From the NCBI RefSeq assembly GCF_017875235.1, contig NZ_JAGGMI010000011.1, positions 1 to 64,000 on the forward strand: a stretch of 64,000 bases of DNA. Reading direction: 5' to 3'. Origin of the DNA: Asticcacaulis solisilvae. Lineage in GTDB: Bacteria; Pseudomonadota; Alphaproteobacteria; Caulobacterales; Caulobacteraceae. The notes under the pieces were generated by a model. That model had not been told where the DNA came from and ran no database searches. It saw nothing but the letters and a program-made list of their open reading frames with translations. Numbering within the stretch: position 1 is the first letter of the stretch; each line of letters starts with the position of its first letter. The translations under genes and the position numbers were made by a program. This document shows, piece by piece, positions 1 through 64,000 of this stretch.

Positions 1-125
1 CGGTCATGAATAAATGAAAAGTCGATCACAGCTTCGATCTTGCGAAGCAGATGATCCTTCGGAACCAAGCCTTCGAGCGTAACCATCTCAAGGGCAGTTT
101 GTTCGGCTGACGGCGCTTTGAGCAT
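1..125 (-). CDS. Transposase N-terminal fragment, IS1182-like (cut by window edge)
   Basis: Read from an ATG at 125 towards the left edge, the frame stays open and gives 41 residues that start MLKAPSAEQ and contain LVPKDHLLRKI. This resembles the N-terminus of IS1182-family DDE transposases, which typically begin with a short polar stretch followed by a V-P-x-D-H-L-L-R motif (recalled, not searched). The DDE core lies outside the window, so it is unknown whether the element is intact. The 3-prime boundary of the insertion sequence is probably the inverted-repeat-like DNA between 125 and 202. Nothing links it functionally to the genes on the right. Confidence 0.6.
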   Translation of the reverse strand, partial: MLKAPSAEQTALEMVTLEGLVPKDHLLRKIEAVIDFSFIHD

Positions 126-178
126 ACCTCAATGAATCAGAAACCCCCGACTTACGCCAGAGGTTTGTCAGCAGTCTG

Positions 179-202
179 AAGGCTCCCTCGGGAGCCTTTT
201 TT
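179..202 (+). terminator. Hairpin with T-tract at the IS edge
   Basis: A 7-bp perfect stem, GGCTCCC (181-187) and GGGAGCC (190-196) with a 2-base loop, extended by AA/TT, is followed by six T. On the plus strand it has the form of a rho-independent terminator. No plus-strand gene is visible to its left in the window, so it may shield the flanking DNA from transcription reading out of the insertion sequence. Confidence 0.55.
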
Positions 203-311
203 CATGAATATCGGCCCGAGGGCTTCGAACCCTCGATAAGCAAAAAAGAGGTTTCGGCGGAGCGCAGCAAAGCCAATCCCTCTCTGTCCGCCCGCCGTAG
301 AAGACACGCGC

Positions 312-1154
312 CTATAACGAGAGCTGCCCCGCGACGTGCGTGCGCGTCTCCCCACCAATCCACACCTGCCCCTCCCCATCCCGGCTTGCGTACACCCGTC
401 CCTTGCGGCCAAGACATGTCCCTTGAGCCGCCACATAGTCCGCATCAGCCAAACCGCTCTCAAACAGCCACTGCGCCAGCGACGCATTGAGGCTCCCCGT
501 CACGGGGTCTTCGATAATCGCGCCCGTGTGATCGCTGAAAAACGCGCGGACCTCGAACGTCGCGTCGCCACCTGCCGCATGTGGCCCCACCACCCCGATG
601 TCAATCCGGCCGGGCCAGCTGCGTGATGGCTTAAGCGCCAATACCAGTTCCGCCGATGCCAGCCGGATGCCCAGCCACCCCGGCCCATTATCGACCCAGG
701 CGGCGTCGATGACTCCATCCGCAGCGATACCCAGAAACCGCACCGCCTCGGCCAGATCTTCGGTCGATGGCGGTCCTGACCGGACAAGCGCCGGCGCCGC
801 GAACGCCAGCCTGCCCGCTTCCCGCCGGATGCGGACAAGCCCTGCCCCGCATTCCTGGACAATTTCACCGCCATTTTTTTGCGCACCGCCGGCTTCAAGC
901 CAGGCATGACACGTGCCAAGCGTCGGATGCCCCGCGAATGGCATTTCCCGCTCAAGCGTGAAAATGCGCACGCGGTAATCCGCCGCCGGATCGGTTGGCG
1001 GCAGGAGGAAGGTCGTCTCCGACAGATTGAACCAGCGCGTAATGCGCAGCATCTCCTCGGTCGATATATCCCCTGCCCCGCTGATCACGGCCAGCGGATT
1101 GCCGGAGAAGGCCTGCGCTCCGAACACGTCGATCATCGCCACCGAAACGCTCAT
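312..1154 (-). CDS. PhzF family isomerase-like protein
   Basis: A 280-residue protein of the PhzF / diaminopimelate-epimerase-like fold, the usual size for this family. Visible family motifs are FSGNPLAV near residue 16, NLSETTF with the expected catalytic Glu at residue 46, GHPTLGT near residue 75 and DPVTGSLNASLAQWL in the second lobe. Family members carry out proton-shuttling isomerisations; the substrate of most bacterial copies, including this one, is unknown. No phenazine genes are nearby, so a role in phenazine synthesis is not implied. The gene stands alone; its stop (TAG at 312-314) faces the insertion-sequence edge. Family confidence is high, substrate unknown. Confidence 0.88.
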   Translation of the reverse strand: MSVSVAMIDVFGAQAFSGNPLAVISGAGDISTEEMLRITRWFNLSETTFLLPPTDPAADYRVRIFTLEREMPFAGHPTLGTCHAWLEAGGAQKNGGEIVQECGAGLVRIRREAGRLAFAAPALVRSGPPSTEDLAEAVRFLGIAADGVIDAAWVDNGPGWLGIRLASAELVLALKPSRSWPGRIDIGVVGPHAAGGDATFEVRAFFSDHTGAIIEDPVTGSLNASLAQWLFESGLADADYVAAQGTCLGRKGRVYASRDGEGQVWIGGETRTHVAGQLSL

Positions 1155-1407
1155 GCCACTCTTCCTTTGCTGCCTGGGGTTCCATCAAGCCGCTGACAAG
1201 GATCGTGTCAACCTCACACATGCGCGGCGATGAGTCAGGCGTAGCGGCGTCAGAATTTCCGCCATGATGTGGTCGCCGTGGCCTTACCAAGCGTCCCGTC
1301 AAGAATGCTGGCGATCGGCAGTGGTGTTGGAATAGTCGTATTCAAAAATTTCAGCGAAGATGTGAAAGCACCGCCGGGCCGATCCACGGCCGTGACCACA
1401 CGGGGTT

Positions 1408-1430
1408 CATTTTGTCCAGTGGACAAAATG
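1408..1430. promoter_or_regulatory. Perfect 23-bp palindrome, TetR-type operator candidate
   Basis: Two perfect 11-bp arms, CATTTTGTCCA (1408-1418) and TGGACAAAATG (1420-1430), surround one central G. The size and symmetry are typical of TetR-family operators. An ATG sits at the outer edge of each arm. The plus-strand ATG at 1428 begins MSRKTRTER, which looks like the start of a TetR regulator, but the frame stops after 37 residues. No intact regulator lies next to it. Confidence 0.5.
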
Positions 1431-1536
1431 TCTCGCAAGACGCGGACAGAACGGCCGCTTTCGTTACTCGGCGCCGTCTTCGCCGCACACAAGCAGAACG
1501 AGCAAACCCTGCCCTGCATTGGTGTAGCGCGTCCGT

Positions 1537-1744
1537 GTTAGCGCTATCCCTTTTATGCATAAAACTGTTACAGTTGCGGTAGCGATACCATAATTTATCT
1601 GTTACCAATTAGCCACAACAGCGCACGCACTGCCAAACATTTTTAATTAATTTTCAACAGGTTATGCGCATCTAAAATTTAATTAATCCAATTTGATTTT
1701 ATGCCATCGATATCATTGGTATACCCTGATTGACAGCGCTATCA
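1537..1744. promoter_or_regulatory. Cluster of LacI-type palindromic boxes before the TonB receptor
   Basis: Near-palindromes centred on the LacI/GalR-like core occur at 1537-1548 (GTTAGCGCTATC), 1578-1589 (GGTAGCGATACC) and 1731-1744 (TGACAGCGCTATCA, 12 of 14 bases symmetric). A GGTATACC palindrome lies at 1718-1725. LacI-family repressors commonly control TonB receptors in Caulobacterales; the cognate regulator is not in the window. The last box lies 70 bp before the receptor start and could overlap its promoter. Confidence 0.45.
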
Positions 1745-1813
1745 TAACAAGACGAAAAAGTACAGCAGCGAACGCGTAACAGTTCGCGCTATCAACCAGT
1801 TGGGGAGACCACA

Positions 1814-4800
1814 GTGAAAACAATAACGCACCCGCGGGCGGCGCTGATGGCGGCCGTCTCGCTTCTTGCCATGACCGCGGCCACCGCCGTGCATGCGCAG
1901 GACCAGGCCGCAGCAGCAGCAGCCCCTGCCGAAGACGATGTCGTCGTCGTGCGCGGCTTCCGCGCTTCGCTGCAAAACAGCCTGAACACCAAGAAGAACT
2001 CGAACCTGATCATCGAGTCCGTCACCGCCGAGGACATGGGCAAGTTCCCGGACCAGAACATCGCCGAATCGCTGCAACGCCTGCCCGGCGTCCAGATCGA
2101 CCGTGAAAACGGCCAGGGCACCAAGGTCCGCATCCGGGGCCTGGACCAGAACGTCACCGTCCTGAACAACGACATCTTCGTTTCGGGCATGGAAATCTTC
2201 CGTCTCGGCGAAGGCAATATCCGTCAGGACAGCTCGCTGGAAGGCATTCCGTCGGAACTGATCGGCGGCGTTGACGTCTATAAGTCGCCCGACGCCTCGC
2301 TGCTGGAAGGCGGCCTGGGCGGCATCATCAACCTCAAGACCCGTTCGCCCCGCTCCATCCGCGACACCCTGTTCTCGGGCGATTTTCGCCTGAACAAGGG
2401 TGGCGACGGCGATGCGACTCCGGTCGGCTCGCTGGTCTTCGGCAAGAAGTTCAGCGATGACTTCGGCATCCTGGCGACGATTTCGTACGACCGCACGGAC
2501 ATCCACACGGACGTCCTGGGCGGTGAAAACCGTGGCGGCTGGCGGCTGCTCGAGCGTCCGACCTCGACCGGCACGACGACGGTCTATTCGCCCGAATACC
2601 GCTACGCGACCAACCGCAACCAGGAACGCGAACGTATCGGCTTCTCGCTGAGCGCCGACTACCGCGTTTCGGAAAACCTGTCGCTGACCGCCGACTGGTT
2701 CCACTCCGATCTGTCGATCCTGACCAACGAAGCCTCGCTGAAGTTCCCCTTCGCCAACGAAGGCGCGACCTATGCCGCGTCGGGCCTCACCATCGACAGC
2801 GACAATGTCCTGCAAACGGGCACGGTCACGGCCAATTCGGCCGAGTCGATCACCTTCGTGCAGAACGGCGAAGTCTCGACCGACAACTTCCAGCTGGCGG
2901 CCAAGTGGGACAACGGCGGCAACCTGTCGGGCGTCGTCAAGCTGGCCATGTCCAAGGCCGAGTATGAAAGCTCATCGGCCAATGCCGACGTTCGCTATAC
3001 GCAATATGGCGTCCGCGCCGTCAATGGCGGCGCCGGCATCACGCCGAACGCCACTGCGCCGGCGACCTTCACCTTCGCCTACACCAATGGCGACCTGCCG
3101 ACCTTCACGCCGTCGGGTCCGAACGCCACGGCCTTCACGACGCCAGCCATGGTCTTCGCCAAGTCGCACTGGGCCTTCGGTGAAAACACCGAGATCAACA
3201 ACACGGCCCTGTCGGCCGACTTCAAGTGGACGCCGGAATTCGGTGCCGACGCAGGCCTCGTCATCAGCTTCGGCGCCCGCTATGCCGACCGCGAAGTCGA
3301 TTCCGAATACGGCCGCTACCTGGCCGACCTGTCGGGCCGTGGCGAACTGCCGGCGTCGGCGCAAGGCCAGTACCTGACGTTTGCCGGCGGCAACCCCGTT
3401 GTTTCGTCGACCAACACGCCGGGTTCGACCTTCATCAACTGGACGCCCTATGGCTACTTCATGGACGGCGCGATCGGCCTGAAATGGTGTGACGGCGCGG
3501 GCTCGCCGTGCGGCCGCTTCGGCGATTCGCGCGCCACGGCCTACCGTGACGCCACCAACCCGTACGACACGGCCGCCTCCAACCCCGAACGCTTCGAAAG
3601 CGTGAACATCCTGGGCATCAACGCCCTGGTGAACAAGGCCTCGGGCATGACGGACGCGGCCGCCTGGATCCAGGGCCTGTACCCCAATACGCCGTTCGCC
3701 TTCTACCGGGACCCGCTCGAATCTTTCCGCGTCGAGGAAAAGACCAAGACCGGTTACCTGATGGCCGATGTCGGTGAACGCGGCGACCGCTTCCACCTCA
3801 ATGCCGGCGTCCGCGTCGTCTCGACCGAACTGACCGTCGATGCTTCGGGCACCCCGGTCACGCCGCTATGGTGGGGGACGGACAACTGGAACGGCATCCT
3901 GAAGAACCCGGACCAGGAAACGACGGTCCGTGAATATACCGATGTCCTGCCGTCCGCTTCGGCCGTGTTCGACGTCAACGACACCGACAAACTGCGCGCC
4001 TCGGCCGCCCGCGTCGTGTCGCGCCAGAACCTGTTCCAACTCGGCCAGGGCTCCAGCTACGACTTCACCCGGTCGTCGACGCCGGGGCCGGACCTCGACA
4101 AGTTCCTGTATACCAACGGTTCGGGCGGTAACCCCGAGCTTGATCCGTACCGGGCTTCGCAGTTCGACGTCGCCTATGAGCGCTACCTCGGTTCCAAGGG
4201 CTTCGTCTCGGGCGCCTACTTCTATAAGAGCGTCGACAGCTTCATCCAGACCGACACGATCAATGTCTGCGTTGCCGACCAGTCGGCCGCCGGCTGTACG
4301 TCAGGTCCGTTCGCGGCGCCTGTGAACGGCGAAGGCGGCTCAATCAAGGGCTTCGAAGTGGCCGGTCAGTACGTTTTCGATGCCGGCTTCGGCTTCCAGG
4401 CGAACTACACCTACTCCGACTCCGAATCGTCGAACTTCAACGATTTCGAAGACAACCTGCCGATCCCGGGCGTCTCCAAGCACGCCTATAACGTCCAGGC
4501 CTTCTATGAAAACAACGGCCTCGAAGCCCGCGTTTCCTATGCCTGGCGCGACAAGGCCTATTACGGCAACTTCGCCTTCTCCTCCGGCGCGGCGGCCGGC
4601 GGCACCGTTACGGCGGGTACGTGGGAACGCGCATATGGCCAGCTCGACGCCCAGATCGGCTATGCGCTCACGCCGAGCCTGAAGGTCACACTGGAAGGCA
4701 TCAACCTGACGGAAGAAGCCACCAGCCGCTACCTGCAATTCGAGAACCTGCCCTTCCGCTACGCCACCGGCGAACGTCGTATCGTTCTCGGCGTGCGGTA

Positions 4801-4816
4801 CACCTTCGGTAAGTAA
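1814..4816 (+). CDS. TonB-dependent receptor (Xanthomonas/Caulobacter type)
   Basis: A 1000-residue outer-membrane active transporter. The start is GTG at 1814 behind a GGGGAG ribosome site. Residues 1-28 form a signal peptide ending at AHA-Q. A TonB-box-like DDVVVVRG follows near residue 41, then a plug domain (about 60-170) with KFPDQNIAESLQRLPGVQI and VRIRGLD, then a beta-barrel ending in an aromatic-containing strand (VRYTFGK). Such receptors import oligosaccharides or siderophores with energy from TonB-ExbBD. The next gene, after a terminator-like hairpin, encodes a halogenase-like flavoprotein, a pairing seen repeatedly in Caulobacterales and Xanthomonads (recalled). The substrate cannot be read from the sequence. 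LacI-type boxes upstream suggest sugar-responsive control. Confidence 0.95.
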   Translation: MKTITHPRAALMAAVSLLAMTAATAVHAQDQAAAAAAPAEDDVVVVRGFRASLQNSLNTKKNSNLIIESVTAEDMGKFPDQNIAESLQRLPGVQIDRENGQGTKVRIRGLDQNVTVLNNDIFVSGMEIFRLGEGNIRQDSSLEGIPSELIGGVDVYKSPDASLLEGGLGGIINLKTRSPRSIRDTLFSGDFRLNKGGDGDATPVGSLVFGKKFSDDFGILATISYDRTDIHTDVLGGENRGGWRLLERPTSTGTTTVYSPEYRYATNRNQERERIGFSLSADYRVSENLSLTADWFHSDLSILTNEASLKFPFANEGATYAASGLTIDSDNVLQTGTVTANSAESITFVQNGEVSTDNFQLAAKWDNGGNLSGVVKLAMSKAEYESSSANADVRYTQYGVRAVNGGAGITPNATAPATFTFAYTNGDLPTFTPSGPNATAFTTPAMVFAKSHWAFGENTEINNTALSADFKWTPEFGADAGLVISFGARYADREVDSEYGRYLADLSGRGELPASAQGQYLTFAGGNPVVSSTNTPGSTFINWTPYGYFMDGAIGLKWCDGAGSPCGRFGDSRATAYRDATNPYDTAASNPERFESVNILGINALVNKASGMTDAAAWIQGLYPNTPFAFYRDPLESFRVEEKTKTGYLMADVGERGDRFHLNAGVRVVSTELTVDASGTPVTPLWWGTDNWNGILKNPDQETTVREYTDVLPSASAVFDVNDTDKLRASAARVVSRQNLFQLGQGSSYDFTRSSTPGPDLDKFLYTNGSGGNPELDPYRASQFDVAYERYLGSKGFVSGAYFYKSVDSFIQTDTINVCVADQSAAGCTSGPFAAPVNGEGGSIKGFEVAGQYVFDAGFGFQANYTYSDSESSNFNDFEDNLPIPGVSKHAYNVQAFYENNGLEARVSYAWRDKAYYGNFAFSSGAAAGGTVTAGTWERAYGQLDAQIGYALTPSLKVTLEGINLTEEATSRYLQFENLPFRYATGERRIVLGVRYTFGK

Positions 4817-4882
4817 GCCTTACCGGAACTGACGGGGGCGGGTTAAGTGCACTTGACCCGCCCATCGTCTCCCATAACTCTT

Positions 4883-4917
4883 GGCCGGCTCCTAATCCCT
4901 AAGAGCCGGTCCTTTTT
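4883..4917 (+). terminator. Terminator or attenuator between receptor and halogenase gene
   Basis: The stem GGCCGGCTC (4883-4891) with GAGCCGGTC (903-911 of the same kilobase, one G-T pair) has an 11-base loop and is followed by TTTTT. It lies 67 bp after the receptor stop and 14 bp before the chosen ATG of the halogenase. It would lower expression of the downstream gene relative to the receptor. It also argues against a longer GTG-started halogenase frame at 4847, which would have to be translated through this hairpin. Confidence 0.6.
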
Positions 4918-4930
4918 ATCTGGTGTCTCC

Positions 4931-6475
4931 ATGGTCGCACATCCCGATCCCATCCGGCACATCACCATCGTCGGCGGCGGCACCGCCGGATGGATGGCGG
5001 CGGCAGCGTTCGCGCGCAATCTTGGGCAGCACCTGAAGATCACGTTGATCGAATCCGAGGAGATCGGCACGGTCGGCGTCGGCGAAGCCACCATTCCGCC
5101 AATCAAGCTGTTCAACGCCATGCTGGGCCTCGATGAGGCCGAATTCATGCGCGAGACGAAAGGCACCTACAAGCTCGGTATCGAATTCAAGGGGTGGCTC
5201 ACCGAGGGTCAGCGCTACTTCCACCCCTTCGGCGTCTACGGCCTCAAGACCGAGCTCGGCCACTTCCTGCAATTCTGGCTGCGCGTGAAGGCCGCGGGCG
5301 ATATATCGTCGATCGAGGACTATTCGCTGTGTACCCTGGCGGCAAAGGCCGGGCGCATGGAGAAACAGTCGGATGATGTCCGCGAGGTCATGGCGAACTT
5401 CGGTTCGGCCTATCATTTCGACGCCGGCCTCTATGCGCGCTACCTGCGCGCCTATTCGGAAAAGCGTGGTGTCACGCGTATCGAAGGCCGCATCGCCGAG
5501 GTCAACCTGCACACCGAAACGGGTTTCGTCAACGACGTCACCCTGGCCGATGGCCGCAATGTCGAGGGCGACCTTTTCATCGACTGTTCGGGCTTTCGCG
5601 GCCTGCTGATCGAACAGGCGCTGTCGAGCGGCTACGAAGACTGGTCGCACTGGCTGCCCATGGACCGCGCCGTCGCCATGCCGTGCGCCCACGGCACGCA
5701 CGATCAGAATGGTGATCCCGTTATCCGCCCCTACACGACCTCGATGGCGCGTGACGCCGGCTGGCAGTGGCACATCCCGCTGCAGCACCGCGTCGGCAAC
5801 GGCTATGTCTACTCCAGTCGCTTCATCGATGACGACGACGCCGAAGCCGTTTTGCGCGGTAGCCTCGAAGGCGAGGCGCTGGCCTCCTCCAACCGGTTGA
5901 AGTTCGTCACCGGCCGGCGCAAAAAATTCTGGAACAAGAATGTTGTGGCGCTCGGCCTCGCCTCGGGCTTTATCGAGCCGCTGGAATCGACCAGCATCCA
6001 CCTCGTCCAGTCGGGGATCAACAAGCTGCTGCAGCACTTCCCCGATCGCTCATTCGCTCCCGCCAATAGCGACGCCTACAACCGCCGCCAGCACCTGGAT
6101 TATGAACGCATCCGCGACTTCATCATCCTGCACTACCACGCCAACCGGCGCGACGGCGCCCTGTGGGACTATGTACGTACCATGGACATCCCGGATACCC
6201 TGGCGCACAAGCTGGCCGTCTTCCGCGAGCGTGGGACCTTCGCCAATGCCGCCGAGGAAATGTTCACCCCGACGTCGTGGATGGCCGTAATGATGGGCCA
6301 GGGCGTTGAGCCCCAAGGCTACGATCCTCTGCTGGCCTACGAGGACCTGGGCACACTGCGCACGGGCTTTGAACGGATGAAACAGCACCTTGGTGACCTC
6401 GCGGCCGCCATGCCGACTCATCGTCAGTACCTGGAAAAACTGGGCGCCTTGGCGAAGGAACAGGTGTCTGCTTAA
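4931..6475 (+). CDS. Flavin-dependent tryptophan halogenase-like protein
   Basis: A 514-residue protein of the tryptophan 7-halogenase family. It shows the FAD-binding motif GGGTAGWMAAA close to the N-terminus, the halogenase signature WQWHIP, a Lys in the TYKLGIEF segment at the position of the chloramine-forming Lys of PrnA/RebH, and EPLESTSIH with the Glu matching the second catalytic residue. The ATG at 4931 is chosen because it starts just before the FAD motif, as in relatives; an in-frame GTG at 4847 would add 28 residues but spans the hairpin at 4883-4917. There is no signal peptide, so it should be cytoplasmic. Homologues beside TonB receptors have no settled substrate. Family certain; halogenating activity likely but unproven. 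Confidence 0.9.
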   Translation: MVAHPDPIRHITIVGGGTAGWMAAAAFARNLGQHLKITLIESEEIGTVGVGEATIPPIKLFNAMLGLDEAEFMRETKGTYKLGIEFKGWLTEGQRYFHPFGVYGLKTELGHFLQFWLRVKAAGDISSIEDYSLCTLAAKAGRMEKQSDDVREVMANFGSAYHFDAGLYARYLRAYSEKRGVTRIEGRIAEVNLHTETGFVNDVTLADGRNVEGDLFIDCSGFRGLLIEQALSSGYEDWSHWLPMDRAVAMPCAHGTHDQNGDPVIRPYTTSMARDAGWQWHIPLQHRVGNGYVYSSRFIDDDDAEAVLRGSLEGEALASSNRLKFVTGRRKKFWNKNVVALGLASGFIEPLESTSIHLVQSGINKLLQHFPDRSFAPANSDAYNRRQHLDYERIRDFIILHYHANRRDGALWDYVRTMDIPDTLAHKLAVFRERGTFANAAEEMFTPTSWMAVMMGQGVEPQGYDPLLAYEDLGTLRTGFERMKQHLGDLAAAMPTHRQYLEKLGALAKEQVSA

Positions 6476-6478
6476 ACG

Positions 6479-6500
6479 AAAGGCGCCCGCAGGCGCCTTT
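6479..6500. terminator. Bidirectional terminator between convergent genes
   Basis: AAAGGCGCC (6479-6487) and GGCGCCTTT (6492-6500) form a perfect 9-bp stem with a CGCA loop. It lies between the halogenase stop (6475) and the stop of the minus-strand gene at 6508, and has a short T run in both directions. Confidence 0.65.
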
Positions 6501-6507
6501 CAGGTTC

Positions 6508-7032
6508 TTACTGCGCGTCGGTCTTGACCGAGGCATTACCCGAAGCCGAACCGCTGACCGGCACGTCCGGAAGCGGCGTCGACGCCACGCCCTTGGCCGT
6601 ATCCTTGGCGCGCTGACCGGCATTCCTGGCCGTGTCCCTGGTCGCGGAAGTCACACCGTCGACGCCTGTAACGCCGGCATTGGCGCTCGCCTGCCCGGTA
6701 ACGCCATCGGTCGAAACCTGGCCATTGCCGTTGACACCCCCGGCGACGTCGACATCCTTGGCGGCATCGCCAAGGCCACGCGCATCCTGCCCGGTGGCTT
6801 CGATGACGCCGCGCGACCGAGCCGTGGTGTCGCGGACCGCGCCTTCGGTCGTGGTGATCGCCGAGCCCGGATTGACCTGCGTGTCGCCCTGGACCTGTCC
6901 GGTAACCTGGCCGACCGGGCTAGTCACACCACCGGTGAGGCCACCTCCGGCCTGGCCGCCAAGAAGCTGGGCCTGGGCGGAAAAGGCGACGAGAGATACG
7001 GCGGCGGTCGCCAGAAAGGTCTTGATCGTCAT
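6508..7032 (-). CDS. Secreted Gly/Thr/Val-rich hypothetical protein
   Basis: A 174-residue protein with a clear signal peptide (MTIKTFLATAAVSLVAFSAQA, cleaved before Q). The mature part is low complexity, rich in Gly, Thr, Val, Ala and Asn, with repeated short segments such as GQVTGQV, GVTGQAS and GVTGVDGV, and no cysteines. It looks like an intrinsically disordered periplasmic or surface protein. I do not recognise a family and assign no function. It is transcribed away from the dehydrogenase operon on its right and converges on the halogenase gene. The region before its start (7033-7305) would hold both divergent promoters. Confidence 0.75.
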   Translation of the reverse strand: MTIKTFLATAAVSLVAFSAQAQLLGGQAGGGLTGGVTSPVGQVTGQVQGDTQVNPGSAITTTEGAVRDTTARSRGVIEATGQDARGLGDAAKDVDVAGGVNGNGQVSTDGVTGQASANAGVTGVDGVTSATRDTARNAGQRAKDTAKGVASTPLPDVPVSGSASGNASVKTDAQ

Positions 7033-7305
7033 GGGTTTACTCCTGATTCACATGCTTGTCCGGCCCGCACCGCGGCTGAGCCATGAGATCGGAAGCTTGA
7101 ACCGGCAAAAATAAATTGGCGATGCCGTTGCTTTGGCCGCCACATAAGACGTGAAATCGTTTTCGCGCATGAGGTGAAAATCACCCGTGCTTCGCGTCCT
7201 GACGCAGACACAACGGCAGGCAAGGTGCCGTCTCATATCATTTTTATGGCCGCCGTCGCTAAAGCTCGAACCAGCGCCACGCCCATTTTTGCCAAGGACC
7301 GATCC

Positions 7306-8457
7306 ATGCTTGCCATGACCTACCGGGGCCCCAACCGGGTACGCCTCGAATGCAAACCTGTCCCCAAGATCGAGCATCCGGAAGACGCCATCGTCCGCGT
7401 TACGCGCTCGTGCATCTGCGGCTCGGACCTGCACCTCTATCACGGCCTGGTGCCCGACACGCGCATCGGCCAGACCTTCGGCCACGAATTCTGCGGCATT
7501 GTCGAGGAAGTCGGCCCCGAGGTGAAGACGTTGAAGGTCGGCGACCACGTCCTGGTCCCGTTCAACATCGCCTGCGGCCGCTGCCTCTTCTGCAAGCAGG
7601 GCCTGTATGGCAACTGCCATGAGGCCTCGCCCGAAGCTACGGCGATCGGCGGCGCCTTCGGCTATTCGCATACCGCCGGCGGCTATGATGGCGGCCAGGC
7701 CGAATATGTCCGCGTGCCCTATGCTGATGTCGGCCCCTATGTCATTCCCCGCGAGATGGATGTCGAGGACGCCGTTCTGCTGACCGACGTGGTGCCTACC
7801 GGCTACCAGGCGGCCGAGATGGGTGCCATCAAGCCCGGCGATACGGTCGCGGTCTTCGGCGCCGGTCCCGTCGGCATCATGGCCGCCAAGTGCGCCTTCC
7901 TGTTCGGCGCCAGCCGCGTCATCATCATCGACCATCTCGATTACCGGCTCGAATTCGCCGCGAAGTTCTCGGGCGCCGAGACCTATAATTTCAAGGAAGG
8001 CGATCCGGTCCTGTTCCTGAAGAAGGCCACGGACTGGCTGGGGCCAGACGTCTGCATCGACGCGGTCGGCGCAGAGGCCTCGGGCAACACCATGCAGTCG
8101 GCGCTCAGCCGGGTCTTCAAGCTCACCGGCGGGGCCGCCACGGGCCTGCATTGGGCGATCAACGGCGTGCGCAAGGGGGGTGTCGTGTCGATCGTCGGCG
8201 TCTATGGCCCGATCGACACCTTGGTCCCCATCGGCAATGTCCTCAATAAGGGCCTGACCATCCGCGCCAACCAGGCGGCCGTCAAACGCCACCTCCCCGT
8301 CCTGGTCGAACACGTCATGGCCGGCCGGCTCAAGCCCAGCGAGATGATTACCCACCGCTTCCCGCTGGAGGAGATATCCGACGCCTACCGCATCTTCGCC
8401 GACAAGCTCGACAACTGTATCAAGCCGGTCCTGGTGCCGGCGAACGCTGGGATTTAA
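7306..8457 (+). CDS. Zinc-dependent alcohol dehydrogenase (MDR family)
   Basis: A 383-residue medium-chain dehydrogenase. Catalytic zinc ligands are visible in CICGSDLH and GHEFCG. The structural-zinc cysteines are in CGRCLFCKQGLYGNC. The Rossmann motif is VAVFGAGPVGIMAA. The overall form is like the glutathione-independent formaldehyde dehydrogenase / threonine dehydrogenase branch. The ATG at 7306 is preferred: it has AAGGAC about 8 bases upstream and begins at the conserved MTYRGPNRVRLE region, whereas a longer GTG-started frame from 7174 would add 44 residues lacking family features. It probably forms an operon with the next gene (3-base gap). Substrate not determinable; oxidation of a small alcohol or aldehyde adduct with NAD(P) is expected. 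Confidence 0.9.
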   Translation: MLAMTYRGPNRVRLECKPVPKIEHPEDAIVRVTRSCICGSDLHLYHGLVPDTRIGQTFGHEFCGIVEEVGPEVKTLKVGDHVLVPFNIACGRCLFCKQGLYGNCHEASPEATAIGGAFGYSHTAGGYDGGQAEYVRVPYADVGPYVIPREMDVEDAVLLTDVVPTGYQAAEMGAIKPGDTVAVFGAGPVGIMAAKCAFLFGASRVIIIDHLDYRLEFAAKFSGAETYNFKEGDPVLFLKKATDWLGPDVCIDAVGAEASGNTMQSALSRVFKLTGGAATGLHWAINGVRKGGVVSIVGVYGPIDTLVPIGNVLNKGLTIRANQAAVKRHLPVLVEHVMAGRLKPSEMITHRFPLEEISDAYRIFADKLDNCIKPVLVPANAGI

Positions 8458-8460
8458 ACC

Positions 8461-8949
8461 ATGGACGCGAAACTCGACTCCATCGAACACGAAACCGAAA
8501 TGAACGCCAAGGACTGGCCGGCCTTCCCCATGCGCCAGGAAAGCGGCGACGAACACAAGGGACAAAGCTGGCAGAGGCCGACGCAACAGGACGCCACGGT
8601 CGAAGTCCTGCATTCGAACGAGCGGCCGAACCTGACGGCGGTCTTCGGCACCACAGTGCCGCCCAAGGGCCTGAGCGGACACATGCGCCGCCTGGCGTTC
8701 AAATTCTCAGAATCGCAGATGCCGCACTGGGTCATGCTGGTCGCCGCCGACCGCGTCCAGATGATCGAGGCGATCGGCGAAGACCTCAGCCGCGGCCATG
8801 TGCCCAATCTGTTCGAAGAGATGGGACTGAAGGCCGAGCTTAAGCACAATCCGGTGCGCTTTGCCTCGCGCATCGGCGTCGCAGCGGTGGCGGGCATAGG
8901 GCTTTATCTTCTGCTCAAGCCCAAGCCTAAGCGTCGCGGCTGGTTCTGA
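8461..8949 (+). CDS. Hypothetical protein with C-terminal membrane segment
   Basis: A 162-residue protein starting 3 bases after the dehydrogenase stop, so almost certainly cotranscribed. The N-terminal 50 residues are acidic and polar. A central region (about 65-130) looks folded (GHMRRLAFKFSESQMPHW). Residues 134-152 form one hydrophobic helix (IGVAAVAGIGLYLLLK) followed by a basic tail KPKPKRRGWF. That suggests a tail-anchored inner-membrane protein with its body in the cytoplasm. I do not recognise a family. The coupling to the zinc alcohol dehydrogenase suggests a shared response, possibly to aldehyde stress, but this is a guess. Confidence 0.75.
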   Translation: MDAKLDSIEHETEMNAKDWPAFPMRQESGDEHKGQSWQRPTQQDATVEVLHSNERPNLTAVFGTTVPPKGLSGHMRRLAFKFSESQMPHWVMLVAADRVQMIEAIGEDLSRGHVPNLFEEMGLKAELKHNPVRFASRIGVAAVAGIGLYLLLKPKPKRRGWF

Positions 8950-8974
8950 TCTCACTTTCGACCAGAAAGGACTT

Positions 8975-9010
8975 ATGATCGATTATGACAAATAGATCAT
9001 AATCGATCAT
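8975..9010. promoter_or_regulatory. Perfect 14-bp inverted repeat: operator or AT-rich terminator
   Basis: ATGATCGATTATGA (8975-8988) and TCATAATCGATCAT (8997-9010) are exact inverted copies separated by 8 bases and followed by TTT. It begins 25 bp after the stop at 8949, so it could end that operon. It also ends 5 bp before a -35-like TTGACC at 9016, so it could equally be an operator controlling the transcript that starts near 9051. Each arm resembles the ATCA-T-ATCG-TCA boxes before rhaK and rhmD. Confidence 0.55.
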
Positions 9011-9015
9011 TTTGC

Positions 9016-9044
9016 TTGACCTGATTTAATTAGTCTGACAAAAT
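9016..9044 (+). promoter_or_regulatory. Sigma70-like promoter for a candidate small RNA
   Basis: TTGACC (9016-9021) and CAAAAT (9039-9044) are separated by exactly 17 bp and match the vegetative consensus at 5 of 6 and 4 of 6 positions. Transcription would start near 9051, and a strong terminator lies about 95 bases downstream with no start codon for a gene in between. Confidence 0.4.
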
Positions 9045-9050
9045 AAGCCT

Positions 9051-9147
9051 TCGACATTCCCTAATTGTGTCGCCTATCTCCCCCCACCTCCCTGAGGGCA
9101 GATATAGTTTGGGCCGTTTCGCTTGACGCGAAACGGCCTCTTTTTTT
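9051..9147 (+). ncRNA. Candidate small RNA with C-rich loop and strong terminator
   Basis: Three stem-loops can be drawn in about 97 bases. The first is CGACA (9052-9056) with TGTCG (9068-9072). The second is TATCT (9075-9079) with AGATA (9100-9104), whose loop holds the C-rich segment CCCCCCACCTCCCT. The third is a perfect 11-bp terminator stem, GGCCGTTTCGC (9112-9122) with GCGAAACGGCC (9128-9138), followed by CTTTTTTT. C-rich loops complementary to Shine-Dalgarno sequences are typical of several alphaproteobacterial riboregulators, such as GsrN and the cuckoo RNAs (recalled). No convincing reading frame is present. An alternative reading is a terminator for upstream genes plus chance stems. 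Confidence 0.45.
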
Positions 9148-9165
9148 GCGCCTGTGTTTCGTTAG

Positions 9166-9211
9166 AGCGATATGCCAAAAAGTGTGCAGCGGTTTTTGGC
9201 TAAATATCGCT
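9166..9211. repeat. Palindromic intergenic repeat unit 1
   Basis: AGCGATAT (9166-9173) pairs with ATATCGCT (9204-9211) and GCCAAAAA (9174-9181) pairs with TTTTTGGC (9193-9200), interrupted only by TAA. The form, with a GTGTGCAGCGG-like centre, resembles the RIME-type palindromic units scattered through alphaproteobacterial genomes (recalled). Confidence 0.6.
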
Positions 9212-9224
9212 ATAAAACAAAAAC

Positions 9225-9267
9225 CTAGAGCATGATGGCGGTTCAACTTAAACGCATCATGCTCTAG
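9225..9267. repeat. Palindromic intergenic repeat unit 2
   Basis: A perfect 13-bp inverted repeat, CTAGAGCATGATG (9225-9237) and CATCATGCTCTAG (9255-9267), around a 17-base centre. It follows unit 1 by 13 bp and ends 25 bp before the start of the aldose epimerase gene. It is of the AGAGCATGAT type common between genes in alphaproteobacteria (recalled). Confidence 0.6.
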
Positions 9268-9292
9268 ACTGCTACCAAAACAGGAGACGCCG

Positions 9293-10366
9293 ATGAAGCT
9301 GCTTTTGATTCCATTCCTGGCGCTGGTGGCGCCGTCCCTCGCCCATGCCGGATGCAGTGTCGAAAAGGCAAGTTACGGCACGCTGTCGTCGGGCCAGGCG
9401 GTCGATGCCTGGACCATCCGCGACAAGGGGTTGACCGTGACCGTACTGAGTCTCGGCGGCATCCTATATCGCATCGAGGCGCCCGATCGCGACGGCAAGC
9501 GGATCAATGTCGTGCGCAATCTCGACAGCCTGGCGACCTACGAAAAACGCGACAATTTCTCGAGCCTGGTCGGCCGCTATGCCGGGCGGATTTCCGGTGG
9601 CGGCTTTACGCTCGACGGCCAGCGTTACGAGCTGAAAGGCCGGCCCGACGGCGTCGTCAGCCATGGCGGCCCGAAGAGTTTCGGCAGCCGCATCTGGAAC
9701 GTTAAGCGCCAGGGGTGCGGCGTTGAACTGTCGCTGGAAAGCCCCGACGGCGACAACGGCTTTCCCGGCACGGTCAAGGTTCGCGTCCTCTATACGGTCA
9801 AAAAGTCGGCCCTGACGCTGAAATACAGCGCCACGACGGACAAGCCGACCGTCCTCAACCTGACCCACCACGTCTATTTCAACCTGTCCGAAAAGCCGGA
9901 TGTCTTTGACCACCGCCTGCAGATTGCCGCGGATCACTGGCTGCCGACCGATGACAAGCGTGTGCCGACCGGCGACATCCTGCCGGTCAACGGCGCGCTC
10001 TACCTGCGCCCCGGCGCGCGGATCGGCGATGTCGTCCATGCCAAGGAGGCCTCGATCAAGATGGCCAAGGGTCTGGATCACAGCTTTATCCTGAACGGCC
10101 AACCCGCTGCCCGCCTGAGCGACCCGGCCTCGGGCCGGACCCTGACCGTCACCACGACGGAACCCGCCGTCGTCGTCTTCACCGCCAACAGCTTCGATGG
10201 CTCGCTGAAGGATTCCGAAGGCCGTCCGCTGGTCAAGGGTGCCGGCGTGGCGTTAGAGACCCAACACCATCCCGATGCACCCAACCGCCCGGACTTTCCA
10301 TCAACGGTGCTCCGGCCGGGTGAGACGTTCAGTTCGCAGACAACCTTCAGCTTCGATGTCGATTAG
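9293..10366 (+). CDS. galM: Exported aldose 1-epimerase (mutarotase)
   Basis: A 357-residue GalM-type enzyme that interconverts alpha and beta anomers of aldohexoses such as galactose. A signal peptide (residues 1-19, ending AHA) precedes CSVEKAS, so the enzyme should be periplasmic. Motifs include LVGRYAGRISGG, NLTHHVYFNL with the catalytic His, and VALETQHHPDAPNRPDFPS with the catalytic Glu. The length is normal. The start has CAGGAGAC 7 bases upstream. It converges on the esterase gene; the two stop codons overlap at 10363-10366. A periplasmic mutarotase fits the arabinose/galactose release by the neighbouring GH51 and GH43-GH35 enzymes. Confidence 0.92.
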   Translation: MKLLLIPFLALVAPSLAHAGCSVEKASYGTLSSGQAVDAWTIRDKGLTVTVLSLGGILYRIEAPDRDGKRINVVRNLDSLATYEKRDNFSSLVGRYAGRISGGGFTLDGQRYELKGRPDGVVSHGGPKSFGSRIWNVKRQGCGVELSLESPDGDNGFPGTVKVRVLYTVKKSALTLKYSATTDKPTVLNLTHHVYFNLSEKPDVFDHRLQIAADHWLPTDDKRVPTGDILPVNGALYLRPGARIGDVVHAKEASIKMAKGLDHSFILNGQPAARLSDPASGRTLTVTTTEPAVVVFTANSFDGSLKDSEGRPLVKGAGVALETQHHPDAPNRPDFPSTVLRPGETFSSQTTFSFDVD

Positions 10367-11148
10367 TTCTGCTTCAGCCAGTCCGCCGCCAGACCTGCCC
10401 ACGCCGCATGCGTCCCTTCCCGGTCGCGCAGGGCAAAGCCGTGCGGTGCGTCGGCGAAGATATGGGCGTCGACCTTTCCGCCGGCGTCGCGGACGGTCTT
10501 GATCAGGTTGAGCGCGTGTTCGACCGGCACCGCCTGATCATGCAGCGCATAGGCCAGGAAGACCGGACATTGCGGGATGCCGTGCGGTTCGGTCGTGATG
10601 CCGATCGCCCAATCGTCGTAGAAGGCCTGCTTTTCCGCCGGCGGATAGTCGGGCTTTCCGGCTGGCGCCTTGTACTTTGAGTGATTGGCGTTGATCGGCG
10701 CATAGGCGATGATCACGCCCTTCGCATCAACGTCCGGCTGACAGGCAATCGTCCCGGCCAGGTGTCCGCCAGACGACAGACCGACCACGAACAGGGGCAG
10801 GTCGCGCGGGATGTGACCCAGACCCGCCATGGCATCAGTCAGGGCGATGTCTTTCGGGTGTACGTCACCCAGGCCATTATTAGAACCCGGCAGTCGATGA
10901 ACGAGCACATAGGCATTATAGCCCAACCCGTTCAGCCATTGCGCGACGTCAGTACCTTCGCGGTCATAGACAAGTTGCAGGTAGCCTCCGCCCCCGCAGA
11001 CAATAGCCGAGCCCTTGGCGTTCGGCACTTCGAAAGCGTGCAACTCAGCGCGGTTGACAGCGGTGAAGACGCGATCCGGCCACTGGCTACCCAGCACATT
11101 ATCGACGCCCTCGGACAGGGCAATCACGCGTGTTGGTTCGGCTGTCAC
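10363..11148 (-). CDS. Alpha/beta hydrolase (carbohydrate esterase-like)
   Basis: A 261-residue alpha/beta hydrolase. The nucleophile elbow is GLSSG (GxSxG), the acid is in the HDQAVP segment and the His in DAPHGFAL. It resembles the acetyl-esterase/BD-FAE-like hydrolases found in polysaccharide loci. The GTG at 11148 is preferred as start because it overlaps the TGA of the upstream GH51 gene (GTGA, 4 bases), the usual form of translational coupling; an ATG at 11193 would overlap GH51 by 49 bases. No signal peptide is evident, so it may act in the cytoplasm on imported acetylated or feruloylated fragments. Substrate is inferred only. Confidence 0.85.
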   Translation of the reverse strand: MTAEPTRVIALSEGVDNVLGSQWPDRVFTAVNRAELHAFEVPNAKGSAIVCGGGGYLQLVYDREGTDVAQWLNGLGYNAYVLVHRLPGSNNGLGDVHPKDIALTDAMAGLGHIPRDLPLFVVGLSSGGHLAGTIACQPDVDAKGVIIAYAPINANHSKYKAPAGKPDYPPAEKQAFYDDWAIGITTEPHGIPQCPVFLAYALHDQAVPVEHALNLIKTVRDAGGKVDAHIFADAPHGFALRDREGTHAAWAGLAADWLKQN

Positions 11149-12713
11149 TGCACCGTCAGGACGGTGACCGACTTCGACGGGACTTCCAGCCATACCGCTT
11201 TTCCTTTGGCCTTGATGTTTTTGAGCGCCACCGGCACGAATGGATCGGCCTGATCGAACGCCGGATGGGCGTCCATGGCATCAGCCGTCAGCATACGGCT
11301 GTCGGTAACCTTGCCCACGCCGCTCAGGTCGATACGCGCGGCCTTTTCTGGATCGAGGTTGACGATCGAGACGTGGACTAGGCCGGCTGCATCACGTGAT
11401 GCCGAAACACTCAAGGACGGCAAGTCGCCGTAAGCCGGCGCCGTGACGTCGACCGGCAACCGCGTCGCATCCTGGTGAACCTTATACATCTCAAAGACAT
11501 GCCAGGTCGGGGTTACGATCATCTTTTCGCCCTTGGTCAATACCATGGCCTGCAGGACATTGATGGTCTGAGCGATATTGGCCATGCGCACGCGGTCGGC
11601 GTGGTCATGGAAGATGTTGAGCGTCATGCCAGCGATGATGGCGTCACGCAGGGTGTTTTCCTGATAAAGGGTCGAGGCGCCCTTGGTGCCGTCCCACCAC
11701 GTGCCCCACTCATCGACCGCCAGGCCGACCTTCTTTTCGGGGTCGTACTTGTCCATGATGGCGCCGTGCTTGCGGATCAGCTCGTCCATAACATAGGCGC
11801 GCTTCAAGCCGGCCTTCCAGCCGTCCTCGCCGAAGCCGGTGGATGCGCCCTTCTTCTGCCAGGTGCCGGCGAAGGTGTAGAAGTGCAGCGACAACATGGG
11901 CATCAGGGGCCGGTCGACATTATACGCCATGGGCGACGGATCTGGCCGCCACAACATGGCGCGCTTCATCATGGTCTCGGTCCAGGCATATTCGTCGGTA
12001 TCGGCGCCAACCGCGATCAATTGGCCACGCGGCCCTGACCAGGTACGCACGAAGGCGGCGTACTTTCTGAACTCATCAGCATAGGTGTCGGCGAACATAT
12101 TGCCGCCGCAGCCCCAGGTCTCGTTACCGACGCCGATATAGGGCACATTCCACGGCTCGGTGCGGCCGTTCTTCGCGCGCTCCTTGCCCGGCGGCGAGTC
12201 CGCCGGCGCAGTCATGTACTGCATCCAGCTATCGGCTTCCTGGACTGTTCCGGAGCCGACATTGATAGAAACGAAAGGCTTGGCGCCGACCTGTTCGGCG
12301 AAGTCCATGAATTCGTGCGTGCCGAAAGCATTGCTTTCCGGCACATTGCCCCATGAGCCATTGATCGAGGCGGGGCGTTTGTCGCGCGGCCCTACGCCAT
12401 CGCGCCAGTGGTAGCTGTCGGCGAAACAGCCGCCCGGCCAGCGCACGACTGGCGGGTTCAGTTGCTTCAACGCCGCGACGACATCCTTGCGGATGCCGCG
12501 CGTGTTGGGAATGGGCGAGTCCTCACCGACCCAGATGCCTTCGTAGACGCCGCGCCCGAGGTGTTCGACGAAGTGACCGTAGATATTGCGGTCGATCTTC
12601 GCGCCCAGTTTGTCGGCATGCACGACGATTTTGGCGTCGATCGCCTCAGCCGCACCCGCAGGCACGACTGAGACGATGGCGAAGGTTACAGCGAGGCTCG
12701 CCCAGACTCTCAT
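11145..12713 (-). CDS. Exported GH51 alpha-L-arabinofuranosidase (first copy)
   Basis: A 522-residue retaining arabinofuranosidase that removes arabinose from arabinan or arabinogalactan side chains of pectin. A signal peptide (1-22) predicts a periplasmic enzyme. The acid/base Glu is E198 in GVGNETWGCGG, and the nucleophile is E335 in LAVDEWGTW. RWPGGCFAD, a GH51 hallmark, lies at residues 91-99. Its ATG follows the stop of the upstream GH51 copy by 4 bases, and its stop overlaps the start of the esterase gene, so all three are cotranscribed. It is a clear paralogue of the next gene, with catalytic motifs at almost the same positions. Confidence 0.94.
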   Translation of the reverse strand: MRVWASLAVTFAIVSVVPAGAAEAIDAKIVVHADKLGAKIDRNIYGHFVEHLGRGVYEGIWVGEDSPIPNTRGIRKDVVAALKQLNPPVVRWPGGCFADSYHWRDGVGPRDKRPASINGSWGNVPESNAFGTHEFMDFAEQVGAKPFVSINVGSGTVQEADSWMQYMTAPADSPPGKERAKNGRTEPWNVPYIGVGNETWGCGGNMFADTYADEFRKYAAFVRTWSGPRGQLIAVGADTDEYAWTETMMKRAMLWRPDPSPMAYNVDRPLMPMLSLHFYTFAGTWQKKGASTGFGEDGWKAGLKRAYVMDELIRKHGAIMDKYDPEKKVGLAVDEWGTWWDGTKGASTLYQENTLRDAIIAGMTLNIFHDHADRVRMANIAQTINVLQAMVLTKGEKMIVTPTWHVFEMYKVHQDATRLPVDVTAPAYGDLPSLSVSASRDAAGLVHVSIVNLDPEKAARIDLSGVGKVTDSRMLTADAMDAHPAFDQADPFVPVALKNIKAKGKAVWLEVPSKSVTVLTVQ

Positions 12714-12717
12714 GGGG

Positions 12718-14274
12718 TTAGTCCAACTTGACCACGACGACCGACTTGGCCGGCAGGCTGAGGGTCAGCTTGTTGCCGGTGATCTTGCCGCCCTTGTAGC
12801 TGACCGGCACGACAGTGGCGGCTTGGCCCATTTCGTTGCGTGCGTCCATCTTCGGTGCGGTCAGAACCTCGCCCGAAACCTTGGTGGCTTTCAGCGTGCC
12901 GAGATCGACCGTCAGCTTGACCTCATCGTCCGGGTTCATGTTGGCCAGGCCGATATAGGTCTTGCCGTCCTTACCCTTGGCCGCCGAAGCGTTGATGGCC
13001 GGCAGGGTCTTGTCACCGAAGGTAAAGGTCGGAGCCTTCAGATCCAGCGGCAGAGACGTCGAGTCCTGGAAGGGCACGTACATCTTGAACGCATAGTAGG
13101 TCGGAGTCAGCAGGATCTTGTCGTCCTTGGTCAGGATCATGGCCTGCAGGACGTTGATCGTCTGGGCAACCGCCGTCATCTTCACGCGGTCGGCGTGCTT
13201 GTGGAAGAAGTTGAAGTTGACCGCGGCCAGGACGCCATCGCGCAGGGTATTCAGCTGATAGAGGTGGCCCGGATTGGTGCCCGGTTCGACGTCGTACCAG
13301 GTACCCCACTCGTCGACATACAGCGCGACCTTTTTCTCAGGGTCGTGCTTGTCCATGATGGCGCTGTGCTTGACGATGAAATCTTCCATCTTCAGGGTCT
13401 GGGCAAAGGTGTCGGCCCAGGCCTGCTTGTCGAAGTTGATCGACGCGCCCTTCTTGTCCCAATTGCCCGTCGGCAGGGTATAGTAGTGCAGCGACAGGCC
13501 CTCCATGCGGCGGTTGCCGATCTGCTTCATCACCACTTCGGTCCAGTTTTCGTCGCCGCCACTGGGGCCGACGGCGATACGCAGCGCCGGATTATCCGTG
13601 CCTTTGTGGAAGAATTCATTGAAGCGGCGGTATTCGTTGGAATAATATTCCGGCGTCATGCCGCCGCCGCAGCCCCAGGTCTCGTTGCCGATACCGATCA
13701 CCGGCACCTTGAAAGGTTTGTCGCGGCCGTTCTTGCGGCGCTCCTGGGCCAGGGTGTCCTCGCCCGGCGAGGTCATATACTCGATCCACTCACGCATCTC
13801 GGTGGGATCGCCCGAACCGACATTGATCGAGACATAGGCGTCAGCACCGACCTGTTCGGCGAAGTCAAAAAATTCGTGCGTGCCGAAGTGGTTGCTTTCG
13901 GGCGAGCCACCCCACCAGTTGTTCTTGCGCGACGGACGCTGGTCGCGCGGGCCGATGCCGTCACGCCAGTGATATTCGTCGGCGAAACAGCCGCCCGGCC
14001 AGCGAATCAGCGGAACCTTGATCTCTTTCAGGGCGTTGACGACGTCGGTGCGGATGCCACGGACATTCGGGATCTTGGAATTTTCGCCAACCCAGACGCC
14101 TTCATAGATGCCGGCGCCGAGATGTTCAGAAAACTGGCCATAGACGTACTTGTCGATCTTGGGGCCGGGCTGGTCGGCCTTAAGCGTGGCTTCGGCGGTC
14201 AGGGTGGCTGCGGATGCGGCGGATGCGGCAAACAGCAGGGCCGAGACCGCGGCGGCGGTCAGCGTCTTAAGCAT
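12718..14274 (-). CDS. Exported GH51 alpha-L-arabinofuranosidase (second copy)
   Basis: A 518-residue paralogue of the neighbouring GH51. Residues 1-22 are a signal peptide (ending ASAAS-A). The acid/base is E198 in GIGNETWGCGG and the nucleophile E322 in LYVDEWGTW. The ATG at 14274 is preferred over one at 14304, because GGGAG stands 6-7 bases before it and it begins directly with the signal peptide MLKTLTAAAV. The upstream PL26-like gene ends 30 bases before. Two adjacent paralogues suggest a division of labour, for example between linear arabinan and branched side chains, but the specificities cannot be read from sequence. Confidence 0.94.
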   Translation of the reverse strand: MLKTLTAAAVSALLFAASAASAATLTAEATLKADQPGPKIDKYVYGQFSEHLGAGIYEGVWVGENSKIPNVRGIRTDVVNALKEIKVPLIRWPGGCFADEYHWRDGIGPRDQRPSRKNNWWGGSPESNHFGTHEFFDFAEQVGADAYVSINVGSGDPTEMREWIEYMTSPGEDTLAQERRKNGRDKPFKVPVIGIGNETWGCGGGMTPEYYSNEYRRFNEFFHKGTDNPALRIAVGPSGGDENWTEVVMKQIGNRRMEGLSLHYYTLPTGNWDKKGASINFDKQAWADTFAQTLKMEDFIVKHSAIMDKHDPEKKVALYVDEWGTWYDVEPGTNPGHLYQLNTLRDGVLAAVNFNFFHKHADRVKMTAVAQTINVLQAMILTKDDKILLTPTYYAFKMYVPFQDSTSLPLDLKAPTFTFGDKTLPAINASAAKGKDGKTYIGLANMNPDDEVKLTVDLGTLKATKVSGEVLTAPKMDARNEMGQAATVVPVSYKGGKITGNKLTLSLPAKSVVVVKLD

Positions 14275-14304
14275 GTAAACTCCCATATTATAATTGTCGG
14301 ACAT

Positions 14305-17031
14305 TTACGTCTTAAGATATTTAGCTCCGGCTGTCTCCACAATTTCGCCATTAATGGCCAGGTTTTCGATGGCCGCCAATCCCCACTGCGCCGTGGCATT
14401 GGTCGAAACACCCATGTCTTCAACGGTTTCATGCAGGACGTTCGGTCCCTTGACCGTCTGCGTGGTGAACTCGGTGCTGGCCCGCCCGCGCCACCCATCG
14501 AGGAATTCCTCCCAGGCGCGCGCGGCCAGCTTCGGGTCCTTCAATTCACGCGCCGCGTAGGCCGTGAAGCGCGAATGCGCGTCACGCAGGCTACGGCCGT
14601 TGGGCACGCGGCCGAACCGCGCGATCAGTTCGGCGTCGGGGGCATTGTAATATTTGCAATAGTCGATCCAGGCCGCCTTATAGGCCGGGATGTCGATCAG
14701 CTTCAGCAGTTCCATGTGGATTTCAAATACGCCGAAGACACCATTCAAATGCGAAACGCTGATCTTGTCGCCCGGATCGATGAAGGTGCCGGTCTTGACG
14801 TCGAAAGGCGCGCCGCCGGTCCACCAGCCGTTCTTGAATGTCGCGATCGAGCGCATGCCGTTGGCGATGCGATCCCGCCACCTGGTGTCGCCGGTCCGCT
14901 CCCACTCGGTCAGCCAGGCAGCGGTGAACGAGCCCCAGTCCGTCCCGAAGCTGCAATGCGGCGTCACCTTCATCTTTTCCGGGTCCTGCGGCGCCACGCG
15001 GCCGGTCTTGCGCGCCACATCGACGCGGGTCAGGGCGTCGTCGGAATAGGCCAGGACACGCATCAGGTCGCCGCAGCGCTCATCGGCGGCCAGATAGTAG
15101 TAATAGCGGCGGAAGGCAGCCTGACTGACGCGCGCCTGCTTGGACGAATCGCTGAAGTGCTGGACGCCATGGCGCGTGCCGTAACCGCGGTAAGGGCCGA
15201 TATGGTAGACGTCGACCTCGCCGGTGTGGCGCGTCATGGCTTCGGCCAGGCGGAAGACGTCGGCGCGGCCTGAGCGCAGGTAGGCCATCCAGAACATCAT
15301 GTCGGTCGACAGTTCGGAATTGTCCCAGGCAAAGCCGCCGATATCATAGCGCCAGACATGGCGGTCATTGTCATACGTATGCATGACGTCGCCATAGTCC
15401 CAGAAGCCGTACCAGCGGTGCAGGTCGATCTGGGCGATGTAATAGTCGAGCAGGTGGGTCAGCTTTTTCTCAATCGCGGCCTTCACCGGCGTCGAGCTGT
15501 CCGGCAGGCTCCATTCGCCGAAGACGCCGGCCTGGTGCAGGCGCTCGGGCGACACGGTCATGAACGGGCTTTGCGACACATTGCGCGCCATGGCGGCGAA
15601 ACGGTCGCGAGACGGCGTGGCGTCGAGCGCCCACAGCGTGAACTCGGTCGTGCGGGCGATGCCGTAGGACTGGTCCCAGCCGGGTTCATAGTCCTCGTAG
15701 GTGATGTCGAGGCCTTCGTTCTGGGCGGCGTAAGACTCCATGCCCCAGACAGGGCGGAAGGGGCGAATGTCCATGGCCGGCGCATCGGGCGACCACATCC
15801 AGGCGGTGACTGAAGCTTCGTCGGAGGCGGCGCCACGGATGTCGAGGCGCGACGGGCAGCGCTGCCAGAAATCCTTCATGCCAAGGGCGACGCCGCCCCC
15901 TGTCCCGCCGACATAGGCAAGCCCCGTGGCGCGGTTGTCGCCGGCGGCCGGGACCCAGGCGTGGCCTTCCAGGGTGCGCTTGCGGATCGCATAACCGTCG
16001 GCGGTCGCCTGCGACAGCGTGAAGTCGCTCCATGCTGGAATCCATTTCAGCCCCTTGGTGACCTGGGGGCTGATGTCGGCGGCATTGACGAAACGGCCGG
16101 CGATCTGAGCGTCCCTGGCGGTCTTGCCGGCGTCGCGGCGCAGGCCGGTCAGCGAGCGCACCGCTTCGCCCCAGATGCCGTCGTTCTGACCGGAGAAGCG
16201 GACGTGGCGGTTGTACATTTCGTCGCGCATCGGCACTCCAGCGCGCACCGACAGGCCGCGGATGAAGTCCTTCTGCGGATCGCCGTCAAAGATGAAGCTG
16301 TGGACGATACGCACCGATGCCGCACCGGCATAGAAGTAGAGGCGGACGCTGAACGGCAGCCAGTCCCTGCGCCCGGAAGCAGACATGCCGGAATGGACGC
16401 CATCGAGCTTGATGACCGTGCGCACCGGACCTTTTTGTTCCAGCACCGCCGTTTGGGTGACGCCATCGTAGGCGGTCTGGGTGAGGCTCGGCTTGTCTTC
16501 CAGCGAGGCCGCGTCCTGGGCCAGCGCGCCAAGCGTCACCGCGCCCATGACCGGCTTTCCGGCGCGCGTGGCGCCGGAGATCAAAGCCTTGCCTGTTTTT
16601 GGGACTGTCCAGACAATGTCGCGCGAGGTGATAGTGAACGCAGCACCGGTCTCGCTCACCGTCAACGGTGTCTTCGACGCGGCCGGCTTTCCGGCCGTCA
16701 AAGGATAGGATTCCGCAGGTGTTTCAGTTGCGGCCACGGCGTGCCCTGACCACTTGAGCGAACCGTCCGGCCAGGTCGCCAGGGGCCACGATTGCACGGC
16801 CAGATCACCCAGCGCGAAGCTGGCATTGGCCTTGATCGCGCCCTGGGGCCACGGCACGCCGAAGGTCGCTCCGTCGATATGGGCTGGAGCTTCGCCATCC
16901 AGCCAGACCGTCTCGGTCACAGGCGCTGCGACAGGTTTCGCGGCATTAGCAGCCGCCGTCACGGATAGTGCGCCAAGCGCCGAACCCGCCGCCAGAATAC
17001 CCCGGCGCGTTGCTTTGATAGTGGTCGTCAT
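14305..17031 (-). CDS. Exo-rhamnogalacturonan lyase-like protein (PL26 / PcRGLX-YetA type)
   Basis: A 908-residue exported protein with a twin-Arg leader (ATRRGILAAGSALGA). It matches in size and layout the PcRGLX/YetA-like family: an N-terminal RIFT-barrel domain (about 35-140), a middle beta-rich domain and an alpha/alpha-toroid-like C-terminal region with YDNDRHVWRYDIGG and RGYGTRHGVQHF. PL26 enzymes release unsaturated galacturonosyl-rhamnose from the RG-I backbone by beta-elimination. The start at 17031 has GGGAGG 8 bases upstream. It lies downstream of the TonB receptor terminator and upstream of the two GH51 genes, consistent with RG-I degradation. Assignment is from recalled family features, not a search. 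Confidence 0.75.
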   Translation of the reverse strand: MTTTIKATRRGILAAGSALGALSVTAAANAAKPVAAPVTETVWLDGEAPAHIDGATFGVPWPQGAIKANASFALGDLAVQSWPLATWPDGSLKWSGHAVAATETPAESYPLTAGKPAASKTPLTVSETGAAFTITSRDIVWTVPKTGKALISGATRAGKPVMGAVTLGALAQDAASLEDKPSLTQTAYDGVTQTAVLEQKGPVRTVIKLDGVHSGMSASGRRDWLPFSVRLYFYAGAASVRIVHSFIFDGDPQKDFIRGLSVRAGVPMRDEMYNRHVRFSGQNDGIWGEAVRSLTGLRRDAGKTARDAQIAGRFVNAADISPQVTKGLKWIPAWSDFTLSQATADGYAIRKRTLEGHAWVPAAGDNRATGLAYVGGTGGGVALGMKDFWQRCPSRLDIRGAASDEASVTAWMWSPDAPAMDIRPFRPVWGMESYAAQNEGLDITYEDYEPGWDQSYGIARTTEFTLWALDATPSRDRFAAMARNVSQSPFMTVSPERLHQAGVFGEWSLPDSSTPVKAAIEKKLTHLLDYYIAQIDLHRWYGFWDYGDVMHTYDNDRHVWRYDIGGFAWDNSELSTDMMFWMAYLRSGRADVFRLAEAMTRHTGEVDVYHIGPYRGYGTRHGVQHFSDSSKQARVSQAAFRRYYYYLAADERCGDLMRVLAYSDDALTRVDVARKTGRVAPQDPEKMKVTPHCSFGTDWGSFTAAWLTEWERTGDTRWRDRIANGMRSIATFKNGWWTGGAPFDVKTGTFIDPGDKISVSHLNGVFGVFEIHMELLKLIDIPAYKAAWIDYCKYYNAPDAELIARFGRVPNGRSLRDAHSRFTAYAARELKDPKLAARAWEEFLDGWRGRASTEFTTQTVKGPNVLHETVEDMGVSTNATAQWGLAAIENLAINGEIVETAGAKYLKT

Positions 17032-17146
17032 GGCGTTTCGCCTCCCTGAACCCTGTTAGGTTTTGAACGCGGAAACAGTCTGAACCCGGCGCGAAAACTT
17101 TTCAACTTTAATCAGACTTGGCCACTTTCGATCATTCCATACCAAC

Positions 17147-17178
17147 AAAAAACCGCCATCCGGGTGACCGGACGGCGG
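17147..17178 (-). terminator. Terminator of the RG-I TonB receptor gene
   Basis: The inverted repeat CCGCCATCCGG (17153-17163) and CCGGACGGCGG (17168-17178), one mismatch and a GTGA loop, is followed on the minus strand by six T and then GTTGG. It lies 26 bp after the receptor stop, so the receptor and the PL26-like gene are probably in different or attenuated transcripts. Confidence 0.7.
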
Positions 17179-17203
17179 CTTTAAGAAATTACCCTCGCTG
17201 CGG

Positions 17204-20200
17204 TTAGCGGCGGAAGGTGATGCCGTAAGTGACGCGGTAGCCCGGCCAGCTGTTGTTCAGGACGCTCGGCGTACCGTCGGCGAACTGTGCGAACTCGCCT
17301 TGGGTCTGCAGGACCAGCTCGTTGTTGGCGTTACGCATTTCGAAGAACAGTTCGAGCTCCTTGGTCACATTGTGTGTGATCTTGAAGTCGATATAGGTGG
17401 TCTTCTCCGTGAACATCGGCGAACCCGGGTTGTACGGCAAGACCGTGATACGGCCTTCCGCAGGGTTCGGGTAGTTGTTGACGGTGTTGGCGTTAGCGGC
17501 CGAGATGTCGTTGAAGACGCGGTCGCGGCCTTGTATGGCCAGACGGGCCGTCGTCGTGCCGTCGTCGTACCACAACGAAGCATTATAGTAGTAGGATGGT
17601 TCGTTCTGCGGCGGCAGCGGAGCGCCCGTCAGCAGATCGTACCAGCCGTCGGCCGTCAGAGACGATTCGATCTTGGCGTAGTTGCCGTCGAAGCCGAGAT
17701 ACTTGAACTTCCAGGGCAGGAAGGTGAAGGCCATCTTGGTCGAGGCTTCGATCCCCTTGCGCGTCAGGCCCGCGCTGTTCACCCAGGTCGGATAGACGAA
17801 TTCGATATCCTCCAGCGACGCGCCCGTGATCGGGTCGACGGCACCGGTGCCTTCAAGGACCTTGCCGGTGAAGTTCCGGCTGATCGGACCGCCACGGATG
17901 ATCTTGTTCTTGAAGTAGGCCAGCGAGAACATGGTATCGCGGTTCGGGTAGTATTCGACGCTGTAGTTCTGGTTCAGAGACTCCAGCGGCAGAAGGCCCG
18001 GGTTACCGACGGTGCCACAGTCATTGGTCGTGCCATTGTCTACGTCACGCTGGTCATAGGTACAGGTGCCCGACGGCAGCAGACGATTGAGCGGCGGACG
18101 CGCAACGACTTCACCCCAGTTGTAGCGGGCGACGACCTGGTCGTTGAAGCCCCAGAGGTTGAGGTTGAGGCTTGGAGTCCAGTCTTCGGTCGTGGACTGC
18201 ATCGTGACCTGCTTGGTGATGCTGGCCGAGGCGATACCCGCCACAGCGTTTGGATCCGCCGCGTTGAAAGCCGATGTCTTCTTGATCGCGGTAAAGGTCA
18301 TGAAACCGTTACCTTCGACATCGGTCCGAACGTAACGATAACCGCCGTTACCGTCGAAGCGCATCGTCCACGGCAGGTTTACTTCGAAGTCAACCATGTA
18401 GTAGGCGGCGATGGTGCGTTCCTTCGCATAGGAGAACGGCATGTTGTATTCTTTGCCGTCGCTGCCGGTACATACCTTTAGACAGTCAAAATTATACTTG
18501 CCCAACGGGTCGCCGCCGGCCGAATATTTCGCGTCCTTGGAGGACTCGGACACCAGGCTGTAGAACTTTTCGACGTCGATCGTCGGCCAGCCTTCCAGCA
18601 GGTTTCCGCGGTCCGGATAGGAGTTATAGAAGGTATCCCAGGGGTCGCCCAAAACCTGACCAATCATGTTGGTCAGATCGGCCTGGGTAACGGTGTAGAC
18701 GCCTTCCTGTCTATTGGCGAGGTCGTTGAAGGGGACAAAGCCATAATCGCAGGACTGCGCGCCGGCCGGAGCCGCCGTGCCTGCCGCTCCATAACGCGTG
18801 TTGTCACAAGCGCGAATCTGACCGCGGAAGGTCGAGTCCGGCACGACCACCGGATTGACATAACCCGGTTGACCATAGGGGATCGCCGCGCCAGTTGTCG
18901 GATTCCGGTTGACTGCCGGAGACACGGTCAGCGAACCGCCGCCCCAGCTTCTTTGTTCGAATTCGCGGGCGTTGAAGCCAGCATAGACCTTGGTGAAGAA
19001 GGGCAGACGATCTTCGACATCGTAGTCGGCGTCGAGGCGAATAGTCGTTTCGTTAGAATTTTGCAGTTTCGGCGAATACTGCATTTCGATGCTGGGGCTG
19101 ACCCACGGCCGTTGTGCCGCGGTATAGGCCGGCACCGCATTTGGGTTCAGACCATTGGATGTGCCATTGGCAACGGTGCCGCCTGCCGGAACGGCTGTTT
19201 GGCCGGTTGTCTGGGCGGCCATGATGACATAATTGGAGGCGTTATACAGATCGACGTCGGACTTCGGCGTAATGGTCCAAAGACCCGAAGTCGGATCGAT
19301 ATTGAAGGTCGCTGCGCCGTAGGTATAGCCCAGGCCCATGCGGCGGTCGTAACGGCTGTATTCGGTTTCCGAACGGCCGGCGATAAAGTCGATGTTCAGC
19401 TTGTCGCCATGATAGTTGCCGCCGAACGACAGCGTCTTCGTCTTCCAGTCGTTGGTGTTCTGGATCTGGTTGATCGAGGCCCGGCCGTCAGTGATATCGA
19501 AGCTCGTCAGGTGGTGGGCACTGTCGACAACCACGCTGCCCGGAACGATGTTGGCGACAATACCGCGCACGTAGCGGTTGCCTTCCACCGTGTTGGTGGC
19601 ATTCGACAACACCGTGCCCTGGCTAACGCCGTCATAGAGGTAGTAGCCGGAACCGGCCACGGCCGAACGCTGACGCGGGAAGGTGGTGGTATCCGAGAAG
19701 GTACGGCCGTTATAGGACGGCGTCGTCACCGTGGTCGGATTGATGTTGACCGTGCCGAGATCGTAGGTCAGCTGATGGTTGGCGACGTTACGGCGGCTAT
19801 AGGCAAACTTGCCGAAAACCGTCAGATTGTCCGACACGCGATAGTCGGCGCGCAGATCAAGCGCCTGACGCTGTTCGTCATCGCGACGGATGATATAGCG
19901 CGTCAGCGACGGCGTATAATCGTTCCACTGGTTCAGGCAGGTCTGCAGTTCCTGCGTACGGCGCGCCGAAGCGTTGTTGTTGCCGTCAATCGGCTGGAAC
20001 CAGGCGTAGCAGTCCGCCTTGGTTTGAGCGGCTTCGGAGGCTCCAACGATCGTCGAGGCCGTCTTGGCTTGACCCGCGAAGGGGCCTGCCGTGAAAGCGG
20101 TGCTGTCGGCGATGACGTTGTTGGCGGTCGCGTGACGAACCAGGTCCTGATCGAAGGAGAAGGTCTTGTTCGGCGAATTGTCGAAATCGATCAGACGGAA

Positions 20201-20968
20201 TTGCCCGGCGTTACGGCTGGTGGCGTTTTCCGTCGCGTGGTTGTCGTTGATGACGCGCGACTGCGAATAGTTGACCAGGATGCCCAGGCGGTCATTCATG
20301 AACTTGCGGGCGCCGACGAAGTTGATGCTCGGTGTCTGACGCTCGTTGATCGAGCTCATGGTATTGCGCAGGCTCAAGGAGACATAGGGCTTCTTGAAGT
20401 CGAGACCGGTCCGCGTCTTGATAACGATCGAGCCGCCCAGACCGCCTTCGGTCATGGCCGCGGTCGAGCCCTTGACGACGTCGACGCTCTTGATCATGTC
20501 GGCCGGGAATTCGCGGAAATCCTTGCTGCGGCCGCTGCCGCCGGCCCACAGGCCGCCCGTGGTCGAGTTTTCCAGGACGCCCAGGCCGTCGATTTCGACG
20601 TTGGTGACATCGGAAGAGTTGCCGCGAACGGTGACGTCCGTGCCTTCGTTGAAGTCACCGCGGTTCAACGCTACGCCGGCGATACGCGAAATGGCTTCAC
20701 CGATGTTGGCGTCCGGGAACTTGCCGACGTCTTCGGCGACGATCGAATCGGTCGCCGTCTTGGCGCGCTTCTTACGGTCGATCGACGAACGCTGGGATGC
20801 ACGCGTACCAACGATGACGACGGCGTCGTCATTGCTGGCGGCCGGATCTGCCGGCGCGGCGTCCTGAGCGAATGATGCGGCCGGGAACGCAACCAGGCTA
20901 AGCGCCACCAGGGCCGTCGTGCCCTGCAGATACTTAGCGAACAAATTTTTATTGGAACCCCTGATCAC
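17204..20968 (-). CDS. TonB-dependent receptor, probable RG-I oligosaccharide importer
   Basis: A 1254-residue outer-membrane receptor, larger than the copy at 1814. The start is GTG at 20968 with a strong GGAGGAG 7 bases upstream. A signal peptide ends at FAQD near residue 35. DDAVVIVGTRAS is the TonB-box region, followed by a plug with KFPDANIGEAISRIAGVAL and VTVRGNSS. The barrel ends in VTYGITFRR with a terminal aromatic/Arg strand. It belongs to the long Xanthomonas/Caulobacter class that works without SusD lipoproteins. Position between a PL26-like lyase and a PL22-like lyase points to pectic (RG-I or oligogalacturonide) fragments as substrate; this is inference from context. Confidence 0.95.
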   Translation of the reverse strand: MIRGSNKNLFAKYLQGTTALVALSLVAFPAASFAQDAAPADPAASNDDAVVIVGTRASQRSSIDRKKRAKTATDSIVAEDVGKFPDANIGEAISRIAGVALNRGDFNEGTDVTVRGNSSDVTNVEIDGLGVLENSTTGGLWAGGSGRSKDFREFPADMIKSVDVVKGSTAAMTEGGLGGSIVIKTRTGLDFKKPYVSLSLRNTMSSINERQTPSINFVGARKFMNDRLGILVNYSQSRVINDNHATENATSRNAGQFRLIDFDNSPNKTFSFDQDLVRHATANNVIADSTAFTAGPFAGQAKTASTIVGASEAAQTKADCYAWFQPIDGNNNASARRTQELQTCLNQWNDYTPSLTRYIIRRDDEQRQALDLRADYRVSDNLTVFGKFAYSRRNVANHQLTYDLGTVNINPTTVTTPSYNGRTFSDTTTFPRQRSAVAGSGYYLYDGVSQGTVLSNATNTVEGNRYVRGIVANIVPGSVVVDSAHHLTSFDITDGRASINQIQNTNDWKTKTLSFGGNYHGDKLNIDFIAGRSETEYSRYDRRMGLGYTYGAATFNIDPTSGLWTITPKSDVDLYNASNYVIMAAQTTGQTAVPAGGTVANGTSNGLNPNAVPAYTAAQRPWVSPSIEMQYSPKLQNSNETTIRLDADYDVEDRLPFFTKVYAGFNAREFEQRSWGGGSLTVSPAVNRNPTTGAAIPYGQPGYVNPVVVPDSTFRGQIRACDNTRYGAAGTAAPAGAQSCDYGFVPFNDLANRQEGVYTVTQADLTNMIGQVLGDPWDTFYNSYPDRGNLLEGWPTIDVEKFYSLVSESSKDAKYSAGGDPLGKYNFDCLKVCTGSDGKEYNMPFSYAKERTIAAYYMVDFEVNLPWTMRFDGNGGYRYVRTDVEGNGFMTFTAIKKTSAFNAADPNAVAGIASASITKQVTMQSTTEDWTPSLNLNLWGFNDQVVARYNWGEVVARPPLNRLLPSGTCTYDQRDVDNGTTNDCGTVGNPGLLPLESLNQNYSVEYYPNRDTMFSLAYFKNKIIRGGPISRNFTGKVLEGTGAVDPITGASLEDIEFVYPTWVNSAGLTRKGIEASTKMAFTFLPWKFKYLGFDGNYAKIESSLTADGWYDLLTGAPLPPQNEPSYYYNASLWYDDGTTTARLAIQGRDRVFNDISAANANTVNNYPNPAEGRITVLPYNPGSPMFTEKTTYIDFKITHNVTKELELFFEMRNANNELVLQTQGEFAQFADGTPSVLNNSWPGYRVTYGITFRR

Positions 20969-21451
20969 TTTGATACTCCTCCTGAAGCAGCCTTAAGGCC
21001 TTATTTCTGGTTTGCCCGCCGTCCTGAGCCTCCTGGCCCGCGCCGGTCGTGTAAGAACGGATCACGGACAGGAGTCTAAGACACCCGGTGGACTTTAGTG
21101 ATTATGCTTGCGTGATTGATAATGACAAGTCAATCAAAACCGTGACCTTTCGCGCATGCACACAGCGTGTTTTGATTATTTCGCGGCGTGTACGTAGTAA
21201 AAAAATCACACAAATGACACGACTCCGCCAAATTTCCGGTTCCGCTATCCGACACGCCCATCACACTGAGAACTTTTCCAAATACTGAGACAAAGCAATA
21301 AACAATTGAATTTATTTATTTTTTTTATTAAACCTTAAAAGATTAATGCCTTTGAAGCGAAAGGCCGCTGCGCGTCCAATTGTTGGACAAACAACGGCCA
21401 ATTTCATGAATTGTGTCAAAAATGACTATGATTGAAATTGATTAATAACAA
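20969..21451. promoter_or_regulatory. 483-bp AT-rich regulatory region before the receptor gene
   Basis: No gene is supported here. The region lies upstream of the minus-strand receptor and downstream of the oligogalacturonate lyase. It contains an inverted repeat TGATTGA (21113-21119) / TCAATCA (21130-21136) with a 10-base spacer, and GTCCAA (21374-21379) / TTGGAC (21383-21388) with a 3-base spacer. Both are plausible repressor sites. Long A/T runs around 21300-21350 are consistent with an upstream promoter region. A 66-residue plus-strand frame at 21088 has no support. Confidence 0.5.
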
Positions 21452-22765
21452 TCACGCCGCCTTATTGACAGCTACGGCATAGGTGTGAATCGGCCCGTGC
21501 ATATTGGACCGGAAGATCAGCCACTTGCCGTCCGGCGTGAACTGCAGGTTGGGTTCGGTCCGATAGTCGTGGGTCTTCATGTTGACCAGCTTTTCAGACC
21601 GCAGTACGCCAGGCCGTACCAGATCGGCGGCATTGGGTGCCGACACGCCCAGGTCCTCGATGATTTCCGGACGGAAGAGGTAGATCCATTTGCCGTTCTT
21701 CGCCTTGGCGACCATCTCCTCGTCGCCGCCATCACCGGCATAGAGCTTGCCGTCGCGGCTGATCTGGAAATGCACCGACCATTCGTCGCGCTCCATATGG
21801 TACCAGATACGCTTGTGGGTCTTCAGGTCATAGGTCGCCAGCCAGAAGTCCTCTCCCCGCGGGGTCTGGAGATCATAGATCACCTGCTGGCCGTCGAAGC
21901 TGAAGAACTCATGGCCGGCGATTTCCATATTCATCGTCCGCTTGTGGACGTTCTGTTTCTGCGAGCCGTCGGTGCGGATCGTCCAGACGCGATCGACGCT
22001 GTGCCAGGGGCCTTCGTGGCAGTACATCAGTTGGTGTGGATCGGCCGGCGAGAACTGGACGTGGTTCAGCCAGTCGGTCGAGGCCGTCACCACCTTGCGT
22101 TCGCCGGTCTTGATGTCGATCGTGAATATCTCCATCGGGATGTTCTGCGCCAGGCGGTCGGCCATGCGGACCTCCTTGGCGGCGGCGAAGGTCAGCGGCT
22201 TGCCGTCCGGCCCCACGGCGTTATAACCGCCGTCCGTGCCGGCGACCTTGGGCCCCGGCTGAAGCTCGTAATTGCGCTCGGCCCAGGTCCCGGCCAGCAG
22301 CGTGTCGTCCGAGTTGACCGTGGTAATGCCGCCCTTGATGTCCTTGGCGATGCCCGTGACCTTGCCGGTGCTCATGTCGACAGAGGCCAGTTCCGCGCCC
22401 CCGGGCTTGCCGTCCGCGCCCCTGACAAAGCGGCGGGCATAGAGGATCGGCTTTGTACGCGACACCATCAGGGTCCGCCACGCCTTGCCCGGCACCAGGA
22501 CCGTGCTTTTCCAGGTGGCGAGGTCAACCTTCATGATGCCCGAGGGCGAATCATAGACCATCCATTTGCCGTCGGCGGTGAAGGCGCTGTCGTGGAAATA
22601 GAGTGACTTCGAATCGTCCTCTTCCGAGATGCGGATGATGCGGTGGCCGGTGTCCTTGTCTATCCAGTCTTTCGGCAAGGGCTTAGAAGGTTCGGCGGCG
22701 ATAACGGGCATGGCGGCGACGGCGGTGATGGCGGCGGCGCTTTTCAGAAAGTCGCGTTTGTTCAT
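21452..22765 (-). CDS. Oligogalacturonate lyase family protein (PL22-like)
   Basis: A 437-residue seven-bladed beta-propeller enzyme of the oligogalacturonate lyase family, which cleaves short (often unsaturated) galacturonides by beta-elimination. Motifs are CHEGPWHSVDRVW with the metal-binding His, WLNHVQFSP just before it, and HDYRTEPNLQFTPDGKW near the C-terminus. Unlike the cytoplasmic Ogl of enterobacteria, this protein begins with a leader (MNKRDFLKSAAAITAVAAMP) that suggests export. The ATG has AGGAA 6 bases upstream and follows the upstream esterase stop by 10 bases, so the two are in one operon. The exported form fits degradation in the periplasm after TonB-dependent import. Confidence 0.88.
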   Translation of the reverse strand: MNKRDFLKSAAAITAVAAMPVIAAEPSKPLPKDWIDKDTGHRIIRISEEDDSKSLYFHDSAFTADGKWMVYDSPSGIMKVDLATWKSTVLVPGKAWRTLMVSRTKPILYARRFVRGADGKPGGAELASVDMSTGKVTGIAKDIKGGITTVNSDDTLLAGTWAERNYELQPGPKVAGTDGGYNAVGPDGKPLTFAAAKEVRMADRLAQNIPMEIFTIDIKTGERKVVTASTDWLNHVQFSPADPHQLMYCHEGPWHSVDRVWTIRTDGSQKQNVHKRTMNMEIAGHEFFSFDGQQVIYDLQTPRGEDFWLATYDLKTHKRIWYHMERDEWSVHFQISRDGKLYAGDGGDEEMVAKAKNGKWIYLFRPEIIEDLGVSAPNAADLVRPGVLRSEKLVNMKTHDYRTEPNLQFTPDGKWLIFRSNMHGPIHTYAVAVNKAA

Positions 22766-22775
22766 GGCGTTCCTC

Positions 22776-24713
22776 TTATTTTACGGGAAGTTCGAACGGG
22801 CTCGCCGGCAACCCGTCACGATTATAGAGATTGACGATGGGCGTTCCCGCCCAGGCATAGCGGACGCGCGTGGCGTCCTTGGGCGCATCGAGGACGACGG
22901 TGTCGCCATCGATCTTCGCGGGCACAAAGGCGCAGGTCTGGCCGCACGCCTCAAAACCGAGCACCGCCGTGCCCGAATAGCTGATCAGCCCCCTGCCGAC
23001 ATGATCGAAGCGGATGCGGATCGTATTGCTCTCGCGGACGGCCGATGCGGGGAAGGGCGACGCAGGACCTTCCTTCCCGTAAATCACGCGATTGGCCTCC
23101 AAGGCCAGACGGTGCGCCACCTCCTGTTTTTCCGGCGAATGGATGTCGCGCGGATTGCCGAGATCAATGGTCACGGCCAGGCCGGTCCGCGGCAGGGCCT
23201 TGGCCGTCAGGCGCTGGACCTCGCGGATTTCTGCGAAGCCCGATTGCCCCGGCTCGGCCGTCATGGCGCCATAGCCGGTCAGTTGGGCGATCAGGAACGG
23301 CAGGGGCTGGCCGGTACGCTGGCGCCAGCCTCGGATCATTTCAGGCAGAAGTTTGGCATAAAGCTGCGACTGACCGGTATTCTGCTCGCCCTGGAACCAC
23401 AGGACACCCGTATAACCATAGGTCTCCACGGGAGCGATCATGGCGTTATAAAGGTTGGTATTGCCGCGTGTCGGCACCCACGGCACGAAAGGCGGATGGG
23501 CCGCGCCAGTGCGAAAATCGACCGCCACCTTATACTTCCATGTCCCGGCCAAAGGCAGTTTGTCGTTGCCCACCGCCAGGAAGACCTCTTCGGGCGTCGA
23601 GCGCAACCCGCCCCCGCCGCTCTCGTCGATGGCGCGCACGGCGATGACATTGTCACCGGCCTTAAGCACGCCGGCCGGGATCGCATAGGCGCGCTTTATC
23701 GCCGGCCCCAGCGTTTCGCCGACCTTGACGCCGTTGACGAAGGTCGTGTCGCGCTCATCGACCGTGGCGAGATTGAGCGTGGCCGATGCCGCCGCCTGCT
23801 CCGCCGTCAGCGTCACGTACTTGCGGAACCACACGACGCCGTCGAGTTCATTCAGATCATCGCGCCCCTGGTCCTCCCAGACGCGCGGCAGCCAGACCTC
23901 GCCCCAGCCGCCGTCATCGAGGCCCGCCTCGTACCATTTATCTTTCGTGCCGGGATCATTGGCTTCGGCCCACGGCACAGTGCCGGCAAGGACGATCTGT
24001 TCGGCGGTCTTCGGGTCCTTGGCATAGGCGTCAAGCAGCTTCAGATTATCGTCGAAGCCACCGACCTTTTTGAGCGCCTCGGCCGGCAGCCAGTCCTGGA
24101 TGACGGAGCCGCCCCAGCTCGAATGGATCAGGCCGACGGGGACATTATGCGTCTTTGCGATCTCGCGGCCGAAGAAATAGCAGACGGCGGAGAAATCGGC
24201 TGCGGTCTGGCGGCTGGCCGCCACCCATTTGACCGGCGTCAGCGGCAGGTCACGCAATTGCGGCGATCCGCGCCGGTCGATATGCAGGTAGCGGATATTC
24301 GGGGTATCGGCCTTGCTGATCTCGTCGGCGGCGTTGCGTGACTGAGCGATCGTGAACTGCATGTTCGACTGGCCCGAACACAGGAAGACGTCGCCGATCA
24401 GCAGATCGTGCAGGTCCGCCGCTTGGCCGTCCGTCGCCTTGACCGACATATCGTACGGACCGCCGGCGGGCATGGCCGGAAGACCTACCGACCACGCGCC
24501 GTCCTTGCCGGCCTTGGCGGTCTGGCTCTTGCCGGCCAGGGTGACCGTGACACCAGCGCCCGGCTTGGCCCAGCCGTGAATCCTCATCGGCCGGTCGCGC
24601 TGCAGGACGGCGTGGTCCTGAAACAGGGGATGAAGAAGCGGACGTTCCTGCGCGCAGGCATTGCCGGCGGCCAGCGCCAGGCAGGCGCCGATAAACGACA
24701 TTGCGATCTTCAT
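22776..24713 (-). CDS. Exported sialate O-acetylesterase-type SGNH esterase
   Basis: A 645-residue esterase of the SASA / sialate O-acetylesterase family. A signal peptide (1-21, ending ACA-Q) leads into a beta-rich N-terminal domain. The catalytic Ser is in the GQSNM motif near residue 115. A jelly-roll insert around 260-400 (WFRKYVTLTAEQ) and the later part of the SGNH fold with GVLWFQGEQN follow. No sialic acid genes are nearby. In pectin loci such enzymes remove acetyl groups from RG-I galacturonate, which is the likely role. AGGA stands 8 bases before the ATG. The gene leads directly into the oligogalacturonate lyase (10-base gap). Confidence 0.9.
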   Translation of the reverse strand: MKIAMSFIGACLALAAGNACAQERPLLHPLFQDHAVLQRDRPMRIHGWAKPGAGVTVTLAGKSQTAKAGKDGAWSVGLPAMPAGGPYDMSVKATDGQAADLHDLLIGDVFLCSGQSNMQFTIAQSRNAADEISKADTPNIRYLHIDRRGSPQLRDLPLTPVKWVAASRQTAADFSAVCYFFGREIAKTHNVPVGLIHSSWGGSVIQDWLPAEALKKVGGFDDNLKLLDAYAKDPKTAEQIVLAGTVPWAEANDPGTKDKWYEAGLDDGGWGEVWLPRVWEDQGRDDLNELDGVVWFRKYVTLTAEQAAASATLNLATVDERDTTFVNGVKVGETLGPAIKRAYAIPAGVLKAGDNVIAVRAIDESGGGGLRSTPEEVFLAVGNDKLPLAGTWKYKVAVDFRTGAAHPPFVPWVPTRGNTNLYNAMIAPVETYGYTGVLWFQGEQNTGQSQLYAKLLPEMIRGWRQRTGQPLPFLIAQLTGYGAMTAEPGQSGFAEIREVQRLTAKALPRTGLAVTIDLGNPRDIHSPEKQEVAHRLALEANRVIYGKEGPASPFPASAVRESNTIRIRFDHVGRGLISYSGTAVLGFEACGQTCAFVPAKIDGDTVVLDAPKDATRVRYAWAGTPIVNLYNRDGLPASPFELPVK

Positions 24714-24796
24714 GATGTCCTCGCTGTCCAGGGTCTGCGCACTGGTTTGACCAATAGCTTACGACAGGCAGCGACAAAATCAATCAAATTAGCGCA

Positions 24797-25549
24797 TCAT
24801 TGATCAGCAAGCTTGCGGACTTCGAGATCGGAATAGGCGGCGATCAGCGGCGCCATCTGGCGGAACCCGATACTTCCCTGTCCCGGCACCGTTTTGTCGT
24901 CCTCGGCATTCCAAGATACGACAGGCAAATCGTTGATCAGGAAACGCACGCCTCGCGGCGATTTGCGCACGCGGATGCGATAAGGGGGCGTGGCGTCCTT
25001 CACGTCCGGCAGCGGATCGGGGCCCTGCGCCAGAAGCTCGAAGCCCGGCGCGCGGCGCAGGTTCGAAAGATGGAAGGCGCGTTCTTCCGGCCAGCGCCGG
25101 CGGAAATAGGCGATCTGAAGCGCCGAGACGTCGGATTGGGTATATTGGTCGTAGATGCCCGCGCGTGCCTTCAGGCGTTTGTCGAGCACATGGGCGTCGC
25201 CGCCGCCTGGAAGAAGGCCGCGCGCCGCGAAGAACAGGATGCACAGGCCGGGCTCTTCGATTGGCCAGAAGTTCCAACTGATCTCGACATTGTCCGGGAA
25301 GACGTCCGGGCACCAGAAGACGAAGTTCGACGCCTGGCCCTGCTCGGCCGAGAGCTTGTTGCGCAAACGCATGCGGCCGAGTTCGAAATCGATCAGGGCC
25401 TCGCCTTCGAGCTGGAAGCCCTTGATGTCGGCGGGGGTGGCGAGCGGATTGCGATAGATGACATCACCAGCCGCACGGGCGGGCAAGGCGGTTACGACGC
25501 CTGTTCCTATGGTCGCGGCCAGCAGGTCTCTTCTATTGAATTCAGTCAT
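24797..25549 (-). CDS. Tat-exported DUF1961 protein (YesU-like)
   Basis: A 250-residue protein with a Tat-like leader (NRRDLLAATIGTGVVTA). The mature part is a concanavalin-like beta-sandwich typical of DUF1961, with FWPIEEPGLCILFFAARG near residue 95, DVSALQIAYFRRRW near 145 and VRFLINDLPVVSW near 210. Bacillus subtilis YesU, a DUF1961 member, is encoded among RG-I utilisation genes (recalled), and the same company is seen here. No catalytic activity is established for the family; a lectin or lyase-like function on RG-I fragments is conceivable. GGAG stands 7 bases before the ATG. The next gene in the transcript begins 83 bp downstream. Confidence 0.8.
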   Translation of the reverse strand: MTEFNRRDLLAATIGTGVVTALPARAAGDVIYRNPLATPADIKGFQLEGEALIDFELGRMRLRNKLSAEQGQASNFVFWCPDVFPDNVEISWNFWPIEEPGLCILFFAARGLLPGGGDAHVLDKRLKARAGIYDQYTQSDVSALQIAYFRRRWPEERAFHLSNLRRAPGFELLAQGPDPLPDVKDATPPYRIRVRKSPRGVRFLINDLPVVSWNAEDDKTVPGQGSIGFRQMAPLIAAYSDLEVRKLADQ

Positions 25550-25566
25550 GTGGCTCCAGCCTTAGT

Positions 25567-25711
25567 CCCCTCTCCCCGCCTGCGGGGAGAGGGCTAGGGT
25601 GAGGGGCAATTGGTAAGCGAGGCGCGCGCAACTGGCTATGTTCGCCCCTCATCCGGTCCTGCGGCCCACCTTCTCCCCGGCCTCGCCGGCAGGCAAAACA
25701 GGGAGAAGGAA
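25567..25711. repeat. Dispersed intergenic repeat, type A (copy 1)
   Basis: About 145 bp with two internal hairpins: CCTCTCCCCGC with GCGGGGAGAGG on the left, and CTTCTCCCCGG with a matching CCTCGCCGG-rich partner on the right, joined by GGTGAGGGGCAATTG. The reverse complement is closely similar to 31808-31985. It fills the space between rhaI and the DUF1961 gene. Confidence 0.75.
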
Positions 25712-25714
25712 AGG

Positions 25715-27031
25715 TCAAACAATCCCGCCGCCGAGGTTCGGATTGAACACCCGCGTTTCCGCCTTCAACGCGCGATAGGACGACGCGCGATAACAGGCGA
25801 TCGGATCGATCGCGCCGCCCTTGCGCATCCGCGCCGTGGCCAGTGCCGGACGGACATCGGTCTCAAACGCCAGGCGCAGGCAGTTGTGCGCCATGATGAC
25901 GTCATTGTCCGCCTGATAGCCTTTCAGCGCCTCGCGGTCGACGATCAACGCCTTGACATAGGCGCCCGCAATCGCCCGCGCCGAGTTCAGCAGGCTTTCG
26001 ATCGGGTCGGTGACGTTGTGCGACTGATCCATCATATAGGACGGATTGTAATTGCCCTTGGCGCGGCGCTCGGCCGACACCAGCTCGTTGAAAACAAGAA
26101 ATAGCTGGAACGGATTGATCGAACCCGAGTCGAGATCATCGTCGCCATATTTCGAGTCGTTGAAATGGAAGCCGCCCAGCTTGCCGAACTGGGCCAGCCG
26201 CGCCACGATCATTTCGATGTTCACATTGGGCCCGTGGTGGCCGAGATCGACCAGGCACTGCGCCTTGTCGCCCAGCGCCTGGGCGCACAGGATGCTGGTG
26301 CCCCAGTCCTGGATGACGGTCGAATAGAGCGCCGGCTCGTACATCTTGTGCTCGATGAGCAGCCGCCAGTCGTTCGGCAGTTCGGCATAAACAGCCCGCA
26401 GGGATTCGAGATAGCGTTCCAGCGTATCGGTGAATTCGCACTGGCCGGGGAAGTTCGAACCGTCGCCGATCCACACGGTCAGCGCCTTCGAGCCCAGCTG
26501 GCGGCCAATGTCGATGCATTGCAGGTTATGGTCGATCGCCTGCTGGCGCGTCTGCGGATTGGCGTGGCTGAGCGAACCGAACTTGTAGGAACGCTTCTGG
26601 CCGACCTGGTCCTGAAAGGTGTTGGAATTGATAGCGTCGAAGCCCATGCCGTGCGCTTCGCCGAACTGGCGCAGCGCCACATAGTCCTCGGTCAGGTCCC
26701 ACGGGAAGTGCAGCGAAACGCGCGGCGTCAGGCCGGTCAGTTGCTGGACGACCGAGCAGTCCTCGATCTTCTCGTAGACGTCGTTGGGCTCACCGGCCAG
26801 CGGGAAGCGGGCGAAACGCGTGCCACCCGACGTCATGCCCCAGCTCGGCAGGCCGACTTCCAGCGACATCAGCTTGGAAACGATGTCTTCGATATCGATG
26901 CCGGAACGCGCCAGCCGCACGGCCAGCGCCTCATAGTCCGCCAGGTGCGCGTCCATCAGGCGCGCATTGTCCTTGTCGATGACATCCCGTGGAATACCCA
27001 GCACTGTCTGGTCGATGGCCACATAGCCCAT
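25715..27031 (-). CDS. rhaI: L-rhamnose isomerase (rhizobial/Pseudomonas RhaI type)
   Basis: A 438-residue isomerase converting L-rhamnose to L-rhamnulose, the first step of the phosphorylating pathway. The sequence fits the RhaI branch rather than E. coli RhaA: metal and active-site segments are LLIEHKMYEPALYSTV, CLVDLGHHGPNVNIE and FHFNDSKYGDDDLDSG, with HFPWD earlier. Length is normal for this branch. GGGAG stands upstream of the ATG. It is downstream of rhaD in the same direction (112-base gap) and is followed by a dispersed repeat before the DUF1961 gene. Confidence 0.95.
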   Translation of the reverse strand: MGYVAIDQTVLGIPRDVIDKDNARLMDAHLADYEALAVRLARSGIDIEDIVSKLMSLEVGLPSWGMTSGGTRFARFPLAGEPNDVYEKIEDCSVVQQLTGLTPRVSLHFPWDLTEDYVALRQFGEAHGMGFDAINSNTFQDQVGQKRSYKFGSLSHANPQTRQQAIDHNLQCIDIGRQLGSKALTVWIGDGSNFPGQCEFTDTLERYLESLRAVYAELPNDWRLLIEHKMYEPALYSTVIQDWGTSILCAQALGDKAQCLVDLGHHGPNVNIEMIVARLAQFGKLGGFHFNDSKYGDDDLDSGSINPFQLFLVFNELVSAERRAKGNYNPSYMMDQSHNVTDPIESLLNSARAIAGAYVKALIVDREALKGYQADNDVIMAHNCLRLAFETDVRPALATARMRKGGAIDPIACYRASSYRALKAETRVFNPNLGGGIV

Positions 27032-27143
27032 CTGCCCTGCTCCCTTAACATGCCCTAACTGGTCTCTTATGGACCTTTAAGGTAATACATGGCCACGGCC
27101 GGCGGCTTTAGTCAAATCACCAAAGGTTTAGCGCCGCCCGCGC

Positions 27144-29252
27144 TTACCGCGTAAACGCCGCCGCATTGCCGGCGTCGACATTGAGGATGTTGCCGGTCGA
27201 CTTGGCCGCTCCGGCCCCGGCGAGGAAAACGACCGCCTCGGCCACGTCCTGCGGCAGGACCGAGCGTTTCAGCAGGCTGCGCAGGCGATAGAATTCCTCC
27301 AGCTCGTCATCCTTGAGATTATAGGCGGCGGCGCGCTGCTGGCGCCATTCACCGGTCCAGATCGACGAGCCCTGCAACACGGCATCGGGATTGACGACAT
27401 TAACGCGGATGCCGTGCGGCGCGCCTTCCAGAGCGAGAACCCGGGCCAGTTGCAATTCCGCCGCCTTGGCCGCCGAATAGGCCGCCGTATTGGCCGAGGC
27501 CGCCAGGGCGTTCTTCGACGCCACGAAGACGATAGCGCCCCCCAAAGGCTTCATCAGCCGGAAGGCCTCGCGGCTCGGCAGGAAATAGCCTTCGGCCAGG
27601 ACGCGGAAATTGGCCTGCCACAGATCGAGCGTGGTTTCAGAAATGGCGGCGGCCGAGGCAATGCCGGCATTGGCGACCAGAATGTCGATGCCGCCGAACG
27701 CCAGCACGCAGGCGTCGAACGAAGCGCGCACCGCGGCTTCATCGGCGACATCATTGACGAAGGTGCGGATCAGGTCGGCGCGGTGGCTGCGCATCAGGTC
27801 GGCGCGCACGGTTTCCAGCCGCACTTCGTCGATATCGGTCAGCATGACGCAGCCGCCGCCGGCCAGGATCTGTTCGGCGACCGCGCGACCGATGCCGCCG
27901 GCGGCGCCGGTGATGTAGGCGACCTGGCCAACGAAAGGGCCGGGTTTGGGCTGGCGTTTCAGCTTGGCCTCTTCCAGGGCCCAGTACTCGATGTCGAACA
28001 TCTCCTGTTCGGCCAGCGCCTGGTAGTGACCCAGAGCCACCGCGCCGCGCACGACGTTGGCGGCATTGCGGACATATTCGCCGGCAATGCGCGCAGCGGT
28101 GCGGTCAGGCGCAAAGGCCAGGGCGCAAGTGTCGCGGATCAGCACGACCACCGGATCGGGATCGCGCAAGGCCGGGCTGTCCGGGTGCCGGCAACGCGTA
28201 TGATAGGCGCGGTAACGGTCACGATAGGCTTCGACCGCGCCCTTCAGATAGTCCCCTGCCCCTTCGCCCTGCAGTGGCTCGGGATCGAGGATAAGCGGCC
28301 ACGGCTTGGTGCGCAGGAAGTGGTCCGGACAGGCCGCGCCCTTGGCGGCCTCAAGCAGCAGAGCCGGCGATGACAGGAAGGCCTGGAGGTCGGCCCCGCT
28401 GATGATCTCGCAAACCTTGAGCGTCGAGCGGCTCAGCTCCGTACGCAGCGCGGTGATGGCCTTCAGCACCACGCCCTGCTCCGGAATCGCCGGAGTCACC
28501 GCCTGGGCTCGGGCATTGATGGCGTCCGTCGCGATGCCGATCAGTGCGATACTGGTGTCATAACAGTCGCGCGCCGTATCGCCCCAGCAGAACAGGCCAT
28601 GGCCTTCCAGCACCAGGCCGCGCCAGTGCGGATGGGCCCGGACAGCCTCGCCGATGCGCAGGCCCAGGTCGAAGCCCGGTCGCTGCCAGCCGATCCAGCC
28701 GACCTCGCCCTTGTAGATTTCCTGTGTCAGGGCCTCGGATTCAATGGTCGCCGCCAGGGCCACGACGGAATCGGGGTGAAGATGATCAACGTGCTTATAG
28801 GGAATAAAGGCGTGCAGCGGCGTGTCGATGCTGGCCGGACGCGGATTGAGCCCGAAAGTACAGTGCGGCAGCAGGCCGACCATCTCGTCCTCGTGCGCGC
28901 GGCCACGATAGAGGCGTTCAAGTCCGCGCACGCGGTCGAGATAAAGCGTGGCGAAGCCGTCGGCCTTCATCGAGCCGAGATCGCCGCCCGAGCCCTTGAC
29001 CCACAGGACCTCGACCGTTTCGCCGGTCAGCGGGTCGACGCCCGCGACCTTGGCCGAGGTGTTGCCGCCGCCGAAATTGGTGACCGAAAGATCCGAACCC
29101 AGAAGGTTTGAGCGATAAAGCAGAAGCTCCGCCTCGTCCATGCCTACGGCGACAGCGTCGTCCCAGCGGCTGGCGGGCCTGTTGAAAATCAAGCCGGCGG
29201 ACTTCGGCCCGGATTGGATCCGTCCGATCAACGCGTCCTGCGACAAGCTCAT
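27144..29252 (-). CDS. rhaD: Bifunctional rhamnulose-1-phosphate aldolase / short-chain dehydrogenase
   Basis: A 702-residue fusion. Residues about 20-400 form a class II aldolase domain (GGNTSAKV, and zinc-site HxH-type segments such as KHVDHLHPDSV and LEGHGLFCWG) that splits L-rhamnulose-1-phosphate into DHAP and L-lactaldehyde. Residues about 440-700 are a short-chain dehydrogenase (AYITGAAGGIGRA, YSAAKAAE) that probably oxidises the lactaldehyde or a related product. This two-domain form is typical of alphaproteobacterial and Bacillus RhaD. It is divergent from rhaK with a shared 148-bp control region. No strong ribosome site precedes the ATG. Confidence 0.95.
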   Translation of the reverse strand: MSLSQDALIGRIQSGPKSAGLIFNRPASRWDDAVAVGMDEAELLLYRSNLLGSDLSVTNFGGGNTSAKVAGVDPLTGETVEVLWVKGSGGDLGSMKADGFATLYLDRVRGLERLYRGRAHEDEMVGLLPHCTFGLNPRPASIDTPLHAFIPYKHVDHLHPDSVVALAATIESEALTQEIYKGEVGWIGWQRPGFDLGLRIGEAVRAHPHWRGLVLEGHGLFCWGDTARDCYDTSIALIGIATDAINARAQAVTPAIPEQGVVLKAITALRTELSRSTLKVCEIISGADLQAFLSSPALLLEAAKGAACPDHFLRTKPWPLILDPEPLQGEGAGDYLKGAVEAYRDRYRAYHTRCRHPDSPALRDPDPVVVLIRDTCALAFAPDRTAARIAGEYVRNAANVVRGAVALGHYQALAEQEMFDIEYWALEEAKLKRQPKPGPFVGQVAYITGAAGGIGRAVAEQILAGGGCVMLTDIDEVRLETVRADLMRSHRADLIRTFVNDVADEAAVRASFDACVLAFGGIDILVANAGIASAAAISETTLDLWQANFRVLAEGYFLPSREAFRLMKPLGGAIVFVASKNALAASANTAAYSAAKAAELQLARVLALEGAPHGIRVNVVNPDAVLQGSSIWTGEWRQQRAAAYNLKDDELEEFYRLRSLLKRSVLPQDVAEAVVFLAGAGAAKSTGNILNVDAGNAAAFTR

Positions 29253-29323
29253 TGAATAACCCCACTGCCTATTGTAGTCTCTCAGGAATAACAGTCCTGA
29301 TGCTTGGAAACGACGATACAGCG

Positions 29324-29354
29324 ATTATCGAAAGCTTTCAATCATTATCGGTCA
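29324..29354. promoter_or_regulatory. Operator candidate between rhaD and rhaK
   Basis: An imperfect palindrome (29324-29345) is centred on GAAAGCTTTC (330-339 of this kilobase), with 9 of 11 positions symmetric. It overlaps AATCATTATCGGTCA (29340-29354), a box also found before rhmD at 46630-46644. The position between divergent rha genes fits a binding site for the DeoR-family repressor encoded after rhaK. Confidence 0.45.
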
Positions 29355-29400
29355 AAAACAAAAGTGCTGATTAATCGCCATGACTCGAAGGGTCGCGGAG

Positions 29401-30804
29401 ATGGGAAACGTAAGGGAAGCCGCGCGAGGCAATTGCGCCGTCTTCGACATCGGTAAAAGCTTCGCCAAGCTGAGCGTCGTCACGCCCGGCGGCGAGATTC
29501 TGGTCGATCGCCGCACCGCGACGCCAGGCTTGCGCAACACCCTTTATGACGCCTTCGACACCGACGCACTGTTCGACTGGCTGCTGACGCAATTGAAAGC
29601 GCTGGGCGACTACAGGATCGACCGCATCATCCCCGTGGCGCACGGCGCCGCCTGCGCCCTGCTCGACGAAAACGAAGCCCTGGTCATGCCGGTCCAGGAC
29701 TATGAGGCCGTCATCCCGGCTGCCATGGTCGCCGCCTATGAGTTGTCGCGGCCGCCATTTTCCGAGACCCTGTCGCCGCGCCTGCCCAAAGGCATGAACC
29801 TGGGGGCGCAGCTCTTCTGGCACAGCCGCCGCGATCCGGCATCCTTTGCGCGCGTCCGCTGGATCCTGCCCTATGCGCAGTACTGGACCTGGCGCCTGAG
29901 CGGGGCCCTGGTCAGCGAAGTCAGTACGCTCGGCTGCCATACCGACCTGTGGTCGCCGGCCACGAACGGATTTTCCTCGCTGGCGCGCAACGAGGGCTGG
30001 GCCGAGCGCTTCCCCGCCATGCGCGGCGCCTGGGAAACCGCCGGAACGCTGCGGCCGGTGATTGCCCGTGCCACCGGCCTGCCGGAAGGCACGCGCGTCT
30101 GCGTCGGCGTTCACGACAGCAATTCGGCGCTCGCCGCGCTCTTGTCCGGCTGGCACAATGACGAGCCGCCGGCCATGCTGTCGACCGGCACCTGGTTTAT
30201 TGCCATGGCGCCCGACGGCCGCCTCGACAACCTCCAGGCTGATCGCGACTGCATGGGTGCCGTCGACGTCTTCGGCCGGCCGGTGCCATGCGCGCGCTTC
30301 ATGGGGGGGCGCGCCTATCAGACGATTACCGGCGGCGCGACCGAGACCGTCGATATCGCCATGCTCGACACGGTCATGCGCGAATCGGCCCTGGCCCTGC
30401 CCAGCTTCCTGGAGGCCGGCGGCCCCTTCCCGCACATGCGCGGGGAAATCCGCGGCCTGCGAGATGACACGCCGCAGGCGCGCGCCGCCTTGGGGGTGCT
30501 CTATCAGGCGCTCCTCAGCATCACCTGCCTCAGCATGATCCAGTCGGGCCGCGCCCTGGTCATCGAAGGCATGGCGGCGGGTAATCCGCTGCTGTGCCGA
30601 CTGATCGCGGCGCTGCACGACGGCCCCGTTGTCTGCACCGCTTCGGTTTCGGCGGTGACTTTGGGCGCGTCGGCCCTGGCCTATCGCGACGAGGTGCCGC
30701 TGCCGCGCCTGCGCCTGCGCCAGGTCCACCCCTTGCTGGCTGGGGAATTCCGCGCCTATCGTGACCTGTGGCTGCAAGCCTGCGGGACGCCCGTCGCCGC
30801 TTGA
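29401..30804 (+). CDS. rhaK: FGGY-family carbohydrate kinase, probable L-rhamnulokinase
   Basis: A 467-residue sugar kinase of the FGGY/ASKHA fold. The N-terminal phosphate loop is AVFDIGKSFAKLSVV, the central GVHDSNSALAALL carries the catalytic Asp, and MLSTGTWFIAM is the second ATP-site motif. Gene context (between rhaD and a DeoR regulator, in a rhamnose locus) makes L-rhamnulose the likely substrate, although L-fuculose or L-xylulose kinases look similar. The ATG at 29401 has GAAGGG 8-9 bases upstream; an ATG at 29380 would add seven residues and lacks a ribosome site. It is the only kinase candidate for the phosphorylating route in the window. Confidence 0.85.
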   Translation: MGNVREAARGNCAVFDIGKSFAKLSVVTPGGEILVDRRTATPGLRNTLYDAFDTDALFDWLLTQLKALGDYRIDRIIPVAHGAACALLDENEALVMPVQDYEAVIPAAMVAAYELSRPPFSETLSPRLPKGMNLGAQLFWHSRRDPASFARVRWILPYAQYWTWRLSGALVSEVSTLGCHTDLWSPATNGFSSLARNEGWAERFPAMRGAWETAGTLRPVIARATGLPEGTRVCVGVHDSNSALAALLSGWHNDEPPAMLSTGTWFIAMAPDGRLDNLQADRDCMGAVDVFGRPVPCARFMGGRAYQTITGGATETVDIAMLDTVMRESALALPSFLEAGGPFPHMRGEIRGLRDDTPQARAALGVLYQALLSITCLSMIQSGRALVIEGMAAGNPLLCRLIAALHDGPVVCTASVSAVTLGASALAYRDEVPLPRLRLRQVHPLLAGEFRAYRDLWLQACGTPVAA

Positions 30805-30831
30805 TCGCCTTCGTTTTGTCGCGATATTTAA

Positions 30832-30895
30832 GGCGAAAACCGCAGAAACGCTTTTTTGCACTTTTCGCCATATCGCTTAACAAGATAGCGCTATC
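30832..30895. promoter_or_regulatory. Palindromic boxes upstream of the DeoR regulator
   Basis: GGCGAAAA (30832-30839) and TTTTCGCC (30862-30869) form an inverted pair with a 22-base spacer. Fifteen bases further on lies a perfect 12-bp palindrome GATAGCGCTATC (30884-30895), the same core as the LacI-type boxes at 1537-1744. They lie in the 183-bp gap between rhaK and the DeoR gene, suggesting a separate promoter for the regulator. Confidence 0.4.
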
Positions 30896-30987
30896 GACAG
30901 CCGGCAAATTCCACATTATAAGATTCGATCAAGAGCAATCACATGAGAGCGTTTTCGTGTGATTTTGACGGACGAACAGGACTATTC

Positions 30988-31806
30988 ATGCATCTTCAGG
31001 ACCGCTGGAAGCGCATCATCGACGAACTGAGCAGCGAGCGCGTGACCTCGGTGGACGAACTGACGGAAAGGCTCGGTGTATCACCGGCCACCATCCGCCG
31101 CGATCTCAATGAACTGCATGAGCTGGGGCACCTGCTGCGTGTGCGTGGCGGCGCCATGCGCTCCGAAGGCAAGCTCTACAGCGGCCGCGAGGAAAAAAGA
31201 TCGGAAGGTTTGCGCGGCCAGTCAAGCTTCTCGGACAGCGTCATCGCCAATGCCGGCGCCAAGCGCGCCATCGCAAAAGCTGCGCTCGACTACATCACGC
31301 CCGGCCTGTCGATGATCATCGACGGCGGCACGACGACCTGGATGATGGCGTCGATGATGAACGACGATTCGTACAATGTGCTGACGACCTCGGTGCCGAT
31401 CCTGCAATGCCTGCTCGAACGCTCGCGCGTGAAGGTGACACTGCCCGGCGGCGAGCTGTTCCGCGACCAGGGCATTATCCTCAATCCTTACGAAGACGGC
31501 ATCCTGCAGCATTTCGCGGCGGCGCGGATGTTCATCGGCTGCCAGGCCCTGACCAAGAACGGCCTGATGCAGACGGATACCCTGCTGGTCCAGTCCGAGC
31601 GCCGGCTGATGGAACGCGCTTCGGAAGTCGTGGTGCTGGCCGATTCGAGCAAGATCGACGCGCCGGCCTCGCTGTCGGTGTGTCCGCTGTCGCAGATAGA
31701 CGTGGTGATCACCGACGACGGGATTTCGGCGGACGCCGTGCGCTGGCTGAAGGCGCATGATATCGACGTGCGGATTGTGAAAGCCGACCAGGCCGCGGCG
31801 GCTTAA
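30988..31806 (+). CDS. DeoR/GlpR family transcriptional regulator (probable rhamnose repressor)
   Basis: A 272-residue repressor. The N-terminal winged helix has VDELTERLGVSPATIRRDLNE with the DeoR recognition helix, followed by the wing GHLLRVRGGA. The C-terminal sugar-phosphate sensor domain includes MIIDGGTTTWMMA and LADSSKI. The ATG at 30988 is chosen because family members start within a few residues of the helix-turn-helix; a longer frame from 30943 begins with an unconserved segment. In rhizobia a DeoR protein represses rha genes in the absence of rhamnose, and the position after rhaK supports the same role here. It ends 2 bp before a dispersed repeat. Confidence 0.9.
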   Translation: MHLQDRWKRIIDELSSERVTSVDELTERLGVSPATIRRDLNELHELGHLLRVRGGAMRSEGKLYSGREEKRSEGLRGQSSFSDSVIANAGAKRAIAKAALDYITPGLSMIIDGGTTTWMMASMMNDDSYNVLTTSVPILQCLLERSRVKVTLPGGELFRDQGIILNPYEDGILQHFAAARMFIGCQALTKNGLMQTDTLLVQSERRLMERASEVVVLADSSKIDAPASLSVCPLSQIDVVITDDGISADAVRWLKAHDIDVRIVKADQAAAA

Positions 31807-31807
31807 G

Positions 31808-31985
31808 CCTTTCCTTCTCCCTGTTTTGCCTGCCGGCGAGGCCGGGGAGAAGGTGGTCCGAAGGACCGGATGAGGGGCAAAACGCTGTCCGCACACGCCA
31901 CATCTTCCAATTGCCCCTCACCCTAACCCAACGCTGGCAAAAGCTATACTTTCGCTGGCGCTATACCCCGCAAGCGGGGAGAGGG
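31808..31985. repeat. Dispersed intergenic repeat, type A (copy 2, inverted to copy 1)
   Basis: Begins CCTTCTCCCTGTTTTGCC, contains a GCCGGCGAGGCCGGGGAG hairpin, GGACCGGATGAGGGGC, CAATTGCCCCTCACCCTA and ends in GCGGGGAGAGG. It is the inverted counterpart of 25567-25711, with a somewhat longer middle part. It separates the DeoR gene from the convergent rhaM gene and may act as a terminator. Confidence 0.75.
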
Positions 31986-31990
31986 AACTC

Positions 31991-32305
31991 TCACGCCATA
32001 TAAAACACGGACTTCAGCGGCACGGCGACCGGCGAGTTGTCGGGGTTCGTATCCATGATGTCGGCCATATAGGCCCACCACTTCTTCATCAGCGGCGTGT
32101 TCGGCAAATCATCCATGGTGTGGTTGTCCGTACGCTTCAGCACCCCAAACAAGACCAGCGACTTTTCATCGAGAAAGATCGAATAGTCCGACACGCCGGC
32201 CTCATGCAGCAGGTCCGACAGCTCCGGCCAGATCTCATCGTGGCGGCGCTGATATTCAGCCTCAAAGCCGGGCTTCAGTTGCATGGTAAAGGCGTGGGTC
32301 TGCAT
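31991..32305 (-). CDS. rhaM: L-rhamnose mutarotase
   Basis: A 104-residue enzyme that interconverts alpha- and beta-L-rhamnopyranose, the usual length for RhaM. Recognisable features are the start [23 protein letters not shown], and the C-terminal [20 protein letters not shown] with the two conserved Trp. The ATG at 32305 is preferred: its ribosome site TGAGG overlaps the stop of the upstream esterase gene, and the length then matches the family; a TTG start four codons earlier is possible. It supplies the correct anomer to RhaI or the rhamnose dehydrogenase. It is cotranscribed with the CE12-type esterase (8-base gap). Confidence 0.95.
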
Positions 32306-32313
32306 GGGTAACC

Positions 32314-33450
32314 TCAAGGCAGCGTGATGGTGAAGGTCTTCGGATCCTGCGGCTTATCGGGCGAACAGGCCGGCATATCGACAGCCGCGCCGACCTTCAG
32401 GTCCTTGAACCCGGTCAACTCCTTCGCGACGTAGCAGGCGATGGTGTAGGCGCCGTAGCCGTTATGGTGCGTCTTGTCCGCGCCCTTATTGCCGAAAGCC
32501 AGCAACGACACGTCCGGCCCCAGGCTCTCATACATCCGCGTCGTCTTTTCGGTCAGGTCGATCAGCGGAACATTCAGTTGTCTGGCGACGCCGCGCACGG
32601 CCGCATCATAACCGGCGTGGGTGTTTTCGACCTTGCCGTCCTTGAACGCACGGCGCGCCACCGGCGTCACCAGAACCGGCTGGCCGCCGCGCTGGCGGAC
32701 ATCGGCGACAAACGCGCTTAACCAGGCCGGATAGGCGCCATCCGCGGCGGCATAGGTCCGCGGCCACTGCTTCTTTTCGTCGTTGTGGCCGAACTGGATC
32801 AGCACGACATCGCCCGCGCGCAATTCGCTCAGAAGCTTGTCCCAGCGCAGCGAGGTGACAAAGGACTTCATCGTCTCGCCGCTGCGGGCGTGGTTGGCGA
32901 CCGACAGCTTCGCATCGAGGAAGCGCGGCAACATCTGCCCCCACGAAGCATAGTCACTGCCGTTCTGGTCTGCGACCGTGCTGTCGCCGGCGATCAAAAT
33001 ACGACGCGCGCTAACCGGCGTCAGTTCGAAACCCACCAGTTCGGCGCCGGTCACGCGCAGGATCAACTGATCATCCCAGCTGAAGTCCTTCTCATCGGAG
33101 CCACGCAGGCCGACCTTCGGTCCCTTGGCCACATCCTGCTCGGCCTGGACCAGATAGGGATTGCGGACATTGACGATCACCTTGACGCTTTTCGTCTCAC
33201 CGGCTTTCAGCGCAACGGGCGCAACCATCAGGCGCCGGTCCTCAGCCCAGATGGCCGCCGGCGTTCCGGTACCGCGCAGAGCGACAGTGACTTCATAGTC
33301 ACCGGGCGCGGCAGGCTTGAAGTTGGCGGCCAGGTCGGGACGGGCGGCGACCGGGCTGACAAAGGCCGGATCGGTCACGGTCTGAGCTGAAGCGACGGTC
33401 GCGGTCATTAAGAGTGCCGCCATCGCGACCATAGATTTTTGATCGAACAT
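32314..33450 (-). CDS. Exported rhamnogalacturonan acetylesterase (CE12-like SGNH)
   Basis: A 378-residue esterase expected to remove acetyl groups from galacturonate in RG-I. A signal peptide (1-22, ending ASA-Q) is followed by a beta-sandwich N-terminal domain (about 25-145). The SGNH hydrolase domain then has the nucleophile S157 in [15 protein letters not shown] as block III, and [14 protein letters not shown] with the catalytic His. The ATG at 33450 is chosen because it begins the signal peptide; upstream in-frame codons would extend it through the promoter region. It is divergent from the GH43-GH35 fusion and leads into rhaM. Confidence 0.9.
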
Positions 33451-33570
33451 GATCGATTCAAGGGCCTTTATATGCGCAAACCGCGATATTTGTGATTGAT
33501 GTTGATATTTTTCATTGATATCCCACACTGTCAATGTCAAATTCAATTAACGAAATCAGGTGAGGCAGGG
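33451..33570. promoter_or_regulatory. Divergent promoter region between the esterase and the GH43-GH35 gene
   Basis: This AT-rich 120 bp must hold both divergent promoters. It carries repeated TTGAT words (TGTGATTGATGTTGATAT around 33491-33508 and CATTGATATC soon after) that resemble the TGATTGAT element before the RG-I TonB receptor at 21113-21120. A shared regulator is possible but not shown. Confidence 0.4.
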
Positions 33571-36500
33571 ATGCGGATGAAACGTCTGGGCTATACGCGC
33601 GCGGGACTTATAACCCTGGCGGCGGTCCTGTGCCTGACGGCCACGCCCGCCCTCACCCAAAGCCCCCAAGACGGCACGCAAAGCGGCGATGCCTTTATGG
33701 ACACGCTGGGCCTGACGAACCAGCAAAAGGCCGGTGCCGCGGTACCGGGCGGCCGCATTCCGGTTGTGTCGAAAAAGGGCGAAACCACCTATCTGATGTC
33801 GGCGTTCAACGCGACATCGCAGAATTCGCTCAGCCTGTTCACCTCGAATGACGGCGCGACCTTCACGACGCTTGCCGTCGAAACCTACAAGCCGGCCAAG
33901 GGTTTGCTGCGCGATCCGTCGATCCTGCGCGCCGACGATGGCCAATACTATATAGTCTATACCACTGGCTGGGACGGCCAGACCTTCGGCATCGCGCGCA
34001 GCAAGGACCTGCGATCGTGGGAGCATCTGAAGGATGTCACGATTGAATTGCCGGGCCTGACAAACGTCTGGGCGCCGGAATGGTTCAAAGACACGGACGG
34101 CAAGGTCCATATCGTCGTCTCGCTGTCGAAGGGTGGCACCAAGGGTCCGTTCGCGCCACATGTGCTGACGGCGACCGATGCCAGCCTGACCAGCTTCACG
34201 GCCGCACAACCGATGCAGGGTCTCGAAAACAACCATATCGACACCTTCACGATCAAGGACGGCGACCGTTACGTCGCCATCACCAAGAACGAGACGGACA
34301 AGACGCTGGAGCTGGCGACCGCCACGTCGCTGACCGGTCCGTGGACGATCGAGAAGACCGGTAACTGGGCCGGCTGGGGCGACTGGATCGAAGGCCCGGC
34401 GCTTACGCCAATCAAGAAGGATGGCAAGGACGGCTGGCGCATCTATTTCGACGAATATCGCTCGAAGGACTACTGGTATTCCGACAGCTTCGATGGCCTG
34501 AAGACCTGGACGCCAAAACAGAAGCTGGGGGGCGTCTCGGGCGCCGTCCGCCACTTCACCGTCATCCCCGAACCGACCGCGCGCATCGACCAGATCGTCG
34601 CGCCCAAGCCCGGCAAGAAAATCACCTGGGACAAGTACTCGCTTAAAGTCGATGGTGAGCGCATCATCGTCTGGTCGGGCGAAATCCATCCCTTCCGCCT
34701 GCCTTCGCCGTCGCTGTGGCGCGACCTGCTGCAAAAGCTGAAGGCCACCGGCTATAACGGCGTCGGCCTCTATTTCGACTGGGGTTATCACACCGGCGAA
34801 AAGGGCTCCTACGACTTCACCGGCATCCGCGACATGGAACGCGTGATCCGGATGGCCGAGGAAGAAGGCCTCTACATCATCATCCGTTCCGGCCCTTACG
34901 TGAACGCCGAACTGACGCGCGGTGGCTTCCCGGGCTGGCTGAACCGTCAGCCGGAACTGGCGCGCACCGATCACCCCGACTATATCGCCGCCGTTGACGA
35001 ATGGCAGACCCAGATCAACGCCATCGTCGCCCGCCACCAGCTGACCGAAGGCAATGGCAATGTCATCGCCTTCCAGCTTGAGAACGAGCTGGGCGACACG
35101 TCCGACGCCCGCAAGCGCTACATGCAATATCTGGCGGACAAGGCGCGCGCCGATGGGATTACGGTTCCGCTGTTCCACAACTCCGCCGGCCGCCTGCCCA
35201 ACTGGACACCGCCGGAATCGACAGCGCCATGGGCCGTGCAGGGCCCGACCGACCTCTATGCGTTCGACGGCTACCCGGGCGGAAGCTGCACCGACAAGGG
35301 CGAGGTCGGCAAGCCGAACATCGTGCCCAACTGGGGCATCCACGGCGTCCCCAAGCCGGCCGCCGACGGCATCACCAAGGTCGGCGCCCTGTCGTCGCCC
35401 AAGACCCCCGGCTTTGCCGCCGAAATCGGCAGCGGCTGGTTCGACTACTGGGGCAGCGTCGGCACTTATGAGTGCACGGCCAAGCGCATCGGCTCGGAAT
35501 ATCAGCGCCTCTTCTATGGCTCCAGCCTGGTCAACGGTCTGACCATACATAATGTCTATATGGCGGCAGGCGGCACGTCGTGGGGCTGGCTGCCAGCCAG
35601 CGTCGTCTTTACCTCGTATGACTACGGTTCCGGCATCACCGAAGCGCGCGCCCTGCGCCCCAAGGCCTGGCAGCTCAAGCAGATGGGCCAGTTCGCCCAG
35701 GCTACAGCCCCCCTGATCACGCACCTCGACAAGGGCCCGGACATCGCTTCGACCAACCCGAATGTGCAGCTGGTCCACAGCGTCGGCGCCGGCGGCGAAG
35801 GCCATATGATCTTTGCCGTCCACAATCCGTCCAATGCCGTGACGACCGACGATTTCGGCTTCACCCTGACGACGAAGGACGGCACCTACAAGCTTCCGCA
35901 GGCCGGAAATCTGCGCCTGGTCGGCCAGGACGCGCGCATGATGCTCGCGGCCTATGCGCTGGAACGCCAGCACCTTGTCTATTCGACCTCGGACCTGCAA
36001 ACCCACCTGCAACAGGGCAATCGCGACATCGCCATCTTTACCGGCCGGCCGGGCGAAGACGGCGAAACCGTGCTGCGCTATGCCAAGAAGCCCAAGGTCG
36101 AGATCCTGGCGGGTACCGCCACGACGGTCTATGACAAGAAGTCGGGCGATCTGCGCCTGAACTACAAGCAGGATGGTCTGATCCGCCTGCGCATTTCCGG
36201 CGGCGGCAAGCCCGAGCTTCTGCTCTTCCTCGGCGACGATGCCGCCGGCCAGCAGTTCTGGCAGCAGAAGACGCCGGAAGGCGCGGTCCTGCAAAAGACC
36301 GGCGCCCTGATCCGCGAAGCCAAGTTCAAGGGCGGGACGCTGGCCCTGACTGGCGACACCTCGGCGGATTCGCCAATCGAAATCTGGTCGCCGAAGGCCT
36401 TTACGGCTTTGACATTCAACGGCGTGCCCCTGACCTTCACCGCCAATCCGGACGGCAGCTTCACGTCTGCTGCGGTCCCCGGTCCCGAAGCGGTCAACCT

Positions 36501-37575
36501 TCCCGACCTGATGCAGGCGCAATGGCTACGTCGCGCGGATTCGCCCGAGGCCAAGCCCGACTTCGACGACAAGGACTGGCGCAAGGCCGACCTGACGACG
36601 ACGACCGCCACCAAGAACACCGCGCCACCGGCCGGTGAGCCCGTGCTCGACATGAGCCAGTACGGCTTCCACCACGGCGATGTCTGGTATCGCGGCCGTT
36701 TCGAGGTCAAGGCCGGCAAGAAAAACGCCCACACCGTCCCGCAGACGCTTGATGTGCATTACGGCGGCGGCGGTTCGGGCATTCTGCAGGCCTGGCTCGA
36801 CGGCCAGTTTATCGGCCAGTCGGAAGTGCCCTCCGGCAAGCCGCGCCCGGAAACGACCGCCAAGGCGCAGTTCACCCTGCCCGCCAATCTCAAGCCAGGC
36901 AACCATGTCCTGTCGGTCATGGTGCGCAACAATTCGCACAACTGGGACCTGGCGGCCGACGACGAGCACAAAGAAGCGCGCGGCCTGATCAGCGCGATTC
37001 TGTCCGGCTCACCCGCCGCCAACCCGGTCGCAAAAACGCCGATCACCTGGAAGATCCAGGGCAATAAGGGCGGTGAACGCATCGCCGACCTGGTGCGCGG
37101 TCCGATGAACAATGGCGGCCTGTACGGTGAACGCGTCGGCTGGCACCTGCCCTATACCGCAAAGCCCGACACCGCCGGCTGGACGGCGGCCAAACCGGGC
37201 GATGCCCCGCCGCAACCCGGCACCTATTGGCTGAAAACCGAACTGCCGCTCGACCTGCCCAAGGGCCACGACATCCAGCTGGGCCTGCAATTCGGTGACC
37301 CCAGCAAGCCGCAGTCGGCACCGCAGATGCGCGCCCTGATCTTCGTCAATGGCTGGAACATGGGCAACTTCATCTCGCATATCGGCCCGCAGCGCACCTT
37401 TGTCCTGCCGGCCGGCATCCTCAATCCCAACGGCAACAACACGATTGCCCTGGCCATCACTTCGGACGGCAAGCCCGAAAACGCGCTTGAGCCGATCAGG
37501 CTGGTGGTCATGAACGCCGTGCGCGGCGGCGTGCCGCTCGAGATCGTGCCGTCCCCCTCCAATTTACAACGCTAA
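33571..37575 (+). CDS. Exported GH43-GH35 fusion: glycosidase plus beta-galactosidase
   Basis: A 1334-residue protein with a signal peptide (1-30, ending ALTQ). Residues about 55-335 are a GH43-like five-bladed propeller, with D115 in LLRDPSIL, E170 in NVWAPEW and E274 in WIEGPAL at the positions of the three catalytic acids. Residues about 350-700 are a GH35 TIM barrel: IVWSGEIHPFRLP, acid/base E506 in QLENELG and nucleophile E618 in GFAAEIGSG. The remainder (about 750-1334) consists of jelly-roll domains of the GH35 type (YGFHHGDVWYRGRFEV). Start: ATG at 33571 behind GTGAGGCAGGG. It should release arabinose or galactose from RG-I side chains. GH105 follows after 18 bases. Confidence 0.9.
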   Translation: MRMKRLGYTRAGLITLAAVLCLTATPALTQSPQDGTQSGDAFMDTLGLTNQQKAGAAVPGGRIPVVSKKGETTYLMSAFNATSQNSLSLFTSNDGATFTTLAVETYKPAKGLLRDPSILRADDGQYYIVYTTGWDGQTFGIARSKDLRSWEHLKDVTIELPGLTNVWAPEWFKDTDGKVHIVVSLSKGGTKGPFAPHVLTATDASLTSFTAAQPMQGLENNHIDTFTIKDGDRYVAITKNETDKTLELATATSLTGPWTIEKTGNWAGWGDWIEGPALTPIKKDGKDGWRIYFDEYRSKDYWYSDSFDGLKTWTPKQKLGGVSGAVRHFTVIPEPTARIDQIVAPKPGKKITWDKYSLKVDGERIIVWSGEIHPFRLPSPSLWRDLLQKLKATGYNGVGLYFDWGYHTGEKGSYDFTGIRDMERVIRMAEEEGLYIIIRSGPYVNAELTRGGFPGWLNRQPELARTDHPDYIAAVDEWQTQINAIVARHQLTEGNGNVIAFQLENELGDTSDARKRYMQYLADKARADGITVPLFHNSAGRLPNWTPPESTAPWAVQGPTDLYAFDGYPGGSCTDKGEVGKPNIVPNWGIHGVPKPAADGITKVGALSSPKTPGFAAEIGSGWFDYWGSVGTYECTAKRIGSEYQRLFYGSSLVNGLTIHNVYMAAGGTSWGWLPASVVFTSYDYGSGITEARALRPKAWQLKQMGQFAQATAPLITHLDKGPDIASTNPNVQLVHSVGAGGEGHMIFAVHNPSNAVTTDDFGFTLTTKDGTYKLPQAGNLRLVGQDARMMLAAYALERQHLVYSTSDLQTHLQQGNRDIAIFTGRPGEDGETVLRYAKKPKVEILAGTATTVYDKKSGDLRLNYKQDGLIRLRISGGGKPELLLFLGDDAAGQQFWQQKTPEGAVLQKTGALIREAKFKGGTLALTGDTSADSPIEIWSPKAFTALTFNGVPLTFTANPDGSFTSAAVPGPEAVNLPDLMQAQWLRRADSPEAKPDFDDKDWRKADLTTTTATKNTAPPAGEPVLDMSQYGFHHGDVWYRGRFEVKAGKKNAHTVPQTLDVHYGGGGSGILQAWLDGQFIGQSEVPSGKPRPETTAKAQFTLPANLKPGNHVLSVMVRNNSHNWDLAADDEHKEARGLISAILSGSPAANPVAKTPITWKIQGNKGGERIADLVRGPMNNGGLYGERVGWHLPYTAKPDTAGWTAAKPGDAPPQPGTYWLKTELPLDLPKGHDIQLGLQFGDPSKPQSAPQMRALIFVNGWNMGNFISHIGPQRTFVLPAGILNPNGNNTIALAITSDGKPENALEPIRLVVMNAVRGGVPLEIVPSPSNLQR

Positions 37576-37593
37576 TCCTCCCCGAGTACCGTT

Positions 37594-38784
37594 ATGAACG
37601 TCCCCTTCCCCAAGACGCAGATGAACAACCAGATCCTCACCCCGCCCCATCCGGACCGCATCCATCCTTTGCTGCGTCACCAGACCGCGACGCTGGGTGC
37701 CGACCGCAACGACATCCTCGACGCGTCGCACCGGCTGATCGACAACCTGGTCAACATCCGCGACGAAAGCGGCCAGTTCCTGCTGCGCCTCGAAGACGGC
37801 CGGGTGATCGACACCAAGAGCTGGCACGGTTTCGAATGGACCCACGGCGTCGGCCTCTACGGCATGTACAAGGTGTGGGAGATGACCGGCGACCAGGCGA
37901 CCTGGGACATCATGGTCAACTGGTTCGAAGACCGCTTCAAGGAAGGCATGCCGTCGCGCAACATCAATACGGTCGCGCCCTTCCTGACGCTCGCCTATCT
38001 CTATGAGCGCACCGGCGACCGCCGATACCTGCCCTATCTCGACGTCTGGGCCGAATGGGTGATGAACGACCTGCCGCGTACCGAAGAAGGCGGCTTCCAG
38101 CACATCGTTTACAACAGCGTCAACAATCAGCAGCTCTGGGACGACACGCTGATGATGTCGGTCATGCCGCTGGCCAAGATCGGCCTGCTGCTCAACCGCC
38201 CGCATTATGTCGAAGAGGCCAAGCGCCAGTTCCTGATCCACATCAAGTACCTGACCTGCCGCAAGACCGGCCTGTGGTACCACGGCTGGACCTTCGACGG
38301 TCGCCACAACTTCGCCAATGCCCTGTGGGGCCGCGGCAATTCGTGGGTTACCATCGTCATTCCGGAATTTATCGAGCTGCTGGATCTGCCGAAGGACGAC
38401 GCCGTGCGTCAGTTCCTGATCGACACGCTGGAAGCGCAGGTGTCTGCCCTGGCCAAGGTCCAGGCGCCGTCGGGCCTGTGGCGCACCATCCTCGACGACG
38501 AGACGTCCTACGAAGAAGCCGCCGCATCTGCCGGTTTCGCCTATGGCATCCTGAAGGCCGTGCGCAAGGGGTATATCTCGCGTGATTACGAAGAGATCGG
38601 CCTGAAGGGCGCCCGCGCCGTGCGTGCGCATATCTCGGACGCCGGTGAACTGACCCAGGTGTCGTTCGGCACGCCGGTCTTCAACTCGATCCAGGAATAC
38701 AAGGACATTCCGCTGACCAGCATGCCGTTCGGCCAGGCCATGGCACTGCTGACTATGACGGAGTTCATGTACCGGTTTATTTAA
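37594..38784 (+). CDS. Unsaturated rhamnogalacturonyl hydrolase (GH105, YteR/YesR-like)
   Basis: A 396-residue alpha/alpha-barrel enzyme that removes the 4,5-unsaturated galacturonyl residue left by RG lyases. The catalytic Asp lies in WDDTLMM, and WGRGNSW and HGFEWTHGVGLYG are further family signatures. No signal peptide is seen, so it works in the cytoplasm on imported disaccharides, releasing rhamnose. It follows the GH43-GH35 gene by 18 bases and is probably cotranscribed. Its products, rhamnose and a keto-uronate, feed the rhamnose genes here and a uronate pathway that is not in this window. Confidence 0.92.
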   Translation: MNVPFPKTQMNNQILTPPHPDRIHPLLRHQTATLGADRNDILDASHRLIDNLVNIRDESGQFLLRLEDGRVIDTKSWHGFEWTHGVGLYGMYKVWEMTGDQATWDIMVNWFEDRFKEGMPSRNINTVAPFLTLAYLYERTGDRRYLPYLDVWAEWVMNDLPRTEEGGFQHIVYNSVNNQQLWDDTLMMSVMPLAKIGLLLNRPHYVEEAKRQFLIHIKYLTCRKTGLWYHGWTFDGRHNFANALWGRGNSWVTIVIPEFIELLDLPKDDAVRQFLIDTLEAQVSALAKVQAPSGLWRTILDDETSYEEAAASAGFAYGILKAVRKGYISRDYEEIGLKGARAVRAHISDAGELTQVSFGTPVFNSIQEYKDIPLTSMPFGQAMALLTMTEFMYRFI

Positions 38785-38826
38785 GTCTCCCCTCTCCGTC
38801 GCTCACAGCGGAGAGGTTCATCGTTC

Positions 38827-38942
38827 TTCTCCTCCCCACAAGGTGGGGAGGGGGACCGCGAAGCGGTGGAGGGGTATTTCTGTCGGAGTCGCCCCCTCCG
38901 GCGCGACAAGCGCGCCACCTCCCCATGAAATGGGGAGGAGAA
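38827..38942. repeat. Dispersed intergenic repeat, type B (copy 1)
   Basis: Bounded by a 12-bp inverted repeat, TTCTCCTCCCCA (38827-38838) and TGGGGAGGAGAA (38931-38942), with inner hairpins of the GGGGACCGCGAAGCGGT and GGCGCGACAAGCGCGCC kind. Related but not identical copies lie at 43698-43788, 47925-48100 and 55908-56040. It ends 8 bp before the ribosome site of the next gene. Confidence 0.75.
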
Positions 38943-38964
38943 ATCATACAGGGGAGTGACGCCA

Positions 38965-40572
38965 GTGGCGGAGCGTAAAATCAGTTGGGTCAATCACTGG
39001 GGCTGGGGCTCCGGCGATATGCTGGGCGCCGGCGCACAGGCCGTCATCACCGGCTGGCTGTTCTATTTCTTCACAACCTTCTGCGACCTGACGGCCGTCG
39101 AAGCCGGTTTGATCCTGGGCCTGCCGCGCCTGCTGGAAGCCATCACCTGCCCGCTGATCGGCTACATCTCGGACAATCTGCGCCACACCTGGATCGGTCG
39201 AAAGATCGGGCGGCGCAAGATCTTCCTGATGATCACCATCCCGCTTTTGCCTTCGTTTGCGCTGATCTTCGTGACGGGCCAGACCTTCTGGTACTACCTG
39301 CTGACCTTCATCTTCTTCGAGTTCGTCTACACCATGTTCCTCATCCCATGGGAAACCCTGGCTGCGGAAATGACGAAGGATTACAAGCAGAAGGCCAAGT
39401 TCGCCGGCGCGCGGATGATCATCGCGCAATCGTCCGCCATCCTGGCCTCCTACCTGCCCAAGCTGATCATCGACAATATGGGCGGCAAGAATTCACCCGA
39501 CACCTTCCTGATCATGGCCGCCATCTTCGGCGTCCTGTTCTCACTGGTCGTTATTCTGGTGGTGATCTTCTCGTGGGAGCGCCCCTACAGCGAGGAAGAA
39601 CTGGCCTATAAGGGCGAGCCCCTGTCGCTGAAGACCGCCCTGCTCATCCCGTTCAAGATGTTCGGCGATCTGTTCTCGACCCTGCGCCTGAAGGCCTTCC
39701 GCCAGCACCTGAGCATCTATCTCGGTGGCTATCTGTCGCAGGACATCTTCAACACGGCGCTTCCGATCTTCGTCGCCACCGTCCTGGCCGCGGGCGCTGC
39801 CATGACCAAGGACGACACCACGTCGATGATCGCCGGCATGATGACAACCATGTACATCGCCCAGCTGATCTCGGTCATGGTCGCCATCCAGGTCGTCATC
39901 CGCACCGGCCCGACCATGGCTTATCGCATCGCCATCGGCTTTGTGATCGCCTCGGTCCTGCTGTTTGCCGGCTTCTATCTGACTCAGCCCGCAGACTTTG
40001 CGCAAGGCCTGGCGCCGCTCAATGGCGACCTGTTTGTCGCCTTCAGCCAATCGAACTTAGGCGTCATGTTCTGGCTGTTCGTGCCGATCATCCTGGCCGG
40101 TCTTGGCCGTGGGACGCTCAACTTCGTGCCGTGGTCGGTCTATAACTACCTGCCCGACGTCGACGAAGCCGTTACCGCCCAGCGCCGCGAAGGCATCTTT
40201 GCCGGCGTCATGACCTTCACGCGCAAGGCGGCCCAGTCCCTGGCTCTGATCGCCACCGGTTGGGCCATCGATGCCGGCGGCTATGTCGCCACGCCCAAGG
40301 AAGCGACCGAGTTCGTCGTGCAGACGCCGCAGGCGGTCCAGACCATCGTTCTGGTCCTGGTCGGCGGTCCGATCCTGATGATGGTGCTGGGCGCCTGGGC
40401 ATCGTGGAGCTTCAAGCTCAATGCCAAGACCCACGCCGTTCTGGTCCATGAGGTCGAACGCCTGCGCGCCGGGGAGACCGAGCCGGAGTCGGAAGAGTCC
40501 AAACGGATCGTCGAGGACCTGACTGGCTGGAAATGGGAGCATCTCTGGGGCCGCAAGCCCAAGAAGGCTTAA
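38965..40572 (+). CDS. GPH-type MFS sugar transporter
   Basis: A 535-residue inner-membrane symporter of the glycoside-pentoside-hexuronide group within the MFS, with about 12 membrane segments. The first is in GAGAQAVITGWLFYFFT, and the loop GYISDNLRHTWIGRKIGRRK carries the family charge motif. The GTG at 38965 is preferred because GGGGAG (38951-38956) stands 8 bases upstream; a GTG at 38956 would overlap that site. GPH transporters carry oligosaccharides and uronides with protons or sodium. Following the GH105 gene, it most likely imports unsaturated RG-I disaccharides into the cytoplasm. The C-terminal tail (about 500-535) is hydrophilic and cytoplasmic. Confidence 0.88.
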   Translation: MAERKISWVNHWGWGSGDMLGAGAQAVITGWLFYFFTTFCDLTAVEAGLILGLPRLLEAITCPLIGYISDNLRHTWIGRKIGRRKIFLMITIPLLPSFALIFVTGQTFWYYLLTFIFFEFVYTMFLIPWETLAAEMTKDYKQKAKFAGARMIIAQSSAILASYLPKLIIDNMGGKNSPDTFLIMAAIFGVLFSLVVILVVIFSWERPYSEEELAYKGEPLSLKTALLIPFKMFGDLFSTLRLKAFRQHLSIYLGGYLSQDIFNTALPIFVATVLAAGAAMTKDDTTSMIAGMMTTMYIAQLISVMVAIQVVIRTGPTMAYRIAIGFVIASVLLFAGFYLTQPADFAQGLAPLNGDLFVAFSQSNLGVMFWLFVPIILAGLGRGTLNFVPWSVYNYLPDVDEAVTAQRREGIFAGVMTFTRKAAQSLALIATGWAIDAGGYVATPKEATEFVVQTPQAVQTIVLVLVGGPILMMVLGAWASWSFKLNAKTHAVLVHEVERLRAGETEPESEESKRIVEDLTGWKWEHLWGRKPKKA

Positions 40573-40581
40573 AACAAAAAC

Positions 40582-40614
40582 GGCGGGGCATTTCGATGTC
40601 CCGCCATTTTTTTT
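40582..40614 (+). terminator. Rho-independent terminator after the GPH transporter
   Basis: GGCGGG-G-CAT (40582-40591) pairs with ATG-T-CCCGCC (40596-40605) around a TTCG tetraloop, with one internal G-T pair, and is followed by A and eight T. It closes the GH43-GH35 / GH105 / transporter transcript. Confidence 0.85.
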
Positions 40615-40720
40615 AACCACGGGCAGGCACTGAAAGCCTCGCTTGAGCGAGGCGGCACGGAAAAGGCACGGAATTCTTGACCTGTCTGCTAAGGTTGCGT
40701 GCGTGGAACCTGCGTTAAGC

Positions 40721-40925
40721 GAATCCACAGATGCACACAGATGGATGCGCTGACGCGCATCAAACACAGATGATCCGAACAAATGGATATCACGAGCCTT
40801 AATTGTCGAAGCTCCCGACAGCGCAAGGCGCCGTCATTATTTCGAATAATTTTCGCGCTTCAGTTTCAAACTACGCGGATCATCTGTGCGCTGCGCAGCA
40901 GCGATCTGTGTGCATCTGTGGATTC
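40721..40925. repeat. 205-bp palindromic MITE-like element
   Basis: Perfect 22-bp terminal inverted repeats run inwards from 40721 (GAATCCACAGATGCACACAG...) and from 40925. A second perfect 13-bp inverted pair, CACAGATGATCCG (40765-40777) and CGGATCATCTGTG (40876-40888), lies inside. The arms contain repeated CACAGAT words. The central 98 bp carries no gene. Further out, CACGGAATTC near 40670 and GAATTCCG near 40972 suggest that the palindrome extends beyond the listed ends. It fills most of the 458-bp gap between the transporter and the GH28-like gene (40573-41030). Confidence 0.65.
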
Positions 40926-41030
40926 CCTCCAAGATCGCCACCACGCGCTCTGGATTGGCCCGTTGAGCTTGAATTCCGTCTATCTTCCGTGCAGGCGCGT
41001 CAGCGCCTTTCCGTGGTTCCTAAAGCCGTT

Positions 41031-42437
41031 TCAGTCGGCAAAGATTGTGTTTTGATGCACCGCGACGGGGCGGGCGTCGGGCGACGTTGTTGTCATCTCG
41101 ACATTGTGCAGCGAGAGGCCGCGTACGTGGCGCGTCCACAGGCCGAAGGCCGGGGTGCGGCCGAACATGCTGGGTTCGGGATAGGAATCGGCCAGGTCTG
41201 GAGGATTACGCGCGGCGTCCTCTGCAGTGCCGCCACCGGCATAACTCAGGCGGATATTCTCGAGCCGCACGTTCTCGATCTCGTGGCCGGGCAAGCCCAT
41301 GATCAAGGCGCTGTAGTCGGGCAAGATGCCTTCGGCGGTCACGTCCCGGATGGTGACGTTGCGTATCGCGCCGGGCGTCGCGCCTTCTGGCGCGCGCAGG
41401 CGGGCGCCGACGCGCAAGAACAGAGGCGCCGTGGTGATCTCACTAAGGGTCAAACGCTCGGCCACAAGGTCTTCGATCGTGCCGCCATCGACGGTTTCGA
41501 TCGCCAGGCCGCGCGAGCGCTCAAACGTACAGTCGTGGATATGGATGCGGCGGAAGTCACCGGCCGATTCCGTACCCAGCTTGATACGCCCCGTGACGCG
41601 GTCCTGATCCGGCGCGTGTTCCTGAGTGCGGCCGCGCGTTCCGTCATAAAGCGTGCCCTCATCAAAGCCGCTGACGAAACAGTCCGCGATCAGCACGTCC
41701 TCGGTCGGATGCGGCACGCCCAGCGAATGGCCGGCCTTGAGGACAATGGCATCGTCATTGGGCGTGTTGACCCGGCAGCCGCGCACCGTCACGCGGCGGC
41801 AGCCGTCAATATCCAGCCCGTCGCGATTGGTGTCGATAAACAGGTTCTCGATCGTCAAGTCATCAACGCCAGTCGCCAGCACAGCAAAGTGCCCGCCGTT
41901 CAGAATGGTGAAGTCGCGAAGGGTCACATTGCGCGCTCGGCACAGGCCGATCGTCTTATTGCCCAGCCCGACCATGGCCGAAACTTGGGGCGACAGAATG
42001 GCCATCTCCTCGGCGGACAGGTTGCGCATACTTAGGGGAAACTCCCCCGCCTGCTTGCGCCAGCGCGAGCCCGGCCCTTCGCGCGTCAGGCCGCGCCCAT
42101 CGATCAGCCCCGGACCGTCGATGCGGATATCCTCGACATCGACGGCCGAGATCAGGCTGTTCCGCCAATGACTATGACCAAAGTCCTGCCACAGGTCGTG
42201 CGGATTGGGCTCAGCAGGGTCGTAGCTGCCGCCGTGGATGGCCGGATCGGCGGCCTCCCATACGCAGCCTTCGGCCAGGTGGATATGCACGCCGCTGCGC
42301 AGGGGCACGGAAAAGCTCAGATAACGTCCGGCCGGGAAGATGACCTTGTCGGCGGCGGCAATGGCGGCGCGGATGGCAGCGGTATCGACCGTGCCATTCC
42401 CCGTGGCGCCGAAATCGCGGATATCAGCGAACGACAT
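41031..42437 (-). CDS. GH28-like right-handed beta-helix glycosidase
   Basis: A 468-residue pectate-type beta-helix protein of the GH28 (polygalacturonase / rhamnogalacturonase) family. It has the entry FGATGNGTVDTAAIRAAI, and the catalytic-site segments TNRDGLDIDGC and NTPNDDAIVLK, which keep the Asp residues. The usual GHG motif is replaced by LGTESAGDFR, as in many bacterial exo-acting or RG-type members. No signal peptide is present, implying cytoplasmic action on imported oligosaccharides. The ATG at 42437 is preferred to a TTG five codons earlier; neither has a strong ribosome site. It precedes no gene in its direction before the palindromic element. Confidence 0.85.
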   Translation of the reverse strand: MSFADIRDFGATGNGTVDTAAIRAAIAAADKVIFPAGRYLSFSVPLRSGVHIHLAEGCVWEAADPAIHGGSYDPAEPNPHDLWQDFGHSHWRNSLISAVDVEDIRIDGPGLIDGRGLTREGPGSRWRKQAGEFPLSMRNLSAEEMAILSPQVSAMVGLGNKTIGLCRARNVTLRDFTILNGGHFAVLATGVDDLTIENLFIDTNRDGLDIDGCRRVTVRGCRVNTPNDDAIVLKAGHSLGVPHPTEDVLIADCFVSGFDEGTLYDGTRGRTQEHAPDQDRVTGRIKLGTESAGDFRRIHIHDCTFERSRGLAIETVDGGTIEDLVAERLTLSEITTAPLFLRVGARLRAPEGATPGAIRNVTIRDVTAEGILPDYSALIMGLPGHEIENVRLENIRLSYAGGGTAEDAARNPPDLADSYPEPSMFGRTPAFGLWTRHVRGLSLHNVEMTTTSPDARPVAVHQNTIFAD

Positions 42438-42511
42438 CGCGCAATCCGACAAGTGGCTTCCGGTTTTCGGATAAATTGCGCGATAAACTAAAAACCGCGA
42501 TCATGTCGAGC

Positions 42512-43663
42512 CTACCGGGCCCCGGCATGATCGCCGGCCAAAATGGAAGAATCGACTTCGCGCAGGGACTTCGTGCCGGTCAGAACCATGGTCGTGCGCA
42601 TGTCCTTTTCCAGCAGGGCCAGCAGGTTTTCGACGCCCTTCTGGCCGGCTGTCGCCAAAGCATAGACAAAGGCGCGGCCCAGCAGCACGCCGTCGGCGCC
42701 GAGCGCCAGCATGCGCATGACGTCGAGGCCCGTCCGCACACCGCCATCGGCGAAGATGGTCAGGTCGTCCTTGACCGCCTCAGCGATCGCCGGCAACGCC
42801 CGGGCCGACGACAGGGCGCCGTCGAGCTGCCGGCCGCCGTGGTTCGACACGACGATGCCGTTGGCGCCAAAGCTTTTGGCGTCACGCGCGTCTTCGACGT
42901 CCAGGATGCCTTTGATGAGCATCGGCCCTTGCCATTCGTCGCGGATCCATTGCAGGTCCTTCCACGAAATGCCAGGGTCGAAATTGTTGCCCAACCAGCC
43001 GATATAGTCGGCCAGGCCCGTCGCCTTACCCAAATAGGTCGAGATGTTGCCAAGGTCGTGCGGCGTGCCGTGCAGGCCGACATCCCACGCCCATTCCGGG
43101 TGCATGACCGCCTGAATCATGCGGCGAATTTCCGCATTGGGACCGCTCATGCCAGAATGCGGATCGCGGTAACGCGAGCCCGGCACCGGCATGTCGACGG
43201 TAAAGACCAGAGCCCCTGCCCCCAGGTCCTTTGCGCGTTGCAGGACGTCGCGCATGAAGCCGCGATCCTTCAGGACATAGAGCTGAAACCAGATCGGCTT
43301 GTCGCACTGGCTGGCGACTTCTTTCAACGAGCAGACCGACACCGTCGACTGGATGAAGGGGATGTGCTTGCCGGCGGCCGCCCTGGCCGCCTGGACCTCG
43401 CCACGACGGGCATACATGCCGGTGAGACCAACCGGCGCCAGGCAGATCGGCAGGTTGTACTTGAGCCCGAACCATTCCGCGCTGAGATCGAGCGTCTCGG
43501 AGCCCTTCAGCACGCGCTGGCGCAGCGCCACCTGGTTCAGGTCGGCGACATTAGCGCTCAGCGTCTGTTCCGCGCCTGAGCCACCGTCGAGGTAGTGGAA
43601 CAGGAAGGGCGGCAGCTTACGGCGGGCGGCTTCGCGGTAATCGGTCGGGGAGGCAATGATCAT
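42512..43663 (-). CDS. lldD: FMN-dependent L-lactate dehydrogenase (alpha-hydroxy-acid oxidase family)
   Basis: A 383-residue flavoenzyme oxidising L-lactate to pyruvate, normally at the inner membrane with electrons passed to quinone. Motifs are the substrate and FMN segments [26 protein letters not shown] and [13 protein letters not shown] with the catalytic His and Arg, then [23 protein letters not shown] split over the phosphate site. The length fits LldD. It is placed among rhamnose genes, where it can use the L-lactate released by the diketo-hydrolase route (and by oxidation of L-lactaldehyde). It reads in the same direction as rhaT and the rhamnose dehydrogenase upstream. Confidence 0.92.
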
Positions 43664-43697
43664 TTCGGTCGAGCTAACTCATATTCACCCGGCCAAG

Positions 43698-43788
43698 GCC
43701 GGAGGGGTAATCGCGGACAGAGGAATCCCCCACCACCGCTGCGCTACGCTGGCGGTCCCCCTCCCCATCGCTGTGCGACAGGGAGGAG
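43698..43788. repeat. Dispersed intergenic repeat, type B (short copy)
   Basis: CCGGAGGGGTAATCGCGGACAG, then CCCCCACCACCGC and GGTCCCCCTCCCCATCGC, ending in AGGGAGGAGA. It has the same building blocks as the copies at 38827 and 47925 but shorter and less symmetric. It fills the gap between rhaT and lldD and may contain a processing or termination signal. Confidence 0.55.
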
Positions 43789-43796
43789 ATAACGGA

Positions 43797-44852
43797 TCAA
43801 CCCGCCAGCATATTGCCATAGCCGATGATGACGGTGGACGCCACCAGGGCCAGGATACCTGTCCACACATAGGCCTTGGTCTTGACCGACGTGCCCTTCC
43901 ATTCCTTGAGCGCAAAGCCCCAGAGTGTCGAGAACAGGATGATCGAGGCCATGTGCAGGGTCCAGGACGAGAAGCCATAGGCGCCCATCTGGCTTTCGCC
44001 CATGGTGTAGAAGAAGAACTGGAAGTACCACAGGGTGCCGCCGAGCGCCGCAAGGCCGTAGTTGAGCAGCAGCGGGATTTTGGTACCTGGCTCCTTGGCT
44101 CGGCCTACCCATTCACCGGCGCTCTTGTTCTTCAGGATCAGGTAGCCCGACCAGACGAGGTTGGTCAGGAAGCCACCGATCAGCACGACGCACAGCACCG
44201 GCAGGCCGGCCCACAGCGGCCCCGTGCCGGCGGCAAGACTCGCGTCCTTGATCGGCGTGCCGCGTTCCAGGCCAAAGGCGAAGAAGGACGACATGACACC
44301 GCAGAAAACGGCGACCATCAGGCCCTTGCTGAGGTGAAACTCGCTCAAGCCTTCCTTTTCGCCCGGCAGTTCGATCTCCTTGCGGTGACCGGCCATGGCG
44401 ACAACGACTATGGCGACGAGCACGACAGCAATGCCGACAAAGGTATAGACGGCGCCGGGCTTGGTCGCGACCTCGCCGAGCGTACCATTGAACAGCGGCG
44501 GCCCAAGCGTACCAATGACGGTCGTCAGGCCCAGCGCGACAGCCATACCGAGGCTCAGGCCCAGGTAGCGCATGGTCAGGCCGAAGGTCAGGCCGCCCAT
44601 GCCCCACAATGCGCCGCAGCCGATACATGCCCACAGCACGTCGGGCGAGGCCGAGCCGATAACGCCCAGCAGGTCCTTGGTCTGGATCGAGGCGAACAGC
44701 CATGGCGCGAACACCCACGAGAAGATGCCGCCGGTCAGCCAGAAGATTTCCCATGACCACAGGCGGATACGCTTATAGGGCACATAGAAGCTGGCCGAGG
44801 CCAGGCCGCCCAGCCAGTGAAAGAATACGCCGATCAACGGATTGGGTGTCAT
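43797..44852 (-). CDS. rhaT: L-rhamnose/H+ symporter
   Basis: A 351-residue inner-membrane protein of the RhaT family with about ten hydrophobic segments. Family features include the opening NPLIGVFFHWLGGLASASFYVPYK, seen in two parts, the segment GCGALWGMGGLTFGLTMRYLG and the C-terminal STVIIGYGNMLAG. It imports L-rhamnose with a proton, and needs the mutarotase RhaM to supply the right anomer. The ATG has a strong GGGGAGG 8 bases upstream. It follows the rhamnose dehydrogenase gene by 42 bases in the same direction and is separated from lldD by a repeat. Confidence 0.95.
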   Translation of the reverse strand: MTPNPLIGVFFHWLGGLASASFYVPYKRIRLWSWEIFWLTGGIFSWVFAPWLFASIQTKDLLGVIGSASPDVLWACIGCGALWGMGGLTFGLTMRYLGLSLGMAVALGLTTVIGTLGPPLFNGTLGEVATKPGAVYTFVGIAVVLVAIVVVAMAGHRKEIELPGEKEGLSEFHLSKGLMVAVFCGVMSSFFAFGLERGTPIKDASLAAGTGPLWAGLPVLCVVLIGGFLTNLVWSGYLILKNKSAGEWVGRAKEPGTKIPLLLNYGLAALGGTLWYFQFFFYTMGESQMGAYGFSSWTLHMASIILFSTLWGFALKEWKGTSVKTKAYVWTGILALVASTVIIGYGNMLAG

Positions 44853-44894
44853 TCCGTCCTCCCCTCTTTGTCAGTTATCCGTAGCTAAACAGAC

Positions 44895-45671
44895 TTATTG
44901 CAGATTCACAAACAGGCCGCCGTCGGTCAGCACCGAGGCGCCCGTGACGTAGCCCGACAGGTCCGAAGCCAGAAAGACGACGACCTTGGCGATATCGTCC
45001 GGACGGCCCAGGCGGCCCAGCGGAATGCGCTTTTCCATGTAGGCGCGCTTGGCCGGATCGGAGAGGTCTTCCTTGTTGATGTCGGTGGCGACCGTTCCGG
45101 GCATGACGGAGTTGCAGCGGATGCCGTGGCGGCCCAGGGCAATCGCGGTCGATTGCATCAGCGAGTGCACACCGGCCTTGGTCGGCGTGTAGTGGGTCTG
45201 AAGCTCGCCGCCGACCAGAGCCGAGATCGACGACACGGCGATGATCGAACCACCACGGCCCTGCGCATCCTTGCCTTGTTTGACCATTTGCTGGGCGGCG
45301 GCCTGGCACATGAAGTAGGCGCCGGTATAGTTGACGTTCAGCGTGCGCGAAAACACGTCCTGAGGCATGTCGAGGAAGCTGTGGAACGGGCAGATGCCGG
45401 CGTTCGACACCATGGCGTCGACGCGGCCGAGGCCCGCGACCGCGGCGGCGACAAAGGCCGGCGCCGAGGCCGGATCGGCGACATCGCCGTTGAAGACCAC
45501 GGCCTTGCGGCCCAGCGCTTCGATCTCCTTGACCAGCGACTGCGCCATCTCATCGTCATTGAAGACGTTGAGCGCGACATCGGCGCCATGCTTTGCGCAT
45601 TCGATCGCCGTCGCCCGGCCGATGCCGCGCGACGCCCCCGTGATCAATACCTTCTGTCCTTCGAGCAGCAT
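44895..45671 (-). CDS. Short-chain dehydrogenase, probable L-rhamnose 1-dehydrogenase (LRA1)
   Basis: A 258-residue SDR with the cofactor motif TGASRGIGRAT, the catalytic YTPTK (YxxxK) and the preceding Ser in AVSSISAL. It closely follows the form of L-rhamnose 1-dehydrogenases, which oxidise L-rhamnose to L-rhamnono-1,4-lactone as the first step of the non-phosphorylating pathway. Specificity is inferred mainly from context: it lies between rhaT and an IclR regulator, and the lactonase, dehydratase, 4-dehydrogenase and hydrolase of the pathway are encoded a few kilobases away. GGGAAG stands upstream of the ATG. It probably forms an operon with the IclR gene (18-base gap). Confidence 0.8.
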   Translation of the reverse strand: MLLEGQKVLITGASRGIGRATAIECAKHGADVALNVFNDDEMAQSLVKEIEALGRKAVVFNGDVADPASAPAFVAAAVAGLGRVDAMVSNAGICPFHSFLDMPQDVFSRTLNVNYTGAYFMCQAAAQQMVKQGKDAQGRGGSIIAVSSISALVGGELQTHYTPTKAGVHSLMQSTAIALGRHGIRCNSVMPGTVATDINKEDLSDPAKRAYMEKRIPLGRLGRPDDIAKVVVFLASDLSGYVTGASVLTDGGLFVNLQ

Positions 45672-45689
45672 GGGTTTCCGTCTTCCCTG

Positions 45690-46499
45690 TTAGTCTGTTG
45701 TCTTGGTCCAGCCGAATTCGGCGGAAATCGCGTGTGCGGTATCGAGTACCTGAGTGGCGAGCCCGTTCATGCGGGCGTCGTCCATATATTGTGCTGCGCT
45801 CGATACGCTGATCGAGCCGATGATGGCGCCGGCCGCGTCGCGGATAGGCGCCGCCACGCAGCGGATGCGGTCTTCGTTTTCTTCCAGGTCGAAGGCATAA
45901 CCGGCCTGGCGGTAATGGCGCATACGCTCCATCCAGATGGCTTCGCTGACGCCGTAGTTCGGCCAGTCGGGCGCTTCACGGGCATAGATTTCGCGTAAAC
46001 GCGCGTCTGTTTCATCGAGCAGCAGCGCCTTGCCGAGACCGGTCGAGCGCAGCGGCTGACGCTCACCGATATGCGAGCTGATTTCGATGCGACGGCGGCC
46101 CGTGACCTTATCCAGGTAGAGGGCGCGATCGCCGTCGAGGATGCCGAGGTGAACCGTATCGCCTGACTGCTGGGCCAGGTGAACCAAATGATCGTGCGCC
46201 AGGCGCGGCAGGCTGATCTGGCGCGCCGCCAGATGCCCCAGTTCCAGAAGCTTGGGGCCTAAACTATAGCCAACACGCGGCGTGAAGTTCAAAAAGCGCT
46301 GCTCGACAAGCGTCGCGGCCAGACGGTGCGTGGTCGAGCGCGTCAGGCCGACGGCTTCGGACAACTGCGGCAGGTTCATGCCGGTCTGCGAAACGGCCTT
46401 TATAATGTCGAGGCCGCGCAGCAGGGTCTGCGCCCCGGCAAGGGAACCTTCCCCGGCGGTGCGCCGCAGTGGATGCAGAGCCGATTGTCTAGTTGCCAT
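45690..46499 (-). CDS. IclR family transcriptional regulator
   Basis: A 269-residue IclR protein: a winged-helix domain (about 20-85, LPQLSEAVGLTRSTTHRLAATL) and an effector domain (about 95-260, TVHLGILDGDRALYLDKV and GLGKALL). It is divergent from rhmD and upstream of the rhamnose dehydrogenase, rhaT and lldD genes, so it probably controls the non-phosphorylating pathway in response to rhamnose or an acid intermediate. A GCGAAAT-3-ATTTCGC palindrome 41 bp upstream of its start is a candidate for autoregulation. Ligand unknown. Confidence 0.92.
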   Translation of the reverse strand: MATRQSALHPLRRTAGEGSLAGAQTLLRGLDIIKAVSQTGMNLPQLSEAVGLTRSTTHRLAATLVEQRFLNFTPRVGYSLGPKLLELGHLAARQISLPRLAHDHLVHLAQQSGDTVHLGILDGDRALYLDKVTGRRRIEISSHIGERQPLRSTGLGKALLLDETDARLREIYAREAPDWPNYGVSEAIWMERMRHYRQAGYAFDLEENEDRIRCVAAPIRDAAGAIIGSISVSSAAQYMDDARMNGLATQVLDTAHAISAEFGWTKTTD

Positions 46500-46539
46500 T
46501 ATTCGCGACGAAGGTCCGGAATTTGGGATTAATCTTTGC

Positions 46540-46556
46540 GCGAAATTGCATTTCGC
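46540..46556. promoter_or_regulatory. IclR-type operator candidate
   Basis: A perfect 17-bp palindrome: GCGAAAT (46540-46546), TGC, ATTTCGC (46550-46556). IclR proteins bind short palindromes with a 3-base centre of this kind (recalled). It lies in the divergent region between the IclR gene (start 46499) and rhmD (start 46675). Confidence 0.55.
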
Positions 46557-46629
46557 ATATCATGAGGCGATGGATTCGCCGTCCAAACAGGCTATATAAT
46601 GAATTTAGATCATTGACAATCAAAATACC

Positions 46630-46644
46630 AATCACTATCGATCA
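46630..46644 (+). promoter_or_regulatory. Shared rha-locus box upstream of rhmD
   Basis: AATCACTATCGATCA matches the box before rhaK (AATCATTATCGGTCA, 29340-29354) at 13 of 15 positions, and resembles the arm of the inverted repeat at 8975-9010. It stands 30 bp before the rhmD start, close to where a promoter or repressor site would be. Confidence 0.4.
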
Positions 46645-46674
46645 CCCGAAATCATAACGACCGTCAGGCCCGCC

Positions 46675-47871
46675 ATGAAAAATCCCAAGATCAGAGAAGT
46701 CAGAGCATCTGTTATCAAAGGAGGCGAAGGCGGCGGTGGCGCCGATTATCACGACCAAGGCGAAGGCCACTGGATCGACAACCACATCGCCACGTCGATG
46801 GGCCGTTATCCCGAATACCGCCAGAGCCGCAAATCGTTCGGCATCAACGTTCTGGGCACACTGGTCGTCGAGATAGAATGCGAAGACGGCACGACCGGTT
46901 TCGCGGTGACGACCGGCGGCGAGCCGGCCGCCTATATGGTCGAAAAGCACTTCGCCCGCTTCCTGGAAGGCCGTTCGCCATTCGAGTACGAGAAGATCTG
47001 GGACCAGATGTACTTCGGCTCGCAATATTATGGCCGCAAGGGCCTGGTGGTGAACGCCATATCGGGAGTCGATCTCGCACTGTGGGACCTGATGGGCAAG
47101 CTGCGTCAGGAACCGGTGCACCAGCTGCTGGGCGGCGCCGTGCGCGACGAACTGCAATTCTACGCCACCGGCGCCCGCCCCGACCTGGCCAAGCAGATGG
47201 GCTTTATCGGCGGCAAGCTGCCGCTCTATCACGGTCCGATCGAAGGCGATGAAGGCCTGAAGAAGAATGTCGAGCTGATTGCCGACATGCGTTCCAAGTG
47301 CGGCGAAGACTTCTGGCTGATGTACGACTGCTGGATGGCGCTCGACGTCAACTACGCCACCAAGCTGGCGCATAAGTGTCATGAGTACGGCCTGAAATGG
47401 ATAGAAGAGGCGATTTCGCCGGACGACTACTGGGGCTATCAGCAACTGAAGAAGAATGTCCCTCCCGGGATGCTGGTCACCACCGGCGAGCACGAAGCCA
47501 CGCGCTGGGGCTTCCGCATGCTGATGGAGATGGACTGCTGCGACATTATTCAGCCCGATGTCGGCTGGTGCGGCGGCGTCACAGAACTGCTGAAGATCTC
47601 GGCCCTGGCGGACTCGCGCGGCGTCATGGTCGTGCCGCACGGCTCATCGGTCTATTCCTACCACTTCGTCATCACGCGTCACAATTCGCCGTTCGCCGAG
47701 TTCCTGATGATGGCGCCGAAGGCCGATCACGTCGCGCCGATGTTCCACCCGCAGCTGCTGGGGGAACCGGTGCCGGAAAATGGCCGCCTGAACGTTAACA
47801 AGCTGGACAAGCCGGGCTTCGGTGTGGAACTGAACCCCGACGTGAAGCTTCACCGCCCGTACACGCACTAA
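46675..47871 (+). CDS. rhmD: L-rhamnonate dehydratase (LRA3)
   Basis: A 398-residue enolase-superfamily enzyme that dehydrates L-rhamnonate to 2-keto-3-deoxy-L-rhamnonate. The N-terminal capping domain has the rhamnonate-dehydratase-like [16 protein letters not shown]. The barrel shows metal-site segments [14 protein letters not shown] and [12 protein letters not shown], then [13 protein letters not shown], and the catalytic His region [13 protein letters not shown]. Length and sequence fit the RhmD family well. It is divergent from the IclR gene and is followed after a repeat by the last two enzymes of the same pathway. The two boxes upstream suggest control by IclR and perhaps a second factor. 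Confidence 0.95.
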
Positions 47872-47924
47872 GGAATTTAAATCACGAACGCTTCGAACAC
47901 TTAAGATCAGGGCAACACACTGCT

Positions 47925-48100
47925 CTTCTCCTCCCTACCGAAGGTGGGGAGGGGGACCGCACGAGACGGTGCTTGCACCGGTGAGATGCGGTGGTGGGGT
48001 CAATCTTCAGACTTCAACACGCTCAGCCGGTGCCAGACGACTCCCCCTCCCCACCACCGCTTCGCGGTCCCCCTCCCCATCCCAGGGACGGGGAGGGGAA
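47925..48100. repeat. Dispersed intergenic repeat, type B (long copy)
   Basis: Starts TTCTCCTCCCTACCGAAGGT and ends GGGACGGGGAGGGG, with GGGGAGGGGGACCGC on the left mirrored by GCGGTCCCCCTCCCC on the right. A GGTGCTTGCACC hairpin lies in the left half. It fills most of the 295-bp gap between rhmD and the hydrolase gene; no gene is seen there. Confidence 0.7.
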
Positions 48101-48166
48101 GGGATCCCGAAGCTATCCCAATGATCGTGGCGTTCGCGGCGAACCAATCACCAAAGGACCTCCCCC

Positions 48167-49039
48167 ATGAAATTCTGCCGTTTTGGCCCCAAGGGCCAGG
48201 AAAAGCCCGGTGTCGTCGATAGCGACGGCCGCATCCGTGACCTCTCGGGCGTTGTCTCCGACCTGACGCCGGACACGGTGCGTCTGTCTCAACTGGCCAA
48301 GCTGACCGCCACCGACATCAACGCCCTGCCGGTCGTTGAAGGCCAGCCGCGCTACGGCGTGCCGGTCAACAAGATCGGCAAGATCATCGCCGTCGGCCTG
48401 AACTATGCCGACCACGCCGCCGAATCGAACCTGCCAGTTCCGCCCGAGCCGATCTTCTTCACCAAGGCCGTCACCTCGCTGACCGGCCCGAACGACGAAG
48501 TCATGAAGCCGCGCGACGCGACCAAGATGGACTGGGAAGTCGAGCTGGGCCTGATCATCGGCAAGACCTGCCGTTACGTCGAAGAGTCCGAAGCGCTCAG
48601 CCACGTCGCCGGCTACGTCCTGGTCAACGACGTCTCGGAACGCGCCTTTCAAAAAGAACGCGGCACGCAGTGGGTCAAGGGCAAGGGCTGCGACACCTTC
48701 TGCCCCACCGGTCCGTGGCTGGTCACGCCGGACGAAGTCGGCGATGTCCATAACCTCGACATGTTCCTGGATGTCAACGGTCAGCGCATGCAGACCGGCA
48801 ACACCAAAACGCTGATCTTCAACGTCGCCCACTGCATCAGCTACATTTCGCGTTTCATCACCCTGCAACCGGGCGACCTGGTCATCACCGGTACGCCTCC
48901 AGGCGTGGGCGAAGGCAAGAAGCCGAACCCGATCTATCTCAATGCCGGCGACACCATGCACCTCGGCATCGCCAAGTTGGGTGAACAGCGCCAGACTGTG
49001 GTGCCGTTCAGCCTCGAAGGCCAGGAGATTATCGGCTAA
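48167..49039 (+). CDS. FAH-family hydrolase, probable 2,4-diketo-3-deoxy-L-rhamnonate hydrolase (LRA6)
   Basis: A 290-residue fumarylacetoacetate-hydrolase-family protein. Metal-binding acidic residues are in the segments MDWEVELGLIIGK (two Glu) and VNDVSERAFQ, with LNYADHAAE earlier and GDLVITGTPPGVGEG near the end. In the Sphingomonas-type rhamnose pathway LRA6 splits 2,4-diketo-3-deoxy-L-rhamnonate to pyruvate and L-lactate. The next gene starts inside its stop codon (TAATG), tying it to a dehydrogenase that would make exactly that substrate. This context supports the specific assignment over a generic FAH function. Confidence 0.88.
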   Translation: MKFCRFGPKGQEKPGVVDSDGRIRDLSGVVSDLTPDTVRLSQLAKLTATDINALPVVEGQPRYGVPVNKIGKIIAVGLNYADHAAESNLPVPPEPIFFTKAVTSLTGPNDEVMKPRDATKMDWEVELGLIIGKTCRYVEESEALSHVAGYVLVNDVSERAFQKERGTQWVKGKGCDTFCPTGPWLVTPDEVGDVHNLDMFLDVNGQRMQTGNTKTLIFNVAHCISYISRFITLQPGDLVITGTPPGVGEGKKPNPIYLNAGDTMHLGIAKLGEQRQTVVPFSLEGQEIIG

Positions 49040-49785
49040 TGACCTACGCAGGCCGTTTTGATAATCGCTGCGCCGTCATCACCGGCGGCGCAGGTGGACT
49101 GGGCAAGGCTGCGGCCGCGCGCATCATCGCCGAAGGTGGCAAGGTCGTCCTGTGGGACCTGAACCCCGAGGCGCTGGAAGCCGTCGCCAAGGAAGTTGGC
49201 GCTGCCGGCTTCGTGGCGCTGGATGTCTCCAAGCTTGAAGAGGTCTCCGCCGCCGCAAAAAAGTCGGCCGAGATCCTTGGCAAGATCGATATCCTGATCG
49301 CTTCGGCGGGCATCACCGGCGCTACCGTGCCAGCGTGGGAATTCCCGGTCGATTCGTGGCTGAAGGTCATGGATATCAATCTCAACGGCCTGTTCTACTG
49401 CAACCGTGAGATCATCCCCTTCATGCTGGAAAACGGCTACGGCCGGATCGTCAATGTCGCAAGCGTTGCCGGCAAGGAAGGCAATCCGAACGCCTCAGCC
49501 TATTCGGCATCAAAGGCGGGCGTGATCGGTTTCACCAAGAGCCTCGGCAAGGAACTGGCGACCAAGGGCGTGATCGTCAACGCCCTGACGCCAGCGACGT
49601 TCGAGAGCCCGATCCTGGCGCAGCTGCCGCAAAGCCAGGTCGACTATATGCGCTCCAAGATCCCCATGGGCCGCCTGGGTGTTGTCGATGAATCGGCGAC
49701 CATGGTCTGCTTCATGGCGTCGGAAGAGTGCTCGTTCACCACGGCGTCGGTCTTCGACACGTCTGGAGGACGGACGACCTACTAG
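49039..49785 (+). CDS. Short-chain dehydrogenase, probable 2-keto-3-deoxy-L-rhamnonate 4-dehydrogenase (LRA5)
   Basis: A 248-residue SDR with TGGAGGLGKAA as cofactor motif and YSASK as the catalytic motif, and a C-terminus rich in Thr. Its ATG overlaps the stop of the FAH-family gene by one base (TAATG), so translation is coupled. In the non-phosphorylating pathway the 4-dehydrogenase oxidises 2-keto-3-deoxy-L-rhamnonate to the 2,4-diketo acid, which the preceding gene product hydrolyses. General SDR sequence does not prove this substrate; the operon position does most of the work. Confidence 0.85.
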   Translation: MTYAGRFDNRCAVITGGAGGLGKAAAARIIAEGGKVVLWDLNPEALEAVAKEVGAAGFVALDVSKLEEVSAAAKKSAEILGKIDILIASAGITGATVPAWEFPVDSWLKVMDINLNGLFYCNREIIPFMLENGYGRIVNVASVAGKEGNPNASAYSASKAGVIGFTKSLGKELATKGVIVNALTPATFESPILAQLPQSQVDYMRSKIPMGRLGVVDESATMVCFMASEECSFTTASVFDTSGGRTTY

Positions 49786-49790
49786 TAAAC

Positions 49791-49858
49791 TCCCTCTCCC
49801 TGCTTTGGCTGCCGCCGAGGCCGGGGAGAGGGTGGCCCATCGGGCCGGGTGAGGGGCA
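49791..49858. repeat. Dispersed intergenic repeat, type A (half copy)
   Basis: TCCCTCTCCCTGCTTTGGCTG, then GCCGAGGCCGGGGAGAGGGTGG and GGGCCGGGTGAGGGGC. It matches the left half of the copy at 31808-31985. It lies between the 4-dehydrogenase and the lactonase genes and leaves about 70 bp before the latter. Confidence 0.65.
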
Positions 49859-49931
49859 AAAACACGTCACCCAAAACGCCGATCCCCTCTTCCGGCCTTC
49901 CACTTACAGGGAAGAAAAAGAGGACACCCCC

Positions 49932-50819
49932 ATGGCTATCCAGCGCTTTGTCGATGCCCACATCCATCTGTGGCAACTGAACCGCCTGTCCTATGCCTGG
50001 CTGACCCCGCCCTTTTCCGATGATGGCCCGAACGGCAGCGTCGAGCCGATCGCGAAAGACTATGTCCTCTCTGACTACTTCGCCGACGCCGAAGGCTTCA
50101 AGGTGGATAAGGTCGTCCATATCGACGCCGGCGCCGCAGCCTCCGATGCGCTCAATGAAACCCGCTGGCTGCAATCGCTGGCCGATGAGACGGGCTTCCC
50201 CAACGCCATCGTCGCCTTTGCCGCGCTGAATGACGCCGACGTCGAGCCCTTGCTGGCCCAGCACGTCGAAAGCCGCAATGTCCGCGGCATCCGCCACATC
50301 ATCAACTGGCACGAAAACCCCAAGCGCACCTATACGCCACGTAACCTGCTGGAAGATCCGGCGTTCGCGCGCGGCTACGGCCTGCTGTCGCGCTACAAGC
50401 TGTCCTTCGACCTGCAGATCTATCCCGGTCAGATGATCCAGGCCTATGAACTGGCCAAGCAACACCCGGACACGCCGGTCATCCTCAACCATATGGGCAT
50501 GCCGGTCGACGCCGACCTGACGCAGTGGCGTGAGGGCATGACGAAGCTGGCCGAACTGCCACACGCCGCCGTCAAGATCTCGGGCCTCGGCTTTGTCGAT
50601 CGCGGCTGGACGGCGCAATCGATGCGCGGCTTGGTGCTGGAAACCATCGACCGCTTCGGCCCGGAGCGCTGCGCCTTCGCCAGCGACTTCCCGACCGACA
50701 CACTGTTCAACTCCTATTCCTACGGCCTGCGCGCCTACGACGACATCACATCTGGCTTCAGCGCCTCCGAGCGCGACGCCCTGTTCGCTACCACCGCCGA
50801 GCGCATCTACCGGATCTGA
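49932..50819 (+). CDS. Amidohydrolase-family lactonase, probable L-rhamnono-1,4-lactonase (LRA2)
   Basis: A 295-residue amidohydrolase. It begins with the metal-binding VDAHIHLW (HxH), and later has VILNHMGMP and the Asp in FASDFPTD. This branch (COG3618-like) includes sugar lactonases, and L-rhamnonolactonase is the step between rhamnose dehydrogenase and RhmD. The ATG at 49932 is chosen because it is followed at once by the family start and has AGAGG 9-10 bases upstream; an upstream start at 49728 would overlap the preceding gene. It is the last gene of the rhamnose locus, before metE. Confidence 0.85.
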   Translation: MAIQRFVDAHIHLWQLNRLSYAWLTPPFSDDGPNGSVEPIAKDYVLSDYFADAEGFKVDKVVHIDAGAAASDALNETRWLQSLADETGFPNAIVAFAALNDADVEPLLAQHVESRNVRGIRHIINWHENPKRTYTPRNLLEDPAFARGYGLLSRYKLSFDLQIYPGQMIQAYELAKQHPDTPVILNHMGMPVDADLTQWREGMTKLAELPHAAVKISGLGFVDRGWTAQSMRGLVLETIDRFGPERCAFASDFPTDTLFNSYSYGLRAYDDITSGFSASERDALFATTAERIYRI

Positions 50820-50871
50820 AAGGATTTTCCCCGAAACAGGTCGCGCCTCATCGCGCCCCAATCATATAATC

Positions 50872-50891
50872 ATATAAAGATATCTTTATAT
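50872..50891. promoter_or_regulatory. Perfect 20-bp palindrome before metE, SahR-like operator
   Basis: ATATAAAGAT and ATCTTTATAT form a perfect 20-bp palindrome 68 bp before the metE start. The AAAGATATCTTT core resembles the operators of the ArsR-family regulator SahR, which controls methionine-cycle genes in proteobacteria (recalled). No regulator gene of that type is in the window, and no cobalamin or SAM riboswitch is evident in the 140-bp leader. Confidence 0.55.
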
Positions 50892-50959
50892 CTTTATTGA
50901 CTCTCGAAATCTTCGGCGTTAGCAATCGGCCATTCACGCCATTGCTTTAAGGAACCGCC

Positions 50960-53296
50960 GTGTCACACTCCGCCCCCGCCCTCCCCGTCGCTACCTTGGG
51001 CACGCCCCGTATCGGCCTGCGCCGCGAACTGAAAACCGCGCTCGAAAACTTCTGGGCCGGCAAGTCCGATGCAGCCGCCCTCCATCAGGCCGCGCGTGCA
51101 TTGCGCGCCGTCAATTGGGGCCGTCAGGAGGCGCGCGGCGTTGCCATCCTCCCGTCCAACGACTTTTCGCTGTACGATCATGTGCTCGACACCTCGGTGA
51201 TGGTCGGCGCCATCCCGGCGCGCTATGGCTGGCAAGGCGGAAATGTCGGGCTCGACACCTATTTCGCCATGGCGCGGGGTTCAAACGGCCATTTGGAAGG
51301 CTGCGGCGCCGGCTGTACGGTCCGTCATAGCGGCGGCATCCCGGCGCTGGAAATGACCAAGTGGTTCGACACCAACTACCACTACATGGTGCCGGAATTC
51401 ACCGCTGACCAAAGGTTCGTCCTGACCTCGCAGAAGCCGGTCGATGAGTTCCTAGAAGCCAAGGCTTTCGGCTACCGCACCCGCCCCGTGCTGCTTGGGC
51501 CGGTTACTTATCTGCGCCTCGGCAAGAGCGAGGATGGCAACCCTATCGTCCTGATCGACCGGCTGATCCCGGTCTATGTCGAGTTGCTCAAGCGCCTGCG
51601 TGATGCCGGCGCCGAATGGGTCCAGATCGATGAGCCGGCCCTCGCGCTCGACAGCGATATCGCCACCTCCGCCGCCCTGCAGAAAGCCTATGCCACCTTT
51701 GCCCACGAAGTGCCGGGGCTGAAACTGCTGGTCGCCTCCTATTTCGGCGGGCTGGAGGACAATCTCGATATCGCAGTCGCCCTGCCGATCGCAGGCCTGC
51801 ATATCGACCTGGTTCGCGCGTCGGACCAGTTTGAAACTGTCCTTGCTAAGGCGCCGAAGGACCTTGTCCTGTCGCTGGGGGTCATCGATGGCCGCAATAT
51901 CTGGCGCGCCGATCTGGCGCGTAATCTCGACTGGCTCGAACCCGTCATCGCCACTCACGGCCGTGACCGCTTCCAGCTGGCGCCGTCCTGTTCGCTGCTG
52001 CATACGCCGATCGATCTCGACCAGGAAGAGGCGCTCGACGGCGATGTTCGCTCATGGCTGGCCTTCTCGGTGCAGAAGATGAGCGAACTCGACACCCTGT
52101 CGAAGGCGCTCACCAACGGCCGCGACAGCGTCCGCGATGCGCTGAACGCCGCGACCTCAGCGGCGGCGGCGCGGCGCAATTCGCGCAAAGTGCATGACCG
52201 CTCAGTCGCCAATCGCCTCAAGGCTGTCACGCCCGAACACAGCCAGCGCCACAGCCCGTTCGAAGCCCGAGCCGTCCTCCAGCGCCAGCGTTTCAACCTG
52301 CCGGCCTTTCCGACCACAACGATCGGCTCCTTCCCACAGACCGCCGAGATTCGCCAGGCGCGATCGGCCCACGCCAAGGGCCAGATCGACGACGCCGGCT
52401 ATAACCAGTTTCTGAAAGAGGAGACCGAACGCGCCATCCGCTGGCAGGAGGAGATCGGTCTCGACGTCCTGGTCCACGGCGAATTCGAGCGCAACGACAT
52501 GGTCCAGTATTTCGGCGAGCAGCTATCGGGCTTTGCTTTTACCAAACACGCATGGGTGCAGTCCTACGGTTCACGCTGCGTCCGTCCGCCCGTCCTCTAT
52601 GGCGATGTGTCGCGACCGCGCGCCATGACCGTCGCGTGGTGGCAATACGCGCAGTCGCTTACGGATAAGCCGGTCAAGGGCATGCTGACCGGGCCGGTGA
52701 CGATCCTCAACTGGTCGTTTGTGCGCGACGACCTGCCGCGCAGCGAAGTCTGCCGCCAGATCGCCCTGGCCATCCGCGACGAGGTCGAGGACCTGGAAGT
52801 CGCCGGCGCCGGCATGATCCAGATCGACGAAGCGGCCCTGCGAGAAGGCCTGCCGTTGCGCCGCCGCCACTGGCAGGCTTATCTCGACTGGGCGGTCGAT
52901 GCCTTCCGCCTCAGCGCCTCGGGCGTCAGCGATCAAACCCAGATCCACACCCACATGTGCTATTCGGAGTTCAACGACATCCTTGACAGCGTGGCGGCCA
53001 TGGACGCCGACGTCATCTCGATCGAGACGTCGCGATCGCGCATGGAGCTCCTCGATGCCTTCCGCACGCACAAATATCCGAACGATATCGGGCCGGGCGT
53101 CTATGACATCCATAGTCCGCGCGTGCCCGACACCGATGAAATGACGGAACTTTTGTCGCTGGCGCGCCAGCGCCTCAATGACCGCCAGTTGTGGGTCAAT
53201 CCGGATTGCGGGCTGAAGACACGCGACTGGAACGAGACGAAAGCGGCACTCATCAACATGGTTGAAGCCGCCCGGAGCCTTCGCGAAACGGCGTGA
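50960..53296 (+). CDS. metE: Cobalamin-independent methionine synthase
   Basis: A 778-residue cytoplasmic zinc enzyme that transfers a methyl group from 5-methyltetrahydrofolate to homocysteine. The N-terminal half covers about 1-380. The C-terminal catalytic half starts near LPAFPTTTIGSFPQT and carries the zinc ligands in HTHMCYSEF (His, Cys), a Glu in the later strand and the Cys of NPDCGLKTR. The start is GTG at 50960 with AAGGA 7 bases upstream. Length is normal. It stands alone between the rhamnose locus and a sugar transporter and is probably controlled by the palindrome at 50872-50891. Confidence 0.96.
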   Translation: MSHSAPALPVATLGTPRIGLRRELKTALENFWAGKSDAAALHQAARALRAVNWGRQEARGVAILPSNDFSLYDHVLDTSVMVGAIPARYGWQGGNVGLDTYFAMARGSNGHLEGCGAGCTVRHSGGIPALEMTKWFDTNYHYMVPEFTADQRFVLTSQKPVDEFLEAKAFGYRTRPVLLGPVTYLRLGKSEDGNPIVLIDRLIPVYVELLKRLRDAGAEWVQIDEPALALDSDIATSAALQKAYATFAHEVPGLKLLVASYFGGLEDNLDIAVALPIAGLHIDLVRASDQFETVLAKAPKDLVLSLGVIDGRNIWRADLARNLDWLEPVIATHGRDRFQLAPSCSLLHTPIDLDQEEALDGDVRSWLAFSVQKMSELDTLSKALTNGRDSVRDALNAATSAAAARRNSRKVHDRSVANRLKAVTPEHSQRHSPFEARAVLQRQRFNLPAFPTTTIGSFPQTAEIRQARSAHAKGQIDDAGYNQFLKEETERAIRWQEEIGLDVLVHGEFERNDMVQYFGEQLSGFAFTKHAWVQSYGSRCVRPPVLYGDVSRPRAMTVAWWQYAQSLTDKPVKGMLTGPVTILNWSFVRDDLPRSEVCRQIALAIRDEVEDLEVAGAGMIQIDEAALREGLPLRRRHWQAYLDWAVDAFRLSASGVSDQTQIHTHMCYSEFNDILDSVAAMDADVISIETSRSRMELLDAFRTHKYPNDIGPGVYDIHSPRVPDTDEMTELLSLARQRLNDRQLWVNPDCGLKTRDWNETKAALINMVEAARSLRETA

Positions 53297-53364
53297 TTTG
53301 ACTTTAGAGCGATCTAAGCTGAATACTTCTTCCAAATATAATTAATAAACCCGGGAAGAAACAC

Positions 53365-54666
53365 ATGGCTCAGGTCAACCTGAAGAGCGTAACCATTGCG
53401 TCGCTCGCCGGACTTTTGTTCGGCTTCGATACCGCCGTCATCTCCGGCGTCACCGATTCGCTCCGCACCGTCTTCGCGCTCGATGCGCAAGGATTAGGCT
53501 GGGCGGTCTCAGTAGCGCTGTGGGGGACCTTTGTCGGCGCGCTGTTCATGGGGCGGCTGGGTGACGCCATCGGTGGCCGCGATGCACTGCGCATCATCGG
53601 CCTGATGTATGTCGTCTCATCCTTGGGCTGCGCGCTGGCGCCCGACCTCAACACCTTTGTCATCTCGCGCTTCGTACTGGGCCTGGCGGTCGGCGGATCG
53701 TCCGTCCTGGCGCCCGTCTATATCGCCGAGATCGTGCCGGCGGACCGGCGCGGCGCATTGGTCGGCCTGTTCCAGTTCAATATCGTCTTCGGCATCCTGA
53801 TGGCCTATGTCAGCAACTTCGCAGTGGGTTCGCTGATCACCGTTGACGATGTCTGGCGGTGGAAGCTGGGCGTCGCCGCGGCCCCTGCCGCCCTCTTCCT
53901 GGCCCTGCTCTTCGCCATCCCACAAAGCGCGCGCTGGCTGGCGGCCAAGAACCGCATCGAGGAGGCCGTGGCCAGCCTGACGCAACTGGGCGTCGCCAAT
54001 GCCTCCGCGGCCGTCGCCGAATTCGCCGCGGCCGATGCCAAGACCTCGGCCCGCCTGTCGTGGACCCAGCACAGGAAGCCGATCATCTTCGCCATCCTGC
54101 TGGCCATGTTCAACCAGCTGACCGGCATCAACGCCATCCTCTACTATCTCAACGACATCTTCGCTGCGGCGGGCTTTGACCGCCTGTCCGCCGACTGGCA
54201 GTCGATCGCGGTCGGCGGCGCCAACCTGATCGCCACCGTCATCGGCATGAGCTTTATCGACAAGCTGGGCCGCAAGACCCTGCTGATCGCAGGCGCCGTT
54301 GGCGTAGCCATCGCCCTCGGCGGCGTAGCGGTCATCATGGCCACCGGTGAAGGCCGGTCACTGCTGTTAGGGATGCTGCTTCTGTTCATCGTGTCGTTCG
54401 CCTTCAGCCAGGGGGCGGTGATCTGGGTCTATTTGGCCGAAATCTTCCCGACGCCGGTGCGCGCCACCGGCCAGAGTCTCGGCAGCGCCATGCACTGGAT
54501 CATGAACGCCCTGATCGCGGCGGCCTTCCCGGTCATCGCCGCCAAGACCCAGGCCCTGCCCTTTGTCTTCTTTGCGGTCTGCACGGTGATCCAGTTGGTC
54601 GTCGTGGCCAAATTTTTCCCCGAGACCAAGGGCGTCGAGCTGGAAGAGATGGAAAAGCGAATCTAG
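53365..54666 (+). CDS. MFS sugar porter
   Basis: A 433-residue symporter of the MFS sugar-porter subfamily with twelve membrane segments. It shows GLLFGFDTAVISG at the N-terminus, the signature GRLGDAIGGR, PVYIAEIVPADRRG in the middle (PESPR-type position: IPQSARWL), QLTGINAILYYLNDIF and a FFPETKGVELEEME tail. These are characters of xylose, arabinose, galactose and glucose transporters. GGGAAG precedes the ATG. Near an RG-I locus it may take up arabinose or galactose freed in the periplasm, but metE lies between and no regulatory link is visible. Confidence 0.9.
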   Translation: MAQVNLKSVTIASLAGLLFGFDTAVISGVTDSLRTVFALDAQGLGWAVSVALWGTFVGALFMGRLGDAIGGRDALRIIGLMYVVSSLGCALAPDLNTFVISRFVLGLAVGGSSVLAPVYIAEIVPADRRGALVGLFQFNIVFGILMAYVSNFAVGSLITVDDVWRWKLGVAAAPAALFLALLFAIPQSARWLAAKNRIEEAVASLTQLGVANASAAVAEFAAADAKTSARLSWTQHRKPIIFAILLAMFNQLTGINAILYYLNDIFAAAGFDRLSADWQSIAVGGANLIATVIGMSFIDKLGRKTLLIAGAVGVAIALGGVAVIMATGEGRSLLLGMLLLFIVSFAFSQGAVIWVYLAEIFPTPVRATGQSLGSAMHWIMNALIAAAFPVIAAKTQALPFVFFAVCTVIQLVVVAKFFPETKGVELEEMEKRI

Positions 54667-54702
54667 GATTGCAGACGCAGACACGTTTCCTATCTGTGGG
54701 CA

Positions 54703-55278
54703 GTGTCTCTCCTCTCCGAAATCACCGCCTGCCGGCTGTGCGAAGTCCATCTGCCGCTGGGGCCGCGTCCCGTGGTCAGGATCGATCCGCGTGCCCGTAT
54801 CCTGATCGTTGGCCAGGCTCCCGGCACCAAGGTGCATGCCTCCGGCATTCCGTGGGACGATGCTTCCGGCAAACGCCTGCGCGACTGGCTGGGCGTGACG
54901 CCCGAGACTTTCTACGATCCGGCGCTGTTCGCCATCGTGCCCATGGGGTTCTGTTATCCGGGCCGAGGCTCGGGCGGCGACAATCCACCCCGGCCGGAAT
55001 GCGCGCCGCTGTGGCATGATCGCGTTTTAAGCACCCTGCCCGATATCAAACTCACCCTGCTGATCGGCGCGCATGCGCAAGGACGCTATCTCGGTGAAAG
55101 GCGCAAGGCCACGCTTGGCGAAACCGTGCGGGCGTGGCAGGACTATGCCGAAGACGGCCTGCTGCCGCTCGTCCATCCCAGCCCGCGCAATGGCATCTGG
55201 CTGAGCCGCAATCCGTGGTTCGAGGCCGAGATCGTGCCGGCGATGCGCGAGCGCGTCCAAGTCCTTCTGGCGGAGTAA
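54703..55278 (+). CDS. Uracil-DNA glycosylase family protein (iron-sulphur type)
   Basis: A 191-residue protein of the UDG superfamily. Motif A is VGQAPG and motif C HPSPRN. CRLC near the N-terminus and the pair FC...EC, spaced by 15 residues, place four Cys as in the 4Fe-4S families 4 and 5. It would excise uracil or related damaged bases. The start is GTG at 54703. The substitution after motif A (TKVHASGIP instead of a typical acidic stretch) makes the exact subfamily uncertain. The SRAP gene follows after 4 bases, so the two are very likely coexpressed. Confidence 0.85.
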   Translation: MSLLSEITACRLCEVHLPLGPRPVVRIDPRARILIVGQAPGTKVHASGIPWDDASGKRLRDWLGVTPETFYDPALFAIVPMGFCYPGRGSGGDNPPRPECAPLWHDRVLSTLPDIKLTLLIGAHAQGRYLGERRKATLGETVRAWQDYAEDGLLPLVHPSPRNGIWLSRNPWFEAEIVPAMRERVQVLLAE

Positions 55279-55282
55279 GACA

Positions 55283-55900
55283 ATGTGCGGACAGTTCGAA
55301 GCCCTGATCTTCGCCAATAAGCTGATGGACGAGATGCGGCTGGAAGGTCCTGCCGAATCCCAGGTCGTCAAGCCGACGCTCGGGGCGTCGTGTCTCATCG
55401 CGAACCCGGATCATGGCGGCATCGAGATGGCGACGATGCGCTTCGGCCTGGTGCCTCTTTGGTATCGCAAATCGCTCCGCGACTGGACAGCAACGACTTT
55501 CAATGCACGTATCGAGGAGGTCGATACCAAGGCAACCTTCAAGGGCGCCTGGCGTTATCGCCGCTGCGTCGTGCCGGCCGAGGCCTTCTTCGAGTGGTCG
55601 GGTCCGAAGACCGACCGCACCAAGTGGCGGATCACCCGAGCCGACAACCAGCCGCTGGCCTTTGCCGGCATCTGGGATCAGGCCGATGTGCTGGAAGGTG
55701 AAGTGTTCAGCTTCAGCCTGCTGACACGGGCGGCTGGCGCTGACATGTCGGCCATCCATACGCGCGAACCCGTGGTGCTTGGGCCGGACCATTGGGAAGA
55801 CTGGATGCGGATACGGCCGGTGGATCTCAGGACGTCAACGCCGCTGCGGCTGAGCCGCGTGGACGAAGCCAAAAGCGGCCAAACTCTGAGCTTGTTCTAA
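55283..55900 (+). CDS. SRAP / HMCES-family abasic-site protein (YedK-like)
   Basis: A 205-residue member of the SOS-response-associated peptidase family. The protein starts Met-Cys, so Cys2 becomes the reactive N-terminus. The other active-site residues are N74 in FNARIEEV, E104 in AFFEW and H159 in AIHTREP, one position off the E. coli YedK numbering (N75, E105, H160, recalled). These proteins form covalent crosslinks with abasic sites in single-stranded DNA to protect replication. The gene begins 4 bases after the uracil-DNA glycosylase stop, a sensible pairing because glycosylases create abasic sites. Confidence 0.94.
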   Translation: MCGQFEALIFANKLMDEMRLEGPAESQVVKPTLGASCLIANPDHGGIEMATMRFGLVPLWYRKSLRDWTATTFNARIEEVDTKATFKGAWRYRRCVVPAEAFFEWSGPKTDRTKWRITRADNQPLAFAGIWDQADVLEGEVFSFSLLTRAAGADMSAIHTREPVVLGPDHWEDWMRIRPVDLRTSTPLRLSRVDEAKSGQTLSLF

Positions 55901-55907
55901 CGATCGC

Positions 55908-56040
55908 AGGCCCCGCCCACCATTCGCTCCGCGAACGGTCCCCCCTCCCCATAAATGGAGTGGGCGGAATTGGATCACGTCGATCTTCGCCCTCCCCATT
56001 TATGGGGAGGGGGGACCGCCGAAGGCGGTGGGCGGGGCCT
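55908..56040. repeat. Nested long palindrome between convergent genes (type B family)
   Basis: An outer perfect 14-bp pair, AGGCCCCGCCCACC (55908-55921) and GGTGGGCGGGGCCT (56027-56040), encloses an inner perfect 22-bp pair at 55937-55958 and 55996-56017. It fills the space between the SRAP stop and the ClC stop and even overlaps the first bases of the latter. The hairpins would act as a two-way transcription barrier. Confidence 0.75.
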
Positions 56041-57811
56041 ACTCCCCGAAGAACTCGCGCTGCGACTGTTCCAGTTCCTCGACATAGCGGCGGTTGACAT
56101 ACTTCTCGGATACAAAGCCGAGCAGCTTGTGATGGTCATCGACCACGGCCAGGTCATCGACGCTGAAATGCGAAAACACCCTGAGGATCGCCGAAATATC
56201 CATGTCCGGACGGACATAGACATCGGTCTGCTTGGCCAGCTGCGACAGGGGCACATCGGGCGCATATGTATCCGCATAAGCTTCGGCGGTCTGGACCATG
56301 CCGCGATAGTCACCCGCTCCATCAATCAGCAGCACACGACTGGTCGAGCCGAGGGGCACCTTTTGGCGCAGTTCCCCGACGGTCGCGGTAACCTTTAATG
56401 TCGTATGGTTCTTGCGCATGAGGGTCCGCGCGGTCATCGACCGCATCCAACCGATATCGCGGGCGGTCCGCACCGCTTCGCCACGCAGGTGCAGCCGCCA
56501 GGTCGAGAACGAATAGCCGAAACGCTCACGCACAATGGCGCTGGAACACAGACACGCCGTCACCACCGCGGCCGTAAGCGCAAAGTCATGCGTGACTTCC
56601 AGCACCATCAGCGACATGCACATTGGCCCGCCGACGATCGCCACGGCCAGCGCCGCCATGCCGACCAGTGCGGCATTGGTGGTGTCAAGCCCCGCCGCCG
56701 GATAGACGGCGTTGATCAGCTGCGCGAACGACGACCCAAGTAGCGATCCCAGGAACAGCGACGCGAAGAACAGACCGCCGCGAAAGCCAAACGCCAATGA
56801 CAGGATCGATGCCAGGAGCTTGAGCGCAAATACCATCATCAGCGTCACGATCAGGGTCTGGTGGTCGAGATAGAGATGCATGGCGCCGTGGCCGGACGAC
56901 AGGATCTGCGGCATCATCCATGCCAGGGGCATCAGGCAGATACCGCCGACGAACGGCCGCCAGATTTCGCCGATCGGCAGCTTGCGCACCAGGGTCTCGG
57001 CGCTGGCGACCGCGCGGACGATAACGATGCCGACGCCGGCGCACAGCACCCCTAAGAAAGCATAGAGCAGGTAGCTGCTGAGTGGGATATCGCGGCCGAT
57101 GGTCGAGGCGATGACGAACGGCTCGATATCGAGCAGGGTCGCCGCGACCACGGCCGTCAGCGAGGCGGCCGCCACCGGCGCCAGGGCCGAAGCCGTATAG
57201 CCGCCGAGCACGATCTCGAATGCGTAAAAACTGCCGGCTAGGGGGGCTCCAAAGGCCGCGCCGATGGCGGAACCGGCGCCAGCGCCAACCAGGGTCCGCA
57301 GATTGGCGCGCTTCAGGTCCAGCCACTGGCCGATTTTGGACGCGATGCCGCCCCCCATCTGGGCATAGGCGGCCTCAAGTCCGACCGAGGCGCCGAAGCC
57401 GTTGGAAATCAGGGTTTGCAGCGACACCACGCCCGTGTCGCGCGCCGGGATGCGCCCGCCGTGCAGGGCATTGGCTTCGACGGCGTCGATGGGGGCGCGG
57501 CGCTTGGCGAAGATGACGCGCGTCAGACCCAGCACCGCGCCGCCCAACGGCAGGGCCAAAAGCCGCCAGGGCTCCAAAGCCGGCAGTTCGCTGAGGCGCA
57601 GGTCGGGCGAAAAGCCGTAGAGCAGGACTTGCATACCGTGCGAGATATGGCCCATCAGCGCCGCTGAGGCGCCGGCGAACAGGCCGACTATGGCCGCCAG
57701 CACGATGAACCACATGGGGCTGGTCTGGATTTCGCGGCGGAGCCAGGCAATACCGCGCAGGACCGGCCGGCCGACGGCTTTCCCTATGATGGCATCGTTT
57801 TGGAACGGCAT
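56039..57811 (-). CDS. ClC-family chloride channel/transporter with C-terminal CBS pair
   Basis: A 590-residue membrane protein of the ClC family, with roughly 30-430 as the transmembrane core and two CBS domains after about residue 450 (MTARTLMRKN, then LSQLAKQTDVYV and DDLAVVDDHHKLLGF). Normally conserved filter motifs are changed: the GREGP motif reads GLEAA (gating-type Glu at E146 kept), and the GGLFFASLFLG segment corresponds to GGxFxP without the Pro. The ATG at 57811 is preferred to a TTG at 57889, which would add 26 unconserved residues. Whether it works as channel or exchanger cannot be told. It converges on the SRAP gene. Confidence 0.9.
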   Translation of the reverse strand: MPFQNDAIIGKAVGRPVLRGIAWLRREIQTSPMWFIVLAAIVGLFAGASAALMGHISHGMQVLLYGFSPDLRLSELPALEPWRLLALPLGGAVLGLTRVIFAKRRAPIDAVEANALHGGRIPARDTGVVSLQTLISNGFGASVGLEAAYAQMGGGIASKIGQWLDLKRANLRTLVGAGAGSAIGAAFGAPLAGSFYAFEIVLGGYTASALAPVAAASLTAVVAATLLDIEPFVIASTIGRDIPLSSYLLYAFLGVLCAGVGIVIVRAVASAETLVRKLPIGEIWRPFVGGICLMPLAWMMPQILSSGHGAMHLYLDHQTLIVTLMMVFALKLLASILSLAFGFRGGLFFASLFLGSLLGSSFAQLINAVYPAAGLDTTNAALVGMAALAVAIVGGPMCMSLMVLEVTHDFALTAAVVTACLCSSAIVRERFGYSFSTWRLHLRGEAVRTARDIGWMRSMTARTLMRKNHTTLKVTATVGELRQKVPLGSTSRVLLIDGAGDYRGMVQTAEAYADTYAPDVPLSQLAKQTDVYVRPDMDISAILRVFSHFSVDDLAVVDDHHKLLGFVSEKYVNRRYVEELEQSQREFFGE

Positions 57812-57899
57812 GACAGGCGGACTCTGCGAAGGGGACTCGCGGGCCTTAAGGTAAGCCCGTACGAAGCCATTGGAAAGCCTTATCGCCAATTGTCATGTA

Positions 57900-58589
57900 T
57901 CAATGTTCCGACAGCACGGATGCCAGTTGCTTGCGCCACGACAGGCAGAGCACAAAGGCAATGCTGAGCGTGATCATGGGCAGCCAGACAGCCTGGTTAC
58001 CCCAGATTGTCGTGGCAAAGGCGCTCATCAGCGCGCCCACGATGAAGCAGAGGACGATGGTGAGAAAGAAGCGCCATTGCCGGCGGGACTTGCCTTCCTC
58101 ATCAAAGACGACCGACGCCATGAAGCCTTCGGCGAAACGGCGCAGATTGGCGCTGATCGTCACCGAGGTGAAGTCGAAGGATTCGATCCGGGTAAAGGCC
58201 GTCGCCTGCAGTGCCGCGACAAAGGCGATCCCCGACACGATCAGCATGTCCGGCACGCCGTCGGGGAGGAAGGCAACGAGGATTAGGAAGGCAATCTCGA
58301 GCGCCAGTGCAGACTCCGCCGGATGCGGCAGTATTCGGCGCATCGGCGGGCGCTTCAGGCATGCGGCCATCATCACCCCAAGCACATAGGCGACGAGCGG
58401 TCCGATAAAGGGGATGGCCCTGTGCCAGTCGCCATCGGTAAACCGCACGGTCATGATGACGATATTGCCGGTCATGGCATTGGCGAACACCCCGCCATGC
58501 GCGACATAGGTATAGGCGTCGAGCTGTCCCGCGGCCAGGATCAGTAGCGCCGCCACGGGCAGGGTTTCGTGAGGCTTTTCATCCGTCAT
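57900..58589 (-). CDS. DUF1275 (YoaK-type) membrane protein
   Basis: A 229-residue integral membrane protein with about six hydrophobic segments and the DUF1275 start LLILAAGQLDAYTYVAHGGVFANAMTGN in outline (the GGVFANAMTGNIV part is diagnostic). The family is widespread and uncharacterised; a transport function is only supposed. It stands alone, 89 bp upstream of the ClC gene in the same direction, and a strong hairpin separates it from the TetR gene behind. Confidence 0.88.
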   Translation of the reverse strand: MTDEKPHETLPVAALLILAAGQLDAYTYVAHGGVFANAMTGNIVIMTVRFTDGDWHRAIPFIGPLVAYVLGVMMAACLKRPPMRRILPHPAESALALEIAFLILVAFLPDGVPDMLIVSGIAFVAALQATAFTRIESFDFTSVTISANLRRFAEGFMASVVFDEEGKSRRQWRFFLTIVLCFIVGALMSAFATTIWGNQAVWLPMITLSIAFVLCLSWRKQLASVLSEH

Positions 58590-58674
58590 CGGACGATTTT
58601 AGCCACGCGCTTGAAATCGGCAAGGCATGGGAAATTTATGGTTAGGAAGGGTTTAGCCAAAGCGCAGTCTGCTT

Positions 58675-58714
58675 CTCCTACACCTCTCCCTGCTTGCGGG
58701 GAGAGGTGTAGGAG
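58675..58714. terminator. 16-bp perfect hairpin between the TetR and DUF1275 genes
   Basis: CTCCTACACCTCTCCC (58675-58690) and GGGAGAGGTGTAGGAG (58699-58714) with an 8-base loop. It lacks a T-tract on either side but lies 27 bp after the stop of the minus-strand TetR gene. It is built from the same CTCTCCC / GGGAGAG words as the type A repeats and may be a degenerate copy acting as a transcription barrier. Confidence 0.55.
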
Positions 58715-58741
58715 GGAAATACTGCATCTCGTGGCTAAACC

Positions 58742-59314
58742 TTACAACCCAACCAGCCGCCGCACTGTCGCCTTGGCCGCGTCGAACACATCCGTCGAAC
58801 GGCGCATCTGGGCCGTCATGACGGCCCCCTGGAATACCAGGTTGACCTGCCGCCCCACCTCTTCGGCGTCGGCCACGCCCGCCGCACGGCAAAGCTCCAC
58901 GAAACGGCCTTCGATATAGAGTGACGAGTCGCGGCTGCGCGCCTCGATGCCGGCGTGCTTGCCGACATATTCCTGACCGGCCTTGATGGCCAGGCAGCCC
59001 TGGAAGCTGCTGCACTCCATCATCTCGCGGCGGACGTCGAACAAGGCCAGTATCCGCCCGCGCGGATCACTCGACCGCGCAAAGGCCGGCGCGAACAAGG
59101 CGCCGTCAACCGCGCTGGCATACTGATCCAGCACGGCCTCGATAAGATGCTCCTTCGAGGGAAAATATTTGTATAGGGTGCGCTTGGAAATACCGGTGTC
59201 GGCCAGAACGGTATCAACGCCCGTGGCGTGAAAGCCTGAGCACCAGAACAGGCGCTGGGCCTGATCGAGAATTTCCTGACGCTTGATATCCTGACGGGAC
59301 AAAGGCTTGTCCAT
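58742..59314 (-). CDS. TetR family transcriptional regulator
   Basis: A 190-residue repressor. The N-terminal helix-turn-helix region runs from about 10 to 60 (RQEILDQAQRLF, TGISKRTLYKYFPSKEHL), and the C-terminal ligand domain is of the common TetR_C type. The ATG at 59314 is chosen because family starts lie shortly before the first helix; the longer frame to 59434 would read through the operator region. It is divergent from a short-chain dehydrogenase gene, and two matching palindromes lie between them, a standard self- and neighbour-repressing arrangement. The inducer is unknown but probably an electrophile or quinone handled by the dehydrogenase. Confidence 0.92.
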   Translation of the reverse strand: MDKPLSRQDIKRQEILDQAQRLFWCSGFHATGVDTVLADTGISKRTLYKYFPSKEHLIEAVLDQYASAVDGALFAPAFARSSDPRGRILALFDVRREMMECSSFQGCLAIKAGQEYVGKHAGIEARSRDSSLYIEGRFVELCRAAGVADAEEVGRQVNLVFQGAVMTAQMRRSTDVFDAAKATVRRLVGL

Positions 59315-59407
59315 GACGATACTCCAAACAATTCCGAACCTTCTCGAGGCGGGGCAACGACAAGAAATCTTGCGCTTGAATTTTATATAGGCGCTGCCCT
59401 TGACGAA

Positions 59408-59453
59408 GTAAACCGATCTGTCTACATGAGCCATTGTAAACAGATCAGTTTAC
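59408..59453. promoter_or_regulatory. Two TetR operator sites
   Basis: GTAAACAGATCAGTTTAC (59436-59453) has perfect GTAAAC/GTTTAC arms around GATC. GTAAACCGATCTGTCTAC (59408-59425) is a second copy with a weaker right arm, 10 bp away. Both lie between the divergent TetR gene and the dehydrogenase gene. Binding there would repress both. Confidence 0.7.
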
Positions 59454-59502
59454 TTATGCGCCGCCTCGCAACGATCCGGCCGAACTTCGGAGCTTTAAAG
59501 CC

Positions 59503-60225
59503 ATGTCCCTCCTCACAGGCAAAACCGTCCTCGTCACCGGCGCGAATCGCGGCATCGGCGCCGCCACCGTCCGCGAACTGCTGAAAACCGGCGTGAAGAA
59601 AATCTATGCCGCCGCGCGCCAACCATCGTCCCTGCCCGACTTCAATGACGACCGCATCGTTCCCGTGGCCCTCGACATCACCGACGACGCCTCGGTGGCC
59701 GCCGCCGCCAAGGCCGCGCCCGACGTCGATATCCTGCTCAACAATGCCGGCACCGCCGTCTTCAACAACTTCGTCGACAGCCCGATCGAGCTGATCAGCG
59801 GCGACATGAACACCAACTACTACGGCACGCTGCGCGTCATCCGCGCCTTCACGCCGCAACTGGAAGCCCGCGGCCAGGCAACGATCGCCAATGTGGTCAG
59901 CGTCGTCGGCCTGACCTCGGCGCCCGGCCTTGCCGGCTATTCGGCCTCGAAGGCCGCCCTGCAATCCGCGACCCAGACCCTGCGTGTCACCTTGAAGGAC
60001 AAGGGCATTCGCGTTCTCGGCATCTATCCCGGCCCGATCGACACCGACATGGCGCGCGACATTCCGCTGGAAAAAGCCACGCCCGAGCACGCTGCTTCGG
60101 AGATTGTGAAGGGGCTAGAGGCCGACCAGGACTACATCTTCCCCGATCCCGTCGCCAAGCATATCGGCGCTCTGTGGGCCAGCGATGGCCATGCGCTCGA
60201 TACGGCGCTCGTCGGCGAGGCGTAA
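59503..60225 (+). CDS. Short-chain dehydrogenase controlled by the adjacent TetR
   Basis: A 240-residue SDR with VTGANRGIGAATV as cofactor motif and YSASKAAL as the catalytic motif, and NNAG in LLNNAGTAVF. GGAG precedes the ATG. It stands alone, divergent from the TetR regulator at 58742, and ends in a terminator at 60233. Such TetR-linked SDRs often act on small aldehydes or ketones; no specific substrate can be named. There is no link to the sugar locus. Confidence 0.9.
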   Translation: MSLLTGKTVLVTGANRGIGAATVRELLKTGVKKIYAAARQPSSLPDFNDDRIVPVALDITDDASVAAAAKAAPDVDILLNNAGTAVFNNFVDSPIELISGDMNTNYYGTLRVIRAFTPQLEARGQATIANVVSVVGLTSAPGLAGYSASKAALQSATQTLRVTLKDKGIRVLGIYPGPIDTDMARDIPLEKATPEHAASEIVKGLEADQDYIFPDPVAKHIGALWASDGHALDTALVGEA

Positions 60226-60232
60226 AATGTAG

Positions 60233-60257
60233 AAGGCGGGGTAACTCCCGCCTTTTT
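60233..60257 (+). terminator. Rho-independent terminator after the dehydrogenase gene
   Basis: AAGGCGGG (60233-60240) and CCCGCCTT (60247-60254) with a 6-base loop, followed by TTT. It is 8 bp after the stop at 60225. Confidence 0.8.
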
Positions 60258-60324
60258 CATTTCAATGGCCGCAATTGCATAGTCGGCGAAGCATAACTCC
60301 CGACGCGGAAGTGCTGTTGAAAAC

Positions 60325-61401
60325 CTAGTCGATCCGGCGCTTGCCCACTACGAACAGGGCGTAGGTCTTCACGAAGTCCCAGTAGTCGCGGAACAGGTCG
60401 ATGAAGAAGAACCAGCCCTGGCGGTACAGCGGCTTGTCGACGCCGATGGCGAGTTCAGGCCCCGCCTCGCCCTTATAGGTGCCGAACAGGTGGTCCCAGA
60501 TGGGCGCGATGGCGAAGTTGCCGACGCCGTGCGTCTTGTAGTCCAGGATGTGGTGCAGACGGTGATGATTGGGCGACTGGATCACCCACTTGCCGAACCA
60601 GCCCCAGTCGGAATCGATGCCCGAATGGATCAGCAGGCCGATGGTGGTGACGATCAGGTTGACCGAGATCATGACCGATACCGGCGCGCCCAGTATGGCC
60701 ATCGGCGCGTTGATGATGAAGACGCCCAGAAAGGCCGCTGGGTGCGACCGCAGCGAGGTGATGACGCAGAAGTCTTCGGTCGAATGGTGATAGCGGTGCA
60801 GCGGCCAGAAGAAATAGGTATGGTCGATGCGATGGGTCCAGTAGTCGAAGAAGGTGTAGAGCCAGAAGTAAAAGAAGACTTGGGCGATGTCCGGCATGAA
60901 GCCGAGACCGATATTGAACCCCACCGCTTTCGACAGTTCATCGTGGATCCAGACGCCGAAACCGGCCGACAGACCGAAGGTCAGGACCTTGCCGATGACG
61001 CGCATGACCGGGGTCTGGCCGGCGGCGAGGCAGGCCAAGTCCATCTTGATGCTTTCGGTGCGGGCGAAGAGAATACGGCGAACCGAGCTCTTTTCCCAGC
61101 CGACCAGGATGGCTTCGACATAGAGCACGAACGGGATCATGGCGACCAGCAGCGAGGCCGCATCCAGCACCTTATGGCGGATTTCCTCAACCGTGATCGT
61201 GCGCACCACCAGATCGACGGTGATCGTGTCCGGTATCATGGGCTCGATGAGCTTCCACACCGCCCACCACGCCCAGAGATAGAGGCCAAAGCCGAGAAGC
61301 GCCAAACCGCGCCAGCCCCAGGCGGCCAGCCTTCCGGCGGACAAACTCAAAGACGGCGTTGCAATCTGGGGCGATCCGGCGCCGGGCGTCTCGGGTGTCA
61401 T
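60325..61401 (-). CDS. Sterol desaturase / fatty acid hydroxylase family membrane protein
   Basis: A 358-residue di-iron membrane enzyme. The histidine clusters are HRIDHTYFFWPLHRYHHS (several HxxxH/HxxHH elements) and HHRLHHILDYKTHGVGN further on. Several hydrophobic segments surround them (ALLGFGLYLWAWWAVWK near the N-terminus). Such enzymes hydroxylate or desaturate lipids, carotenoids or hopanoid-type substrates at the membrane. No lipid-biosynthesis neighbour helps to choose. It is divergent from the adenine deaminase-like gene and convergent with the dehydrogenase at 59503. Confidence 0.9.
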   Translation of the reverse strand: MTPETPGAGSPQIATPSLSLSAGRLAAWGWRGLALLGFGLYLWAWWAVWKLIEPMIPDTITVDLVVRTITVEEIRHKVLDAASLLVAMIPFVLYVEAILVGWEKSSVRRILFARTESIKMDLACLAAGQTPVMRVIGKVLTFGLSAGFGVWIHDELSKAVGFNIGLGFMPDIAQVFFYFWLYTFFDYWTHRIDHTYFFWPLHRYHHSTEDFCVITSLRSHPAAFLGVFIINAPMAILGAPVSVMISVNLIVTTIGLLIHSGIDSDWGWFGKWVIQSPNHHRLHHILDYKTHGVGNFAIAPIWDHLFGTYKGEAGPELAIGVDKPLYRQGWFFFIDLFRDYWDFVKTYALFVVGKRRID

Positions 61402-61540
61402 CGCGTTAGTGTCCCCTAATCGGTCAGGCGAACCGCGTCCGCCCGTTTTCGCCTGTCAGGATGCAAAAGTCAGGCCAGACCAGCTTTGCAAAACAGTCGG
61501 ATTGTGCTTGTGATAATCCATCTCGTCAAAGGTTTGATTA

Positions 61541-62569
61541 ATGCCCGATACGCACAGCGCCTCTGCCCTCGACGCCTTCGTTTCCGCCCTGCCCAAGGCG
61601 GAACTGCACCTGCATATCGAAGGTTCGCTGGAGCCGGAGCTGATGTTCGCGCTCGGCAAGCGCAACCGCATCGACCTGCCGTTCGACAGCGTCGAGGCGG
61701 TGCGGGCGGCTTACGACTTCTCGAACCTGCAGGATTTCCTCGACATCTACTATCAGGGCGCCAATGTGCTGCGCGAGGAGGAGGATTTCTACGATTTGGC
61801 GATGGCCTATTTCCAAAGGGCAGCCGCCGATCACGTCCGCCATGCCGAGATCTTCTTCGATCCGCAAACCCACACCGATCGCGGCATCCCCTATTCCGTC
61901 GTCATCGAAGGCCTGCTGCGCGCCGCGAAAGACGCCGAAGCCTTGGGCCTGTCGGTGTCGATCATCCACAGCTTCCTCAGGCACTTGAGCGAAGAGGCAG
62001 CGTTCGAGAGTCTTAAGATGGCCGGGCCCTATCTCGATCAGATTCTGGGCATCGGGCTCGATTCGTCCGAGGTCGGCCATCCGCCGGCGAAGTTCGCCCG
62101 CGTCTTTGCCCGCGCCCGCGATATGGGGCTGAAGCTCACCTGCCACGCCGGCGAGGAAGGCCCGCCGGAATACGTCTATGAGGCGCTGGACCTGCTGAAG
62201 ATCGACCGCATCGATCACGGCAACCGGTCGCTGGAAGACCCGGATCTGGTCGCGCGCATCGTCCGTGACGGGCTGACGCTGACGGTCTGTCCGCTGTCGA
62301 ATCACAAGCTGTGCGTGGTCGAAAGCTTACGCGACCACCCCATTCCGCTGATGCTGAAATACGGCCTGAAGGCGACGATCAATTCCGACGATCCGGCCTA
62401 TTTCGGCGGCTATGTGAACGACAACTTCAAAGCCCTGACACGGCTGGGCCTGATCGGCCGCGACGACTGCCTGACCCTGGCCCGCAACAGCATCGCAGGC
62501 TCCTTCGCCGTCCCTGAGCGCAAGGCGCAGTTAATGGCTGAAATCGAGGCGTACGCGGCCACGCGCTGA
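61541..62569 (+). CDS. Adenosine deaminase-family enzyme, probably adenine deaminase
   Basis: A 342-residue metal-dependent aminohydrolase. Zinc ligands are in ELHLHIEGS (HxH), TCHAGEEGP (His and catalytic Glu), RIDHGNRS and NSDDPAYFGGY (Asp). The segment GLDSSEVGHPPAKF replaces the GxELG region of true adenosine deaminases and is shared with bacterial adenine deaminases such as Pseudomonas PA0148 (recalled), so conversion of adenine to hypoxanthine is the more likely reaction. The gene overlaps the convergent membrane protein gene by 39 bases at its end. AAAGG stands about 9 bases before the ATG. Confidence 0.88.
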   Translation: MPDTHSASALDAFVSALPKAELHLHIEGSLEPELMFALGKRNRIDLPFDSVEAVRAAYDFSNLQDFLDIYYQGANVLREEEDFYDLAMAYFQRAAADHVRHAEIFFDPQTHTDRGIPYSVVIEGLLRAAKDAEALGLSVSIIHSFLRHLSEEAAFESLKMAGPYLDQILGIGLDSSEVGHPPAKFARVFARARDMGLKLTCHAGEEGPPEYVYEALDLLKIDRIDHGNRSLEDPDLVARIVRDGLTLTVCPLSNHKLCVVESLRDHPIPLMLKYGLKATINSDDPAYFGGYVNDNFKALTRLGLIGRDDCLTLARNSIAGSFAVPERKAQLMAEIEAYAATR

Positions 62570-63106
62570 CTGGGGCCTCCCCGGACGCGCGGTCTTTTGC
62601 CCGGCCATGCGGGCATCGAGAAAATTACCGAAGGCCGTCGAGATCAGGACGACGAGCAGTCCCCCCGTCAGCAGGGCGCCGCCTAAATAAAGGGCCTGGA
62701 TGTCGAACACCGCCCTTTGCCGCCACGCCAGTATGCCGGCGCTGATCAGGAAGGCGACCACGGCGCGCGGCGTATAGCCTTTTGGGCCGCGTAGCCCTGC
62801 GAAGATCGAGGTGAAGAGGTAGAAGCTCCAGAAATAAAGGTGGATGCCGACCAGCCAGCCGGCCGCCACCCAGGCCTTCCAGACATAGGAAGCGTAGGAG
62901 CCGCCCATGAAGGCATTGGTGATGAAGGCCGCCTCATCGAGCGAGGCGTACCATTGCGATTCCGCGCCCGCGACAAAGGTGTCGAAAGTCTGGTAGCTGG
63001 CAAGGTCGGTCGGCAGCAGGAACTTCACGCCCAGCAAAAGCAGGACGAACAGCTGCCACTCCAGCAGCTTCTCGGCGATCCAGGCGATGAAGCGCCGGAA
63101 GGTCAT
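62531..63106 (-). CDS. Hypothetical membrane protein
   Basis: A 191-residue protein with four or so hydrophobic segments (LFVLLLLGVKFLL near 18, AAGWLVGIHLYFWSFYLF near 82, VVAFLISAGILA near 120 and LGGALLTGGLLVVLIST near 141) and a basic C-terminal tail. I do not recognise a family. AAGGGC stands upstream of the ATG, and the DUF1287 gene lies just upstream (15-base gap), so the two may be cotranscribed. Its last codons overlap the convergent adenine deaminase-like gene; the overlap is small and both frames look real. Confidence 0.75.
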   Translation of the reverse strand: MTFRRFIAWIAEKLLEWQLFVLLLLGVKFLLPTDLASYQTFDTFVAGAESQWYASLDEAAFITNAFMGGSYASYVWKAWVAAGWLVGIHLYFWSFYLFTSIFAGLRGPKGYTPRAVVAFLISAGILAWRQRAVFDIQALYLGGALLTGGLLVVLISTAFGNFLDARMAGQKTARPGRPQSARGRVRLDFSH

Positions 63107-63121
63107 GCTCGCCCTTTCTTG

Positions 63122-63715
63122 CTACACGGCATAGCGATAATGCCCCGTCATCGGATAGCTGAGCAGGTCGTCATTGAGCTGGGTGCCCAGGCCGATATTC
63201 TGGACGACCATTAGCCGCTTGGTCAAGGTCGAGCGCACCTCGCTGACAATGGCGATATGAGGCCGACCACCCGGAAGGTTGGTGATCAGGTCACCCGGCG
63301 TGTAGTCCTCTGGGTTCTGGCTGACCGGCAGACTGCGGCCGAAGCGCGTCAGGAAGACCTGGAGATTAGGCACGCGGCGATGATCGATATTGCTGTCGGG
63401 CCGCTTCAGCCCCCAGGCCTTGGGATAAAGACGGAAGTTCGCCGCCATATCCTCGTGGACGCGCTGCTGCAGGTCGATGCCGATCGTGCGATAGGCGCGG
63501 ATGACGACATCCGTGCACACGCCCTTTTCCAGCGGCACGTCGCCATTAGGATAAGGAATTCGCGTATAGGCGGGATCGTAGGCCAGGGTCTTCGAAATTT
63601 GGCTGTGGGCGCCTTTCAGTAGCAGCGCCGCCTTGCCCTCGACGGCAACAGAGGCGCGCGCGCAGCCGGCTAAACCCAAGGCCGGCAAAGCGGCCAGAAA
63701 TGCCCTTCGATCCAT
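63122..63715 (-). CDS. DUF1287 lipoprotein (YijF-like)
   Basis: A 197-residue DUF1287 protein. It begins with a lipoprotein leader (lipobox LGLAGC, Cys18), then the family features CTDVVIRAYRTIGIDLQ, HRRVPNLQVFLTRFG and PGDLITNLPGGRPHIAIVSE, which include a Cys, a His and an Asp compatible with an NlpC/P60-like cysteine peptidase fold. The family has no established function; a cell-wall amidase or peptidase is sometimes suggested. It should be anchored in the periplasmic face of a membrane. GGAGG lies just before the ATG. It is followed by the hypothetical membrane protein. Confidence 0.9.
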   Translation of the reverse strand: MDRRAFLAALPALGLAGCARASVAVEGKAALLLKGAHSQISKTLAYDPAYTRIPYPNGDVPLEKGVCTDVVIRAYRTIGIDLQQRVHEDMAANFRLYPKAWGLKRPDSNIDHRRVPNLQVFLTRFGRSLPVSQNPEDYTPGDLITNLPGGRPHIAIVSEVRSTLTKRLMVVQNIGLGTQLNDDLLSYPMTGHYRYAV

Positions 63716-63844
63716 TGGCCTCCCCGTGCTGAGACAATCGTGATTAACACGATTTCGCGCATCCGTCGCCGGGCTTTAAGCCACACGCGGACGTCCATAG
63801 TCATGAGAAGGGTTCGTGTTCTAAAAAAGGCGCAGGCCAATATG

Positions 63845-63871
63845 AAAAAGGCCACCTTTTTTCAGGTGGCC
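63845..63871 (-). terminator. Terminator of the entericidin-like gene
   Basis: GGCCACCT (63850-63857) and AGGTGGCC (63864-63871) form a perfect 8-bp stem, followed on the minus strand by TTTTT. It lies 15 bp after the stop codon at 63887. Confidence 0.8.
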
Positions 63872-63886
63872 ATAATCCGTAACGGA

Positions 63887-64000
63887 TTACTTCGTCGCAT
63901 TCTCCATCGCGTTGCCGACGGAGGTGATGTCCTTGCCGACGCCCTTGATGGTGTTGCACGCCGAAATCAAAGGCAGAAGGGCGATCAGGGAAAAAACCAC
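63887..64000 (-). CDS. Entericidin A/B-like small lipoprotein (start outside window)
   Basis: The minus-strand frame is open from the right edge to a TAA at 63887-63889. It gives 38 codons ending the signal peptide in LLPLISAC and continuing CNTIKGVGKDITSVGNAM. The lipobox Cys followed by NT and a short G-V-G-K-D segment is characteristic of entericidin A/B lipoproteins. The visible N-terminus starts inside the hydrophobic leader, so the true start should lie a few codons beyond the window. Entericidins are small membrane lipoproteins linked to stress and lysis control in enterobacteria; their function in alphaproteobacteria is unclear. Confidence 0.75.
   Translation of the reverse strand: MVFSLIALLPLISACNTIKGVGKDITSVGNAMENATK

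Follow-up and report, generated by a model that had tools for sequence, protein, structure and literature searches.

Does a genome that encodes two complete routes for L-rhamnose in one RG-I locus switch between them, or does it run them in parallel as one regulon? The question is raised by the window, a 64,000-nucleotide stretch of the Asticcacaulis solisilvae genome. Judging from the sequence, we consider parallel use under one regulon probable, with a probability of roughly 0.6.

Gene content of the rhamnose and RG-I locus

A preliminary description had claimed two complete L-rhamnose routes in this RG-I locus, and the gene content at 25715-50819 bears this out, since every enzyme that it named is present there in its place. 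The features are as follows.

25715..27031, minus strand: RhaI, L-rhamnose isomerase (TIGR02629, 661 bits, cut-off 647; 2HCV, 612 bits)
27144..29252, minus strand: RhaEW, rhamnulose-1-P aldolase/lactaldehyde dehydrogenase (NF006189, 914 bits, cut-off 634)
29339..29354, plus strand: predicted DeoR/RhaR operator, RhaEW-kinase intergenic region (exact pattern match; matrix score 16.3)
29380..30804, plus strand: FGGY_C_2 kinase, probable rhamnulokinase RhaK (Pfam FGGY_C_2)
30926..30941, plus strand: predicted DeoR/RhaR operator upstream of deoR (1 mismatch to the pattern)
30943..31806, plus strand: DeoR-family regulator, probable RhaR (HTH_DeoR and DeoRC; homologues begin 12-15 residues later)
31991..32317, minus strand: RhaM, L-rhamnose mutarotase (TIGR02625, 121 bits, cut-off 99.6)
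33440..33455, minus strand: predicted DeoR/RhaR operator between the GDSL esterase and GH43-GH35 genes (exact match; matrix score 24.5, the highest in the window)
33496..37575, plus strand: GH43-GH35 protein of the RG-I set (Pfam)
37594..38784, plus strand: GH88-family hydrolase (Pfam, 334 bits)
41031..42452, minus strand: GH28 rhamnogalacturonidase (NF049898, 582 bits, cut-off 500)
42512..43663, minus strand: LldD, FMN-dependent L-lactate dehydrogenase (NF033901, 659.5 bits, cut-off 550)
43797..44852, minus strand: RhaT, L-rhamnose/proton symporter (NF010024, 473 bits, cut-off 468)
44895..45671, minus strand: Lra1, L-rhamnose 1-dehydrogenase (NF053807, 439 bits, cut-off 400; 7B81, 319 bits)
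45690..46499, minus strand: IclR-family regulator, full length (HTH_IclR and IclR_C)
46608..46654, plus strand: five RATCA half-sites, in phase, within the divergent iclR-lra1/rhmD promoter (a pattern formulated only after it was seen; contains the exact tandem site 46629-46644)
46675..47871, plus strand: RhmD, L-rhamnonate dehydratase (NF011968, 751 bits, cut-off 393; 2OZ3, 745 bits)
48167..49039, plus strand: 2,4-diketo-3-deoxy-L-rhamnonate hydrolase, FAH family (NF053535, 545 bits, cut-off 500; 8GSR, 449 bits)
49039..49785, plus strand: SDR, probable 2-keto-3-deoxy-L-rhamnonate 4-dehydrogenase (6D9Y, 257 bits; the proposed ligand positions hold K207 and R245)
49932..50819, plus strand: amidohydrolase-family lactonase (PF04909, Amidohydro_2, 127 bits; start corrected from 49728)

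Eight rhamnose proteins of the window (RhaI, RhaEW, RhaM, RhaT, Lra1, RhmD, the diketo hydrolase, and LldD) passed their curated NCBIfam cut-offs; LldD had been absent from the earlier list of enzymes. For the phosphorylating pathway, both the RhaI-type isomerase and the bifunctional RhaEW were above their cut-offs. The RhaEW homologues start 0 to 37 residues, mostly 21 or more, inside the window ORF. Of 160 outgroup-conserved columns of RhaEW, 15 are changed, none of them a His, Asp, or Glu, and the aldolase half retains its conserved His, Asp, and Glu. For the diketo-hydrolase pathway, Lra1, RhmD, and the hydrolase were all above their cut-offs, and the 4-dehydrogenase is recognized by its likeness to 6D9Y and by both of the proposed carboxylate ligands. 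The enzyme activities in this strain are those predicted from the gene content and, where checked, from conserved residues.

Evidence was weaker for three of the assignments. First, the kinase matched no curated rhamnulokinase model in NCBIfam, only Pfam FGGY_C_2; its relatives adjoin RhaI in most loci outside the genus, and 41 of 44 conserved columns are kept. Second, the lactonase scored 107 bits against the L-fucono-lactonase model, whose cut-off is 400. Its ORF start at 49728 is too early: on the 343-residue stretch from 49788, homologue alignments open only at residue 49-54, and an in-frame ATG lies at 49932. Third, the 4-dehydrogenase is a generic SDR by family and passed no curated model, its best solved relative being 6D9Y.

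The substrate of the diketo set had been taken to be rhamnose. That the set acts instead on L-fuconate or another sugar acid could be argued from the lactonase, whose only curated or solved relatives found were the L-fucono-lactonase model and 4DLF (65 bits), and from the diketo intermediate, which according to an excerpt of PMC11199699 is identical in the rhamnose and fucose routes. However, Lra1, RhmD, and the hydrolase passed rhamnose-specific cut-offs, and their gene row also includes RhaT. At the two positions of 6D9Y, numbered with an inferred 8-residue tag offset, whose residues are proposed for the rhamnose-type enzyme (PMC11199699), the 4-dehydrogenase carries Lys and Arg. The dehydratase and the 4-dehydrogenase have the rhamnose-type model and residues rather than those of the fucose type. 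On the curated cut-offs and these two residues the fuconate reading was set aside as very improbable, and rhamnose is favored as the substrate as far as sequence allows.

Linked routes are uncommon

The preliminary description had also held that co-occurrence of the two routes is uncommon elsewhere, and surveys of class, family, and genus genomes agree. Of 289 genomes sampled across the class, 12 had RhaI and 5 an above-cut-off hydrolase, and the only overlap was the window genome. A family sample of 299 genomes contained RhaI in 13 genomes outside the genus, 4 of which had a hydrolase match at an E value of ≤1e-80 and 1 a match above the cut-off; none of these outside-genus genomes with both had RhaI and the hydrolase within 600 kb of each other on one contig. 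Among the 25 Asticcacaulis genomes sampled, both sets were complete and linked in two, the window genome and G124. A third, G149, matches the window in the order of its phosphorylating genes, but its assembly is too fragmented for a judgment on linkage. The E-value thresholds were 1e-80 (family) and 1e-100 (class) for the hydrolase, 1e-80 for RhaI, and 1e-120 for RhaEW. The surveys covered the non-phosphorylating route in its hydrolase version, as distinct from the aldolase version, and the hydrolase search of named outside-genus genomes covered 50 of 67. Among the matches listed in the open-licence literature, there was no paper on rhamnose catabolism of Asticcacaulis, by title or abstract start, and no report of both rhamnose routes in one bacterial locus.

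A predicted operator shared by both gene sets

In all 20 of the genomes read, deoR is preceded by a tandem CRATCA(N4)CGRTCA site with 0 to 2 mismatches. The window has three exact tandem matches (shuffle mean, 0.07), at the RhaEW/kinase, GDSL/GH43-35, and rhmD promoters; because the pattern was first spotted visually at the kinase and rhmD genes, its exact matches in those two promoters are to some extent built in. A matrix built from the deoR-upstream sites, which were selected using the same by-eye pattern, gave a P value of 0.003 for rhmD in both the window and G124. The seven best matrix matches of the window, one of them a training site, were all in non-coding DNA, which makes up 8.5% of the sequence; AT-rich promoters favor such sites. 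In G124, two exact tandem sites precede rhmD, and there is no IclR orthologue.

Across the genomes tested, the outcome of the site tests was mixed. First, with the matrix applied to each promoter separately, that of rhmD was significant in only 2 of 19 genomes and that of the kinase in 5 of 20; the region preceding rhaI was never significant (0 of 19). Second, in four genomes where both sets are complete but unlinked, the rhmD promoter has no half-sites, and therefore the sets there are probably regulated apart. Third, the rhmD promoters of 11 genomes without RhaEW contain 14 half-sites compared to a shuffle mean of 4.2, but a tandem site there never reaches P ≤ 0.01. Finally, half-sites in RhaEW-less genomes exceeded the shuffle mean at lra1 (5 versus 1.7) and lldD (4 versus 0.5), whereas the GH43-GH35 promoter had fewer than expected (2 versus 4.2). 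The matrix and half-site tests used a first-order Markov resample rather than an exact dinucleotide shuffle, with 300 resamples for half-site counts; they left out G133, the diketo DNA of G129 and G149, and the diketo genes of G104.

A predicted common site precedes both the regulator and its target genes, as a DeoR-type RhaR regulon requires. Because such sites occur at the diketo promoter and the phosphorylating genes alike, the two sets are probably induced together. The argument that separate regulators imply switching, with DeoR on the phosphorylating set, IclR on the diketo set, and the route changing with rhamnose level or energy need, is not supported at the divergent diketo promoter, where the DeoR-type sites also occur. 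Both regulators are full length in the window, and the empty rhmD promoters of the four unlinked genomes are what switching would lead one to expect; the site in the window's own diketo promoter and the loss of the IclR orthologue from G124 make it unlikely. Counting against a single regulon, a full-length IclR is kept in the window, where it is possibly a second control layer on the diketo genes. Also counting against it, the published RhaR half-site, TCGAAA, differs, and the specificity and effector of this DeoR are predicted.

In the arrangement that we favor, a single regulon, RhaT would bring in L-rhamnose. RhaI, RhaK, and RhaEW would yield DHAP and L-lactate, and Lra1, the lactonase, RhmD, the 4-dehydrogenase, and the hydrolase would yield pyruvate and L-lactate; flux through either route is presumed. 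LldD would convert the common L-lactate to pyruvate, and in some other genomes with RhaEW, lldD is a member of the RhaR regulon (PMC3870299). From tandem YCRATCA sites, whose positions are read from the sequence and whose binding by RhaR is predicted, RhaR would repress the two sets together with some of the RG-I genes. L-Rhamnulose made by RhaI may relieve this repression, by analogy with the Chloroflexus homologue, a DeoR-type RhaR whose binding to a four-fold tandem site is undone by L-rhamnulose but not by L-rhamnose (PMC3870299). IclR might provide a second input to the diketo genes. An energy contrast between DHAP plus lactaldehyde and pyruvate plus lactate had been proposed, of which only the difference between DHAP and pyruvate stands: RhaEW-type enzymes oxidize lactaldehyde to L-lactate, as stated in PMC3870299, and therefore both routes should end in L-lactate.

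RhaEW loss in Asticcacaulis

RhaEW is absent from 13 of 21 RhaI-carrying Asticcacaulis genomes, compared to 1 of the 67 outside-genus loci with RhaI. A search for RhaEW remnants in the 13 loci gave only one 22-residue match (E value, 0.66). These genomes retain RhaI, the kinase, and DeoR, and in 12 of 12 read the IclR is reduced to its DNA-binding domain. In three RhaEW-less groups, dN/dS was 0.105, 0.027, and 0.027 for RhaI and 0.024, 0.051, and 0.070 for the kinase; both are under purifying selection. The RhmD tree and ratio exclude RhmD of G094 (two overlapping ORFs), and the clade B dN/dS rows for SDR2 and Lra1, into which a paralogue was mixed, were discarded. As related genomes are not independent, the Fisher values of the analysis (0.0002 and 0.00007) describe the sample only.

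One reading of this distribution, compatible with a single regulon, is that the diketo route took over the carbon flow and that RhaI and the kinase survive without the aldolase mainly to make the DeoR inducer. The diketo IclR would have lost its sensor domain, and the window would represent a stage with both routes complete, the operator already shared, and RhaEW on its way out. The persistence of RhaI, kinase, and DeoR, their low dN/dS (RhaI and kinase), and the half-site excess at rhmD are consistent with this, as is the role of the RhaI product L-rhamnulose as effector of a DeoR-type RhaR (PMC3870299). RhaEW of the window and of G124 (17 changed columns) also departs more from conserved columns than that of five unlinked genomes (2 to 7). 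However, no rhmD tandem site reaches significance in the RhaEW-less genomes, and their RhaI is slightly more divergent (7 to 11 of 163 conserved columns changed versus 3 to 7). Retention of the kinase is also left unexplained, because in Rhizobium leguminosarum rhaK is dispensable for full induction, and in mutants that lack RhaD and RhaI a rhaK-dependent failure of growth on rhamnose with glycerol is attributed to phosphorylated intermediates (both from PMC9025865). We hold the inducer role only tentatively and regard it as doubtful.

Its main rival is that the RhaEW-less relatives finish the phosphorylating route by means of an aldolase from some other family, whose gene lies elsewhere. Purifying selection on isomerase and kinase fits this, and accumulating phosphosugar would be expected to be harmful. 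The three aldolase families covered (PF01791, PF01116, and PF00596) offer little for it: PF01791 (DeoC/LacD) occurs in 0 of 20 genomes, and one PF01116 aldolase occurs in each of the 20 whether RhaEW is present or not (two fragments in G153). The FBA tree covered 10 of the 13 RhaEW-less genomes. PF00596 is absent from the single-contig G094 and elsewhere adducin-like or weakly AraD-like. Four PF00596 representatives were scanned as a hidden RhaD and rejected, none coming near a FucA cut-off; their best curated fit was NF005451 or weakly AraD-like. No replacement aldolase was among ten genes near RhaEW-less loci scanned with Pfam (RGL11 lyase, MarR, SRP54-type GTPase, radical-SAM methylthiotransferase, RpiB-like, KduI, two SDRs that are KduD by NCBIfam, AAA/DUF4143, and one without a match). 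An undiscovered aldolase is a real possibility, though short of an even chance.

Relation to known systems and meaning

The diketo route of Sphingomonas sp. SKA58 (LRA1, LRA5, LRA6) draws on the same enzyme families as the window for its dehydrogenase, dehydratase, 4-dehydrogenase, and hydrolase; the window's diketo set differs in being linked to a complete phosphorylating set and in having a DeoR-type site ahead of it. We take 8GSR to be the Sphingomonas enzyme, in agreement with a reference list. With the rhizobial rha locus (RhaI, RhaD, which is RhaEW, RhaK, RhaU, and a DeoR-type RhaR) the window shares the isomerase, FGGY kinase, aldolase-dehydrogenase, mutarotase, and DeoR regulator, but its set forms part of an RG-I locus and is linked with the diketo set. 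It also has the RhaT symporter, whereas alphaproteobacteria are described with an ABC transporter (PMC3870299). The Chloroflexus aurantiacus RhaR regulon (PMC3870299) likewise has tandem half-sites before rhamnose genes and a DeoR-family regulator; the window's half-site is YCRATCA, not TCGAAA, and the diketo set and RG-I genes are among the targets predicted for it.

A genome with two routes for the same sugar readily suggests switching, but the promoters here point to one common regulon. The genus forms a natural series, from unlinked sets with their own regulators, to sets that are linked and complete, to linked sets that have lost both the aldolase and the sensor domain of IclR. This series lets one ask whether catabolic enzymes can be kept only for making a signal or whether an L-rhamnulose-1-phosphate aldolase is still to be found. 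Either outcome, if true, would be new, and both are testable in deposited strains.

Gene content and rarity of the locus

Two L-rhamnose routes are interspersed among RG-I genes at 25715 to 50819 of the window. The phosphorylating set comprises RhaI, the bifunctional rhamnulose-1-P aldolase/lactaldehyde dehydrogenase RhaEW, and an FGGY_C_2 kinase, with DeoR and RhaM, and the diketo set comprises Lra1, an Amidohydro_2 lactonase (start corrected to near 49932, not 49728), RhmD, an SDR 4-dehydrogenase, and the 2,4-diketo-3-deoxy-L-rhamnonate hydrolase, with IclR; RhaT and LldD lie alongside. Eight of the window's rhamnose proteins passed curated cut-offs. The kinase and lactonase assignments rest on domain and neighborhood, and that of the 4-dehydrogenase on these and two substrate-linked residues shared with 6D9Y. 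Around the routes are a PcRGLX-type lyase, two arabinofuranosidases, a PL22-like protein, GH43-GH35, GH88, a GH28 rhamnogalacturonidase, SASA and GDSL esterases, and a TonB plug protein, a neighborhood that fits an RG-I locus; MetE at 50960 marks its boundary. The GH43 and GH35 parts are joined in one 1359-aa ORF (33496-37575), which has relatives of comparable length in other Asticcacaulis loci. A DUF1961 gene (24797-25549) is present in the loci of 19 of the 21 RhaI-carrying Asticcacaulis genomes, often adjoining RhaI, and a TonB-dependent receptor gene followed by a tryptophan-halogenase-family gene occupies 1814-6475.

The preliminary description had claimed two complete routes in one locus; gene content and genome surveys show this to be right and the arrangement fairly rare. 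In a family sample of 299 genomes, the hydrolase was found in 109 (80 above the curated cut-off), RhaI in 34, and RhaEW, at E ≤ 1e-120, in 31 (21 above cut-off). The corresponding counts for 25 Asticcacaulis genomes, window included, were 25 (22 above cut-off), 21, and 8. Outside the genus, 13 of 274 genomes in this sample had RhaI, all 13 with RhaEW above cut-off; the hydrolase reached E ≤ 1e-80 in 4 of them and the cut-off in 1, and in none was it within 600 kb on the RhaI contig. In a class sample (n = 289; RhaI in 12, hydrolase above cut-off in 5), the window was the sole genome with both. Among 50 outside-genus RhaI genomes searched, none had the hydrolase above cut-off and 17 had a weaker relative, the best scoring 495 bits against a cut-off of 500. 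Both complete sets lie within 25 kb on one contig in the window and in genome G124. G052, G080, G085, G119, and G129 also have both sets, on different contigs. In class-sample genome G511, contig 25 carries RhaI 26 kb from a hydrolase relative that scores below cut-off (428 bits), possibly a second kind of linked locus. In a Marinagarivorans MAG that carries RhaI, RhaEW, and kinase, an SDR (43%) and an RhmD-like gene (47%) are encoded close by (L102:18125-20470).

Retention of isomerase and kinase without RhaEW

RhaEW is absent from 13 of the 21 RhaI-carrying Asticcacaulis genomes, among them G094 and G068, each assembled as a single contig. At 66 of the 67 loci outside the genus (one of these truncated at a contig end), the fetched stretch includes RhaEW beside RhaI; the only locus without it nearby is from a Dehalococcoidia MAG (L112). 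In the stretches read, kinase and DeoR are present in all 13 RhaEW-less genomes, and RhaM in 12. The hydrolase is ∼13 to 38 kb away on the same contig in 11, the other two being on split contigs. In three RhaEW-less clades, C, D, and E, dN/dS was 0.105, 0.027, and 0.027 for RhaI and 0.024, 0.051, and 0.070 for the kinase; both are under purifying selection. No conserved kinase column was altered in all RhaEW-less genomes yet kept in all others, and one RhaI column (Pro to Ala) was. In G094, RhmD reads as a pair of overlapping ORFs of 159 and 259 aa (L007:6700-7951), which may be a real break or a sequencing error.

An FBA tree with midpoint rooting, covering 10 RhaEW-less genomes, places all of these with RhaEW-bearing G080 in a single clade of full support, and the window is in the other clade. 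RhaEW loss requires at least two changes on the RhaI tree. The diketo gene trees conflict with one another: the window 4-dehydrogenase (49039-49785; support 96) and RhmD (46675-47871; 98) cluster with RhaEW-less genomes, the hydrolase with G124, G119, G052, and G085 (98), and Lra1 with G052, G085, G124, G014, and G114 (100). Given this conflict, the locus is probably a mosaic, with portions swapped between lineages.

A predicted DeoR operator

A repeated YCRATCA element was first noticed on visual inspection of the kinase and rhmD promoters and tested afterwards. A tandem site with 0 to 2 mismatches to CRATCANNNNCGRTCA is upstream of deoR in all 20 genomes read, and for this reason the simplest reading of it is as the predicted operator of DeoR itself. 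The window has three exact matches (shuffle mean, 0.07). With a matrix built from the deoR-upstream sites, the seven best window matches, one of them a training site, were all non-coding (8.5% of the sequence).

Predicted sites in the window
RhaEW/kinase promoter: exact site; helped define the pattern
GDSL/GH43-35 promoter: exact site
30 bp before rhmD: exact site; helped define the pattern
8991-9012: matrix match, ranked second in the window; precedes the aldose 1-epimerase gene at 9293-10366
21426: matrix match before the TonB plug gene
24778: matrix match before the SASA esterase gene

Across genomes, promoters reached p ≤ 0.01 for the kinase in 5/20, RhaEW in 6/12, GH43-35 in 4/15, GDSL in 6/15, the PL22-like gene in 6/9, and rhmD in 2/19, namely, the window and G124. 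None did for RhaI (0/19) or for Lra1, LldD, RhaT, lactonase, GH88, GPH symporter, GH28, TonB plug gene, DUF1961, or RhaM. The window rhmD promoter has five half-sites spaced 10 to 12 bp, a pattern formulated after being seen, resembling the four-fold tandem site described for Chloroflexus RhaR. The lra1/rhmD promoter of G124, in which no IclR orthologue was found, has two exact sites. The two linked complete rhmD promoters hold 5 half-sites (shuffle mean, 1.1), four unlinked ones 0 (1.3), and 11 RhaEW-less ones 14 (4.2; reached by 0/300 shuffles), part of this last count falling, in one clade, within the short IclR gene; the tandem site itself is not convincing in RhaEW-less genomes.

DeoR probably controls the window diketo set, given the predicted sites in the promoter of that set. 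The promoters do not suggest switching between routes through separate DeoR and IclR regulators, as proposed earlier; that reading is weakened, and the evidence is better for a shared regulon. Full IclR orthologues (≥67% identity) occur in 7 of 8 RhaEW genomes versus 0 of 13 RhaEW-less ones. In 12 of the 13, the regulator read beside Lra1 is a 91- to 166-aa ORF aligning to the IclR HTH part only, itself conserved (dN/dS, 0.07 to 0.13), and 12 of 13 have a 54 to 57% IclR relative elsewhere. Three of the short ORFs were checked with Pfam.

Examples of stand-alone IclR HTH proteins, no effector domain, beside Lra1/RhmD
L006:10712-11212
L012:12779-13168
L009:9631-9909

A palindrome like TGCTCA(N4)TGAGCA was seen by eye in rhmD promoters of genomes with the HTH-only IclR.

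Possible role of the retained half pathway

A DeoR-type RhaR is reported to respond to L-rhamnulose, not L-rhamnose (PMC3870299). If the Asticcacaulis DeoR does likewise, RhaI would be the source of inducer, which could explain its retention where its pathway seems incomplete. Inducer making does not explain retention of the kinase: in Rhizobium leguminosarum, rhaK is described as dispensable for full induction, and harm to rhaDI mutants is attributed to phosphorylated intermediates, though Sinorhizobium meliloti rhaDI mutants grow (PMC9025865). Either a phosphorylated inducer or an undiscovered aldolase would explain it; within the families and genes searched, RhaEW-less genomes yielded neither a remnant of RhaEW nor an aldolase to replace it. 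RhaEW is changed at 15 of 160 conserved columns in the window and 17 in G124, compared to 2 to 7 in G119, G052, G080, G085, and G129 (the G149 copy is cut), which fits, and does not prove, a relaxed need for RhaEW where both sets are linked. Window RhaI is changed at 6 of 163, unremarkable within the 3 to 7 across RhaEW genomes. The half pathway kept under selection in the relatives is the most interesting point.
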